Assembly (NCBI GenBank): GCA_905160935.1
Contig: CAJHZI010000741.1
Span: 407,501-471,500 of the forward strand
DNA from: Enchytraeus crypticus
Lineage: Eukaryota; Annelida; Clitellata; Enchytraeida; Enchytraeidae
Reading direction: 5' to 3'
DNA length: 64,000 nt
The notes below the pieces were generated by a model. It was not told the DNA's origin, did not search any database, and saw only the letters and a program-made list of their open reading frames with translations. Position 1 is the first letter of the stretch; each line of letters begins with the position of its first letter. A program made the position numbers and the translations under genes. Below, piece by piece: positions 1-64,000 of this stretch.

Positions 1-179
1 TGTGCATGCTGTAAACGGCGACAAAGCACGTATATCCAATCCAACGTCAGAAATGGTATATAATTTGTAAATGCTTAGGCTTCTGAAAGTACTATAAAAT
101 TTTCTAATCCCGAGTCTAGGTCAACTGGGATTCAATGGAAGATGATGATGGTGGTGTATTTTATTTTATTTTAACACAG

Positions 180-338
180 GCTGGTGCTGTCTATAACTCA
201 CAGTGCTGTAACACCATTGCCACTGCAATCGAAACAAAATGTAAGGTTTCTCTCAACAGTTTTTGACAGAAGTGGTAATGGTTTCCTTGCTGCAGATCAT
301 CAGGGAAATGTTTTCCACTTTGATCTCATTAATAGCAG
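180..338 (+). CDS. TBC1D31: TBC1D31 exon, first WD40 segment
   Basis: Preceded by a T-rich acceptor (..ttttaacacag) and followed by donor gtaaac. The first base closes a codon and two bases are left at the end. Contains NVRFLSTVFDRSGNGFLAAD followed by HQGNVFHFDL, matching the vertebrate segment around GDHQGNIYVFDL. The start codon is not here: reading upstream in frame meets a stop at 172-174, so a splice is needed. Confidence 0.85.
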
Positions 339-3300
339 GTAAACCTAAATTTATTACATCTGACTGAACTTTGCTAACCTGTAGGCTGTCTAAGATCGAC
401 AGTGTGTGAGAGGAGAGAGTAAGAGAGAGAAGAGCGGGGATGACAGTGAGAGAAAATATGTTTAATAGCATATGAAATAAAGTAAAAGAATTATAAAAAA
501 GGTAGCAGGCATTATAGTGCATAATCAGCTATGTTGATATCTATCACTTTTTAATACCACATGTTTAAACCGTTAGGCAATTTAGACCATTTTCCATATG
601 ACCAGTCCAGTGATTGTCCGAGATTTTACTCTCAGATCAGCGTGGCTAGGATTCGAACCCACAAGGGTTCAATTCACCTCAGGATCTGTCATTTAAAACT
701 TCATAATATGAGATGGAAGAATCATAAGATAACATAAAAATAATTAACCAAGGCAAACTTAACGTACTACGAACTGTAAAGTCTAAGCATTTATTAAACT
801 GTAGAAGACAAAAACTGTAGTAGAAAACAATTTCAGCAGTTAAAAAAACAGTTAGATTATGAGAACATTGGAAATGTAATTTTTAGTTAATAATTTCTAG
901 CATTATCAAGTATAGTACAGGTCAAAATCTCTGTCTTCATCATTTACAAACCTTTACAGTTTATTCAGAGATTTCAAACTGTTTATTCATAGATTTGTTA
1001 GCAATGATTTTCTTAATTGATTCAACTAGAGTTAGTATTATTGTTTATCTAGTTATATTGATATTTAGCTGTAATAAATAATAGGATCATGTTTAAGGTT
1101 TAAGCTGATATTGAGGTCGCTGTGTAGTGACCCATTTTTGATGTTTAAGGTTTAAGCTGATATTGAGGTCAGGTCAGGTGCCTGGTTGTTTGGCCTTTTC
1201 CCTCTCTTGCCCTAATGAGTTCCTCATCTCCAATGCTGACTACTCTCTCAGCTGTTATGATAGTGGTTTGTAGTGGTTTACACTGCTTATTATTGGTGAT
1301 ACCAGTTATTACTGGTTTAAAATGTTATTACTTGCTGATGCTCTCAAGTACTGGCTGATACCAGTTATTACTGGTTTTGCAATGCTTTCACTGGTTAGTA
1401 CAGTTGGCTGATGCATTGTCTAGTTATTACTGCATTACACTGGTTATTGGTGTATGATGCTTGTTAGTACTGGCTGATACTGGTAAATGTGTGATTATTA
1501 CTGGTATAAGCTGGCTATTGTTGATTAGTGCTGGGTAGTACTGGCTAATACCAGTTATTACAGCTTTACACTGGTTTTTGATTGCTGATGTTGATTAGAA
1601 CTGGCTGATACTAGTTAATACTTGTTTAAACTGGTTTATGATAGCTGATGTTGGTTGGTATGCTAGTTACTAAGTACTGGTTTAAACTGATTCTTGATTG
1701 CTGCTGCTAGCTGGTACACGCTAATACTAATTATTACTGGTTTAAGTTAGTTTTTGCTTACAGATACTGGTTAATACTGACTGATACTAGTTAATACTGC
1801 CAGTGAATAAGATTGGTTTATACTGGCTAATACTGGTTAATACTGACTGATACTAGTTATTACTGCCAGTGAATAAGATTGGTTTATACTGACTAATACT
1901 GGTTAATACTGACTGATACTAGTTATTACTATCAGTGATTACCACTGGCTTATTGTAGCTAATACTGATTAGTACTGACAGTTCTATAGACTGATCAGTG
2001 TGACACAACATACAGGCTAAGATCAGTACAAAGTTTAGCGGAGGAGGCTTTTCGCTATTGTTTTGAGGCTTGTATTTGCGGATATGGTTTAGTACAGAAA
2101 AGTAACGATTGCAACTGGCTGCCATCTGGTAGAAATAGTTCAACAATTTTAGCTTTAATTTATCTCCTGTAGCTTCAGTATTCTTACTGCCAGGGAGGTA
2201 CCCATCATCAATATCACTACCAATTGTTATATGAATAACCACTATTATTTAGGATTTAGCATAAATTTGCTTTATATAAACTAAATTTTAAGTTATAAAG
2301 TTTATCATCATTTATTACAAAATTCACATAAATTCAGTACTAGTATACAAGTGTGTATTTAATTGAATGGCTGTGTATGTGTGTGTGTATAGAGAGCATA
2401 CAACTGGTGGATGTATGTGTGTGTAAAGAGAGCAGACAGCTGGTGGATGTATGTGTGTGTATAGAGAGCATACAACTGGTGGATGTATGTGTGTGTATAG
2501 AGAGCATACAACTGGTGGATGTATGTGTGTGTAAAGAGAGCAGACAGCTGGTGGATGTATGTGTGTGTATAGAGAGCATACAACTGGTGGATGTATGTGT
2601 GTGTATAGAGAGCATACAACTGGTGGATGTATGTGTGTGTAAAGAGAGCAGACAGCTGGTGGATGTATGTGTGTGTATAGAGAGCAGACAGCTGGTGGAT
2701 GTATGTGTGTGTATAGAGAGCATACAGCTGGTGGATGTATGTGTGTGTATAGAGAGCAGACAGCTGGTGGCATGTATGAGGGGCCACCAGTCTCTCATAT
2801 CTCATATATCGGTGGATAGCACTGGTGTGTATGCAGTCAGCTGTTCACTGGACACCGCTCAACTTTGGGATCTCAACACATTCCAGCGCAAGAGAAAACT
2901 CAATGTGAAGCAGGGCGTCGGCATTGTCAAGGTTACTTTATATATGGCGTTTTATGTTGAACTTTATTTCTTTCATAGTTGATTGACTGAGTGGTTATTG
3001 CATTAGCGGTTTGATAATTAAATAGTGTGTGAGTTTCAATGTGTGTGTTGTCCATAAATAGCTTTACTTATTGATGAATCATTGTACACAATGGTGTTGA
3101 ATGAAAGCTTGTAATTGGATGATACTCGGGTGATGTTGAATGAATGCTTGTGATTGGTTGATACTCAGGTGATGTTTATCCCGGGCACCACTCAACTGTT
3201 GACGTGTTTTAAGGACGACTCATTGTTTGTGTGGGATAGTGAAACTCTGCAGTGTTTGTATGAGCTACACACTACAGCCTCTGATACAGTGCTACCTAGT

Positions 3301-5090
3301 AGCAATAGAAAAACTCCCTCATTCAAGACATTCGCTATTTCTGGGTATGATAAACTTCTGTTCAACTTTGTACAAAATTCGTATGAGGTTGTGCAATGTT
3401 TGTTACATTTTATTCAACGTTGTACCAGTTTCACGATGTTCACATGATGTACTAGTATCTACACTGTTTGTTAACATAACGTTACTATTTTACTAGTGTT
3501 TTGAGTTCAACGTTGTATTAGTATAGATAGCAGTGTTCACATGAGGCTCTGCGCTGAAAAGATCTCGACCATCAATCTCTTGAGCTAACCGGATATCTTT
3601 CTTACTTATCCTGACATCAGGCGTACTTCAGGATTTTTAATGAAGCACTCCTCCATGATTTCTCCAGTCTTACTCCATGATTTCTCAGTGTTACTCCATG
3701 ATTCCTCCAGTCTTACTCAACTTCATGATTCCTCCAGTCTTACTCCATGATTCCTCCAGTCTTACTGTATGATTCCTTCAGTCTTACTCCATGATTCCTC
3801 CAGTCTTACTCCATGATTCCTCAAGTCTTATTCCATGATTCCTCCAGTCTTACTCCATGATTCCTCCAGTCTTACTCCATGATTCCTCAAGTCTTACTCC
3901 ATGATTCCTCCAGTCTTACTCATGATTCCTCTAGTTTATTGAATTGGAGAAATTATGGAATCAGCCTAGAGGAATTATGAATACAATGTAATACAATGCA
4001 ATGAAGATGTAAAGTTTGATCCCTTGCTCAAAGGCGATGTAAGGAACGTCTCAAGCGGAACATACTACTACTTGCAGTTCAATAGTCAATACCACCCAAT
4101 GCACTAGTAAATGTACAGTCCTAAGAGAAAGAAAGATCAATAACAGCGCAGTTAGTCTGAGAGGGGCTTACCTCAGACTTCTTGTCTACATTTGAGAACC
4201 TAGCTAACTCACATACACGAACCTATGCTGTACTTACACTGTCTGACAGGTTCAAGACGTAAATTGTTCAGCTTGTTATCATTGTCAACTTTGCTTTGAT
4301 TGAGCATATCCTCCTAAGTGATCTCCTTGCTGTTGTTGTTGTTGTTGCTGTACAGCTACGGTGTTGACACTGATCTCCCTCCTAATGCTGCCAATGTCGT
4401 AGATAATTAGTGTGTGAAATAGACCTTAAATGTGTGCTGTCGTGTTGTAAGAGGTAATTAAATGCTAGTGCAGGAAGACTACTTAAAAATCACTTCTCTA
4501 ATTTGCAAAAATCAAGTCTACATCAATGTTATTTAAATCAAATAGCTTCATTCTAGATTCATGTAAAACCTTGACCCTTTTGATTTAGTGTCTTCTAGAT
4601 CAACGTTATGTAGTCTTTTTGTAGGAATATTGTAGGACCTTGTCATGGACCTATCTTTTTTGTTGGATCAGTGTTTAAGAATTTGCATCTCTATGCTTCT
4701 GATTTTATGCACAGAGATGGACAGCTGTTGGTGGGTGCAGGAAGGTCAAGGTTTGTTTATGTGTGGTTGCTAAGCAGCCGGTTGTTACTAAGGGTGATAG
4801 AACTGGAGCTGAGTGTGACATGTGTCAATCAAGTGGAGCTGATACCAGATCTTTTCAGCAGTGGCTGTCAGGTAAGCACTATGTCTGGTGAGCACTGTGC
4901 CTGTCAGGTAAGCACTATGTCTGGTGAGCACTGTGCCTGTCAGGTAAGCATTATGTCAGGTTTGCACTGTGCCTGTCAGGTAATATAATCAGAGTGCCTG
5001 TTAGGTAAGCACTGCTGTGCTGTGCTGTTCACTTAACCGGTCAGTTAAACTCTGTTAGGTAGCTGCATAAAAAATAAGGGACCAATTGCG

Positions 5091-5167
<77 letters not shown>

Positions 5168-5999
5168 TGTCACCAGTAGTTCAGAACGCACATGCTTCTC
5201 TGCTGTAAGTCTAGTGTGAAATAGAGATTGACTGAGAAAAGAACCATGACAGTCTGTTACTTGTCAGCTAGACCAGTCTGAACGCACTGTAGTGTAGAAT
5301 ATTGCAGAGTGCAAATGCACCCTGGTGTAGAATATTGCAGAGTGTGAATGCATCCTAGTGTAATGTATTGCAGAGTGTGAATGCATCTTAGTGTAATGTA
5401 TTGCAGAGTGTGAATGCTATCTAGTGTAATGTATTGCAGAGTGTGAATGCATCCTAGTGTAATGTATTGCAGAGTGTGAATGCATCTTAGTGTAATGTAT
5501 TGCAGAGTGTGAATGCTTCCTAGTGTAATGTACTGTAGAGTGTGAATGCATCCTAGTGTAATGTACTGCAGAGTGTGAATGCATCCTAGTGTAATGTATT
5601 GCAGAGTGTGAATGCATCCTAGTGTAATGTATTGCAGATTGTGAATGCATCCTAGTGTAATGTACTTCAGAGTGTGAATGCATCCTAGTGTAATGTATTG
5701 CAGAGTGTGAATGCATCCTAGTGTAATGTACTGCAGAGTGTGAATGCATGAATGTATTGCAGAGTGTGAATGCATCCTAGTGTAATGTATTGCAGAGTGT
5801 GAATGCACTGTAGTGCAGAGTATTGTGGAGTGTGAATACACTGTGGCATAGAGTATTGCCGAGTTTGGAAAAAGGGAGAAGACAAAAATTGCTGAAATGT
5901 TTACATTTTTAAAGGCTCTGGACGTATTGTTCTAGGCTCAAGACGTATTGCTAAAGGCTATATATGAATTTTTAAAGGCTTTACACATTCTGTTACAGG

Positions 6000-6075
<76 letters not shown>

Positions 6076-9000
6076 TGTTATAGATATATACATATTGTTT
6101 TAGACAATTCATGTATTGTTATAAGATATACAACAATTGATATAGGCTATTATATGCGTATTGTTATACTCTATCCACATATTGTTTATCTGTGCACTAA
6201 ATTTATATTATATAATACTTAAGTGACTAAATTATGGAAGAATGGATTAATTACTTGATTAGTTAATTTAATGTTTGAATAATTGACTGATTGATTAATT
6301 GACTGATAGATTAATTGATTGATTCATTGATTAATTGAATGATTGATTTAACGCAGACACTGCTGGTACTGACTCAGGACGGGCTGGTACGAGGTTTGAA
6401 CCTGCAGAGCTATGAGGAGGTGTTTAGGTTAGGAGCCGGGGACTCTAGCCACAGGGCCATGTCTATGTGTGTGTCTGCAACAGGGCGACATCTGCTGTGT
6501 ATAACAGACCACGGGGATATCAATCTGTATGATATGAGTGTGGTCAATGGGGCTAGTCTTAACAAGGTATCCAAGATAATAATAATAATAATAAGCGAAA
6601 GACATCTTTTCTTTGGCGAAGGCTTTCCATGACTTTGCAAAGATTTAAAATGGTTAATACCGGGTGTCTGCTTCAACAATTCTTTTAAGCCGATTGATGA
6701 CCTCGAGTATCCGGGCGGCGATTCAGCACGTATTGCTTGAATCGTTTTTATCAAACCCCAGGTTCTTTACACCGGGGTAAAAAAAAATATAATCATAATA
6801 ATAATAAAGATTTAACGTCCGTTTCCTCATACAAGGTTGATGTCAGGGACGTCTCCCCCCCATCACATGTCACTGCAAATCGATTCACCTCAAACGATCT
6901 GAAATAACATGTTCTGAAGAGAAGGAAAAAGAGCCTAAATGGTGCCGGTCCGGTGAGGTGATAAAAAACAGTCAGGCAAGATGTAAAAGTCTACGGTGGG
7001 AAGAGATGGTTTTTCAACCTACAACGGAAAGTGGAAGTAGTAGAACATGAGCGAAGATCAGGAGGCAGAGAGCTCCAAACGGTAGGAGCGGAGAAAATAA
7101 ATGAACGTCTACCTAACGAAGTGAGAATTTGATATGATATGATACAATGTAATATATTACAATACAATACTGCACAATACAGTGCAGTGCAATACAGTAC
7201 AGTAAATGCACTGCAACACAATACATAAATACTATACAATACCAATAAATACAATAAAATACAAAAAATATCATGAAATGCAGAGAAAACAATACAATAC
7301 AAACTATACAATACGCGGAAATACAGTGCATATCTTTGCAGTACAATACTGACAATAATGGTAATACTGACGAAGTAGTATGAAACAATAGTGCGTTATT
7401 ATTGAATACTGAGATACCACTTAGATGTTATGTATGTATCTATCATTTAGGTGATTGTATTATTGCAGACACCTGCTCCACTTGTTAAGCTTCAAAAAAC
7501 TTACAAAATGACTGATCATACTCCTAACTCTACTGTATCACTGAGTGCAAGGTCACAGCTAAGTAGGTCAAGGTCATTGAGATCTGCCCTCGAGGACAGC
7601 AAGGAATTACCGCAGGAAATTCCAGAAAAGATCAGCATTGCACGGCTACTGGCTATACTGAAAGAATTTGGAGAATACCCGGCTAAATATCGGTAATTTT
7701 CCTTTCTATTCTAGTCAAAATTGTAAATATTGTTGTGTTTAAGTAGCTTGTTATTTTCCTTGATATTTAACAAATATTGTAGAAAAAACCATTTGAAATT
7801 GTCCTGTCAAACTTTTTAAGATAGGTACAAAATTGTTATGCTTTAGAGATTTTACAGAATCCTTTATTGTCAGAATTAAGATTGCTTAATAAGCAACGTA
7901 AAAATGGCTTCTTCAGCTAAATTCATCTTGCACATCTCAACAACTGCATAGTGGTGGCTGTTGTATTTTGAACTATGTTGCTAGAATCTCTAGAAAGAAC
8001 CCTTAAACCAAAATCATTATAATCATCATCTTCTTTTGTATCCTGTTTAACTTGGGTTGGGATTAGAAAATTTTGTAGCAATTTCTTGAGCCTACATACT
8101 CATCAACGAATACCTTTTCTGACGTCGTTTTGGTTTAGAGTGCTTTGTCGCTTTTTACGACACGTGCAGTCGACGTTGGTCTACTCTTCACAACCCGAAC
8201 ACAACACGGGTAGGGCACCCGTAAATTATGAAAGAGATGTCTCAAAAAAGATCTTCATGGTATTTGGGAGGATATATCCCAGTATTCAATGCAGAAATTC
8301 ATTCTGGCTTTTGAGAAGCTGATGGGCGTCACACTGAGAGTCTTCTTAAATATACTCTCTTTATATCATCTCTAAACAGCATTACGAATGTTTATATGAC
8401 GCGATCTGTTGAAGTGTATTTGACAACACTGAAGCCTACGTGTGTATCATTGTATTGTACGTACGTGCGTACATACGTATGTATATATGTATGTACGTAC
8501 GTATGTATGTCTGTGTGTATGTATACATATGTACGTGTATATATGTATGTATGTGTGTATGTATACATATGTACATGTGTATCTGTATATGTATGTATGT
8601 GTGTATGTATACATATGTATTTATTTGCGTATGTATGCTTATGTATATGCGTATATGTGTGTATGTGTGCATGTTCTAGCATGTTCATATGGCGCACTCT
8701 GTTGAGGCTACCAGACAACACTGAGGCCTATGCAGCTCTGGTTGATAAGGGAATTCACCCAGCCTTCACTCAGCTGCATCAGAGTTACCCCGTCAAGAGC
8801 AGAAAACTGCTGCGTGTACTACAGAGGTTAGTTACTGTGCATGTGTGTGTGTGTGTGTGGGTGTGTGTGTGTGCGAGTGTGATTGTGTGTGTATTCTAGA
8901 ACCGAACACTTCTGGATGTGCTACAGAGGTTATTTACTGTGCGTGTGTGTGAGTGTGTGTGTGTATGTGTGTGTGTGCGTGTGTGTGGTGTGTTTGTGTG

Positions 9001-12000
9001 TGTGAGTGTGTGTGTATGTGTGTGTGTGTGTGTGTGTGAATGTGTGTTTGTTCTAGAACTGAACACTTCTGCATGAGCTACAGATGTTGGCTGCACCTTG
9101 TACATGTCCACTGATCGGGTAAAACCCTAAGTTTTTTATACAGGTCAGGATTTTGTTTCAGTCAGGTTTTTATCGTATGTTTATCATATTTTTTCTTTGC
9201 ATATTCCCGGTATATACTCTCTGAGTTTTTGTAGAATGTCTATGTTCCATAACATAGCAGAGCTCCTTATGTGACTACTGAACTATTTACCTGGGAGCGG
9301 ACCTGACATCATTTTATTTTCCTCCATTTTAATTTAATCGCAACATTTATGTGAAAATGGAGCATTATATACCATTTTAAATTTGTTTACCATTTGTTTT
9401 ATCTTATATTTGTATTTTTTGTAAGTTTCTACTTCTGATTAATTTTGTCTCCAATATGAATATTATATTATATAGGGTTTTATCGCTGCTCGCTCATTGG
9501 TCGGCTATTTTTGGAGAGACGGACTATTTGCCAATGCTCGTCTTCCCATTCGTAAAAATTTTCCAAAACAATCAACTCAGCTGCTTCGAGATCCTCGCAA
9601 CTCTAATGGGTCAGTTCTCTCACTCCCTATCAATCAATCAATCAACAAGTTTATCAGTTGAATTATAGAGCAGTCAATCTGTCAATAAGTCTATCAGTTA
9701 ATCAGTCAAGCAATAAATCTATATGATTGAATCAACTGTAGGTGTGAAAATTGGTGGGAGAAACATCAACAAACTGAGGTATGCGGATGACACCACTCTC
9801 CCCGCGGAGAGCAGGGAAGGTCTGGAACAATTGATATTAAAGGTTAAAGAAGAAAGCAAAAAAGCTGGTTTGTTCCTCAACATTAAGAAAACCAAGATCA
9901 TGACAACTGATATTGCTGAAACCAAAATCAGAATTGACAATGAAGGTATTGAGACAGTCAACGATTTCGTCTTTCTTGGTTCTAAAATTGTCCGTGACGG
10001 AGAAACAAAGATAAAAAGAAAAGATAAAATCAAAGATAAAAGACTAGAGATAAAAAGGCGGATAGCAATGGGGCGCACTGCGATGACTGGCATGATGAAA
10101 ATTTGGAAGAATAAAGACATAAGCCTCGTTACCAAATGCAGGATAGTCAATGCGAAAGTCTTCGCAATTGCCACCTATGGATGCGAAAGTTGGACGCTAA
10201 AAAAGGCGGATAGAAGGAGAATCGACGCTTTCGAGCTTTGGTGTTGGAGACGCGTGTTACGAGTCTAAACGGCTAAAGTTAACAATAGAGAGGTGCTAGA
10301 TCGCATAAAACCAAGTATTTCTCTTGATGGGAAGATCACAAAGCAAAGGTTGTCATACTTTGGACATGTCATGCGAGCGAGTTCAATTGAGAAATCAATT
10401 GTGCTAGGACTTGTCAGTGGAAAAGGAGGAAAGGTCGCCAAAGAACGCGTTGGCTTGATACTGTAGAATTTGACCTCAACACCAGCATAGCGGATTTGAG
10501 GGAGGCGGTAAGAAATCGTGATACATGGAGACAGATAGTTCATAAATTGTCCAAGAGTCGGCTTCGACTGAATGGATAACTTATCATCATCAATAAATCT
10601 ATTCTCCTATTAACTACAACATAATATCCATTGTTACTGATTGATGGGTAGATGATTGATTGATATTTTGTTTGATTGATTCATTCATTGAGTGTTTGAT
10701 AAATTCGTTCATTCATTTAGTCATTGATTGACTAGTTTGATAGATATAGATGGATGGATGGATGGATGGATGGATGGATGGATTTATTTATTTATTTATT
10801 GATAGATTGATAGATAGATTGAAAGATTGAAAGATTGATAGATTGATTGGTAGATAGATAGGATAGATAGATTGATTGATTGATTGATTGATCGATTGAT
10901 TGATTGATTCATTGATTTATTGATTCGTACATTTATTGATTCATTGAATAATTGACTTATTGATTGATGGATTGATTGACTGACTGATTAATTGATTAAT
11001 ACAGTTAACTGGTGCAGCCACTGGTTTGAATATTTTCCCAATCCTCCTCTCAACGTTCTCTCAGTGGTGGAGAATCTGTTGTCCCATAGAGACGTGCAGC
11101 TGTTCCAACACCTCGTCCATCACAACATCACGTCACAGGTTATTACATCTCTCGTCCATCACAACATCACATCACAGGTTATTACATCTCTCGTCCATCA
11201 CAACATCACATCACAGGTTATTACATCTCTCGTTCATCACAACATCACGTCACAGGTTATTACATCTCTCGTCCATCACAACATCACGTCACAGGTTATT
11301 ACATCTCTCGTCCATCACAACATCACGTCACAGGTTATGACATCTCTCGTCCATCACAATATCACGTCACAGGTTATGACATCTCTCGTCCATCACAACA
11401 TCACATCACAGGTTATTACATCTCTCGTCCATCACAACATCACATCACAGGTTATTTATTGCTCTAGATTTTAGTATTCTATATTTTAGTATTCTATTGA
11501 TTGCTCTAGATTTTAGTAAAGCTTTTGACACTGTCAGACATTCGCACATGCTTGATAAATTTAGCTCACTAGACATACCAAGCCCTGTAACGAAATGGAT
11601 TGCTAGTTTTTTAACTAATCGCTCTCATCAGACAATTTTTGACGGTCATACTTCTTCTTGTGCAACAATTAATGCTAGTGTAGTTCAAGGCTCTGCCATT
11701 GGACCTCCTGCTTTCATTGTTACTGCATCAGATCTCAAGACTTTGAGTAAATCAAACGTGCTACTTAAATATGCTGACGACACATACTTAATTGTGCCTG
11801 CATCCAATATTCATCTAACAGAAGTCGAACTTACCCATATTGAAGATTGGGCCAAAATTAACAATCTAAAATTAAATAGAATAAAATCTAAAGAAATTAT
11901 ATTTCACTCCCCAAATAATAAGAGGCAGGCTTCTGCAGCCGCTCATCTTGAAGGCATAGAACGCGTGTCAGATATGAAATGTTTGGGTGTTACAATTTCC

Positions 12001-12823
12001 TCCAATTTTTCTTTTTCTACTCACATAAATAATCTCTTATACTCAAGTTCCAGCAATATTTTTGCTTTGTATAGTCTACGCACTAAAGGACTATCCAACG
12101 AACTCATTCAGAGAGTATTTCAAGCATCTACATTAAATAGGCTTCTCTACGCATCCCAATTCTGGTGGGGTTTTACCACTGTGGACGATAGAAAGAGGCC
12201 TGAAGCTTTTTTGAGACGAGCAAAAAAAGGCAAATTTCTGCAACTTGGAATCCAGTTTTGAAGATTTGTGTGCTTCAGCTGATTATAAACTTTTTAATAA
12301 TGTACATAGTGATAGCGCCCATCTATTTACCCCGCTTTTGCCTCCACTTTCCTATCACCCATATCTAACTAGAAGAAACGTTGCTGGTAGAAATTTCACA
12401 CTTCCTACTAAACGAAATAGTTTAAGTGACAAGAACTTTATTACCAGTATTATACTTGAAGATGCTAGAAATTATTAACTTTTAACTTACAATGCCTACC
12501 CGTTTATTTTTAAACTGCTGAAATTGTTTTCTACTACTGTTTAATAATGCTTAGATAGCTATATGTGACTTTAGAACTCTTAAAGTAGGATAAGTTTGCC
12601 TTGGTCAATATTTTTAATGTTATCTTATTATTTTCAATCTTGTATTTTTGATTTTCTGCCCGTATCTGATGCATTGCTATGTTATCTGTCATATTGTTAC
12701 AGTCTGCGGTTTGTCAGATTGATTATGGAAATAAAAGGAATAGATTATTATTATTATATATTATGTATATTTTCTTTTTCTTTCTTCTGCTCTTACTGAT
12801 GACCGTTTATATAAATATATAAG

Positions 12824-12896
<73 letters not shown>

Positions 12897-13062
12897 CATC
12901 ATCATCCTCCCTTGAATCCCAGTTTAACTAGGGTCGGGATACGAATAGAGTGTCTCAAATCCTCTCTCTCTCCTACATCACACCACCAGCCAATCCCCTA
13001 TTTGAGAATTTTCCGTATATATAATATATATAGATATATATAATGTATATAATACATATACA

Positions 13063-13117
<55 letters not shown>

Positions 13118-15984
13118 TTATTTATTTATTTATATATACATGTATATCAGACTACTCTCATGTACTACAGATATACGCCTGGCCGCTGCTTGAGACTTTC
13201 TTTTCGGAGGTTCTTACGAGAGAGGAGTGGTTGAGATTGATTGATCATGTCTTCACTAATCAACCCTCGTTTCTGCTCGCTGCCGCGGTGGCTTACTGTA
13301 TTGTGGGACGTGCTGCTCTGCTGAATGTCACTGAGAGAGCTGACTTTGTGGTGAGTGACCGATGGATTGATGTATTGAAAACTGTCTGATTTATTGTTTG
13401 ATTGAATGATTTATTGATGATTGATTGATAGATTGTTTGGCTTGTAGATTGACTGATGGACTCTTTGATGGGTTGATTGATTGTGTATTTAATAAATTCA
13501 TATGTTGATTGATCTATAATGAGTAAATTAGAGTTGACATATGATAATAAATTGATTGATTGGCTTAGTCATGGACTGATTGATTAAGTAATTGTTTGAC
13601 TGATTAATATTACTACAGTACTATTTTCATCATCGCAATGCACTGAACATCAATCAACTAATAAAGGAGTCATACAGTATTCTGCAAGCCACGCCCACTG
13701 ATCTTCACCCTAGCGTAGTGATGGAAGATTTCAAACCACTCGCCAGGGGCGCTTATCCAGTCTTTAACAAGTACCCAAAGTTCATCGTCGACTTCCAGGT
13801 TTGTGACCTCTTAATCTTATTAAGCAACTGACCTCGGCTGTGACTTCACTTGTTTATCTATATTGACAACTGACCTCGGCTGTGACTTCACTTGTTTATC
13901 TATATTGACAACTGACCTCGGCTCTGACTTCACTTTTTTATCTTCACTGACAACTGACCTAGGCTGTCACTTGGCTTGTTTATCTTCACTGACAACTGAC
14001 CTAGACTGTGACTTCACTTGTTTATCTTCACTGACAACTGACCTAAGCTATCACTTGACTTGTTTATCTTCACTGACAACTGACCTATGCTGTCACTTCA
14101 CTTGTTTATCTTCACTGATAACTGACCTAGGCTGTCAATTCACTTGTTTATCTACATTGACAACTGACCTCGGCTGTGACTTCACTTTTTTATCTTCACT
14201 GACAAATGACCTAGGCTGTCACTTCTCCGTTTTTTTTCTTTACTTACAAATCTCCCTTTCTTTTCTTGCCATTTGCTGTTTTTTTCTCAATTTTAATCAT
14301 TGTATTCTTCAACAAATCGACTCCCTAAGAACTTATCCTCTATTTGTCCTGTATGTACCCTCTATGTTTCCTCCGTTTGTCTTCTGTCTCTGCTGTGTGT
14401 CTTGTATGTGTCCTCTTTGTTTTCTGGTTGCCTTTCTGTTTTTATCATCCTCAGATAGGTTGATAGATTACATCTGATATATTGATTGAATTCTACCGAC
14501 AGGAGTATTACATCTGGCAGATAGATTGATTTATTACATCAGAAAGAGGGATAGATTGATTACTTCTCTGATAGATTAAGTGTTTGTTTGACGAATAGTT
14601 GGTATTTCGTATTCACTTAAGTTATTACTTGACAATTGATTAATTAGGTTGCAGAGAGAGAAAGGATAAGAAAGGAGGAAGCTGAGTTAGCGAGACAAGC
14701 AATGCTAACTACAGAGCTTCGAGGAGAGATAGAGAGAAAGAGAGAGGAGGAGAGAGAGTGGTTCAACCAACAGGAGGTGTTAGCTGAGGCTGAGAGAGAG
14801 AGACAGAGAGTGATAGAGAGAGAGGAACACAGACTGAAGGAGCAGAGGACTAGGTATGTGTGTGTGCGTGCGTTTGTGTGTGTGTGGTGTGGTTTTGTAT
14901 GTATGTGCGTGTACATGTCTAAAAGCAGTGAGACGTTGGTTAGACATTCGACCAATTTGCTTTGGCTCATTTACTAAATCTCCCGATTTCTTTCAGACGA
15001 TGAAACTGACTCTAAATGAAGAATTTTTATTTTTATTTTCTATTTTATTTTTATTATTTTATTTTTATTTTTATTTTTTAAATGCCCTGGGCTGTAAAGG
15101 ACCCTGGGCTAAAAAATAAGATATAAGAGACTTTATTTAATTAAAAGTTGAAAAAGAAGCGATTAAATAATTCCTCTACACTCTGGGAAGCCGCATTATC
15201 CAAAGTGCCACTGACACAGACAGCAATTAAACGCTGGAGAGCAATAGACAGTCGCTGCCAAAGAAAAGCTTTTTTCACGCTTATTACCAGTAATGGCGCT
15301 TTTCCTCCTGCCTATTTCGTCAATAAAGTCTGATGCGACAGAGTTGATGGGGCCCAGGGTCTCAAAGGCAATAGGCATGAAGATATAGTTGCTAGAGATT
15401 TCGGCATACTTCAGAGTTTTCCTATTAGCCGCGGCCTCTGCAGCAGCACCAGCAGCAGCGCAAGATTGGCCGAGATTGTTTAGTGTCCGTAACGGTGACG
15501 TCCCAGCTAACACACTTGCCCTCTGACCATGGAATTTGTGAGACACCGTCCGGACGCTTCCCATCAGTGCGGATTAATCCCAAGGGCTCTTTAACGGCTG
15601 GAATATTCGCTCGACTCAGGGCGCGCCAGATCAAATCGTTTGGGAACTGATGTCTGCTGATTCTGCCGGCACTACGCTTGCACGACAGGCCGTGAATGCC
15701 TAACGCATTGATTGAGACACCACAAATGCAGTTGTGTGGCTCACATAAAGTAGTGCCCAGACGGAGACCAGACGCGACTCTGACTGCTTCGTCGTCAAGG
15801 CGGAGGCCGCATGATGAGATTGGTAAAGCCTTGATCCAGTCTCCACCATGAGGGGCCGACACTGCGAGCAGCCGCGCCTTTTCTTGTGGTACTAACGGCT
15901 TCGCAAGAAGTTCCATGTGCAAAGCAGTAGTGACCTTTGAGTCCCAAGCCTTCATGCTCTTAGACATTATTATTATTATTAGCA

Positions 15985-16019
<35 letters not shown>

Positions 16020-16633
16020 GTTTATGAGCAAGGTATGACTGGAACTCTTACTAGAACTAGAACCTAGCTTTATTCTTATGTTTGCTCTGTAATGGAATAG
16101 CCTTACTTACCCTACTATATTAACTGATTGATTGATAGATTTATTGATCGTTTCATTGGTTGGTTTATAGATTAATAGATTGATTTACTGATTGATTGCT
16201 AGATTTATGGAGTGATTTGTTAAGTAAGTAATTAAGAGATTGAATGGTTGGCTGATCGTTTGTTGCCTTGATTGCTTGGTTCGTTGTTTGGTTGGTTGGT
16301 TGGTTGATTAGTTGGTTTATTGATTGATTGATTAAGTAATTGATTGGTTGATTGATTGATTTATTGATTGATTGATTAATTAATTGATTGGTTGGTTGAT
16401 TGATTGATTTATTGATTGGTTGATTGATTGATTGATTGATCGATCGATTGATTGATTGATTGATTGCTAGACTGATGGCCATGAGGAGGGAGATGGGGAT
16501 GAAGGAGTTAGAACTGATGGAAGCTGCTCGACGCAGATTTATGAATTATTCTCAACAACAGAAAGAGGCGGAGCTTGTCAGACTAGACAACGAGATACGT
16601 AAAAAGGTCTCTCACTCTTTCTCTATCATTCTC

Positions 16634-16667
<34 letters not shown>

Positions 16668-17677
16668 CTCTCTTTAACCCTCACTTTGCTTTCTTTCTCA
16701 CGCCCCTCATCCGTGCGTTTCTCTGATACTATATACATTTATGTCTTTGTGGATATTGTGAGCATTTGTGTCTGTTTGTGTGCACTTTAGTGTTTGTATG
16801 TAAAGAGTGTACTCTACGTATACACGAGTATGTGTGCATTTGTAGGTGAATTTTAGAACAAAGGAGAAGCAGACGTCCAGTTATGAGGTGACAGTACATG
16901 TGTGTATGTGTGTGTGTGTGTGTATGCGTGTGTGTATATATGTATGTGTGTATTTGTAGGTGAACGCTAGAACAAGTGAGACGCAAGCAGCCATTGATGA
17001 GGTGACAGTACATGTGTGTATGTGTGTGTGTTTGTGTGCGTGTGTATGTGTGTGTATATATGTATGTGTGTATTTGTAGGTGAACGCTAGAACAAGTGAG
17101 ACGCAGGCAGCCATTCATGAGGTGACAGTACATGTGTGTATGTGTGTGTGTTTGTGTGCGTGTATGTGTGTGTGTATATATGTATGTGTGTATTTGTAGG
17201 TGAACGCTAGAACAAGTGAGACGCAAGCAGCCATTGATGAGGTGACAATTCGTAACATGGAGCTTCAGATACAGAGGAAACTACTGGAACAGGTAACAGG
17301 ATAATTGAATATTTATAGAAAGGCTAAAGGCTAGTTTAAAGGCAGTTTTCTGTCACTAAACATGCCGGTTGCGTTCACTGGATTTGAACCTTGCTGCTAC
17401 TTATCCATATTTAATACTATCTCAGCCCTCATGAGTAATTGATTGGTATTTGACTTATTTGGATTTTAATAAGTTTTTAAGTGTTATTTACTGTACATCA
17501 ATGATGTATGTTTGGTGTATTTATTAATTCATTAACAAGTAGGGAATAAATTAAACATGATCTACTGATCTTTCGATTTATCCTTTGACTGACCGGCTTC
17601 CCTATGACCGATTGTTTGATTAATTGCTCAAGTGATAGGTAGGTAGGTTGGCATCCACACAGACAGACAGACAGACA

Positions 17678-17716
<39 letters not shown>

Positions 17717-19407
17717 TGACTGATTGATTGATTGAAGGAGTTGTGGAGACAGGAAGTAGATTTAACAAGGAGAAGGAGAAGTGAGACAGACGCGTGGATG
17801 GATGAGGAGGACAGGCAGAGAGACATACGGTGTGACAGCCAGACAGACAGAGATAGACAAGTGACAGGACTTAGAGAGGTACTGCTGTCTATATAGAGGA
17901 ATAGATTGATATCACTCTCCTGTGTTAATCGTTCAGTCATTGTCTAACCCAGCACGAGTTCAGCTGTTCATCAGCCGAAGATGATGTGACGTTCGTCGCT
18001 TTACAGGATTGATTGATTAATAAGATAATTATATAATGATTGATTGAATATTTTATTGATTTATTCATTAATTGAATAATTAATTTCTAATACAGTTGAA
18101 TCAGCATCTAGCAATCAATATCTTGATTGATTGTTAAATCAATCAATCTACTTATTGAAGAATTGATTGAATATTTTATATTATTGATTGAATAAATAAT
18201 TTATTGATTAATTAATTCATTGATGGGCTGACTGACTAACTGACTAACTAATTGATTGATTAATTGATGGATTAATTGATTGATTGATGGATTGATTGAA
18301 TATTTTATTTTATTACTGATTTTGAATAAATAATTGATTGATTGATTGACTGATGTAGTGACTGTTTGATTGAATAATTGATTGATGTTAAATGCATTAC
18401 ATCATCATAACGTCATGTGTTGCATGACGTCATGATGACGTAATGTGATGCTATGATGTTGTTTATCTCGTAGAGTCTCTCTCGTCGCGTTGGACTGTGC
18501 AACTCTGAACTCTCGGACCTGCAGCACAGATCAACCGCTAATCAAGCCCTTATGAGGCAGAGATTAGAAAAGGCTGAAGATCAGAGAACTGCTGCTGTGG
18601 TACGTTAATCAATCAATCTATCTATCAATCAATCAGTGAATCAATAAGTCTGTCTATCTCCTCCTAATATAAATCAATCAATTTTTCGAATCAATAAATG
18701 TCTCAATGAATTTATCAGTCAATCAATCAATAAACTCTATTATCAAATGACAATTTCATGATAAAACTATAATTCTACATTGACTGTGTTATCCTGGCGT
18801 CTTTGTTGCTTTGCTGAAACTGACGCATAAATTTTAGCGCTGCGATTCAAAGCAAACTCTGATATTGTTGTTTTTTATATTGTATATGTTTTGCTCTAAA
18901 TCCCGCCCCAAATCTCTAATGTTGCTCTTGTTATTGTTGTTTCTGCTGCTCTTGTGTTGACTGTAGTTGATGTTGTTATTGACGGATGCTGTTTATATCT
19001 GATGTTGTTGTTGTGTACTGATGACAGTTGAAAGAGTTGAGGAGCCAGAACAGAGAGTTAGAAGTTGAAGTTTTGCAAGCCCTGAAGCGTTTAGAGACGA
19101 CCAAGGTAGGCAGTCTCTTATTTCTTTTCTCTTCTGTTTTGTTTCTCTTCTGAATCACGCACGTTTTTTAATAAATTATTTCCTGTTCTATATTTGTTAC
19201 TTACTGCTATACTATGAGTTATCTCAATTGTTTTCATTGCTGTCTCAACTTAAATTTAAGCCTAGGTCTCTACATATACTTTTATTGTGTTGGCTGACCG
19301 GCTAAATAGGACACTGTCCTCATTGAGGATCTGTGGTGTGTGTGCATGTGAGTGTGTGTATCAGGTAGATATACTCTGTATCATGGTAACTGAATAAACA
19401 TAAATAT

Positions 19408-19447
<40 letters not shown>

Positions 19448-20263
19448 TATGCTCTATTCCTTATGTGCATTTTACATTAATTTTCTCTCCGCTTTTCTGC
19501 AGATTGCACTGTCAAGGCACATATTTCTCATGTAAACATAGTTACACATTCAGCATAAGATCGCTTCTAAACCTGATTAAAACATACACATTCAGCATAA
19601 GATCGCTTCTAAACCTGATTAAAACAGAATTTTTATTTCGTCTACTGTTCATTGATTGATTGAATGATCAATTGATTTACTGATAGATTGATTTGTTTAT
19701 ATTGATTGATTGACTGATAATTTGATTAATTGTGTGGACAGATTTCCGCTGTTCGAGATGGACAATCAGATCCATTAATTAGATCATCGGTGCTGGAAGG
19801 TCATAGGTCATTAAGCATGACGTCACTGGAGAGTGCAGATAGGTTATCAGCTGATGACACGTATAGTATAGGTAAGAGTAGCTGTGTGATGAATACTTTA
19901 TAGACCTTCACGTCAATTAATCTATCTGTCATCATATCAATTCATCAATCAATCAACCGTGTGAATTGATTGATTGAATAGTGAATGAATACTGTGTACT
20001 CGTGGTTATCTTTTCAGAGGCGATGGATAGTCAAATATCAACGTTGAGAAAAGTCACCATACTATTCATCATTACATGACGTAGCTTTAGCGTGTGCTGA
20101 ACATGTTCCTCACAGTGTGCTAAATGTCATCATGAAAGTCATTGAACATGTTTCAGGGTCAAGGGAGAGAGAGTTTCTAGAGAACAGAGAGAGAGAGTTA
20201 CTCAGTGACGTCATCGACGTGCGTCATAGGATAGCCCAGCAACAACAACAACAACTTGTCTAA
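180..20263 (+). CDS. TBC1D31: TBC1D31 (WDR67) orthologue, 19 exons placed, 5' end incomplete
   Basis: Composite gene model built by matching conceptual translations to remembered vertebrate TBC1D31. Exons: 180-338, 2760-2931, 3169-3344, 4715-4871, 6357-6566, 7469-7692, 8680-8826, 9476-9609, 11005-11138, 13171-13350, 13619-13798, 14648-14853, 16471-16606, 17200-17292, 17738-17878, 18474-18599, 19028-19105, 19742-19871 and 20157-20263. All junctions are AG/GT with compatible phases, giving about 963 codons; the vertebrate protein is about 1,066 aa. Order: WD40 blades, linker, TBC domain, coiled coil. Known family role: a centrosome/centriolar-satellite scaffold linked to ciliogenesis. In the TBC part I see neither the arginine-finger (IxxDxxR) nor the glutamine-finger (YxQ) motif, so GAP activity is doubtful, as in the vertebrate protein. 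Missing: the initiator exon and one WD40 exon expected between 339 and 2759. Introns are loaded with tandem repeats and retroelement fragments. Confidence 0.93.
511..705 (+). repeat. Dispersed SINE-like family C, copy 1
   Basis: Shares about 180 bp with 21319-21510 and 47798-47975, including gttgatatctatcac, gtccgagattttact and a B-box-like ggattcgaaccc. All three copies have the same orientation. A B-box-like motif suggests a Pol III origin, but no A box was confirmed. Confidence 0.75.
719..855 (-). mobile_element. 3' tail of CR1/L2-like retroelement, truncated
   Basis: The reverse complement matches the 3' untranslated part of the element at 11,480-12,750 (shared aactgctgaaattgttttct, aagtttgccttgg and ttatgttatctta). 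It is a 5'-truncated copy in the opposite orientation to the host gene. Confidence 0.7.
1200..1990. repeat. Degenerate ACTGGTTAATACTG repeat field
   Basis: Many imperfect copies of ctggttaatactgactg and ctgataccagttattact, becoming more regular toward 1780-1930, where units of about 70 bp repeat nearly exactly. An old, diverged minisatellite. Confidence 0.8.
2390..2770. repeat. 36-bp minisatellite on exon acceptor (2760), 11 units
   Basis: Unit 36 bp, agagagcatacaactggtgg + atgtatgtgtgtgtat. Two main types alternate: A (cat..aact) and B (cag..agct), in order A B A A B A A B B' A' B'. The last unit runs into the exon at 2760, so exon bases acagctggtgg are part of the unit and B units carry the acceptor cag. 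The array is open in the exon's frame. Confidence 0.92.
2760..2931 (+). CDS. TBC1D31: TBC1D31 exon, WD40 blade (MRGH...DTAQLWDL)
   Basis: Encodes QLVACMRGHQS, then DTAQLWDLNTFQRKRKLN and GVGIVK, nearly identical to vertebrate TBC1D31. Ends in phase 0 at donor gttact. The acceptor AG (2758-2759) sits in the last unit of the 36-bp minisatellite, so alternative upstream acceptors are possible. Splicing 338 directly to 2760 would also keep frame but would omit one WD40 segment. Confidence 0.88.
3169..3344 (+). CDS. TBC1D31: TBC1D31 exon, WD40 blade (CFKDDSLFVWD)
   Basis: Acceptor ..gatactcag, donor gtatga. Encodes VMFIPGTTQLLTCFKDDSLF then VWDSETLQCLYEL, aligned with the vertebrate CFKDNSIFAWE segment. 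Starts in phase 0 and ends with two bases of a Gly codon completed by the exon at 4715. Confidence 0.9.
3345..4714. repeat. Intron with 22-bp minisatellite (3643-3935)
   Basis: About 14 units of tccatgattcctccagtctt + ac, some truncated. The remainder (3936-4714) is unique-looking sequence with a short gttgttgttgtt tract near 4330 and no recognisable gene. Confidence 0.85.
4715..4871 (+). CDS. TBC1D31: TBC1D31 exon, WD40 blade (DGQLLVGAGRS...)
   Basis: Acceptor ..atgcacag, donor gtaagc. Encodes DGQLLVGAGRSRFVYVWLL and ends VELIPDLFSSGCQ, matching the vertebrate stretch that ends FLPDSFDAGSNQ. Ends in phase 0. The donor and the last exon bases are repeated downstream in a 36-bp array, giving further in-frame donors. 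Confidence 0.88.
4863..4990. repeat. 36-bp minisatellite carrying the splice donor (exon 4715-4871)
   Basis: Three full 36-bp units from 4872, each ending tgcctgtcag followed by gtaagc, so every unit recreates the exon end ggctgtcag and a strong donor. A diverged fourth unit follows. In frame each unit would add 12 residues (VSTMSGEHCACQ). A copy of cctgttaggtaagcac sits at about 4998. Confidence 0.9.
5092..5163. repeat. (CT)n microsatellite
   Basis: Nearly uninterrupted CT dinucleotides within the TBC1D31 intron. Confidence 0.95.
5285..5870. repeat. 33-bp minisatellite, about 17 units
   Basis: Unit agtgtgaatgcatcctagtg + taatgtattgcag. It has no stop on the minus strand because 33 is a multiple of three, hence long artefactual minus ORFs. 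Each unit ends attgcag, an acceptor-like string, but no exon match was seen. Confidence 0.92.
6000..6070. repeat. (TA)n microsatellite
   Basis: About 33 uninterrupted TA units, followed by TA-rich decay to 6200 and then TTGATTAA-type sequence up to the exon at 6357. Confidence 0.95.
6357..6566 (+). CDS. TBC1D31: TBC1D31 exon, last WD40 blade
   Basis: Acceptor ..ttaacgcag after a TGAT-rich tract; donor gtatcc; phase 0 at both ends (70 codons). Encodes TLLVLTQDGLVRGLNLQSYE and later GRHLLCITDHGDINLYDM, matching vertebrate VLGVLSQDGIMRFINMQ and NGSLNIYSV. Confidence 0.9.
6605..6745. repeat. Dispersed repeat E, copy 1
   Basis: Matches 48690-48800: shared actttgcaaagattta, caattctttta and gatgacctc...ccgggcg. 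Function unknown; two copies in the window. Confidence 0.7.
6780..7130 (-). pseudogene. CR1/L2-like retrotransposon 3' end fragment
   Basis: Minus-strand reading at 6995-7127 gives GRRSFIFSAPTVWSSLPPDL then FRCRLKNHLF, the typical C-terminus of CR1/L2-group non-LTR polyproteins. Downstream on the same strand comes a 3' UTR with gacgtccctgacatcaacc, gaggaaacggacgttaaa and a TTATTATTA tail, shared with 46551-46630, 55790-55845 and 60990-61097. The 5' part is absent, so it is a dead copy. Confidence 0.78.
7131..7440. repeat. AATAC-rich low-complexity stretch
   Basis: Irregular tacaatac and gcagtgcaatac copies. The minus ORFs here (YCIVL-type) are compositional. Confidence 0.6.
7469..7692 (+). 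CDS. TBC1D31: TBC1D31 exon, linker between WD40 and TBC parts
   Basis: Acceptor ..tattgcag, donor gtaatt. Starts TPAPLVKLQK (vertebrate PPPPLVKV), runs through a Ser/Arg-rich, poorly conserved linker, and ends LKEFGEYPAKYR, matching LKGYGEYPTKYR. Ends with two bases of the final Arg codon. Confidence 0.92.
8022..8228 (+). repeat. Dispersed repeat D, copy 1
   Basis: Starts with a CATC run and carries ttgggttgggatta, attttgtagcaattt, ctcatcaacgaatacc, and tttacgacacgtgcagtcga. Shared with copies at 12896, 21575, 45339/46300 and 63826, all in + orientation. Confidence 0.8.
8388..8440 (+). pseudogene. Decayed partial copy of TBC1D31 exon start
   Basis: About 53 bp aligning to the start of the real exon 292 bp downstream: atgtttatatgacgcgatct versus atgttcatatggcgcactct, then gacaacactgaagcctacg versus gacaacactgaggcctatg. 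The Trp codon is now TGA and one base is inserted, so it is non-coding. A GTAT/TACG microsatellite (8455-8670) separates copy and exon. Confidence 0.85.
8455..8675. repeat. GTAT/TGTA microsatellite field
   Basis: Irregular tgtatgtatacatatgtac tracts immediately upstream of the exon at 8680. ORFs in all frames here are compositional. Confidence 0.9.
8680..8826 (+). CDS. TBC1D31: TBC1D31 exon, start of TBC domain (MFIWRTLLRLP)
   Basis: Acceptor ..atgttctag, donor gttagt. Encodes MFIWRTLLRLPDNTEAYAAL, then VDKGIHPAFTQL and SYPVKSRKLLRVLQR, almost collinear with the vertebrate protein. Both edges have decayed copies nearby: the exon start at 8388-8440 and the exon end at 8900-8928 and 9057-9085. 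Confidence 0.95.
8840..9095. repeat. (TG)n tracts with two copies of exon 8680-8826 3' edge
   Basis: The last 29 nt of the exon plus donor gtt recur at 8900-8928 and 9057-9085, each preceded by ttctag and separated by TG tracts. The first copy reads RTLLDVLQR against KLLRVLQR in the exon and keeps donor gttatt. The second has lost the final AG of the exon edge. Confidence 0.85.
9096..9475. other. Intron remainder, nothing recognised
   Basis: AT-rich, no repeat family or exon seen before the exon at 9476. Confidence 0.5.
9476..9609 (+). CDS. TBC1D31: TBC1D31 exon, TBC domain core (LAHWSAIF)
   Basis: Acceptor ..attatatag, donor gtcagt. Encodes VLSLLAHWSAIFGETDYLPM, then FPFVKIFQNNQLSCFEILAT. 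Where canonical TBC proteins carry the YCQG-type glutamine finger this has LAHWSAIF. Ends with one base of a codon completed by the exon at 11005. Confidence 0.94.
9723..10585 (+). pseudogene. RTE-clade non-LTR reverse transcriptase, 3' fragment
   Basis: Open frame 9723-10265 begins in the RT palm with KLRYADDTTL (YADD catalytic motif), followed by LFLNIKKTKIM, FLGSKI, YGCESWTLKKADRRRIDAFE and LWCWRRVLRV, a string typical of RTE/BovB-like elements. A stop at 10266 and a frameshift near 10430 break it. The remaining frames still read LSYFGHVMRAS and, finally, SRLRLNG before a stop at about 10578. The 3' end is ttatcatcatcaataaa. No N-terminal endonuclease is present, so the copy is 5'-truncated and dead. 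It lies in the intron between exons 9476 and 11005, same orientation as the host gene. Confidence 0.88.
10600..11000. repeat. TGAT/GATG/GATA tetranucleotide field
   Basis: Perfect GGAT run at 10751-10782, then TGAT and TAGA runs up to the acceptor at 11004. Confidence 0.9.
11005..11138 (+). CDS. TBC1D31: TBC1D31 exon, TBC domain (NWCSHWFEYFPNPP)
   Basis: Acceptor ..ttaatacag. Encodes NWCSHWFEYFPNPPLNVLSV and ends LVHHNITSQ, matching vertebrate NWCQHWFEYFPNPP and IDHDITSQ. The end at 11138 is the first donor-like site. The last 27 coding bases plus donor (cacag/gttatt) recur in frame to about 11458, so mRNAs could retain extra 13-residue units. Confidence 0.92.
11112..11458 (+). repeat. 39-bp minisatellite carrying exon end and donor, 9 units
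   Basis: Unit ctcgtccatcacaacatcac + gtcacaggttattacatct, 39 bp (13 codons, SLVHHNITSQVIT). The first unit is the real exon end (HLVHHNITSQ/donor). Each unit keeps cacag/gttat. Variants are single-base (gtc to atc, VIT to VMT). The frame stays open until 11474. Confidence 0.93.
11480..12750 (+). pseudogene. CR1/L2-group non-LTR reverse transcriptase, 3' half
   Basis: Frame 11497-12258 encodes IALDFSKAFDTVRHSHMLDK, INASVVQGSAIGP and the catalytic LLKYADDTYL, then a thumb region ending RRAKKGKFLQLGIQF. A frameshift near 12245 shifts to a second frame that ends HPYLTRRNVAGRNF..FITSIILEDA and TAA at about 12476. A 3' UTR of about 270 bp and an ATTATTATTATA tail follow. The endonuclease part is missing, so it is 5'-truncated. 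It sits in the TBC1D31 intron, sense orientation. A second tail of this family is at 719-855. Confidence 0.88.
12810..13130. repeat. TA-rich tracts flanking repeat D copy 2
   Basis: (TA)n at 12834-12890 and 13055-13105 bracket a fragment of repeat D at 12896-13015 (ttgaatcccagtttaacta, gggtcgggatacgaataga). Confidence 0.85.
13171..13350 (+). CDS. TBC1D31: TBC1D31 exon, TBC domain (YAWPLLETFFSEVLTREEW)
   Basis: Acceptor ..gtactacag, donor gtgagt, 60 codons, phase 0. Encodes IYAWPLLETFFSEVLTREEW and then FTNQPSFLLAAAVAY, very close to the vertebrate protein. Confidence 0.95.
13619..13798 (+). CDS. TBC1D31: TBC1D31 exon, end of TBC domain
   Basis: Acceptor ..ttactacag, donor gtttgt, 60 codons, phase 0. 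Encodes YYFHHRNALNINQLIKESY, ATPTDLHPS and YPVFNKYPKFIVDFQ, matching vertebrate FFHHRNNLDINVVI and YPVFNQYPKFIVDYQ. A 42-bp array starts immediately after the donor. Confidence 0.94.
13799..14228. repeat. 42-bp minisatellite starting at the splice donor, about 10 units
   Basis: Unit acaactgacctcggctgtga + cttcacttgtttatctatat + tg. The first, diverged unit begins at the donor (gtttgtgacctc). 42 bp is 14 codons; the frame is open (TTDLGCDFTCLSIL) but not joined in frame to an exon I can justify. Confidence 0.9.
14229..14647. other. Intron remainder, T-rich then TGAT-rich
   Basis: Pyrimidine-rich to 14450, then attgattgaat-type sequence to the acceptor. Nothing else recognised. Confidence 0.5.
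14648..14853 (+). CDS. TBC1D31: TBC1D31 exon, coiled coil 1
   Basis: Acceptor ..attaattag, donor gtatgt. Encodes VAERERIRKEEAEL and later REEEREWFNQQEVLAEAERE, matching vertebrate QERERIRNDE and DEAWYQKQELL. Highly charged Glu/Arg helix. The AG at 14652-14653 would meet a stop in the required frame, so 14648 is preferred. Confidence 0.9.
15185..15990 (-). pseudogene. Retroelement-associated conserved domain, frameshifted
   Basis: Minus frame 15988-15425 contains APHGGDWIKALPISSCGLRL, then DDEAVRVASGLRLGTTLCEP, CGVSINALGIHGLSCKRSAG and KEPLGLIRTDGKRPDG. I recognise this as a C-terminal region repeatedly found next to reverse transcriptase domains in invertebrate genomes, with Cys/His spacing (C-x-C ... 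HGLSC) resembling a zinc knuckle. Frameshifts near 15450 and 15265 move the reading to frames with AAAGAAAEAAANRKTLKYAE and the end. No RT domain is present. Antisense in the intron between exons 14648 and 16471. Clade assignment uncertain. Confidence 0.55.
15960..16470. repeat. (ATT)n and long TGAT/TTGGT field up to acceptor
   Basis: ATT run at 15967-16019, then gattgattgatt, ggttggttggtt and related tetranucleotides from 16120 to the exon acceptor at 16470. Confidence 0.92.
16471..16606 (+). CDS. TBC1D31: TBC1D31 exon, coiled coil 2
   Basis: Acceptor is at the end of a long TGAT tract (..gattgctag); donor gtctct is weak. Encodes MRREMGMKELELMEAARRRF and then KEAELVRLDNEIRKK, matching vertebrate KEMHLQDAARRRF and ELRRLDDEIGRK. 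Confidence 0.92.
16607..16845. repeat. (CT)n tract and intron sequence
   Basis: CT run at 16638-16664 directly after the weak donor, then unassigned sequence rising into TG-rich DNA. Confidence 0.8.
16846..17250 (+). repeat. Four tandem copies of exon start plus acceptor (114-120 bp period)
   Basis: Copies of the 48-nt exon start begin at 16846, 16960, 17080 and 17200, each preceded by tttgtag. Copies 2 and 3 are nearly identical to the real exon; copy 1 is diverged but open (VNFRTKEKQTSSYEVT). In copies 1-3 the 48 nt are followed by gtacat, a possible donor, so each could act as an in-frame 16-codon cassette. TG tracts fill the rest of each unit. Confidence 0.9.
17200..17292 (+). CDS. TBC1D31: TBC1D31 exon, coiled coil 3
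   Basis: Acceptor ..tatttgtag, donor gtaaca, 31 codons, phase 0. Encodes VNARTSETQAAIDEVT then IRNMELQIQRKLLEQ, aligned with vertebrate DLEMRQLELESQKRLYEK. Its first 48 nt with acceptor are present in three earlier tandem copies (16846, 16960, 17080). Confidence 0.85.
17293..17737. other. Intron: unassigned, then GACA/GACT run
   Basis: No element recognised to 17640. Then gacagacagaca and gactgactgact runs (17660-17722) and TGAT to the acceptor. Confidence 0.6.
17738..17878 (+). CDS. TBC1D31: TBC1D31 exon, coiled coil 4
   Basis: Acceptor ..gattgaag after GACT/TGAT repeats; donor gtactg; 47 codons, phase 0 at both ends. Encodes ELWRQEVDLTRRRRSETDAW and a charged continuation. Low identity to vertebrates, supported mainly by phase, open frame and position. 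Confidence 0.75.
17990..18420. repeat. TGAT/AATCA-rich intron sequence
   Basis: Irregular attgattgaata and atcaatcaat tracts, low complexity. Confidence 0.8.
18474..18599 (+). CDS. TBC1D31: TBC1D31 exon, coiled coil 5
   Basis: Acceptor ..tatctcgtag, donor gtacgt, 42 codons, phase 0. Encodes SLSRRVGLCNSELSDLQHRS and then ALMRQRLEKAEDQRTAAV. Charged heptad-like pattern. Supported by phase and position. Confidence 0.75.
18600..19027. other. Intron, AATC-rich then unassigned
   Basis: aatcaatcaatc tracts to 18740, then sequence with gttgttgtt runs. No element recognised. Confidence 0.5.
19028..19105 (+). CDS. TBC1D31: TBC1D31 exon, coiled coil 6
   Basis: Acceptor ..ctgatgacag, donor gtaggc, 26 codons, phase 0. 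Encodes LKELRSQNRELEVEVLQALK then RLETTK, a clear coiled-coil heptad stretch. Confidence 0.78.
19106..19741. other. Intron with (CT)n and a short tandem duplication
   Basis: (CT)n at 19410-19443. A 41-bp near-perfect duplication (acacattcagcataagatcg...) at 19542-19623. Then TGAT-type sequence to the acceptor. Confidence 0.8.
19742..19871 (+). CDS. TBC1D31: TBC1D31 exon, Ser-rich tail
   Basis: Acceptor ..tgtgtggacag, donor gtaaga. Encodes ISAVRDGQSDPLIRSSVLEG and then SLSMTSLESADRLSADDTYS, a Ser/Asp-rich, probably disordered tail. Ends with one base of a Gly or Glu codon. Vertebrate tails are not alignable here. Confidence 0.72.
20018..20079 (+). CDS. TBC1D31: Alternative terminal exon of TBC1D31 (candidate)
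   Basis: Acceptor ..atcttttcag. In the phase left by 19871 it reads EAMDSQISTLRKVTILFIIT then TGA at 20077-20079. It competes with the exon at 20157; I cannot tell which is used. An internal donor would be weak (gtcacc at 20053) and would put 20157 into a stop. Confidence 0.4.
20157..20263 (+). CDS. TBC1D31: TBC1D31 terminal exon with stop (candidate)
   Basis: Acceptor ..catgtttcag. In the phase left by 19871 it reads GSREREFLENRERELLSDVI, DVRHRIA, five Gln, Leu, Val, then TAA at 20261-20263. The charged helix continues the coiled coil. The last ~28 nt, stop included, are the first unit of a tandem array. Confidence 0.6.
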
Positions 20264-20512
20264 CCCAGCAACAACAACAACAACTTATCTAGCCTAGCAA
20301 CAACAACAACAAATTGTCTAGCCCAACAACAACAACTTGTCTAGCCCAGCAACAACAACAACTTGTCTAGCTCAGCAACAACAACAACAACTTGTCTAGC
20401 CCAGCAACAACAACAACAACTTGTCTAGTTCAGCAACGACAACAACAACTTGTCTAGCCCAGCAACAACAACAACTTGTCTAACCCAGCGACAACAACAA
20501 CAAGTGCAACTT
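20236..20512 (+). repeat. 23-29-bp minisatellite carrying the stop codon, about 10 units
   Basis: Unit cccagcaacaacaacaacaa + cttgtctag, variable CAA number. The first unit is the end of the terminal exon (A-Q5-L-V-stop). Every later unit keeps TAA or TAG at the same place, so it forms the start of the 3' UTR if the exon is used. Confidence 0.88.
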
Positions 20513-20574
20513 GTTTTACTGCAACGTGTTATCTTTATTCTACTAATGTAAAGAATATTTGACCTTGGGTTTTT

Positions 20575-21048
20575 TTCATTTAAAAGAAGTTCATGCAGAT
20601 GAGAGTTGAGATGCTGTGTAACTTCGGGTTTTCCTTCCATTTGGACTTTCCATGTGAAGGAAGTTCATGCAGATGAGGGCCGAGATAGTTATGCTGTGTA
20701 TTTTTGGGTTTTTCCAAGTGAAGGAATTTAAGGCAGATGAGAGCTGAGATAGTCATGCTTTGGGTTTTTCTACGTGAATGAATTTAAGGCAGATGAGAGC
20801 TGCGATAGCCATGCTTTGAGTTTTTCCACGTGAAGGAATTTAAGGCAGATGAGAGCTGAGATAGTCATGCTTTGGGGTTTTCCGTGTGAAGGAATTTAAG
20901 GCAGATGAGAGCTGAGTAGTCATGCTTTGGGTTTTTCCGTGTGAAGGAATTTCATGCAGATAAGAGCTGAGATAGTCATGATGTGTAACTTTGGGTTTTT
21001 CCACGTCAAGGAATTAAAGACAGATGAGAGCTGAGAGTCATGCCGGTC
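20575..21048. repeat. About 56-bp minisatellite, about 8 units
   Basis: Units contain gaaggaatttaaggcagatg and agagctgagatagtcatgct with ttgggtttttcc. Imperfect, probably 3'-flanking of TBC1D31. Confidence 0.88.
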
Positions 21049-21318
21049 ATGTTAACACACTTCTGTCAAAATCATCAACAACTAAAGATATGAATATTAA
21101 TCCTCATTTATCGATTTATTGTATGATTGATTGGTTGATTTATTAATTGATTGATGAAGTGAGCTGTTTTGAAATCAATGCGCCATTGACTGCTTAGCTG
21201 GCCAGCTGACTGGTTTTTATTAATTAGTTGGATAATTAATTATAGTTGATTCATGCTTTTTGCCTACAGTGCTAAATATCGCCATAATTCAATTCCACTC
21301 TAGTAATAACACACATTA

Positions 21319-21510
21319 TAGTGAAACGATCAACTATGTTGATATCTATCACTTTTAATACCATATGTTAAATCCGTTAGGCAATTTATTCCATTTTCCG
21401 TGTAACCAGTCCTGTGATTGTCCGAGATTTTACTGTCGGATCAGCGCGGCCGCGAAGCTAAACCGCGAGAGTTAAATGCTCTTCAGGGTCTGTCATTTAA
21501 AACTTTATGA
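21319..21510 (+). repeat. SINE-like family C, copy 2
   Basis: Shares gatcaactatgttgatatct, gtccgagattttact and atctgtcatttaaaact-type 3' sequence with copy 1. Confidence 0.75.
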
Positions 21511-21574
21511 CGTTGTCTATACTTCTAAGCACTACACTACTGAGACATTTTAATTTGCTCAATTCTCATACTGT

Positions 21575-21800
21575 CATCATCTTCACTTCCCTTGAATTCC
21601 AGTTTAGCTTGGGTCGGGATATGAATAGACCGTCTCCATTCCTCTCTGAGGGTGGGGAACTTTTCCATTAGTTTTGCAAAATTTTGTTGCTATTTCTGTA
21701 GCCTAGGCGCTCACCAACCGAATGCCATTTCTGACGTTGGTTTGTATCCTAGTGCTTTGTCACCTTTTATGACACGTGCAGTGTACGGTTTGTCTATTCT
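21575..21800 (+). repeat. Dispersed repeat D, copy 3 (longest)
   Basis: Contains gtttagcttgggtcgggata, gctcaccaaccgaatgcc and ttatgacacgtgcagt. The most complete copy in the window. Confidence 0.8.
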
Positions 21801-23090
21801 TCAGCGTTAAGCCTTTTACAAATCAGCGACTTGGGCTTAGGAAATGTACATTAACACTTTAGTTAAGCAGTATTACGTGTTTCTCGATATTTTTACTATA
21901 GACAGTATTCTACTCAGTGTTCCACTCTCTATACAAACTGCTAATGTGTTGTCTTGTTGTTCGTTATGACTTGTTGATTAACACTACTTGATTTTTAACT
22001 GTTTACTGTTTTGTCATTGTAAAATAATCTTGAATATTTGTTGTAATAATGTATGCAGTTGATTGTAGGAGTTTAGATAAGTAACTTATGTTTAGTGTCC
22101 AACGGTGAAAAGATATGGTGAATGTTTGTGGTGAATAGGTATGGTGAATAGATGTGGTGAATAAATATGATTATAGAGTTAAGATTTTTATTGATATGTA
22201 TTAATTGCCAAGAGGTTCGTGCATAGAATTACTATATCGTTTAGTATGTCGCCATTGATTTTAAGAAAATGGTCAATGTATTGATTTATTTTTTCTTCAT
22301 TTAGTTTTTGATTTATAGATCGATTTATTGATTGACTCATTAATTGATTGATTGATTGACTGACTAACGGACCGACCGACCGACCGACCGACTGACTGAC
22401 TGACTGAGTGACTGACTGACCGACTGAATGACCGACTGACTGACGGACCGATTAACTGACTTATTTTCTTAAATTGAATTCGTGTAATGTTTTTATTAAA
22501 TTAAGCCCCGTTTTGTTAAAATATTAAATCTTTCATGGTTTACTGATTTATTTCTTCTCAATAGCTCATTCAACCTCCATCAGTGATATTGTGTTAATAT
22601 GTTTATTGTTAACTTTTCTTTTGTTTACCGATATTGGGCATACTTCTTCATAATCTTCTTCTTCATAGCGTAAAAAGATATTCTGTTTTGTAAACTACTG
22701 TATGTTTCTGTATAATTATATGTAGTAGGATAAACGCAAAAGTTTAAATAAACGATTATTTATTACTCTATTATCAAAGAAATTTTCAGTCATGTGATAA
22801 AATATTTTTGTATCCGTCCACAAGGGGGGGTGCACAACGATGTCAAAAAGAGGGTGGTAGGTAAGTTTGAGAAGCACAGCTTTGAACATCACTGAGGTCT
22901 GAAGAAGTATAATAGCTCAGTCACAAACTCCGGGCTACGCCATTGAGAACAGTGCAAGTAGTCGTTTAAAGATTGCACAACAGCACGGTTTAGATTGTAT
23001 AATAATTAAATTTTATGCAACTAAACATTAAGCATAATTATGACTAGATAGATATCTTTCTAGATATTAATCACGTGATTTTTAGTTCAT
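21801..23090. other. Gene-free DNA with GACT/CGAC run
   Basis: AT-rich sequence, no gene seen. A gaccgaccgacc and gactgactgact run lies at 22365-22450. Confidence 0.6.
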
Positions 23091-23399
23091 TGTCATCATC
23101 ACCATCAGTTTCTTGCGTTCTGAACAGAACATAGGGCGGCAACATTCATCCATTCATTTCTAGCATCAGCAACCTCACAGTTTCTTCCCATGAAATGTTC
23201 AATGTTCTCAAATCTTTGTTGATCGTGCTGAACCAAGTACTTTTGGGTAATTTGTAGTTAAAAATAGAATATAAATATGATTCTAATGATTAAGTTTATT
23301 AATATTTCGCATTGACGTTCTGTGAATAGAACTTGGTACGTTATAGTAAAAGTCTCCAGATGTTATAGTCGTGAGACACATGGCTGACTCCTCTGACCT

Positions 23400-23600
23400 A
23401 CACTAATTCAAAGCGTTGTGAATGGAAATTGAGAGTTAGTGGAACTGTCAAATCTGTTCGGGCCCCTGTTCCCTTGTACAGGGCTCCTAGTATCTAATAT
23501 TGGTTCCTGGCAGAGAAACTCCCTTCAGAAAAAAAGAACACAGATAGGACTGGGTTTCCCTGCCTCCCCCCACTTTAGCCCCTGATAATGCAAACAGGCT
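23400..23600 (+). mobile_element. Repeat F (MITE-like), copy 1
   Basis: Shares gagagttagtggaactgtca, acagggctcctagtatctaa and ccccactttagcccctg with copies at 28790, 38760 and 44725. Confidence 0.65.
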
Positions 23601-24149
23601 AAATCTTGAGGATGCTATAGTTGCGGATGTACTTCGGTTTAAGGGAGTTTTCGGTTCTGTAAATCAGCAGATGGAGCTGAAATCATAACTTAAAAGGATT
23701 ACAAAAATCTGTCAAAATGTCTGTAGAGAATCTTTTTTATATAGTGAGATAAGAGATGAAAATGAATTCCTACAGAAAAGTATTAGCTCATTAATATTAT
23801 TTAGTTTATATACGCTCGTTTCGTGGATATGTGGACGAATGCAAAATGAGGAGAAATGTGGAGGATGTAGTCAGGCTTCGGACAGCACATACCGACTAAT
23901 AAGCCTAATATAAAGCCTACCGTCAACTGATGCTGTTGTGCAGTTAATGAAATTAACTTCTAATCTCATCAATAATTCTAATCAATGCATTAACATGCTC
24001 GTTTTACCTTTTAAATGCGTGTTTCAGATTTTATGTACCTTGAAATGTTGAAATGAACCTCCTTGAAATGTTGAAATGAACCTCCTCCCCTCTCCCAAAA
24101 CTGTGTGCTAGTCATGCGAGTAGTGTTAGCATTAGAGGTGGGAATTTTA

Positions 24150-24300
24150 TGAATTTCCAGAGTTCGTTTCGGTTCGGTTCGTTGAAAATGAAAGTTCGGG
24201 TTCGGTTAGCAGTTGACAATTTGAGAGTTCGGTTCGGTTCGGTTTGTTAAAAATGGAAGGTCGGTTCGGGTTCGGTTAGCAGTTGACAATTTTTGAGTAA
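24150..24300. repeat. TTCGG pentanucleotide stretch
   Basis: Repeated ggttcggttcggtt and gttagcagttgacaattt, an imperfect duplication of about 65 bp. Confidence 0.85.
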
Positions 24301-24663
24301 TATTAATCATGGTTATGATAAACATGTTTAAAATGGTTTATGGTAAATGTGCTAAAAAATTCATGAATTCATAATAACTGCCACATTTTTCGCCTTAGTA
24401 AAAAATTAGCATGCCGTACACCCGAATAAAATAATGTTGTCTGCCGCTTTTTCTACAGGTGAGGGAGGTAGGCCTACGTAGCACATGTTTTACTGAAGCT
24501 GAGTGTAATTTAGGAGATTTCATTGTTTTACTAAAGCTCGAAAGTATTCTTGCTGTAGACATTGGCCCTGGTTTCTAGTTTTCTATAGCTGACTGACTCT
24601 ATTTTAGGGTTTTTCCAATATTTACATCTGGTCAATCCCATCTACGCCTATCTCAAGTAAATT

Positions 24664-24752
24664 CGTGATTTGAATGCCAAAATATTCGTAATTTTGGCAT
24701 TCAAATAATAATGAATGCCAAAATATTCATAATTTTGGCATTCAAATCACAA
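24664..24752. repeat. Nested inverted repeat
   Basis: The 13-mer tgaatgccaaaat and its complement occur alternately four times. Each half is a palindrome, and the two halves are inverted copies around an aataata centre. Could form a cruciform or long hairpin. Confidence 0.9.
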
Positions 24753-24759
24753 CTTTTTG

Positions 24760-24937
24760 CAAATATCACAAAGTATAAAGCTGGTAAAGCTAAGGTTAAC
24801 GTCAGTTTTCTCACTCGAAAGCGATGTCAGTGACGGGCGAGCCCAGGATTTGAACACCGCACCTCACCTACTAATCCGCGGTCGAGTATCTTACCGACTT
24901 CGCCACTTGCTCCAGCCATCACAAATATCACAAAGTA
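24760..24937 (-). mobile_element. tRNA-derived SINE (family 1) with 16-bp target duplication
   Basis: The element, 24776-24921, lies between direct repeats caaatatcacaaagta at 24760-24775 and 24922-24937. On the minus strand it begins with an A-box-like tggcgaagtcgg and has a B-box-like tgttcaaatcctggg, then a conserved tail (gtcactgacatcgctttcga, gtgagaaaactgacg). Related copies at 25690, 39955 and 43440. The duplication length fits LINE-mediated insertion. Confidence 0.88.
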
Positions 24938-25689
24938 ATGAGAATTGTATACCACCCAAGCACTTCCCTTATTCAAAGTCTGTATAGTTGATCGAAGCCC
25001 CTCCCAACAATTCAACTACAATAGAAATTACCATAGGATGAAAATTCTATTGTAAAGAAGCTGCAAATTTTTCCATGTGTTGTAATACAGTGCTTGTTGG
25101 TGCGTGGTACAGGCAGGATCTACTCGGTGAAGTGAAAACATTGATTTAAGGAATCAACTGTATCAAGAGCAGGTGCAATTAACCGTGCTAAATTAAGTAA
25201 ACCAAATTTACTGTAAATAAGTAAGCATTATTCGTTTCGGATAATTCGTTGTACTGTATAAAGTGCAGTAAATCAAGAACACTAAAAAAGTGCTACAGTT
25301 AAACCGCTATGAAATAATTGATTATGAAATGAAGATTGAATGACCATTTCTACAAAGTATAATAGTAAAAGTTCAAACAATACCATATAATCGCCTTCAG
25401 TATCAGTAACCTACATACAATCATCTCTAACTGCAAAGCGTTATACTTCAAACAGTCTGGCATTAGAAGAACTGACTTTTCGAAAAGGTAAGAGAAGCGT
25501 CCGAAAAATTAAAAGGCATTAATTAACACAGATAAGTGTTTTGAAAGTTTCCAGAGCAATTAGCTAGATTTTGATGATTTTTAATCCCAAATCAATAATT
25601 TCTACTTCTAATTAAGATGAGGGGAATTTTCTATGGAGTAGACTGAGGATATACATATACATGTATAATTGTATATTATACGACTACTT

Positions 25690-25765
25690 TCTAGCTAAAG
25701 CTAGTAAAACTAATGTTAACGTTAGTTTCCTCACTCGAAAGCGATGTCAGTGACGAGCGAGCTTC
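25690..25765 (-). mobile_element. SINE family 1, truncated tail copy
   Basis: Contains gttagtttcctcactcgaaa and gcgatgtcagtgacgagcga but no tRNA-like head. Confidence 0.8.
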
Positions 25766-28700
25766 AGAAATGTAATAAATTTTAACCGCATTTATAGAAC
25801 ATATCATAATTAGTGTGCATATAGGTCCATGTTCCTACCCATTATATGATTACAGGCCCTTTTTCTAGCAACACTTCATCTACCAACAATTTCATCGTAT
25901 CACCAAGTGACATTGGTAATCCCTTTTTTAGTCAACGCTAAATTATGTAAAAGCAGTCTCGAAGACCGGCCACTGAACATGACGCTGCTATAGAAATAAT
26001 CGTTTCCATAAACCTTGGCACAGCTTTAAGTTTGAGCAAAATATGACTTCTTATCGAAAGTGGTTAGCGTTATTATTCCGCTTACTTAATTTATGTTGAA
26101 CAATATTTTCGTCTATTAATTCTGTTGCTAAAATAAGACTACAAATTTGGATCTTCGTTTAAAAATATTACATATTGATCGAATAGTCTAATGAATAATT
26201 GAGTTGATTTGTTTTTGTTTGTCACTTGTAAATTACTAGGTTTGCACTGCTTGAATCAACTAGGCCTAAGCATTAGTGAAATAAAGTCTCTATATTAAAA
26301 TCTAATGTATTAATACTTTTTGTCTATCATTTCGGCACGCGCAGCAATTAACCTGGATACAACACGGATATGTACAATCATGTATTATAATAGCACGCAG
26401 ATAAATTATCTTAATCCGGAAACAGAACTGAAAGTAATGCATTAATATATTAGAATTATCTGAAAATGTCTGGCTTTCAACTACATGTAAGTCTCCGGAA
26501 AGATGCAATTAGCATCATCCATTTCCATCCATATCAGCAAGCTTTTGCAAGCGTGCATATATAAATAGCTTATGGCGTGCAGATCTTCAGTTTGAAAAAA
26601 TGTAAGTGAAGGTGAAGGTCGAAAAATGAAGTTGAATTGAATTAAATCACGTTTATTTCACTTTGGTAAAATCGTACACCAGAAAGACATGGAGATAAAG
26701 AGTCTATGATATCGTAAATGGAAAGCGCATGTTTCGCTTCTCGTTTTAATTTATTCCTCTGGCTGGAGTAGCACATGCAATTGTTTTAAAGAAAAATAGA
26801 TCATATTACGTTAGCGAGTCAACCACAAGACAGGACGACCTAAAACTTTCTCTCTACTGATGGCACCGTAACAGATATCGTTCCGTTATGGACTGAGCAG
26901 ATTCTGCGAAAGTAATTACGCCTTTTTATAGCTAAACTTTCACATTTTTTTGCAGTATTTGTTCGAAAAGCCTAAATTAGGGAAAAATTATCAGTGTCGG
27001 TATCGCTCATTTCTTATAGAAATATGACAGAAGGGAGCACTAACTGTTTGCTAAGTTTAACGTCAGTTTCTTTTTCACAATGCTATTATCAATACAGTGG
27101 TAGTTTGAACCGTGGGTAACAAAAAAAGAGTGTTAACAAATTAGCCACCAGCCGGCAGTAGTGATGCCGTTAGACTAAAGTAAGTAGTTCGCTAGTTTTG
27201 GTATTTGGATTAGTACAGTTTCGTGGCCAGGATTTAATCTTGGTAGATGCATTTTAATCTTGGGGTGGCACTTTGGGAGAGATACACGCTTTAGACAATT
27301 TGTGCACTTATATTTTGGCTTAATTTGGCATGACATATCTTTGGGCTTATATCCTTGATATATCAAGCAAATGCATCCTTGCTCTCGCTACACTTCTGGA
27401 TTTAATTTAGTACAATTTAGTTCTAAAATCAAAGTAATAACTATTAATTGACGGATCCTGACATCTCAGAGGCATGGACTTCCAATGGGAGGATTTCGAG
27501 GAGAGTCGAGCTTGTTAGATCATGAAGATTAAATCTTGAAGTCACAGGATCGGCAAATGGTCACAGCTCTCTTAACTGCACTGCCAAGTGGCAGGTTCAA
27601 GGTACATATTCATACTCAGAGTCTGCTTTCTCACTCCATAAGGGCACACCTTAGATCAAAAAGTTAATGCCTTCACAAAGTTTATGCCTTATCCATACCT
27701 TATGTAGCCTATAGCTTGGGCAAAGTATGGCTTCTGAGGTGGTTTACCGTTGCCTTCCTGAGTTAAATGGATTAATTACCCTTTAATCCTGAGGAAAAGT
27801 ATTTCATGGTGAGATGGGTCTCCTCTTGCCATTCTCAGATTCTGCCTTAGGCGCCTCTTAGATACACGCAGCAGATCGTTTGCGGTTGCCCTATTCTGTA
27901 GTGGTCCAGCCACACCCGAGCACCACACGGGAGATGGTCATGTAAGGCTAATGACTTAAAGTCGCTAAGTGATTTTGAAATTATATAAGAAATTTAATTT
28001 ACATCATCGTGGATAAATGTTTCACTATAATGAGCGTTGAGCTTTTCTTAGCAATCACTATGGCAACGTGACGTCTTGTTACTATTGCCTAATATTCACA
28101 TAGCTAACAGCTCTTGCCTAAAGAGAGTGATAAAAGTCTGTCGGAGGCTATTACACCCTGTAATAAGGGCTTCCCTTTAAGAATTTTAGTTTTTATATTA
28201 CAGACTGAAAATTCTTCATCGATTTTAACAGCAAATGAAGATCAATATACATGTATACAGACTGGGGCAAAAAATAATAATCCCCTGGCTAAGTCTCAAT
28301 AACTTTGACAAAACTCAAAATATGTTTTAATACAGAGTGTCTAGAGGAGGAATTTCTGCATACATCCTGCGAATTTGGTGAAAATTTTTCAGGAGTAACA
28401 AACAGCGTTTCTACGAAAATAAGTGCTAAAATCACAAGGTTTTTTGAATAGTCAGTCGTTCCTTTTTAAGTAATTAATAGTCCTAAAAAGAGCCGTTTAC
28501 TTATGGGGTTGAGTCATCAATTCAGTGGATACTCGAAATGATCATAGTACCCTTCAGTGTACTAAAACCCGTTTTTGGTTCACACCGTTTATTAACCACC
28601 ACATTCTGCTCATCGGCTTGATTTCCTGCATAGTGCTCAATGCTGTCATAAATTCATGTACAACAGTGGTACTCTAAATGTGTTGTTGTTATTGATAGGC

Positions 28701-28789
28701 AATTAAATTACTATAACAACATGTTGTGTCTGAGTTGCTGGACCACTTTGCCTAACAGCATAGATAGCTTAACTATTTCCATGTTCCAA
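25766..28789. other. Gene-free DNA
   Basis: No gene, RNA or confident repeat recognised. ORFs are short and lack family features. A stretch near 27800-27860 (gatgggtctcctcttgcc) weakly resembles part of repeat H. Confidence 0.5.
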
Positions 28790-28995
28790 CAAATTTTCAC
28801 CCATACTGTATACCTCGTGGTTGAAATGGGAAGTGAAAGTCAGTGGAACTGTCAAAAAGTGTTAGAACCCTTCACTTTATAGCCCGTAGTAGGTAATAAG
28901 GGCCCCTAGCAGGGAGCTCACTTCAGAGAAAATGAGAGTTAGTGGAACAACATCATTGCGTTTCCTCCCCCGAACTTTAACTACTGCACAAGCCC
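28790..28995 (+). mobile_element. Repeat F (MITE-like), copy 2
   Basis: Shares gtcagtggaactgtca, gagagttagtggaac and ctttaactactgc with the other copies; more diverged in the middle. Confidence 0.6.
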
Positions 28996-29485
28996 AAACC
29001 ATTTACAGTGGTAATAAAGAAAAATTGTGTAAATAAATGCATATAAACATGTACCCATTATACAAATAATGCACAATAAATATTGTACATAAATATCTAC
29101 ATATTCATTAACATAAAATATACGCATGCTTATGCATTCACAAATAGCAGTTTTAGTGCCACTTTAGTAGTAGTTAGTACTTACTACTGCATAATATAAC
29201 AGCTGATAAAAGATTTACGAGTAAGACAATCTAGAACCTTGATTACTACAAGAGACAAGCACATGAGTCTAACTGATGACTAATGTGCATAGGACTAAAG
29301 TCGTAAATACTTTATTATCAAGACATATTGGTTTTACGATAGGTAGTTTTCTGCGTTCAGAATAAATAATTTTTGAGCTCGTAAATTTCTGAAGCTTAAT
29401 AGTCGTGATAATTGCACAGGTCGTGTTCTTCGGCTGTTGCATTAATTTCATCCTTAATTTAGCGCTAGGTCAGCTGTAGCTTTTT

Positions 29486-29605
29486 ACAGAGAGAGAGAGG
29501 GAGAAAGGGGAAGAGAGAGAGAGAGCCAGACAGAGAGACAGACAGACAGACAAGACCGACAGACAGGCTGAAAGACAGACTGACAAAATAGAGAGAGAGA
29601 GAGTG
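29486..29605. repeat. GA/GACA microsatellite
   Basis: agagagaga and gacagacagaca tracts. Confidence 0.9.
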
Positions 29606-30149
29606 TTGGATTCTCAAATCCTCTCTCCGTTATAGGAGTTTGGAAATGGAGTCGTGGGTTCGATTTTTCCAACTCTTCATGCTTTGGCGGTATTAATCTT
29701 GAGGATGCAAGGATCTCTTGCTTATATAGCCAAGTTAGAGGCTAAATCAATGAGGCTGGAGCTGCTATGAACAGAACTCATGCTTATTCGTTCAATGTAT
29801 GATAATTTATAGTATTTGTGTTATTTGTAATTATCTGTAAAAATTCTAACTAAATTAGAATATTGACACAAAAGCTGGTGATTTTAAACGATTTATTACT
29901 AACAAAGAAACACGATAGCAATATAACGAGTTAAAACATTACACATAAAGATAGAATAGAATATTTAACGAACACTACGCAACAATTAATAAAATGCTAA
30001 AAATACGCGATAAATATAAAGTCAATCTACTTCTAATCAGCTAAATGTCTATATTTGCAATTAAATTATAAAATAGAAATTGGGAGACGAGTTATTGGCT
30101 TCAAGGCACTCCTCGCTTATATGATTTGATACTTTCCCTCTTATCTTCT

Positions 30150-30820
30150 TTATTATCTGACTGTTAACACGTGAGGTGTTATTTTACAGTCGTTTAGCTG
30201 AATCTGTGAAAAAGACGCGTAACTAGAATAGGCAACTAGTAAATTGCGCTTTTCATAGATTTTAGGACCTGCAATCGCCTGGCTGAGATCTAGAAGGATA
30301 ACGCTTATCTAGAGCGGACAACTTGAAAATTAGCGTTCTTCGTAGAACTTCAGTATTATTCTCTTCTGTCTTCTTTTCTTTCTTTCTTCTGACTGTTAAC
30401 ACAAGAGGTGTTATTTTACAGTCGTTTAGCTGAATCTAAGGCAAAGACGCTTAACTAGACTCAGGCACTAGTAAATCGCGCTTACCGTAGAATTCAGGAT
30501 TGTAGTCGTTTAGCTGAATTTTATGAAAGAAACACCTATCTAGATTAGGCACTAGAAAATTAGTGTTCTTCGTAGAAATTCGCTATTTCCTGATTCTGTC
30601 TTCCTCTTCAATCTTCTATCTTCACTTCTTTCTTCTATCTTCACTTCTTTCTTCTATCTTCACTTCTTTCTTCTATCTTCACTTTCTTCTTCTATCTTAA
30701 CTGCCAACACCAAGTGTTGTAATGCAGCTATTTCTACCTGAATTGACAAGGCAACGCTTTATCTAGATTCAACTCTAGTAGTCGGCGTTTCTTGTACAAT
30801 CAAGGATTTATACGTTCAAT
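30150..30820. repeat. Degenerate tandem repeats (acagtcgtttagctgaat)
   Basis: About 120-240-bp imperfect units share gttattttacagtcgtttag, ctagtaaat and cttcgtagaa. A 17-bp tcttctatcttcacttc run is at 30615-30690. Confidence 0.75.
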
Positions 30821-32020
30821 GAATTGAGATACTGAAATGGTGTCGTGATTAACCGACCTATAGAGGGTTAGACGACAATTTCACACAATATCTGCAATCC
30901 CGTGAGGCACAATCGTTCAATATAGATTTCGTATTTTTAGTGCTAACTATCACCGACCTATAGAAGGTGCATAGTAGCAGTACTTCCTACGAATTCAGTC
31001 GTAAATTCAGAAGCTTGTATGAAATCTACTAGTTTATGTGTTTGTCGCAATAATTCATTAAGAATTATATTTAGACAAGTTCAGCTAGTAATTCCGCACA
31101 TGTTCAGGAGTGAACTAAAATTCTATGGCCTGTCCTCTGGTAATATAGCATTGATCGAGGCCATGCTCAACAGCCAATCAAAATCAAGCTCTTCATAAGC
31201 ATTTCTCCACCCAACTCCACGAGTGTTTGTTATGCATGCATGTCTCTTATGCATATATTTTGTATTATTGCTTTATATAATGTGCCAATTTTTACTGAAT
31301 GTCATATCATATCTAGCTTAGAATCAGTTTTTAAATGAAAACACCAATAATCAAAAATCGTATCTCAATATATGAGGGTTAAACGTCTAATTACATGTTA
31401 ATTTGCATTTCCTCATTACTTAATTACTATTCTCGTTTCATAATCTTGCAACTCTAACGCAAAAATAAATTCTAATGAACATACGCTGAAATGAATACAC
31501 ATCTCAATGCAAAAAGATCAATTTAAACAGCTAAATACAAACATGAGTGCAATTAAAATTAATTCCAAACATATGGGTGAGAAATAAAATATGTAACACA
31601 TTTAGTTGTGCTACATTACAGTGAAACGTCAAATCATCTTTTATTCCCACCTTACTTTAAGATTAAATTGCGAATTATATATCAGATTACAATATACAAT
31701 TTTTTAAAATATCTCTCAATGCACAGCTAGCGATTTGAAATAATACACATCTTGTCTGTCCATGGTACAGTTCAGAGCAATTTACAGTAGTTTTTAATAG
31801 TAGATATAACTCGAGATTACTTGTTAAGTGCTATAAATTGAAGCCACTACTTGTAATAGTGCAGCAAAAGATAAATATTCCCGCTCTCACAGAGCCAGCC
31901 ATGAATATTGAATAAAATTTTAATTTCTCAAATCACTTTAAATATATCACAATTGAATACAAAAATAGCACTACAATGGCTTCAAAGTGCATAACCCAGA
32001 TTTCTTATAAGAGACAGAAA
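30821..32020. other. Gene-free AT-rich DNA
   Basis: A short repeated ccgacctatagagggt / accgacctatagaaggt pair near 30860 and 30952; otherwise nothing recognised. Confidence 0.5.
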
Positions 32021-32021
32021 G

Positions 32022-32023
32022 AC

Positions 32024-32067
<44 letters not shown>

Positions 32068-32104
32068 TATAATATATATATTATATATATATATATATAT
32101 ATAG

Positions 32105-32190
<86 letters not shown>

Positions 32191-32285
32191 ATATAAGAGA
32201 GAGATGAGAGAGAGAGAGAGAGAGAGAGAGAAAGGGAAAGAGAGACAGATAGAAACTGAGAGAGAGAGATATGTAGCCAGTAGGA
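32022..32285. repeat. (TA)n followed by (GA)n
   Basis: TA with sparse interruptions to about 32195, then GA to 32285. Confidence 0.95.
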
Positions 32286-32659
32286 GAGTGAGAAAGATAG
32301 TATTAGTTTGTGGTACGAGAGAAGGAGGATAGGGTAACATCTGTTTACCACTGCAAGAACTTAGCAAAGCACCGTACTGATAATGCGGTCTTTTTGCCAG
32401 GCATTACATGCTGTACCGTAGATACAGTATACATTAAACTACAAATTTGCTAACTTTGAACTGACATCCGGTCTATTCCTTTGGCTCAGTGATAGATAAC
32501 TATGAAACGAAGCTAAAAGTAACGCTAACTTAATTTTGATAATTTTGTCAGGTACGGTCTATTTTCTACACACCGCAGTATGGGTGTGATAGAATGAAGA
32601 GATGGGGAGTGAGATCAGAAGAGAGATAGAGGAATAGAGATGGAAATAGTTTTTTAAAT

Positions 32660-32676
32660 GGACTGAGACAGAGAGA

Positions 32677-32744
<68 letters not shown>

Positions 32745-32785
32745 AAGAGAGAGATACAGAAAGACAGACAGACAGACAGAGACGT
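32660..32785. repeat. (GA)n/(GACA)n microsatellite
   Basis: Long GA tract ending in gacagacagaca. Confidence 0.95.
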
Positions 32786-33239
32786 TCTTCGTTCACTTAT
32801 TATGATGCGGTTTGATTAATTCACATATCATAAAACAGTACTGGGAAAGAAAGCAAATACATGCTAGTTTAGACCTATAAATACATAGTTCAAAATGATA
32901 AAGAATAACAGCATACCTGTACCAGTAATACCATTAAGCAATTAACCAATAAACTAATTATCTGAAATTTCGAATGTCACATTGGTGTACAATAACTAAT
33001 TGGTCGTATTGATATTTAAGTATACTGGTGGACAATGACACCATATATTGGTGTCATTTTACAACATACAGTGTACACCATCAATATGCCTCATTAAAAC
33101 AGGGAGCTCAATCTTATACAAACTTCTTATATTTTTCATACAACATGCGGTTCAACATTAGCGCTCTTTCTATTTGAGATAAGTATAATAATTTATTTAG
33201 TTAATTGATTAGTTGATGCTGTGAAATTAATATTACTCG

Positions 33240-33610
33240 ACAACAACGACACGCATAATTAATCATAATTATTATTAATATTAATATTATTAATATCATA
33301 AATATTTTTATAATATTAATATAATAATTTTAATACAATATTAATATTATTAATGCTAATTATAATACTTAAAATTAATTCTGTTATCATATAAATTAAC
33401 AAATTTATTATTGCTATTATTAATGTTTTGTTAATTTGTATTTTATAATTAAAAAAATTTATTATTGCTATTATTATTTTATTGTAATAAAATATATCAT
33501 TATATTGTTATTATTTAATTAATTATATTTATTTACCAATAATATATTAAGCAATAATTAGTCATTATTAATGATTAGTAATTATTAACAATTAACGTGC
33601 TACTGTCACC
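33240..33610. repeat. Very AT-rich TTAATA field
   Basis: Almost pure A/T with ttattaatattaat motifs. A short perfect hairpin (aatgacacca/tggtgtcatt) lies just upstream at 33034-33058. Confidence 0.8.
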
Positions 33611-34720
33611 CATGACAGTATCATTACAGCGAGCACTATGAGATAAAGGACAGCCTTTTGTAGCCATTGAAAGAAGAGGGGCATATGCACTCTGTAGGCT
33701 TTGGTTAACCTCGAAAATATGTCATTTTATTACAAATTCAGCGATCAAATTCTGCAGTTTACAATTAGCCATTGCACTTGGGTTGACCATATAATAAGAA
33801 TATAAATTTTATAGTTATTGGAATAAAAATAGTTAGTGAAATAGTTATTGAATCGAAATTTTCTTTTCGTAAATTACCCTACATTTCATCCTCGTCTGAA
33901 CTACTTATTATAAATAAGTTTATATTTAGCACAGAATTCTAAAGCGCCATGCCGTGCAATCGAGTTAAGTTTTTCTATAAATTGCACTTAACGGAAGCCC
34001 TTGTTGTCGTCCTTGGTGTGAAATAAGGTCCACAGGAACAAGCTAACTTTTGTTTTATTTCTTCCTCTCTTTATCTCTTCCCCCCCCCCCCTCTCTCTCT
34101 CTATCTATCTCTCTATCTCTCTCTCCCCCCCCCCTCTATATCTTTCTATTATTTTCTCTCTCTCTCTCTTTTATTGTGCAAGCAGAATGCACAAGTACGA
34201 ACTCGTACAATTTAGTTGAGCATACACTTTAACAAGATACGTTTTATTAACCGACCTTAGTAACACGTTTTATTTACTGATCTTCAGTTTTAGAATAGCT
34301 ATACAATATTGACATTAATTTGTTTCATTGCAGTGTGAATACTGTTGACTTGCCAACTTCATTTCCGATCATATGTAGACCTATCGCAGTGTTTGCTGCT
34401 ATTTAGCTGCTGCAATAATATTACCGAAGAAGGCCTTCGTAAACCAATTTAGAACCGCTTCAAATCTTCCAATCAAAGGATATTTTAGGCGAACAGAATG
34501 CATCTATGGGATAGGTCACTCTCTCATCAGCTCTACCTGGAATTGATTCCAGGTCCACAAGAATGACTATCTAAAATATCCTGACATTACCGATAGCTCA
34601 GAGGTACCTCGGGTTACACTAAGCTATTAATATTGTTTGGGACGCTGCAAAACCATCGTCGGCAATTAACAATATGAAATGTCTTCAATTTTGTTATCAC
34701 AGCTTTGTTATCATATTATA
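33611..34720. other. Gene-free DNA with CT tract
   Basis: CT/C-rich microsatellite at 34080-34170; otherwise nothing recognised. Confidence 0.5.
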
Positions 34721-34721
34721 A

Positions 34722-34994
34722 TAGTTAACACACTATCACTATTCTCACACTGTCACTGTTATATCACACTATCACTGTTATCTCACTATCATTGTTGTCA
34801 CACTTTGTTATCATCACATTATTACAATTATCACACTATCACTGTTATGAAACTATCACTGTTATCAAACTTTGCTATCACTGTTAGCACTGTTATCACA
34901 TTATCACTGATCACTGTTATCACAATATCTATGTTACCACACTATCACTGTTATCATACTATCACTGTTATCTTACTATCACTGTTATCACTAC

Positions 34995-35034
<40 letters not shown>
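34722..35034. repeat. 18-bp minisatellite then (GA)n
   Basis: Unit cacactatcactgttatc, about 15 imperfect copies, then GA 34998-35034. The + ORF here is compositional. Confidence 0.88.
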
Positions 35035-35599
35035 ATATATTTTTAATTTCAATCACAACATCAATGAACAATTAGCAAACATACATCGTAAACAGCTGAT
35101 AAATAATAAAAAAGGACAATACAGAAAAACAGCATCGAACACTAGACCTTCAAAAAGGACGCTAAGCAATCTATCTAGTTGAACACCAGCTGTAATGCAC
35201 TATCTACTATAATGCAGTCATTCTTAGCAAGATGTCATCTATCGCAATGGATCCTTACATGCTTTCTGAAATCAGCTCTTATATCATATGCAGATTTTAG
35301 CTGACGTTATGCATTAGTCCTATATCTCGTCTGCCTTACTGTGTTGGATCATTGATAGCAATCTATCTAATTTATCTTCAATATGTAGATAAAGGCAGAA
35401 AAAACAATAAAGACACAGGTAGAATTGCTTCTATTGATAAGCAATCACTTTCTTCAGATAAGCCTGACAGCTGATAGTAAGCCTAAAGCCCTTTAGGTCT
35501 GTTACTACTTTTCACATTGAGGATGACAATAAGGCAACATTTCAGAAGCCCTATTTTTCCTTGCTATAGGCTACAATCTAGGTTATGGGAAAGGCCTAG

Positions 35600-35760
35600 C
35601 CTTTTGTGAACGGATTAGGTTGTTGATCTATGAAGTGCTCCCTACTGTATATTGAACGTGACAGCAGACACTGACTATGAATATGTATCTTGAATCTACC
35701 TTTTGACAGGACACTAGAGAGGGAGATAGAGAGAGATTGAGAGAGAGAGTAGAGAGAGCT
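35600..35760 (-). mobile_element. Repeat H, copy with (GA)n end
   Basis: Shares ctatgaatatgtatc and ttgacaggacacta with 50620-50720 and 54530-54605 and ends in a GA microsatellite, as other H copies do. Confidence 0.55.
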
Positions 35761-35924
35761 TATTCTGCCTGACCTTTAAAGTTAATGTAATAGATCACTA
35801 ATTGGCAATGTAATAGATCAAGAGTTGATGAACCTCATTTACACACATTTCAGTAAAAGTATCAATTTTTGCTTTGTTATTATAATATATTAAATATTAT
35901 CTTAGAAACTGTATTGTTATATTG

Positions 35925-35927
<3 letters not shown>

Positions 35928-35972
<45 letters not shown>
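35928..35972. repeat. (TA)n microsatellite
   Basis: About 22 TA units. Confidence 0.95.
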
Positions 35973-35974
<2 letters not shown>

Positions 35975-36254
35975 CACGTATATTGATATAATATTAATGG
36001 GTGGAAACAACCGCAATATCGAGTAAATAGGCTAGAAGCCTGACTGCTGTTAGTAGAGCTACGAGCCTTTTGCCTGCACTACTTATCAAACTAGCGACAA
36101 TGGTTGTAACTGGTTTTTGTTCCGAGATTAGATCAGACAGAACCCTTGACGTCACCTCATATCAAATGTATACTGTGTCAGAGTGAACCTCATGGCTTTC
36201 AATGTTCAACACCAAAGCTAGCGAAAAAAATTAAGAGAGATTTATGGACTTACT

Positions 36255-36575
36255 GTTATCATTCAATATACTTGTGGTATATGGAATGATAAATGTATTT
36301 GATAAACTTCAATAAACATAATACTTGTGGTATATTGAATGATAACTTGTGGTATATGGAACGATAAATGTATTTGATATACTTCAATGTACTGGTATTT
36401 ATATATTACAGTATTCAATATACTTGTAGTATATTAAATGATAACTGGGGTATATTAAATGATAACTGGTGGTACTTTGAATTATAACTGGTGGCACATT
36501 GAATGGTAACGGGTGGTATATTAAATGATAACTAGTGGTACTTTGAATGATAACTGGTGGCATATCGAATGCGAC
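36255..36575. repeat. Minisatellite (gaatgataactggtgg)
   Basis: Imperfect units of about 24 bp with gaatgataacttgtggtata and ggtactttgaatgataactg. Confidence 0.85.
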
Positions 36576-37500
36576 ATTGGTGGAGGTCAATGGTGGAGAT
36601 AGGTTTGGTACATACAGGAGGTGCCAAAACTTTCTGTGAAGTGTTGGACTTTTGGATGAGGATGGTTTATCCAATCCCCACATCCAAAAAAGATCACCTC
36701 GTCACCCAAAATCTTAGCGTTAAAGCGGAGTATTTCTGTGAGCCAATAGAAGGGTTTCCACTGCACAACCATGTGGGGGGGGGGGGGGTGGAAAGAGCAG
36801 ACAATCAATAGTAAGCCTTTTGACATAGATTGAAGAAGATTAAATAGCGAAATTAATATCCGATAATATGTGCTTACGTTTATCTAACTTAACATTAACT
36901 AAGCCTTTAAGACTAGTATTAGGATAAAGTCTAAAGAAAAATCGCCTATTTGTCATTGAAATATGAAAAGAAAATAATAATAAAAGAAATAAATATGAAA
37001 TGACAACTAATAACGAATATTAATGAAAGGCAACTGATTTCAGTTGTCTTTCATATTATAAATATTACCACAACGGATTAATATTGAACATAAGCTGAAA
37101 ATTAATTTAAGCAAAGAGTTAGACAAATTGTTAAATCTTCCCCCGCTACCATTCCAATGCACCCTTCATAAACCCTATCCCTCTCACGATCGTAAGAAAA
37201 GCGAAGATCTACATGTATTAACCAACAGATAAATGCTGGGCTCAATTTAATTAAAGTAATCCGTAAATTAAAGACCTTACTTAGCGACATTTAGTCTTAA
37301 TCTTAAGACATGACAACAGGCACCGAACATACTGTACTACAACGTTGCAGCAAAACCTTCAATGTCGTTTGAAAAAACTAAACTAGCTAATTATTATATA
37401 GTCATTACAGTAATTTTTTATATTCAAAAGATAAATTTGTTAACGTGTACAATAAACCGTGCGCATTATATTAAGACCAGTAAACCCGACTAGTCTTCCG
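36576..37500. other. Gene-free DNA
   Basis: Contains a G11 run at 36776-36787. Overlapping ORFs on both strands (36557-36826) show no recognisable family. Confidence 0.45.
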
Positions 37501-37532
37501 TCTTAGAGTCTGCCTCAATGGAGTCTGGCTCT

Positions 37533-37607
37533 AAAGGGAGTCGAACCGATTCTGTCGTCATATTCTAACCCTGAAGTCCACTGTTTCACCGCTAAGCCAC
37601 GATACAC
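37533..37607 (-). repeat. tRNA-like sequence (SINE head or tRNA pseudogene)
   Basis: The minus strand has an A-box match tggcttagcggtg and a perfect B box ggttcgactcc about 45 nt downstream. The ends do not pair as an acceptor stem, so I do not call a functional tRNA. Confidence 0.6.
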
Positions 37608-38055
37608 TAGTATAAACTAACTTTATAGTCTGGTGAATTTTACAGTAGGATATTTATTACTGCAGAATAATTGAGTGCGTTTATGATTAGGTGTTTCATA
37701 AATTACTTATTTGTTCACAAAGACATTCAATTTCTGCATTAGCAACCCACAGAATCTGTTCGCAGATCACGTTTCAAGCTTAGCCATGACCGACTTGTAC
37801 CACTCCCATTTGTACACTCCGACTTGTACAAATTAAGTACTGTTTGGATGTTTACTTTAGAAACATTAGACTCTGCCCTTATTAAACTCCTTGCTGATCC
37901 TCTGAGATATAGATCAAAACTGACAAATAAAGGACATTTTATAAACACATGCGGTTGTCATGTGTAGAACCATACGACCAAAAAGGTAGATCGATACACC
38001 TAGTGTTTAAAGATCACACTAGACAGCTGTAGAAAGAAAAGTGGGAGGTACAGAC

Positions 38056-38320
38056 AGAGAGAGAGAGAGATAGAGAGAGGGAGAGAGAAAGAGAGATGAG
38101 AGAGAGAGACATAGAAAAGAGAGAGAGAGACATAGAAAGAGAGATAGAGAGAGAGAGACATAGAAAGAGAGATAGAGATAGAAAGAGAGTGAGAGAGAGA
38201 GAGAGAGATGGGAGAGAGAGACATAGAAAGAGAGATAGAGAGAGACATAGAAAGAGAGAGAGACATAGAAAGAGAGAGATAGAGATAGAATGAGAGAGAG
38301 AGAGAGAGATAGCGAGCGAG
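38056..38320. repeat. (GA)n/GACATAGAAA repeat
   Basis: GA tract with periodic agacatagaaagag units. Serine-rich minus ORFs here are compositional. Confidence 0.93.
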
Positions 38321-38492
38321 TAGTGAAAAAGGGTGATTTGAGAAGAGAGATAAAACACTTTAAAATTTGCCTTATTAAATTATACATGCAAAGCAAGTAA
38401 TCTACGTACTTTCACTGTGTCTTGAGAGGTTCACAAAGTCACGGCGTTTTTAGGACGTTGAGAGCAAACGTTCTCGACGGTTTTGAGAAAAG

Positions 38493-39329
38493 CAGAAGAG
38501 CAGGGGCGGATCCAGGAATTTTTTAAGGGGGATTTTTTTTTGAGAGTATACATTTTTTTGCTTACGCCCCGCCTTCTTCGGGACATGTGACGCAACCAGA
38601 CAAATTTCTGTTGTAGGGGGGCTCAAAATTTGTTCACTACAGCTTTCAGCTCATAGAGTGTAGAGTGAGTGCATTTCCGTACCTTACCCCCACCCCCCCC
38701 CGCTCATACCCGTACTAAAGTCAGGGGAAAATGTTGTCCTCCAATGCATTGGTTTTGCATTGGTTCAAGTGAAAATTGAGAGCTAGTGAAACGGTCAACA
38801 TTTTTCGGGTCCCTTCCATTATACAGGGCTCCTAGTATATCCTAGAAAAATCGAGCTATTGGAACTGCGTTCCCTGTCGCACTCCCCCCCCCCCGGCCCC
38901 CCTAACCACTGCCATTATTAACATATTTACACATCGAAATTGCCATAAAAACAATGAAAATATTCCCTGTCTTACCATCCCCCGGCTCCCTCCCTCCTTA
39001 GCACTGTCATTACTAACATATTTAAACATCGAAATTGCCATAGAAACAATGAATATATTATACCCTGTCCTACCTTCCCCCCGGGCTCCCCCCTTACCAC
39101 TGCCATTACTAACATGTTTCCACATCGAAATTGCCATAGAAACAATGAAAATATACCATGTCTTTCCCTCTCCCGGCCCCCCCCCCCCCAACCACTGCAT
39201 TACTAACATATTTAAACATCGAAATTGCCATGGAAACAATGAAAATATAGTTTAAAATTTTTTATCGTCAGACCTAAGGGGGGGGCTCGGGCCCCCTGGC
39301 CCCCCCCTGGATCCGCCACTGCAGAAGAG
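38493..39329. mobile_element. Non-autonomous hAT element with 8-bp target duplication
   Basis: Ends are inverted: left caggggcggatccagg at 38501, right cctggatccgccactg ending 39321. Flanks are identical 8-mers cagaagag at 38493-38500 and 39322-39329. An 8-bp duplication and this cagtggcggatcc-type terminus are typical of hAT elements. No transposase. The inside holds a repeat F-like segment (38760-38905) and four units of about 90-100 bp (38905-39250) sharing aacatcgaaattgccat and aaacaatgaa. Confidence 0.88.
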
Positions 39330-39509
39330 GCAGTAGAAGCGATAGACTTGAACGTACCGGCTTGATCAGGATGAGCTATCAATGAAGTTAAGATAAAGCA
39401 CACAATTTATCAGTTATATCACTTAAAGAGAGTTCCCCAAACAGAAACAGTTGAGATAAAACTGATAAATAGACTAGAGAGGTAAACAGGATTGTTTTTC
39501 TCAGGGAAT

Positions 39510-39740
39510 GACGCCCCTGCCCAGTAAATGTTAGTCGAAACTGGGGAAAGCATAGGGGGCCCACCTATAAGCAGAATCCCCCAAGAATAATGGTATATCA
39601 TAAGGAATGTTATAAATAATTTAAAGATCCACTCGTATGTTGACATGTACAGTAAAGAAAGACGGTAGAGAGAGATGAGTGGAGGCGTTATATACCATGG
39701 ACCTACCAGTACGCAGAGCACTAAGAGAGAGAGAGAGAGG
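39510..39740 (-). mobile_element. Repeat H, long copy
   Basis: The reverse complement matches 51298-51513: shared aggtccatggtat, cactcatctct, gatataccattattcttgg, gggcaggggcgtc. A (GA)n tract adjoins one end. Confidence 0.72.
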
Positions 39741-39954
39741 AGTGAGAGCGAGAGAGAAAGAAAGAAATAGAAAGAGAGAAAAATAGTAAAGGGAAATAAT
39801 AATAATTTTTGTTTTAAAATATTAGTAAATAAGTAATGCATTGGCTTAAGGAAAGTTTGATGAACTTCCACAAACGCTTGAGATTGCTATGCTCTATGAG
39901 AGAGTAGTTCTACTAGATCAGTCGAAGTGGCTTTATAAGAAGAATTACAAGTGA

Positions 39955-40092
39955 CTGGTGCCGGTGACGATGTCATTAAGATATTGGACCGCGGATAAGT
40001 GTGTGCGGAGGTCAAATCCTAGGCTCTCCCGGCACTGACATCGCTTTCGAGTGAGGAAACTGACGTTAGCATTAGCTTTACCAGCTTTTTTA
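39955..40092 (+). mobile_element. SINE family 1, copy 3
   Basis: Contains ttggaccgcggataag, B-box-like aggtcaaatcctagg and tail gacatcgctttcgagtgagg. Confidence 0.85.
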
Positions 40093-40755
40093 ACAATTGC
40101 TCTCAGTTTTTACGACACAATGTGAGCTATGTAACAGACAGTTAGATAATTTATAGAGCTTTCTTTAAGACAAAAACTGATGACATCTGAAAAGCTACAG
40201 TAATAATCAACTGTAAACCCTGATTGGTCTAAAAAATCACAAGATCAATATAGTCTACATGTCCTCACACACGCTACTCTTATTTTAATAGCCATGTACG
40301 TGTTGTTAATTATTTCATTACTGTCTTATGGCACAGGAATATTATGATTGTATTATATAATACAGTGTATAATATTAATTGAAATCTGAAGTGATCCAGT
40401 AGTACTAGCTGTGAGCTAATGAATAATTAAGTAGAGTTTATGAAGAGCCGCTAGAGCGTCGAGATGCTTCTGACAATAGTTTCATCTACTGCAGCTATAT
40501 GTAGCTTGAGATTATTTTTGTCTAAATGAATTTCCTGAAATCCGGTCATAACACAACGTCATCGGAAATAATGCCCACATACTACTCGACTTTGAGAGCT
40601 TGAAATTATAAATAATTCCACTATAATGTGTGAATTGTTTTAACGATTGTGCAGTGTTGATTAAGTTCCATAGTGTGTCGCAGAACGCGTCCGCAACCGT
40701 TCGATTAATTATTTCGGAATTGCATTATCGATCTGAAAAGATCAGTGAAGCTTTT
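40093..40755. other. Gene-free DNA
   Basis: Nothing recognised. Confidence 0.5.
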
Positions 40756-40764
40756 TATTATTCC

Positions 40765-41230
40765 TGTCCAGATACACATGTGTAGTGCGGTACATACTCA
40801 TTTTTACACATGTATAGTAGTGTGGTACATACACATGTGTAGTGCGGTACATACACATGTGTAGTGCAGATACATACACGTGTTTAGTGAGGTACATACA
40901 CATGTGAAGTGCGGTACATACACATATGTAGTGCGGTACATACAAATGTGCAGTGTGGTGAATACACATATGTAGTGCGGTACATACAAATGTGCAGTGT
41001 GGTGAATACACATGTGTAGTGAGGTACATACACATGTGTAGTGCCTGTACATACACATGTGTAGTGCGATACAAACACATGTGTAGTGCGGTACACACAC
41101 ATGTTTAGTGCCTGTATATACTGTATATACATGTGTAGTGCGGTACATATACATGAGTAGTGTGGTACATACAAATGTGTAAAGCCGGTGCTATTTATTT
41201 TTTCTGTTCAGATACACATGTACAATGTCG
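40765..41230. repeat. About 20-bp minisatellite (gtgcggtacatacacatgtg)
   Basis: About 20 units of gtagtgcggtacatacacat with point variants. Both ends carry a similar ctgtccagatacacatg/ctgttcagatacacatg. His/Tyr/Cys-rich minus ORFs are artefacts. Confidence 0.92.
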
Positions 41231-41935
41231 GTAAGTAAATGTTACACAGACTCTCATGTACAGGTCATATCTCAATATCAAATTAAAACCTAAAACGGCA
41301 ATATAAATTCAACGCCTGTTTCAGCATCATAACAAAACGTAAGAGTGTGCGGCTGGGTTTATTAAATTTCTTCCTTCAGGAACGCGTGCTCACCACAACA
41401 GCGCTATAAATCTGCGTCCTTGAGGTGAGCATGCACTCAGAAAGTAATAAATTGGTCAAATAAAGTTCAGTAAATTTCCGTCGTACTTGATAATAATAAT
41501 TTATTGTTTTGCAAACGATCTATAGTTTATACTTTTTGATTTATTGACATATCGGTAGATGACATTGATCCTCACTGCGTGTTTCTATTAAACATCGGAC
41601 CCAAGATACATATTCCTATTTCTGGGACTTGGAGTATTTATCACCCGATGACATGTTCCATCACTAAAGAGCACTCCATTGAATATCCAGCTGATTCCAT
41701 CACTACGTCACTGTGAAGGCTTCATTAATGCAGCTTATGACATTTAAAAATATTTTTTTGATGCCGTTTCCAATTAAATCCACAGCATCTACCTTAATTA
41801 ACGATAATTCTAATTGCGCTGGACGTCTAATTGTCGACTCTTGTAATAAGAGCAGCGGCTTTAAGGTCTATTCTGATGCTATTTGACACAACACCATCAT
41901 ATTTAAGAAATCTCTCTCTCTGTTTCTCTCTCTCT
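41231..41935. other. Gene-free DNA
   Basis: Nothing recognised apart from a short CT tract at 41910-41937. Confidence 0.5.
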
Positions 41936-41936
41936 C

Positions 41937-41937
<1 letters not shown>

Positions 41938-41999
<62 letters not shown>
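41938..41999. repeat. (TA)n microsatellite
   Basis: About 30 TA units. Confidence 0.95.
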
Positions 42000-42001
<2 letters not shown>

Positions 42002-43435
42002 GTTAAAACAAATTTCATCTTTAATCTTTCAAACTTTTAAATATCTGCTTAATCCGCTTTAACCATCAAAATGTCTCTCCATCTAACTCTCTATACCAAT
42101 ATTCTTCACTTCTTCTCTTATTCTCCCCTCTATCAATTTATCTGTGTGTGTGTGTCTCACTGTCCCTCCACTTTCAACTAGTTCTTGGTGCTAGTTCGTA
42201 CATAATTTACTGCCAATATAAGACAATGTATGTTGTATACATATAATTGTCATTGACAGCCAGCACGCCTCCTACAGTTTGCTCCTTACCGACTTCTAAA
42301 ACGCTTCTAAAACTATAAAACCAATGCCACAGGATTATCGTCATTTTCCTGTCCCGATATGGTGATCACTGGGTTTAAATCTCTTAAGATCTGGGTTAAA
42401 TCCTGCTCTTACTGATATGAATTAATTATCAAACAACCTTCTAATTCGCTAAAGGTTCAGCCCAAAGAATCCCTCGACATATTGATACATTGTCTTTTAA
42501 CATGTGATTTATACATGCATGTCCATAGAACGATTAATTAAATGTAAAGTATACGTTTAAGTAGGTTGTATATCTATAATTTCTCTTTCAATTTTAAAAA
42601 TCAAATACAATTTTTTAAATATCAAATATAATTGTTAAGTCATAGAGTGCACTAATAAGATAAAGAATTCAGTGCGTAGAGTGTCAAGTGAAAATATTAA
42701 ATCACTTATCCTGAAGTTCATTGAGGTAGCGTCTTTGAATTCAAATACAGGGTGAACTCTATAAATTAAGCCTCTGACATCATCTATGGATAAGGAAGCG
42801 GGTGCTAAAATTTCATTATATGCTTATATATGTATGTCATTGTTTGTCTTCATGATGAAGGAAGTATAATTACGGTACGCAATCATTATGTATATATTAT
42901 GTATTATGTCATTATGTATAATCTATTCTGTATATCTATAATTTCTCTTTTTGAATTTGATGAAAAAATAAGAATATTTTCCAAAGTAAAGAATAGGAAT
43001 CAAAATACACAAAGCACAAATACAAAAACAAATTCTAGTTATGATTAATATGTAGTATAACTGATAGCATATAGTCATTGCTATATATCTGAATTGATAG
43101 CCATTGGATGACAGGTAGTTAAGCTTAACATAATTTATAAATAAAAGCATAGTGAACTCCATCTTTAAATTTCTAAAGCTAATTTAACAACAAATTTTAG
43201 TAAAATATTTCCTTTTAAAAATTTATCGCTAGTTATTTCCTTAATTAAACAAATCTACGGGAGTTCACTGAGCTTCCATTTCATCTGAAAAAGATTCAAA
43301 ATCTCTACAAATTATCTAGGATTCTAAATTTGATCTACTCAACACAATATTTACACTTTAGAAATCAATTTAGGTAGCCGACTAATGTAACTTCTCGACA
43401 AGGAAATATTCAAATTCCAACTAAACAAAGTGTTT
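42000..43435. other. Gene-free AT-rich DNA
   Basis: Nothing recognised. Confidence 0.5.
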
Positions 43436-43439
43436 AAGC

Positions 43440-43562
43440 ATAGACGATGTCGGTAAGATATCCGACCGCGGATTTTCTATGCGTGGGTTCAAATCCTGGG
43501 CTCGCCCGTCACTGATATCGGTTTCGAGAGATGAAACTAACGTTAATATCGGCTTTACACAT
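43440..43562 (+). mobile_element. SINE family 1, copy 4
   Basis: Contains gatgtcggtaagatatccga, a good B box gggttcaaatcctgggc and tail cactgatatcggtttcgaga. Directly abuts a mariner remnant. Confidence 0.85.
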
Positions 43563-43564
43563 CT

Positions 43565-44030
43565 GCATAAAAATTGTTTCATAGTTTTTCAAGATAATCT
43601 CCTTGAAGTTCAACACATATTCCCAGCGAGGTTCAAGTGCCTTTACACCAGGTAGAATGCTTGGCTTCCGCTCTACGTCTACCTTCAGCATTTGTAAAGC
43701 TTAAGATGTCTGACAATATCTGTGGTGTTAGAAACATCTTGAAAATATCGACAGGAACACTCTACACCAGGTAGAATGATTCATGAAGCCCCTCAACCCA
43801 GTCATCTGCTGCATGGATGACATTTTCGGCGCTGTCAAATATCTGTCCACTTCATTGATAGAAATTTCCTTTAGAAATCGAAACAGAAGGAAGTCAGATG
43901 GGGCCAAATTTGGCGAACATGGCGGGTGTTGTAGCAATTCGTAGCCACTCTCATCAGTGGTGGTCTTTGCAACAGCGGAAGTGGGAGCAGGAGCATTGTC
44001 CTGATGAAGCAGTTTTTCTTTTTATATCAA
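43565..44030 (-). pseudogene. mariner transposase, C-terminal fragment
   Basis: Minus strand reads LLHQDNAPAPTS, then LLQHPPCSPNLAPSDFLLF (mariner HPPYSPDLAPSD motif with the last catalytic Asp), RFLKE, and further down PGVKALEPRWEYVLNFK. A duplicated tctacctggtgta segment, stops and frame breaks between these blocks show decay. N-terminal part absent. Confidence 0.85.
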
Positions 44031-44277
44031 TAAACGAATAATTAATAATCAAATCGTCCAGCATTTCAAGTCTCGGTAATCCTCTAACCTTCAATCAATC
44101 AATCAATCAATCTATAAGAATTTAATTTTTCTTCCATTCTTCACGAAATTACCGTTTTTAGCAAAATATTGCCTCATAGGCCATGACCCATCCAGTTCTT
44201 ATTGCTATTGCTATTGCTTATAATATTTATCAATTGTCTATTTATACCAACCTTGACATTTGAAGGTGTACAGTGGT

Positions 44278-44291
44278 GCATACATACATAC

Positions 44292-44322
<31 letters not shown>

Positions 44323-44516
44323 CATACATACATACATACATACATACATACATACATACATACATACATACATACATACATACATACATACATACATACA
44401 TACATACATACATACATACATACATACATACATACATACATACATACATACATACATACATACATACATACATACATACATACATACATACATACATACA
44501 TACATACATACATACA

Positions 44517-44547
<31 letters not shown>

Positions 44548-44556
44548 GTATATACA

Positions 44557-44636
<80 letters not shown>

Positions 44637-44665
44637 TGTATATATACATGTATATACATTCACGT
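44278..44665. repeat. (CATA)n array followed by (TA)n
   Basis: About 265 bp of almost uninterrupted CATA from 44278 to 44544, then mixed CATA/TA. Long ORFs on both strands (YIHT and MYVC repeats) are artefacts of the 4-bp unit. Confidence 0.97.
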
Positions 44666-44724
44666 ATATGAATGTCTCGATAGAGAGGTGGCTAGATGGT
44701 TAGTTTTCATAGCTTAATGTGCTA

Positions 44725-44908
44725 CACTGTGGCTAAAGTGAGAATTTAGAGCTAGCGGAACGGTAAGAATTTTTATGGACCCCTGTAATGTATTTACAGG
44801 TCTCCTAGTATCTAATATGGCCCCAAGAGGGGCGCACCTCATAAAAATGAGAGCTAGGGAGCACAATTCCCCTGCGTTCCCTCCCACTTTAACCACTGAT
44901 GCCACTAG
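44725..44908 (+). mobile_element. Repeat F (MITE-like), copy with inverted ends
   Basis: Left end ctgtggctaaagtgaga and right end tcccactttaaccactga are imperfect inverted repeats about 170 bp apart. Interior shares aggtctcctagtatctaata with the other F copies. No coding capacity, so probably a MITE. Confidence 0.68.
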
Positions 44909-45338
44909 ACTAATGGTAGTTTTTCACCAGCAAACCAACTGATTATAAGCTGAATGTAGCAATACTTTAAAAAAGTTAATTAAATAATTATATCATTTAA
45001 TTATTTTAAATTATTAAATTATTTGAATCACCTTGGCTAAATAAAGCCTTAATTGTATGTAGTTTACGTCTAAATAAACTTGTCTGGCGTCTGAATTTCA
45101 CCCACAATTCACTTCCAAAGTAGACAGCTGCATGAAAATGATCAGTCAAATATAGACAAATTGCTGCAAGATTAGAGCTGAGAGTGGAACAGGGGAACCT
45201 AATCCTATTTGCCTCTCAAGTTTTTTGATGATCATTTGGCAGCAACTAAAAATTGTACAATGGAGTTTTAGGTATCGTGTGAAAGGCCTAAATATAGATT
45301 TGTACCAACGCACTGAATGAATCTGAGCCAAAATTGAT
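44909..45338. other. Gene-free DNA
   Basis: Nothing recognised. Confidence 0.5.
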
Positions 45339-45433
45339 TTAACATCATCATCATCTTTTTCTTCTTCTTCTCATTTTAAATTGGGTCGGGATACGAATAG
45401 ACCTTCTCCGCTCCCTGTTTTTCGCATACCATA

Positions 45434-45487
<54 letters not shown>

Positions 45488-46480
45488 TTTATATATACAT
45501 GTATATACACTGTGAGTAAAAAAAAACATGTGCGCAGTCTTTCGCCCATAACTTTGGTATTAGAGAACCGATTTTTTACATTTTTGCATAGGTATAATCA
45601 GGAACACATTTGCTATAAAATAACGTTAAGTGACTCTGTTAATTATTATTTTTGCGTTGAAGCAGTGCTTGAAAATATGCGCGACTGAAAATATTCAGTT
45701 TAAGTAAATCAATCGCTACAGAATGTTTACAAATCCGTGGCTTAACAAAAAACGAAACAAGCAGTATTATACTGCTACTGTCAATTGTCAAAGCTTAATT
45801 ATGCTCAAAGTGCCCTCCTTTAGCTGGAATACAAGCTCTGCGCCACTCATCTATTGCTTTATCAATGACAGATTGCTTCATGTCTTGCCAAACGTCCACT
45901 AGGCGTTGCTTCAACTCGTCCACGTTATTTATTTTCTTCTTTTCGGTGTAATTTCTTTAATAAGCAATCTGGCCCTCCCAGAATCCAGTTTTTTGTTGGA
46001 AATTCGGCAATCAACCAATGTGAGCCACAACCCTTAAAGAGGTACAAGTTTTTGTGAACTCTTAATCTGCTTCAGTAAACACCATTTTAAAATTTAAACA
46101 AAGACAGACTATGTTTGTAAAATCGTCTGTTATTGTTTAAAATATACCGGAATTGTCACAAAAACTAGATTTAAGATTGATACTTTTCTTCTACTTTATA
46201 ATTCTGAAACAATTTTCAAAATCGGTTCACAAATGTCAAAGTTGTGGATGAAATACTGCGCACATGTTTTTTTATGACTCACAGTGTATATATATCAGTC
46301 AATCAGTCAATCCCCTACACTCTCTTCTAATCGTTTTATAAATTTTGTAGCAATTTTTGGAGTTAGGCACTCACCAACCGAATGCTTTTCTCACGTTAGT
46401 TTGGATCTTAGTGCTTTTGTCGCCTTCTACGACACGTGCAGTCAGCGGTTTAGTCTATTCTTCAAATAATCCGGACACAA
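45339..46480 (+). repeat. Dispersed repeat D, copy 4, split by a mariner insertion
   Basis: Left part 45339-45435 (ttgggtcgggatacgaatag), a (TA)n tract 45436-45483, the mariner element, then right part 46300-46480 (ggcactcaccaaccgaatgc, ctacgacacgtgcagtca). Confidence 0.8.
45508..46286 (-). mobile_element. mariner/Tc1-type element with TIRs and TA duplications, decayed
   Basis: Ends are inverted repeats of about 31 bp (cactgtgagtaaaa...acatgtgcgcagt and complement), flanked by TA at 45506-45507 and 46287-46288. The minus strand at 45930-45795 reads VDELKQRLVDVWQDM, IDKAIDEWRRACIPAKGGHF and EHN-stop, the C-terminus of a mariner-type transposase. At 779 bp it is about half the autonomous length and the rest of the frame is broken. 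Confidence 0.88.
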
Positions 46481-46550
46481 GAAAGAGACAAAATTTAAAA
46501 ATATATCAAAATCACAAGTGTTTCTAGTATTACAAACAACATTGTATTAT

Positions 46551-46632
46551 TACGACGTCCCTGACATTATGACGTCCCTGACGTCATCCTTGCATGAAGA
46601 AACGAACGTTAAACCTTTATTATTATTGTTAT
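46551..46632 (+). mobile_element. CR1/L2-like 3' tail copy
   Basis: Shares gacgtccctgac (twice), aaacgaacgttaaacctttattatta with the element at 6780-7130. Only the last about 80 bp. Confidence 0.78.
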
Positions 46633-47795
46633 TATTTACACGTAATACAAAATCAATTGTTTTAGATTTTTGATAATAGTATTTATAAAAGATTTAAAAA
46701 TATAGCCGCTGCGTACATAAATAAATTTTTTGTCTGCAGAAGACTGGAATATAAACTTCTCAATATTAACAATACAGCGAATAGGAAAATATTTGAACTG
46801 TAAAGTTTAGTTGTATTAGTTCAGCGTTGCTACAGAGAATTCAGTCAGCCATTTCAAGTTCTTTAAGGTAGCACTTATGCATATGCACACATCGTGACAC
46901 ATGTAAGATGACTTAATCTAAGTTTAACGAAGAGATGAAAAATATTAGATGTTGCAATATCTAGAACAAGTTCTACAAACACTTTGGCAAAATAATGACG
47001 AAGTTTAAATAGGTCTACTGTAAAGTAGATCAAACTTAAAACTTTCTAAAGCTTAGAGAGGGCCTACTTAAAGTTAGATAAATCAAAATGTGCAAATATT
47101 TTAATATATATTATATATATATAATATATATAATTTACTTAAATATAAAGCATTATATAATTTATGCTATATAAAATAATTTCTAGCTATACACTTATAA
47201 ATAGCTAAAGTAATTTAACTACTTGATCAAGACATATGTCGTTTAATTGCTCAAAAGCATTTAGAATAGTTTATATCCCACACAATAGAATTTTAGTAAG
47301 AGTCCTCACCGCTCCAGAATTAGGATTAGGTTAAATTAATATAAATTATTGCATACGTTTTCTATAATTTAGCTTCCAACTATTTTATTTATTTAAGAAA
47401 TTTTAGGAGAAAACAAGCATGGTGAATTAAGCAATATAAAGAGGTTAAAAGAAAATACCTAGAAATATATTTAAGTTCTGTGCAGAAATAAAATTAATAC
47501 TGAGTGATAGAAGTACGCAAAATAAGCACATTATGGTTTTACGTAAAGAATTAAAATTATAAATTGACAGCTCATTTTGTTACCCTTGGACTATCAGTAA
47601 TCGCAATCAGGAATTATTCAAAATTCAAAATTAAAAGATAAATCAATCAAAATAATAATATTAAAAAATGAAACTTGAAGGTGATTATAATGAATAGCAA
47701 ATTGAAGCTTGCTGGATGATCCGCAATGCCAATTCTTAAAACAGTTGATGAAAAGTTTAAACTTTGAAATCTCTTCTTTCAAGTAAAGTAAACCA
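46633..47795. other. Gene-free AT-rich DNA
   Basis: Nothing recognised. Confidence 0.5.
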
Positions 47796-47797
47796 TC

Positions 47798-47975
47798 ATT
47801 ATAGTGAAATGATCAACTATGTTGATATCTAACACTTTTTAATACCACATGTTTAAACCTTTAGGCAATTTAGTCCTCTTTCCGTGTAATCAGTCCAGTG
47901 AATGTCCGAGATTTTACTCTCGGATAAGCGCGGCTGGGATTCGAATCCGCGAGGGTTCAATTCACCGCAGTTTGA
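47798..47975 (+). repeat. SINE-like family C, copy 3
   Basis: Contains gatcaactatgttgatatct, gtccgagattttactctcgg and a B-box-like gggattcgaatccgcgaggg. Confidence 0.78.
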
Positions 47976-48072
47976 ACCAACTAGCGTTATCATAGCGAGA
48001 TAATGTGAGCTTTAAAAAAACTTAAAACACTAGCGCTCACATAGTCTGAGATTTGATGTGATTTTATTGAGA

Positions 48073-48149
48073 GGAGAGGGAGAGAGAGAGAGAAGGCTCA
48101 GAAGAGTTAGAAGAGACTAATTGACGAGGAAGGAGAATGAGAGAGAGAA

Positions 48150-48191
<42 letters not shown>

Positions 48192-48375
48192 TTGAGATAA
48201 CTACAGATGAGATAAATAAAGCATGCAAATGGAAAGTGATAGATATTGTATAAGAGAAATCACTACCAATGACTGAAAAGTAGGTTGTAATAAGTGCACG
48301 TGTACTCTACGAGCGCTCTGAGCAATTACGTAGGTCACGCAGGAGCGCTGAGAGAGAGAGAGAGAGAGAGGATAT
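48073..48375. repeat. (GA)n tracts
   Basis: GA runs at 48073-48092, 48136-48188 and 48350-48370. Confidence 0.9.
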
Positions 48376-48689
48376 AAACGTTATAGCCGAGATGTACGGG
48401 TTTGCTTCGATAGTGCAGGTACGGTATGCAAGCATCTATAGCTTGTCGGTAGTATAATATAAGAGGGCCTAAAAGTCCATTAGCTCCCGAAAGAGAAATT
48501 TTCAGTGATTATTGTTGAAATAGTTTTAGATTTAAATTAAAATAGCATGCTTTATATATTGCTTTGGATTATTTCGTCATCTCGTGGTGCACAAATATAA
48601 GTGGATACTGACTGATAATACTGACTTATTATAAAATGATATTGCCTGACCTATTGCAGATCTAACCGGCAATAAGCGATAGACCTCTT

Positions 48690-48805
48690 TCTTTGTCAAA
48701 GGCTTTCTGTTACTTTGCAAAGATTTAATGCAGTCTGTTTCTGCAATTCTTTTAATTAAGCAGATAGATGACCTCTAGTACCCGGGCGATTATTCAGCGC
48801 TTATG
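48690..48805. repeat. Dispersed repeat E, copy 2
   Basis: Matches 6605-6745. Confidence 0.7.
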
Positions 48806-49427
48806 GCTCAAATCTTGACCAGCAGCAGGAATTGTTCGCTATTAATAAAATAATTGCTCTGTTGCGGTTCTTGACCAAACAGATGATATTCTTCCCGTAT
48901 GAACTTTCATGAAGAGATCTGCAATGATGAAATAGATTGATGGCAGTTCATTTCTAAACAATTCAATTAGGTTTTTAATGTGTGATTTGGTCGTCACTAT
49001 TGATATTACAAGATAGATGGGCACTAGCTAATAAAAGCAGTTAAGTTTTTGATAACTTTTAACTATAAAAACAGTTAAATCTTTGGTACCTTTTAGCTAA
49101 AAAGCAGTTAAACTTTTTATAACTTTTAGCTACCAAAGAGCAGTTAGAATACCATATTAGTTTACTTTTTTAAAATTTATGAACATTTAGTGAATTCTAC
49201 AGACATAGAAAACTTTTATGAAAGTAACTACCACATTATTAAAGTAGAAAAGGTGTTTGTATACTCTTATAATAGCTTAGTAGTATAGATATAACTATGC
49301 AAGAGTTTGAGACAGTCTTAATAATTTACGCCTCTAACGAAGATGGTAAGAGCAGTTATATATCAAGATATCTTTTATATCAGTTATATATTAAATATCT
49401 ATTGATATTACAGAAAAAGAAACAAAA

Positions 49428-49498
49428 GAACACTTCAAAAATCATATTTTCGCAAGCAATACGCTACATAAGGTATGGATGAATAAGGCGCAGACTTT
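49428..49498 (+). repeat. 71-bp duplicated segment, copy 1 (copy 2 at 50526-50600)
   Basis: Shares acacttcaaaaatca, aagcaatacgctacataagg and atgaataaggcgcagacttt, with three or four mismatches between copies. Confidence 0.85.
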
Positions 49499-49523
49499 AT
49501 ATCAAGTAATTTATATCAAGGTT

Positions 49524-49699
49524 ATTCTTAAATCCGTATATTCTTTCAAAAGTATATTCTTGCTACTAAACTCGCACTTATTAATAATATTATTCTCATG
49601 CTCAAACTTAGATTCTTAAATCCGTATATTCTTTCAAAAGTATATTCTTGCTACTAAACTCGCACTTATTAATAATATTATTCTCATGCTCAAACTTAA
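49524..49699. repeat. 88-bp tandem duplication
   Basis: Two adjacent, essentially identical 88-bp units beginning attcttaaatccgtatattc, at 49524 and 49612. Near-identity implies a recent event or an assembly artefact. Confidence 0.92.
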
Positions 49700-50089
49700 A
49701 ATGTTAGAATGTGTACATATTTGGCAAATAATTAAACCAAATTAAGCATACATAGGTTGCTCTGTTTGTCTGGTGCTTTAAATCCGTCTTTTTACAAAAG
49801 TAAACGAATCACTAGATAGACGCAGAGCAAGGTATGTTAAATTTTGTTCAATTACTTGATATAGGTTTGCATATTCTAGTACCTTAAATTGTTCGCATAA
49901 AGGTAATTTTTCAAACTTATCGTCAAACATTTTGGATAATTTCAAACATTCGACAATTTCACCTACTCAGATGAAAATTGCCTCTCTACTGGAGTAGAAG
50001 TTGAAATTCAAAAAGGTTACATTAAGTTAGGAAATTTTGTGAAAACAGTTGTGAACTTATAGTTATAATAGTTATAGTTACGTCCGGAT

Positions 50090-50380
50090 TTAGCGCACTT
50101 GGTTTAGTCGCTCGTCTATTATTGAAGTTAAGCTACATCGAACTCGGTTAGTACTTTGTGAGTGACCACCTTGGAAGATCGAGTGTTGACAGCTTAGGAA
50201 GGAAAACTCTCAGGGTGATGGAAGGTTATTCTTAAATCCGCCCCGGCTGCAATTGATGCGCCATTAAAAGTCAACGATTACTAATAACCATGGAGAGGAG
50301 GAGGAAATGGGCCTTAAACAAGCATTTGTGCTTCCTGACCCAGTGTGCCGTTATATTTTGTGTTTTTAAACTAAAAATAT
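50090..50380 (+). mobile_element. 5S-rRNA-derived SINE
   Basis: 50112-50196 resembles the 3' two thirds of 5S rRNA: ctcgtct, gaagttaagc, tcggttagtactttgtgag, tgaccacctt, and gtgttgacagctt. This covers the internal Pol III promoter region (A box, C box). About 170 bp of unrelated tail follows, ending near ccttaaacaagcatttgtgc and ttcctgacccag; a similar tail is at 55335-55390. Confidence 0.75.
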
Positions 50381-50525
50381 CAACAGCTAAACTTTTTGTA
50401 ACTTGTAGCTAAGCAAAAGTAGTCAACCTTTTCATGTAACTAAAAAGCCGATAAAATTGTAGTTAATTCTTAAGGATTTGTACGAACTAATTTTCCAGAC
50501 TTAATTTAGATATTTTGCTTTAATT

Positions 50526-50725
50526 ATGGGAACACTTCAAAAATCACATTTTCCCAAGCAATACGCTACATAAGGTATGAATGAATAAGGCGCAGACTTT
50601 TGTGAAAGGGTTAACTTGTTGATTTGTGGAGTACTCTATTTGGAGCGAAAAGGCAGAATCTGAGTATGAATATGTACCATGGCCCTGCCACTTGACAGAA
50701 CACTAGAATGAGAGTTTGGTCATTA
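50526..50725. repeat. 71-bp duplicate (copy 2) followed by repeat H fragment
   Basis: 50526-50600 duplicates 49428-49498. 50620-50720 shares gcagaatctgagtatgaata and ccctgccacttgacagaaca with the H copies at 35600 and 54530. Confidence 0.7.
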
Positions 50726-51245
50726 ATTCGTACCTAAGTTCAAATACCCTGCCGCTGTAGTCATCCGCTAATAATAGAAACAACATCGTGACAATCTTCA
50801 CCTTCTGGAGGATCATCTAGCGCTCTATTGTGGCGACGCCTCGAGCTGGTTTTCGTTGGCTGATATTGTTATACCTGTATTGTAAGTCTTGCTATGACGT
50901 AGCTGTGGATGAGCGAAGGGCTTGTTGTCACGAATGTACCTACATTCATTACAATGAAGCTTTATGAAGGTAGCACTACCCTTTTCCTTCTCGTAACCTA
51001 GCAACGTCTACAGTCAGGCAATCCCTGTTTTGAGACCCATCCACTTAGCTAGAGTGAGAAGCATCAATGTTTGATATGGGCGATATTAAGTAGTGTTTTG
51101 TTTTTAGAGTGTTGACTGAATGGGATAGACCCATAGGACCTATAACTGATTGCACCTCTACTGTATATCGAAATTCTGCTAAATGTAATGTTAGATGTGT
51201 ATGTGTACCTATAAAGTGTTCGTTAGAGGTTTTTAATGATTTTAT

Positions 51246-51248
51246 CTT

Positions 51249-51297
<49 letters not shown>

Positions 51298-51515
51298 GTG
51301 CACTGCCTGCTGGCAGATCCATGGTATAAAACGCCTTCACTCATCTCTGTTTTCCGCTTTCCTATTCCTGTCCACATACGCATGGGTCTTTAAATCATCT
51401 GCATGTATAACATTTCTTTAGATATACCATTATTCTTGGAGGTTCTGCTTATGACGAGGTGGGTCTCCTATGCCTTTCTCAGCTTCTACTATCGTTTACT
51501 GAGCAGGGGCGTCTA
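51246..51515 (+). mobile_element. (CT)n plus repeat H, long copy
   Basis: CT tract 51250-51297, then agtgcactgcctgctggcag and the rest of H to gagcaggggcgtc at 51513. Matches 39510-39740 in reverse complement. Confidence 0.72.
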
Positions 51516-53374
51516 ACCTTAGAAAATAAGCGTGTTTATCCATGATTGGATATGATTAATAAATTCCGTTACAGAACAATAAAGATTTTTTTTATAACGT
51601 TTGCAGTAGCTTTTCACTGAATGTCTCATCCACTTCTAATTCTAACTGCTGTTTATTATTTGACTGAAGCGCTAAAATATTTGATATCGTTTTATTATTT
51701 GGAAACTTGAAACATGATGGTTTATGCTTAAATTTCTAAAGTTTATGCTAATATTCTTGTTTCTAGTAGTGCTTTGACAAATATCTGACTATCGCATATA
51801 CAAATATTTCCTTACTCAATTTGAAATGCATTATCATGAACGCTAACATACTATAAGGAGCAACCCAAAGTGAATGCTATTTACCACCCTTAACACGGTA
51901 ACGTTTAGCTTCATAAATGAAGCGGTCGAAGTGAATTCCTTTGGCTTCCTTTGCTTGGCATTATAGATTTTGGTTAAGCGGGTTCTTTCGAAACATTTTC
52001 AGTTGTCTGCTGATATATTCATTTTATCTCAACTTTTAGCATTACATTACATTTTCTTCGCCAGTACTTTAGCTGTAAACTGAATATATTAAGTAATTAT
52101 CAAAAACTCTTCAGTGTCAGTATAAACTTGCTATTGTGACTGATATAGCTCTAATGTATAAAGTATCTAAGGTGAATAAAGTGGCTATTGTGAATTTTAA
52201 AAGCTCAAATGTAAAGTAGCCCCTGTGAATAACTTAGCTGCTGTAAATATAATATTCCTTTGAAGAAAGTAGCTTCTGAGAATAAAGTAGCACTACGTTA
52301 TATTATGTTCACATTTTTCGAAATGAGTGACATGGGTAATATATTTACAATGTGCAGCAGCTTTTCTCCAAAGACTGTTTCAGTGGTTGCACTACATACA
52401 TTTAGTGTTTTTTACTGGTTACTTGCATTCATTTTAGCGTTGTGATCGACTTTAGTAACTTTACGCACGCTACGCTTTTTATCTTCAAGGTAACGTAGAG
52501 ATGCGCAATTACAATAGTTTTCGCAACACCGCAACAATGGCCTCCTGCGTGCTCTTCAATGGGCCCAATGATTGTGTCTTTTGAGCATCTTAAACTTAAT
52601 GCGGTGTTCTTGAATGTCTTGTAGAGTTAGAAGATCATAAAACCCTCAATGTCCTGATAATGTGACATAGGCCCTTACGCCTAACAGTCTCTTTTATAAC
52701 CATTATAACCAATACAAGCCCTGAGGATTATATCATGGTGGTATTGTGGAACCCTCCAATGCTGCATTATACAATGTATATCATCTTTATTAACCTCCTC
52801 CAAATTCTGCTGATGATGTACGTGACATGTTATAAAAGCTTAATGAAATATAACATTTTCTCGATTGTGTTTAGCTATTTATCTTTTGTATAGCTATCCT
52901 TCACAGTAGATTTCTGTAAAAAAATAAAATGCTATTTTTTGTAAAACTACTAAATAAAAAAGTTTTAGAAGAGAAACTAAAAGGTTTCAATTTTAAAAAG
53001 CCAAGTGAGTGAAACAGATTCAGATACTGCGTCAACGGTAGAAAAATTTAAAATCAAAATAATATTATTAAAACCCGTAATAATACTAACAATCTTTGGA
53101 AAAAGTATTAGAATTTTCATTTTTGAGTCGAAAGTAGAATCTGTTAATTTAGGCGCTTCCCAACTTGTTTGTCTATTTCTTATTAATTCTGGGATGTGCT
53201 TAAAATTTATCAAGAAAAATGGAAATAATGGAAATCTTAAAGAAATATGTTAGCAATAACTAAAATTGCTGCCCTTATTCTACCGTTGCTATATAATAAT
53301 CCGTCGTTCTAAATGTGAACCATTATCATACCGTTACTACACTATAACCATATCGTCACTTTAGATAAGAAACA

Positions 53375-53375
<1 letters not shown>
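51516..53375. other. Gene-free DNA
   Basis: No gene recognised. Complementary-looking ORFs at 52977-53253 have no family features. Confidence 0.5.
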
Positions 53376-53378
<3 letters not shown>

Positions 53379-53408
<30 letters not shown>

Positions 53409-53452
53409 TAGTGCACTGTCTACTGGCAGGTCCGTGGTATATAGCGCCTAAA
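53379..53452 (+). repeat. (CT)n plus short repeat H fragment
   Basis: CT tract followed by ttagtgcactgtctactggc and aggtccgtggtatatagcgc. Confidence 0.75.
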
Positions 53453-54525
53453 GACACATTATCTAATAATTAATTAGATTGAAGGGAATGTGATGTTACT
53501 AGAAGTCGCTCAAATCTAATCAGGAAGAACTAATTACATTCCGATGGTGGACTGAATTCATGATGTCGGTAACGACGATTGAGACTGAGGTGATTTTCCA
53601 TCACTTACCATATTTACATAGGACCTATACAGATACATCTACATTACATCTAATAAATATTATACAGCTTTACATGTACTAAGATCAGTGAATAATCAAG
53701 TTTTTCATTATGATTGGGATGGTAACAACCGACAGAAGCAGAATCTCATGTTTATATTTCTAATGCTTATTGCATATGTTACTCCCATATCGGCATAAAT
53801 CATTTATCACAAAGATAAATAGTTAATGATAGAATAATCAAGACGCTATTTTGCAATTGTCGTATTTACAGTTGACAGCCTAAAACTAGCACTAAAGTTG
53901 CAACATTTTGTTGCAGACCACCAGTTGTAAAAATTGGAATTTCGCAATTTGTGACGTATTGCATGAGAATTCCTTTACCTTTCTCGTCTTAGCTCCTTAC
54001 GAGAGTTGTATTCCAAATTGACTCCATTTGGTGCTAATAGTTTGAAGTTCGCAGAAGTTTTTATTCTAATACCTCTTTGGCAAAGAGTACATCATCTAGT
54101 TGATGAGATATTGACTTTGTTTAACTATTACAGTGTGACTGTAATGGGAATAAACGATTAAAGTTCGTTCCCTATGCGGATATGATATGGAGGACATATT
54201 TATAAAGTAAAACAATTTTACTTCGTAGTCATCACGGTTGCATTATTTCTTTGGAATGTGGTACTTATTATTTCAACTGAGGTTTTTCCAATAAAAAAGT
54301 TAATGCCTCTAAAATGGATATAATAGACTTGTTCCCGTATTGTGTCCGGGAATCCGGAGAATAGACCAAATTTTACATGTAAGTTTCACATATCTCACGA
54401 GGCGACTAAAAGGCACTGAAGAAGGTAAAACAAACTCACCAGAGAAGAAAATATCTTTCCCAAGGTCAATTAAAACGTGGATAAATTCGGCAAAGCCTTA
54501 GGTGAAAAGATTATTTATTAGATTG
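53453..54525. other. Gene-free DNA
   Basis: Nothing recognised. Confidence 0.5.
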
Positions 54526-54529
54526 TCGG

Positions 54530-54620
54530 AGTGCTCCTTATGGAGCGTTACAGCAGAATGCGAGTGAGAGCTTATACCTTGGACCTGCCATTTTGCAGAA
54601 TAATGGATAGAGAGAGATAA
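54530..54620 (-). repeat. Repeat H fragment
   Basis: Shares ggagtgctcc, gcagaatgcgagtgaga and ccttggacctgccatttt with other H copies and ends in a short GA tract. Confidence 0.65.
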
Positions 54621-55494
54621 TAGACCAGATTTCAATAAAGTTCAGCATTTATTCAATTCCAGCTAATCATCTTTCCTAAACATCAATAAACAAATTCAGA
54701 GAATCAGGTTAATTAATATTTCTGTAATAAATTTGTTATATCAAGTAAAAATCTTTTAAAACTAAGTAATTTTACCAATCCGAAATTATGTACATACTGA
54801 CAATGAACGTAATAATATAAATGGTAAATGGCAAAGTCTTCTTCAAAAGCACTCTATCTGTTCCAAGCCAGGACGGTCATGGTCATGTTCGTCCAAATGT
54901 CTCTGTCAATTGTTGCTCTGATCATTTCCGTTTCCGTTATCTAGATTCATTTGCTTAGATTCTTGTTGAAAATTATCCTCTTACCCTTATTACCCTTATT
55001 TCGATTGCCGTCTATTTTTCCTGTCACTGTGGTGTTATCCACAATTTTGTTCCGCCTACTATGACCGGAAAACTTCGTCAGCTTCTTCAGTTTATTTCTT
55101 AGTCATAAGTAGCCAAGTAATGATAACATTAAAAGCAATTGAAGACTAAAATTATCTTGGTTTGAGGCTTCATGTGGATCCTTTCGGCCAACTAGCAGGA
55201 CATTTTCAGAACAGAAGAAGAAAAGAAACAGTATATAAATTAATATTAACAACAAATCGATCGTATGATCATATGAGGACTTTATGCTTTCTGTTAGTTA
55301 ATTGCGTAGGTCTAGTTTTTTAGTTTTTATAGTGTTTTAATGAGTCTTAAACAAGCAATAATTTGCTTTCTGACTCAGAACTGTTATGTTATATAAAAAA
55401 ATCCACGGGTTTACAAGAATTGTCAATTGATAATACGCCTTAGAAGTGACATTGATTTTTATTTCTCCTTGTCTATCGCAATGACCAGGCTCAA
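54621..55494. other. Gene-free DNA with a 5S-SINE tail fragment (55335-55390)
   Basis: gagtcttaaacaagcaataa and tgctttctgactcag match the tail of the 5S-derived SINE at 50340. Otherwise nothing recognised. Confidence 0.5.
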
Positions 55495-55509
55495 GATATA
55501 TATATATAT

Positions 55510-55600
<91 letters not shown>

Positions 55601-55692
55601 GATATATGTATATGTATATATATATATACAATTAACAATAATTAAATAAAAATAATTATATATATATATATGTGTGTATATATATATATATA
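55495..55692. repeat. (TA)n arrays
   Basis: TA tracts 55495-55548, 55560-55600 and 55655-55692. Confidence 0.95.
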
Positions 55693-55789
55693 AATTGTTA
55701 TTCTATTGTGATACCTTACAGATTGAAGTAGAATTTATAAAAAAAATACTGCAAAAATCATTGCGGAAAAATATGCTTGCATGAAAAAG

Positions 55790-55845
55790 CGGAAATTATA
55801 CTTGTATGATGCAACGGACTTTAAACCTTTATTATTATTATTAGA
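55790..55845 (+). mobile_element. CR1/L2-like 3' tail, diverged copy
   Basis: cttgtatgatgcaacggact and ttaaacctttattattatta match the tail family. About 240 bp upstream of the GT32 start codon. Confidence 0.6.
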
Positions 55846-56085
55846 AATTACTTTAATAATTGCATTGGTAAGGGATTTCTCTGAGACTATGTAAAGAAGC
55901 TAATTTTCACCAGAGTGTCAATTAAACCTAATGTGATTTTGTACGTTTCAGCGTCGAAACGAACTTCATTCATTCAACATTCTTAACTAGGAATTGTCTT
56001 GTTAGCTAATTAAACATTCTTTTACTTTAACAAACGGTTTCGAAATAATGTAGAATACTGAAGCATTAATTTAACAATTTCTACA

Positions 56086-56815
56086 ATGAATCAATGCGGA
56101 AAAAATTTCTGCTGCAATTCTACTCCATACCTGAAGTGCCAAAGCTTTGTCACGGGTGACGGGGGCAAGTTTACCCTTCAATCGCCTTGCGGTTTAGTGT
56201 CTACCAGATGGCGTCAGGTCGGCCTAGTCATTTGCTTAGTTTTTACTTTATTCCTAGTCCGCTTATTTCTTTCTATCTCTCCCACAGTGCACAAGACAAC
56301 CTCGTCGCCTGTCATAAATCTTCCATCAGCTCGACAAAACGTAGGCCTACGGTTTCGTAAAAACTGCACACTTTATGGAAAATCTATAGATTTGGATGAA
56401 TTGTCTACATTAGAATCGATTAAAAGTGATTTAGGAATACCGCGGATATTACATAGAACCTGGAAAAATAAGGATATTCCGTTGAAATGGCAGCCTTCCG
56501 TAGATTCTTGCTTAGAAGCTAATCCAGACTACGCTTTCTGTCTCTGGATGGACGATGAACTGGAATCATTTATAGCTTTCCAGTATTCCTGGTTTCTGGA
56601 TACGTACCTAGCGTACCCGTACCACATACAGCGGGTGGACGCGGTGAGGTATTTCATTCTCCGCCGGTACGGAGGTGTATACCTCGACCTTGACCTCTCC
56701 TGTCTGTGGTCCTTTGAAGCGATGCTCTTCAACTACACGGGTGATCATCTGGATGTAGCCATGGCAGAGACCGATCCAACGGGAGTGACCAATTCCTTCA
56801 TCGCTGCTCGAAAAG
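56086..56815 (+). CDS. GT32 exon 1 (N-terminus, anchor, DxD)
   Basis: 243 codons plus one base; donor gtaaat after ..gctcgaaaag. Past the donor the frame soon stops, and conserved sequence resumes at 59451. Confidence 0.9.
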
Positions 56816-59800
56816 GTAAATATAATGGATTTATATATTTGTTAATCTATGGCTTTAAAAATTAGAAACTGTGCGCATTTAGAATTAAATATTGTATTAC
56901 ATATACGACTTTTGAAATCAAAAGCTTTGCTTATCTACACTTTTGTAATAAACATTTTGCTTTCCTACAGTTGAGAGACAATTTCTCACCAGACTGCGGA
57001 GCTTCCATTAGCGCACGGCACACACCCTACAGCCCACCATGTACACCCTATAGCCCACTATGTACACCCTACAGCCCACCATGTACACCCTACATGCAGC
57101 CCTAAATGCCACCCACGATGTACACCCGTACATACAGTGTGCACTATGTATGCTCTACATACAGTGTGTGCACTATGCATGCTCTACATACAGTGTGTAC
57201 ACTATGTATGCTCTACATACAGTGTGTGCACTATGTATGATCTACATACAGTGTGTACACTATGTTTGCTCTACATACAGTGTGTACACTATGCATGCTC
57301 TACATACAGTGTGTACACTATGCTTGCTCTACATACAGTGTGTACACTATGTTTGCTCTACATACAGTGTGTGCACTATGCATGCTCTACATCTACATGA
57401 TCTACATACAGTGTGTACACTATGTATGATCTACATACAGTGTGTACACTATGTTTGCTCTACATACAGTGTGTACACTATGTTTGCTCTACATACAGTG
57501 TGTGCACTATGCATGCTCTACATGCAATGTGTACACTATGTATGATCTACATACAGTGTGTACACTATGTTTGCTCTACATACAGTGTGTACACTATGTT
57601 TGCTCTACATACAGTGTGTACACTATGCATGCTCTACATACAGTGTGTACACTATGCTTGCTCTACATACAGTGTGTACACTATGTTTGCTCTACATACA
57701 GTGTGTGCACTATGCATGCTCTACATACAGTGTGTACACTATGTTTGCTCTACATACAGTGTGTGCACTATGCATGCTCTACATGCAATGTGTACACTAT
57801 GTATGATCTACATACAGTGTGTACACTATGTATGATCTACATACAGTGTGTACACTATGTTTGCTCTACATACAGTGTGTACACTATGTATGTTCTACAT
57901 ACAGTGTGTACATGTATACGCTATATACAGTGTGTGTACTATATGTGACCTACATGCAGCCTGTACACCTGTCTTTTTATTGAGCTTCGGTCACGTGAAG
58001 GTTTTCTCAAAGGTTGTCTAGATTTTGCTTTCCATTGTTTTCTAACAGCATTATTTCAACAGACGCACGCTAATAGGATTCAAGCTTACATTTACAGGAA
58101 TCAATTTTTGCTTTACTGTGTTCGCTGTTGTCATGAAAAATAAGATATACTCTTAGATATCTTAGTTGAAAGATCGTCATTTTGTCCTACATTGCAAGCA
58201 TTAAATATTAAATAATTGCTTTGACATTACTTAGAGGTTTCAACGTCCCGCAACTTTGTAACTGTGCCCAGTATGTGGGACTCCATGACATTGCGTCGTG
58301 CTTTAACTATTGAACGATAAATGAGTCATATAAAAATTGCAGTTTCGCTGCATAATAGAAATCTATAAGGAACTAAAATGATCGACATACAGGCTAAGAA
58401 CTTGAGCGACATAAAATATTCGCATCGATAACTCGAGTAAAACTTTAGAAACTCATGATGGACTTTTGCAGATAGCTAACGTTTGTTTTATTCTATTTTT
58501 TATGTTTGCCTGATGTATTCACTCGAATTTGATTCTCTCTCTCTCTCTCTGTGTGTATTATTCTTGAAATTGAAAGTACAAAGTACAAATTACTGCTAGC
58601 AGGCTGCTTTACGCATGCTCGCCATGGAGCACTTATTCGATCAACAAGTTGTTTCATCGCAAAAAACTGAAACTAAAATGTTAATTTTTGTGTAAACCTT
58701 TATGTACGCAAACCTCATTAACTTGTAACAATGTTGTATCTGAATTATAGATATTTTCACAGTGCTTTCTCAGCTCCTTATTATTGATGGAGCCTACAAA
58801 ATGTTATTTACTCATATATGCAGAAGCCTAAGTAGTATTCTTATCGAATAAAGGTACATGTAGAAACCTGTAGAGTTTATGGTTCAGTTGTTGTATATAG
58901 AATGAGAATCAGTTCTTCACAGATCTACAAGTATTACTCTATGTGGGCCTTTCATAGCACGCAAACCTCATTTTCTTTACTTTCCTTTATCTTTGGACAG
59001 ATTTATTAGATTTTGGCATATGCACAGTTTTAGACCTTCGTTTTGCTCACCGGTTTGGATTTGCCTCAATAGTGCTCGATGTTGTAATGGATGACAGTAG
59101 CACTATAATTGTTGTTATTATTATTATTTCTGTGCTAGTGCTCTCTGATAACATCACATTTTAGCGGAGAAAAATAATTGCATAAACAAGTTCGAGATAA
59201 TACACTACAAGTAGTTTGTTTTCTCTCACTTCATACAAAACGTGTGTAGATTGAATTATCCCAGAAGTGCAAAGCTTAATCTTGAAGAGCACTTGGTTAA
59301 AAAAGGAACAAAACATAAACGATAAACTAGCAAACTAGCATGCACCCAGAGTCAAATTTACAGTCGTCATTCTATACCAGTTTATTAAACTAATTACATT
59401 TACTAGTTATAAAAGTAGTAATTGATTAATTTTGCTATTTCTCTGATTAGGATCAAGTTTCATGAGAGAGCTGACTTTAAGTCTTTCAGACAACAACGTC
59501 TGGTACGTCATACCCTACGCTACCATCATGTTCAGCACAGGACCGATGTTTGTCACCAGGACTTACTGGAGGTACGAGTCGAGCCACCAGCAAGAGCTTC
59601 AACCCCAGCAGCAGCAACAACAACAACAACAGGAATATCATCAACAACCGCAAAGCGAGCCGTTAAACAAACAGCATCGGTTGCAGAAAGTAAACACACA
59701 AAAACAGCGAATGAACAGGCAACAAGAACTGGATGCGAGTTTAAAGATATACGTTGTACCTATAGCTCAATATAAAAGTATTTATTTTAAACATCTCGTT

Positions 59801-59980
59801 GGAAATACGTGGCATAGATGGGACGCAAAGACAGTGAAGTTTTTAGGAAGATGGCTTAGGGAGATAAAATTTCTGGGCATTTGTGCTGCGGTGCTGGTAG
59901 CCGTTGCATTGGGCGCCCTGGCAATAACAAAGGGGCATCGAGTAAAGACTTCAGGATTGGACAAAAGCGTTACAATATAA
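56086..59980 (+). CDS. GT32-family glycosyltransferase (inositol-phosphoceramide mannosyltransferase-like), two exons
   Basis: Join 56086-56815 and 59451-59980, 419 aa. The start is the first ATG after an in-frame TGA at 56059-56061. Residues 45-64 (VGLVICLVFTLFLVRLFLSI) form a probable signal anchor, giving a type II Golgi/ER topology. The GT32 core starts with IPRILHRTWKNKDIPLKW (118-135); DAVRYFILRRYGGVYLDLD (185-203) carries the DxD metal/sugar-nucleotide motif D201-D203. NSFIAARK (236-243) is also typical. After the intron come IMFSTGPMFVT (269-279), a polyGln insert (about 295-304), NTWHRWDA (362-369) and a second hydrophobic segment (384-402). Known relatives: fungal SUR1/CSH1-type mannosyltransferases and many unstudied invertebrate proteins. 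Donor is probably a nucleotide sugar; acceptor unknown. Five Cys in the first 35 residues (4, 9, 10, 18, 35) could be acylated. Confidence 0.88.
56816..59450. other. GT32 intron with minisatellites
   Basis: Contains short tandem accctacagcccaccatgta units (57018-57090) and the 29-bp array (57127-57935). The rest (57960-59450) is AT-rich with a short CT/TG tract at 58534-58557 and nothing recognised. Confidence 0.75.
57127..57940. repeat. 29-bp minisatellite, about 27 units
   Basis: Unit tacatacagtgtgtacacta + tgtttgctc; variants tgcatgctc, tgtatgatc, gtgtgcac, and a block of units recurring as a larger segment (compare 57413-57530 with 57690-57810). No stop in any + frame, so overlapping ORFs in three frames are artefacts. 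Confidence 0.95.
59451..59980 (+). CDS. GT32 exon 2 (C-terminus, polyQ, second hydrophobic segment)
   Basis: Acceptor ..ctctgattag. The first two bases complete a Gly codon. Reads SSFMRELTLSLSDNNVWYVI, PYATIMFSTGPMFVTRTYW, a CAG/CAA-encoded Gln run, WHRWDA and FLGICAAVLVAVALGALAI, ending TAA at 59978-59980. Confidence 0.9.
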
Positions 59981-60700
59981 GCACAGAGTTTATGGTATTA
60001 TCACATTTTTAAAATTATTGGTTTTATTTTATTTTTTCAGTGTGCGATCAGTTTAAAGGTGTTATTTTTGATGCAGGCAACAACGGATATCATTGAAAGT
60101 TTATAAAAAAAATGGTAATGAAGTTGTGGCAACGCGTCACTGTGCAGAAATATGTTGTGTATAATTCACTAGAAGGAGGTAATATTCAAGAAATGAATTC
60201 TATTGGAACATTCTACTATATTTTATCTAACACTAAAATGACTATTAAATAACGTGCTGTGATCATTTGACAATTGCAATTAAATAATGTATAAAACAAT
60301 TACAAATAATAGATTTTTATTGGCGTAAGTCTCATGATATTAATATAGTATAAGCATTGATTGGTCGATTAACTGATTGATTAATTACTTGATATTATTT
60401 TAAGACCACTTTGAATTTAATTAGAGTTACCTTTATATTGGTGTATACAATTGTATAGATAAAATTGTCATTTGCATTATGTACATTGATTAGTAAACAA
60501 TGTGCAATATACATGTAAGTTGCAGAAATTGTGGTGCATGCATATGTATGTATATTCCTTGATTAAGGAGAATTTTACAAAGTGAATGTGAGATTGAGGA
60601 GTGAGTTTTGTGAGGCAAAGTACATAGAATGATACTAAATAATTAACTCCAATTACTTAAATAAATTTAAATATGTTATGTTTTAACTAGTCTTCTATCA
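59981..60700 (+). other. Probable GT32 3' UTR/flank
   Basis: AT-rich. A possible AATAAA polyadenylation signal lies at 60660-60665, about 680 nt after the stop; no earlier canonical signal was seen. Low confidence. Confidence 0.3.
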
Positions 60701-60780
60701 GAGTTGACCAGATTGGGATTTGAAACCGTTATATCTTGCTTACGACTCAAGTGTCCTACCATAGCGGGTATCCATACCGT
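60700..60780 (-). repeat. tRNA-like sequence (SINE head or pseudogene)
   Basis: The minus strand reads atggtaggacacttgagtcg, taagcaag and a B-box-like ggtttcaaatccc. The cttga/caag arms with a CGT-centred loop resemble a tRNA anticodon arm. Acceptor stem not evident. Confidence 0.5.
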
Positions 60781-60984
60781 AGGTTATTGCATTACAGTAT
60801 TATGTACATATTCTTTCTACTACAGAACTAGATGTAGCATTCTTTCTCAGCTTAATAAAACTGCCAGAGACGATTCCATTGGTATTCGAATTCTTTTCCT
60901 CTTGCATCAAGAGGAGGTTTTCTACGAATTTTGCTTACAACTTACATTATCTTATTATATCTTATTACTTCAGCACATTTCTTT

Positions 60985-61098
60985 TGCAGATTGGTCTGGG
61001 TGAATTGATCTGTAGTGATGTGTGCTGTTGGGGACGTCCCTGACATCATCCCTGGATGAGGAAACGGACGTTAACCCTTTATTATTATTATTATTATT
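60985..61098 (+). mobile_element. CR1/L2-like 3' tail copy
   Basis: gtgaattgatctgtagtgat, gacgtccctgacatcatccc and gaggaaacggacgttaaccc then TTA repeats match the element at 6780-7130 over more than 100 bp. Confidence 0.82.
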
Positions 61099-62260
61099 TA
61101 TCTTATGTTTTAACAATAATATCTTATTCCAGAATTCTCATATGCTCAATGTCTTAAATGTAATTTCAACATTAGTCTAATAAGTTTAGAATATATTATT
61201 ACTCATTCATTTAGATTTCAGGATACTGGAAGAAACACTGGTGAATTATGTCTCAATGCACATATTATATTTTTGCAACCTGTTTTACTGAAGTTAAGAA
61301 TGTTTTTGTACATTTATATCTGTGTTGTCATGGACCTCGTAACGACGATGTGTAAAGCTGAATGTATTACTGTGTTACGGTATTGATAATAGTATGATGT
61401 CTCCCTTTTTATACAATGCTCCCTTTTTTAGTTGGATTCTAATGTTTAATAGAGTATTGCACTTTATTAGAGATGAGTCGGTCCATTACGAAGTCCTAGA
61501 TCGCTAATTAGCCAAATATTGTGTGATATTCAGTTCGTCGGCTAATTACACCACTAGTCTTATTTACTCGGGCGCTCTAATAATTATAATATAAACAGTG
61601 TCTTTAATAAATAGACCGACATTTCTTCAGTTTACAAACTTTCTTCCAATAATGTAGTACAATGTTTAATGTGTCATCAGAAGTAATGGCGAGCTTATAT
61701 ATGAATAAATTAAATTTAGCTACGATAATTCCAATATAAAATGCAATGGATATTAAAGTAATAATTTTAATTCTAACTTCAAAATCCGATGCATTTCATA
61801 TTGGAGTTCTCTATCCGCTAGCGTTGTAAACGCATCTTCGCTAGAGTATTTTAACAGGTATTTACATTTAAAGGGTATTTTGGAGGGTATTTACTTCAGC
61901 TTACAAGAGCTAATAGGTGATAAAAATCTATCATTCATCATGCCTTTCGATAATGCCTAACGGGTTAAGAAATCTAGCCCCTTTACGATTGTATTATTAA
62001 ATTTTGTTCTAGGCCTACTTATATGTGGAAGGTATTCAATCATTATTCTATGTGCATATAATCTTATGTATAAAATGTCTATTATCTTAATTACTTTTAT
62101 GTTTGAACTCAACAAATTTCTCGATTGCACTTAACTAACATAAAGATTTGATTTATTCTGAATATACAGCTTATGTGCCACTAGTGAGCCTTTATTTTCA
62201 CTCATGCACTTCAACTATTAATTGAAAATGTACAATTATACTATTATGTGCCTATGATAT
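61099..62260. other. Gene-free DNA
   Basis: Nothing recognised. Confidence 0.5.
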
Positions 62261-62264
62261 TAAC

Positions 62265-62432
62265 TATATTAATAGTAATAATAATAATAATAACAATAAT
62301 AATAAAAATAGTAGTAATAATAGTAATAGTAATAGAAATAATAATAGTATTAGAAATCATAGTAGTAATAGCAGTAATAATAATAATAATAATAAATAAT
62401 TTTGAAAAGTAATAATAATAATAATAATCAGA
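62265..62432. repeat. (TAA)n-rich stretch
   Basis: Irregular aataataataat and agtaatagt trinucleotides. Confidence 0.9.
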
Positions 62433-62639
62433 ATATATAGGACACGTATTTATCTTGAAATTGGCATCTTTAAACGTCGTCGTTAGCATTTAGTTTGAGT
62501 AGACGAAGATTTGGTCGGTTCATACTTTTAACTACAGTTGAATTGATTCGACACCACTGCTGTTACACAGCTTAGCTACACTTTTATCAGCCGGCTGAAG
62601 TGTTGAGCTGAAGTAGGCCTATATTGAGATAAAATATAT

Positions 62640-62950
62640 TACACTTAAGTATACCTGCTAAAATATATTGAGGTAAAATATATTGAGCTAAAGTATGTTG
62701 ATCTAAAGTGTATTAAGCTAAATATATTAAATTGAAGTATATTAAGCTAATGTATATTGAGCTAATGTATATTAAGCTAATGTATATTGAGCTAATGTAT
62801 ATTGAGCTAATGTATATTAAGCTAATGTATATTGAGCTAATGTATATTGAGCTAATGTATATTAAGCTAATGTATGTTGAGCTAATGTATATTAAGCTAA
62901 TGTATATTGAGCTAAAGTAGGTTAAACTGAAGTATATTAGCTGAAGTAGT
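62640..62950. repeat. 15-bp minisatellite (gctaatgtatattaa)
   Basis: About 20 units of gctaatgtatattga/gctaatgtatattaa. Central units alternate in blocks of about 45 bp. The + ORF here (MYIEL repeats) is compositional. Confidence 0.93.
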
Positions 62951-63320
62951 ATAGAATGTTATCCGTAGTTGTACAATGCATACACAGTTTACTACCTGTT
63001 CATCTACCTCTTCTTTTATTGATTGTTTTCAGTTCTTGTCATCCAGTTAAAGTCAATTTGTTGGTGATTTGAAAAAGAGTGATATCGATAAATTCCAATA
63101 TACATCTCTTAAGGCCCACTTGTCGCGCAAGTGAGGAAAAAAATTATGCGCCGAATGAAAAAATGAGTGAAGCCTTGCTCTACATGTGGATAAGAATAGA
63201 GCTAGGCATTTTATAGACTTCATTGTTCAAACATCAGATTGTCGTCTGCCTTATTTACCTGCTGTGTTCTACTCTTGTTCTACTCTTGTTTTCCACTCTA
63301 CTGTGACAATGACAAAACAA
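62951..63320. other. Gene-free DNA
   Basis: Nothing recognised. Confidence 0.45.
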
Positions 63321-63324
<4 letters not shown>

Positions 63325-63356
<32 letters not shown>

Positions 63357-63430
63357 GCAAGTTTAACAATTACTATGCAAGCCGTTGTTTTATTATGTCC
63401 TGCAGTCTTGGAAAGAATAGAAGTAGAAGT

Positions 63431-63526
<96 letters not shown>

Positions 63527-63532
63527 CTTGTG
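63325..63532. repeat. (CT)n and (TA)n microsatellites
   Basis: CT 63325-63352; TA with CATA interruptions 63433-63526. Confidence 0.95.
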
Positions 63533-63825
63533 ATTAATAAAGCTGCCAATACACTCATGAATGAGCACTACTCCGTAGAGATTCAAGTTGATCGTATCTC
63601 AAACAAAATGCCTCTAAAGCTTTTCATTATAACTTCAGCAGTTTTAAGGAAACTTATTTGATTTATTAGCACTAGCATCATTTTATTGACGCTTTTATTA
63701 TGTTTTTCTGTATTAAGACTAGCCCTAGACATAATTTTGCTTTTGCTCCTGGTTAATATTACGAAAAAGCCTTTTCGTTTAATAAATTACAACTCTTTAA
63801 ACATTTTACAATTCCCTGTCTTATT

Positions 63826-64000
63826 CTTTTCATCGTCATCATCATCATCATCATTATCGTCATTATCATCTTCACAGGAATCCCGGTTTAGGTAGGGTCG
63901 GGATTATAAAATTTTGCAGCAATTTTTGGAGCCTAGGTAAACAAACCTTTTGCCCTTTCCGACTTTGGTTTAGAAGTTAGTGTTTGTCTTATTTTTTTAC
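63826..64000 (+). repeat. Dispersed repeat D, copy 5, cut by window end
   Basis: Starts with a CAT run, then ggaatcccggtttaggtagg, gtcgggattataaaattttg and cagcaatttttggagcctag. Confidence 0.78.

Follow-up and report, generated by a model that had tools for sequence, protein, structure and literature searches.

Minisatellites carrying exon edges and splice sites in TBC1D31 and other genes of an annelid

Why should the minisatellites of a single gene so often contain the ends of its exons? The question is raised by a 64,000-nucleotide stretch of Enchytraeus DNA (the window, along which all positions below are counted), in which an original prediction had placed tandem arrays on exon edges throughout TBC1D31. 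We modeled the gene as GT-AG exons joined in a single open frame, taking the GT in the sequence to fix where exons 18474 and 19028 end.

180..20263, + strand: TBC1D31 (WDR67) gene, of which 20 coding exons fall in the window and the 5' end lies upstream of it
180-338, 1150-1269, 2760-2931, 3169-3344, 4715-4871, 6357-6566, 7469-7692, + strand: exons 1-7
8680-8826, 9476-9609, 11005-11138, 13171-13350, 13619-13798, 14648-14853, 16471-16606, + strand: exons 8-14
17200-17292, 17738-17878, 18474-18599, 19028-19105, 19742-19871, 20157-20263, + strand: exons 15-20, with the stop codon TAA at 20261-20263

The first 624 residues match TBC1 domain family member 31 in the PDB (E 1.9e-56), and the protein contains a TBC domain (PF00566, E 2.3e-11). 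Exon 1150-1269 had been overlooked in the original prediction; its SW score of 111 compares with a 99% null level of 59, and its frame agrees. A tblastn search of viral and genome contigs confirmed no relatives of TBC1D31.

Within this model, 7 of 38 splice edges, and the stop codon as well, are part of tandem units in which exon sequence is also present; about 2 would be expected.

1089..1170, + strand: duplication at acceptor 1150, 30 bp repeated exactly (1089-1118, then 1141-1170) at an offset of 52 bp, a single copy added
2380..2778, + strand: array at acceptor 2760, 36 bp, 11 copies, unit of TG-rich intron end, acceptor and 11 nt of exon
3095..3176, + strand: array at acceptor 3169, 39 bp, 2.1 copies, acceptor and 8 nt of exon, sole decoy lacking AG
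4861..4983, + strand: array at donor 4871, 36 bp, 3.4 copies, unit with the final 11 nt of exon 4715-4871 and donor, GT in 3 of 3 decoys
8793..8972, + strand: duplication at donor 8826, 8793-8870 recurring in diverged form at 8895-8972, offset 102 bp
11112..11456, + strand: array at donor 11138, 39 bp, 8.8 copies, unit with the final 27 nt of exon 11005-11138 and donor, GT in 8 of 8 decoys
16828..17247, + strand: array at acceptor 17200, 120 bp, 3.6 copies, TG-rich intron end, acceptor and first 48 nt of the exon, AG in 3 of 3 decoys
20232..20503, + strand: array at the stop codon, 29 bp, founded on the final codons together with the stop

The arrays at 2760, 4871, 11138, 17200 and the stop codon of exon 20157-20263, all described in the original prediction with these unit lengths or without one, are present in the letters and are recovered by TRF, with the exon sequence inside the repeat. 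For exon 8680-8826, where both edges had been called repeated, the donor holds up, whereas acceptor 8680 scores 24 against 38-72 for the repeated edges of that scan and was dropped. Two of the seven edges, acceptors 3169 and 1150, had been missed by the first reading.

Every counted unit combines the edge of the exon with the splice site, or with the stop codon, and with flanking sequence, and matches its own edge. According to the gene model, the copy joined to the exon is the outermost one. This is the case for the true acceptor at 2760, where AG is retained in 4 of the 10 decoys. Joining the exons at their outermost copies yields an open protein that can be aligned; with the outermost donor, 11138, it aligns without gaps to one of two solved relatives and with a 2-residue gap to the other. 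Both kinds of boundary are affected, with acceptor and donor counts of 4 and 3 in TBC1D31, 10 and 6 in the TBC family, and 3 and 2 in the myosins. Periods of the edge clusters run from 29 to 120 bp with a median of 59.5 (n = 28).

Two further arrays lie close to exon edges and were left uncounted.

13825..14225, + strand: 42-bp array near donor 13798, no exon sequence detected, outside the phenomenon
1257..1979 (1495-1979 by TRF), + strand: degenerate 60/66-bp array, perhaps starting at the donor of exon 1150-1269

The first of these had been said to start at the donor of exon 13619-13798. The link is positional only, as the array begins at intron nucleotide 27 and the unit has no match to the donor. 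The 60/66-bp unit scores 42 against donor 1269, with a shuffled maximum of 34, but we did not count it because three units that have no link to an edge also slightly exceed their own shuffled maxima.

Some arrays may simply land on edges by chance and be tolerated, with no bias toward junctions. Tandem arrays make up about one-fifth of the introns, and a per-site count in TBC1D31 reveals no excess, with 6 of 37 edges covered versus 19.9% of 1735 intron positions. The first null also gave no excess (5 of 40 observed, 4.5 expected); it was flawed in that random windows were allowed deep inside arrays. Because an array cannot continue through an exon, contact with an edge is possible for the end copy only, and the edge excess appears only when this restriction is allowed for. 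In TBC1D31, 5 of 16 nonsimple arrays span an edge versus 1.2 expected (P 0.005, before exon 1150 was added), and 8 of 40 edges, including the stop, are duplicated versus 2.0 expected (P 0.0012). Because TBC1D31 was chosen for its striking appearance, the test that counts is the one on independent loci.

We therefore turned to TBC-domain and myosin genes for which a Pfam hit was the sole selection criterion. These 24 loci are a sample of the genome, with edges estimated from the Pfam hits and splice motifs. The TBC set comprises 37 exons and 74 edges out of 40 TBC places; C621:279301 and C621:279415, both with in-frame stops, were left out because their positions make them decoy copies before the L012 exon, and C410:757281 was left out as lying outside the stretches examined. 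The myosin set covers 26 of 81 myosin places, in five stretches, and 52 edges. The pooled, matching, period and decoy counts omit exon 20157-20263 of TBC1D31, with its acceptor and the stop, which leaves 38 edges for that gene. Edge duplications are strongly represented in the TBC-domain genes (16 of 74) and weakly in the myosins (5 of 52, P 0.049); for myosin edges with splice scores of at least -1, the count is 2 of 40 versus 1.4 expected. Pooled, and with the restriction to end copies built in, 21 of 126 edges are duplicated versus 4.2 expected (P 4.7e-9), and the excess ranges from 4.6- to 6.2-fold over seven settings. Thus, arrays include sampled edges at about five times the rate expected from random placement. 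The original prediction had called for a genome-wide test; at the scale of two other gene families rather than of the whole genome, the outcome favors its idea, and the junction-linked amplification it had proposed holds as a statistical bias, with its mechanistic part still conjectural.

Simple repeats beside splice sites are not the whole cause of this bias: dense repeats roughly double the background, and a 4.1-fold excess is left after matching for them (SSR). Exon GC or complexity fares no better as a cause, with excesses of 5.0 after GC matching and 5.7 after entropy matching. Across the TBC-family loci, arrays cover 17-25% of the intron as far as the splice site. Inside the exon their coverage is 24-25% over the initial 20 nt, 17% between 20 and 40 nt and 7% between 40 and 80 nt. 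Chance placement, to which the marginal myosin result still lends some weight, sits poorly with a 4- to 6-fold excess that persists after matching, and we regard it as improbable.

The arrays are probably "mirage" minisatellites, that is, local tandem duplications founded on a segment straddling an exon-intron edge. The exon side of the arrays encodes residues that are also found in human TBC1D31; because of this, copying would have run from exon to intron. After seeding, an array may have grown by slippage or unequal exchange, and many seeds were perhaps helped by simple repeats adjoining splice sites or by short stretches in which intron and exon agree. At such an edge, duplications would then begin or persist more frequently than they do within introns. 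We rejected the idea that the units come from a shared mobile element: when eight TBC1D31 units were compared by BLAST with 325,738 bases, seven matched their own locus only, and one TG-rich unit weakly matched locus L027.

Misassembly could in principle produce such arrays, which are known from one assembly only. The copies nevertheless differ in a patterned way, with two unit types in the 2380-2778 array, periods vary between loci, and an assembly error would have no reason to choose exon edges; we find an artefact scarcely credible. The repeats could also be the two ends of young introns. Introns born by tandem duplication (the Rogers model) were reportedly treated by Zhuo in 2007, and, as in that model, the tandem repeats seen here overlap splice sites. 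The donor and acceptor ends of one intron are, by contrast, not copies of each other, as 0 of 19 TBC1D31 introns in the window reach the 99% level of unrelated pairs. Such an origin is therefore very improbable here, even though new introns are proposed to arise from mirages in the amphioxus work (PMC3087553) and De Grassi (2009) describes tandem repeats that overlap splice sites and alter gene structure (PMC2812944).

If mirages place near-perfect splice sites beside the true ones, how are these tolerated? AG or GT is kept in 94 of 113 decoys (83%), close to the 81% expected under neutrality, in line with the suggestion that repeated splice sites are harmless. Intact acceptor decoys number 50 of 68 (79% expected) and intact donor decoys 44 of 45 (84% expected), a figure to be read with the copies of one array being nonindependent. 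These counts support the conclusion that decoy splice sites are not purged and are roughly neutral overall, with acceptors looking neutral and donors, if anything, preserved. Decoys would be ignored if splicing selects the site that adjoins a full exon. Because the decoys are unpurged and roughly neutral, the structure most likely has no function.

A selected function would nevertheless explain the donors, if spare splice sites buffer mutation or yield in-frame isoforms, as in human IFI6. Read-through is open and in frame at 2760, 4871 and 11138. At 1150, 3169, 8826 and 17200, however, decoy use or read-through runs into a stop, the acceptor decoys are not preserved, and the donor copies within one array share descent. 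Preservation of frame is also rejected as the reason for tolerance. Although several TBC1D31 periods are multiples of three, periods generally are not: they are divisible by three in 13 of 28 edge clusters, 39 of 116 intron clusters and 29 of 102 of the L009-L028 clusters. Selection for function is, on these grounds, quite improbable. The split between donor and acceptor decoys gives it added weight and lowers our confidence in the mirage reading.

Duplications might instead originate equally everywhere and persist at edges, because deletions that extend into the exon are lethal. Such survivorship follows from selection on exons and makes a special mutation process unnecessary. Single decoys could still be lost individually, however, and edge arrays are not simply older, as their copy identity does not differ from that of intron arrays (median 0.936 versus 0.920, P 0.23). 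We consider this account unlikely, though worth serious weight, as a replacement for local duplication founded on the edge.

A minisatellite holding a splice donor at an exon edge has a parallel in human IFI6 (G1P3, 6-16), where, according to work by Turri in 1995, the repeat reportedly supplies multiple splice donors that are said to be used. That is one gene, unlike the many here, and the extra donors of Enchytraeus are known from DNA alone. The closest precedents are the mirages of amphioxus, described for Adh3, the globins BflGb6 and BflGb9, troponin C and PGBD5 as minisatellite-like tandem duplications across exon-intron boundaries, 5' or 3', with AG/GT kept in many, not all, copies and regular splicing reported as unaffected (PMC3087553; PMC3902484). 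Their units measure 10-72 bp in Adh3 and 150-160 bp in the globins, and mirages are known from a few lancelet genes, with their mechanism called unclear (PMC3087553). The Enchytraeus units likewise span the boundary, at both boundary kinds, are of minisatellite size (29-120 bp) and keep AG/GT in many, not all, copies. They differ in their annelid host and, compared with the single genes of amphioxus, in affecting about one in six sampled edges, with edge enrichment and decoy retention measured, in one assembly.

The host assignment follows from a mitochondrial contig whose 12 protein genes that could be named lie on one strand (cox1 cox2 cox3 nad6 cob atp6 nad5 nad4L nad4 nad1 nad3 nad2; cox1 is the one name checked by Pfam), an order that we take to be the annelid pattern. 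That order speaks against an amphioxus host, and the 0 matches to the GFP family, in a search run without a positive control, do so weakly; with an annelid host, mirages are not a cephalochordate-only trait. Among annelids, earthworm metallothionein genes contain intron minisatellites and unused exon-4 duplications absent from the transcript, according to the available part of that report (PMC12783039). They resemble the present case in combining intron minisatellites with extra exon copies, but concern one gene family, and edge-seeded arrays are not described in that part. Among the matches listed in the literature searched, none was found to report mirages in an annelid or to measure edge enrichment across a genome. 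What is new here is the phylum, the prevalence and the measured edge bias; the structure itself is known from amphioxus.

One further step is possible, and we put it forward tentatively: this annelid may have a mutational process that favors exon-intron boundaries about 4-6-fold over introns, such that roughly one-sixth of coding-exon edges shed copies of themselves and their splice site into the intron, the near-identical decoys lying within tens of bases yet unseen by a splicing machinery that would choose by exon context. Frequent mirages in a distant phylum provide many independent cases for asking why tandem duplication favors exon edges, and the same cases bear on how splicing copes with near-perfect decoy sites. 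Mirages can mislead gene annotation, and new exons and introns may draw on them as raw material.

TBC1D31 lies in the window (G000:C643:407501-471500 in an assembly of 524,188,772 bases in 802 contigs) as 20 coding exons separated by GT-AG introns, and joining the exons gives a single open frame. Residues 1-624 of the protein align at E 1.9e-56 with a solved TBC1 domain family member 31, and the TBC domain PF00566 is present. The exon at 1150-1269, missed in the original prediction, was recovered when a human peptide was aligned with 339-2770 (score 111; 99% of the null at 59), and its donor was placed at 1269 because of the frame. Two introns carry reverse-transcriptase remnants (PF00078) at 9717-10265 and 11380-12258 (E 6.1e-8 and 4.7e-17). 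Elsewhere in the window, the stretch 56062-57968 contains a sugar-transferase ORF (PF04488, E 3.1e-20) and, downstream of it at 57129-57968, ~28 copies of a 29-bp unit in an array. The 10 kb directly upstream of the window consists to one half of N.

Lag plots of TBC1D31 show tandem repeats that extend from the intron past the splice site and end inside the exon. The edges concerned, all on the forward strand, are as follows.

Edges of TBC1D31 exons that lie in repeats
1150 (+), acceptor: within an exact 30-bp repeat
2760 (+), acceptor: repeat reaches 11 nt into the exon (lag plot)
3169 (+), acceptor: repeat reaches 8 nt into the exon (lag plot)
4871 (+), donor: repeat takes in 11 nt of the exon (lag plot)
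8826 (+), donor: within a diverged 102-bp duplication
11138 (+), donor: repeat takes in 27 nt of the exon (lag plot)
17200 (+), acceptor: repeat reaches 48 nt into the exon (lag plot)
20261-20263 (+), stop codon: covered by a repeat (lag plot)

Each of 16 array units was scored against all 40 exon ends, with 40 shuffles per unit. Units at 2760, 3169, 4871, 11138, 17200, and the stop chose their own edge well above the shuffles; at 3169 the score was 64 against a shuffled maximum of 40. The original prediction that tandem units contain exon edges holds at five of its sites by unit match (2760, 4871, 11138, 17200, and the stop) and at donor 8826 by the 102-bp duplication. The 42-bp unit at 13825 did not pick its neighboring edge: its score (28 versus 34 shuffled) fell at another one. 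A 60/66-bp array matches donor 1269 modestly (42 and 40 versus 34) and was left uncounted because three units without an edge link (3651, 9631, and 14506) also slightly exceed their shuffled maxima. The units are local: across 325,738 bases compared, seven of eight match their own locus alone, and the eighth, which is TG-rich, has a further weak match in L027, a TBC-domain locus. Each 120-bp unit at 16960-17241 includes a 42-nt block, flanked by AG and GAG|gtgaca, whose in-frame reading would give 14 residues, resembling a microexon.

Three counting schemes give conflicting answers on chance within TBC1D31. In the seed count, 5/16 non-simple arrays span an edge versus 1.2 expected (P 0.005; 5/24 with simple-like arrays added, P 0.014). 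The site count shows no edge excess, with duplicated sequence at 6/37 edges versus 19.9% of 1735 intron positions (exon interiors, 1.7% of 234). Counting array-free windows gives 8/40 edges, including the stop, versus 2.0 expected (P 0.0012); a first, flawed null of this count had given 5/40 versus 4.5. We prefer the seed and window counts because an array unable to cross an exon touches the edge by its end copy only.

The excess extends beyond TBC1D31. Test genes were selected by Pfam hits alone, the whole sample comprising 24 loci from one assembly and individual, with edges at estimated positions. Edge-spanning duplications occur at 16/74 edges of TBC-domain genes (37 exons in 19 ten-kilobase loci) versus 2.55 expected (P 1.4e-8), at 5/52 edges of myosin heads (26 exons in five stretches) versus 1.96 (P 0.049), and at 21/126 versus 4.2 in the pooled set, where the excess is 4.6- to 6.2-fold across seven settings. 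At a splice score of at least -1, myosin falls to 2/40 versus 1.4 expected, indicating that the TBC-domain genes mainly carry the excess. The pattern is plain in the sequences: in L021, for instance, an exon end and its donor recur in near-identical 41-bp copies, seven of them counted as intronic copies (decoys), and in L012, L022, and L027 an exon start and acceptor are repeated after (TGAT)n or (TTG)n tracts. Intronic exon-start decoys in L012 (G000:C621:279301 and 279415) register as separate TBC-domain hits, so annotation that relies on domains can be misled by arrays of this kind.

We collected 113 decoys at 28 array edges, defined as copies with at least 75% identity outside the AG or GT and at most 900 nt away. 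The AG or GT is intact in 94/113 (83%), versus 81% predicted from the identity of the remaining sequence, and the decoys are thus not purged. Acceptor decoys look neutral (AG in 50/68, 79% expected; per-edge means 77% versus 77%), and donor decoys lean towards retention (GT in 44/45, 84% expected; per-edge means 98% versus 83%), the copies being non-independent. At 2760, 4871, and 11138 read-through stays open and in frame; at 1150, 3169, 8826, and 17200 it is closed. Array periods do not track the reading frame, in edge or intron arrays. TBC1D31 periods are often multiples of three (33, 36, 36, 39, 39, 42, 42, 60/66, 102, and 120; the others in 180-20503 are 22, 26, 28, 29, 40, and 52), which is probably chance; multiples of three make up 2/16 periods in 20.6-64 kb of the window and 29/102 in L009-L028, the upstream and TBC-domain loci. 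In none of the 19 TBC1D31 introns does the donor end copy the acceptor end, so these are not newborn introns of the Rogers type.

These arrays match the structure of amphioxus mirages, which two reports describe as duplications resembling minisatellites that span exon-intron boundaries in Adh3, globin, troponin C, and PGBD5 genes and reportedly do not disturb splicing (PMC3087553; PMC3902484). Those mirages come from lancelets, and the present host is not one: its COX1 follows the invertebrate code, and 12 mitochondrial protein genes (cox1, supported by Pfam, and 11 putative assignments) all lie on one strand, in the order known from annelids. A search of the genome for the GFP family, run without a positive control, found no matches. 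Five more COX1-like fragments, with stops in the standard reading, lie on contigs C361, C424, C796, C373, and C166 of the assembly and are perhaps nuclear copies of mitochondrial DNA.

Simple repeats are concentrated near splice sites: in the TBC-family loci their density within 50 nt is about double that beyond 200 nt (18-23% versus ~9%), and they are also enriched in TBC1D31 (25-38% versus 15-21%). They raise the background, yet a 4.1-fold excess is left after matching, and they are rejected as the sole driver. GC content and sequence complexity are likewise rejected, the excess staying 5.0-fold and 5.7-fold, respectively, after matching. Edge arrays have longer periods than intron arrays (median 59.5 versus 35), as geometry predicts. 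If edge duplications simply survived longer, greater age might be expected of them; edge arrays are no older than intron arrays (copy identity 0.936 versus 0.920, P 0.23). Together, the comparisons of simple repeats, GC, complexity, and age lead us to favor, tentatively, a possible mutational bias at exon edges over longer survival of edge duplications.
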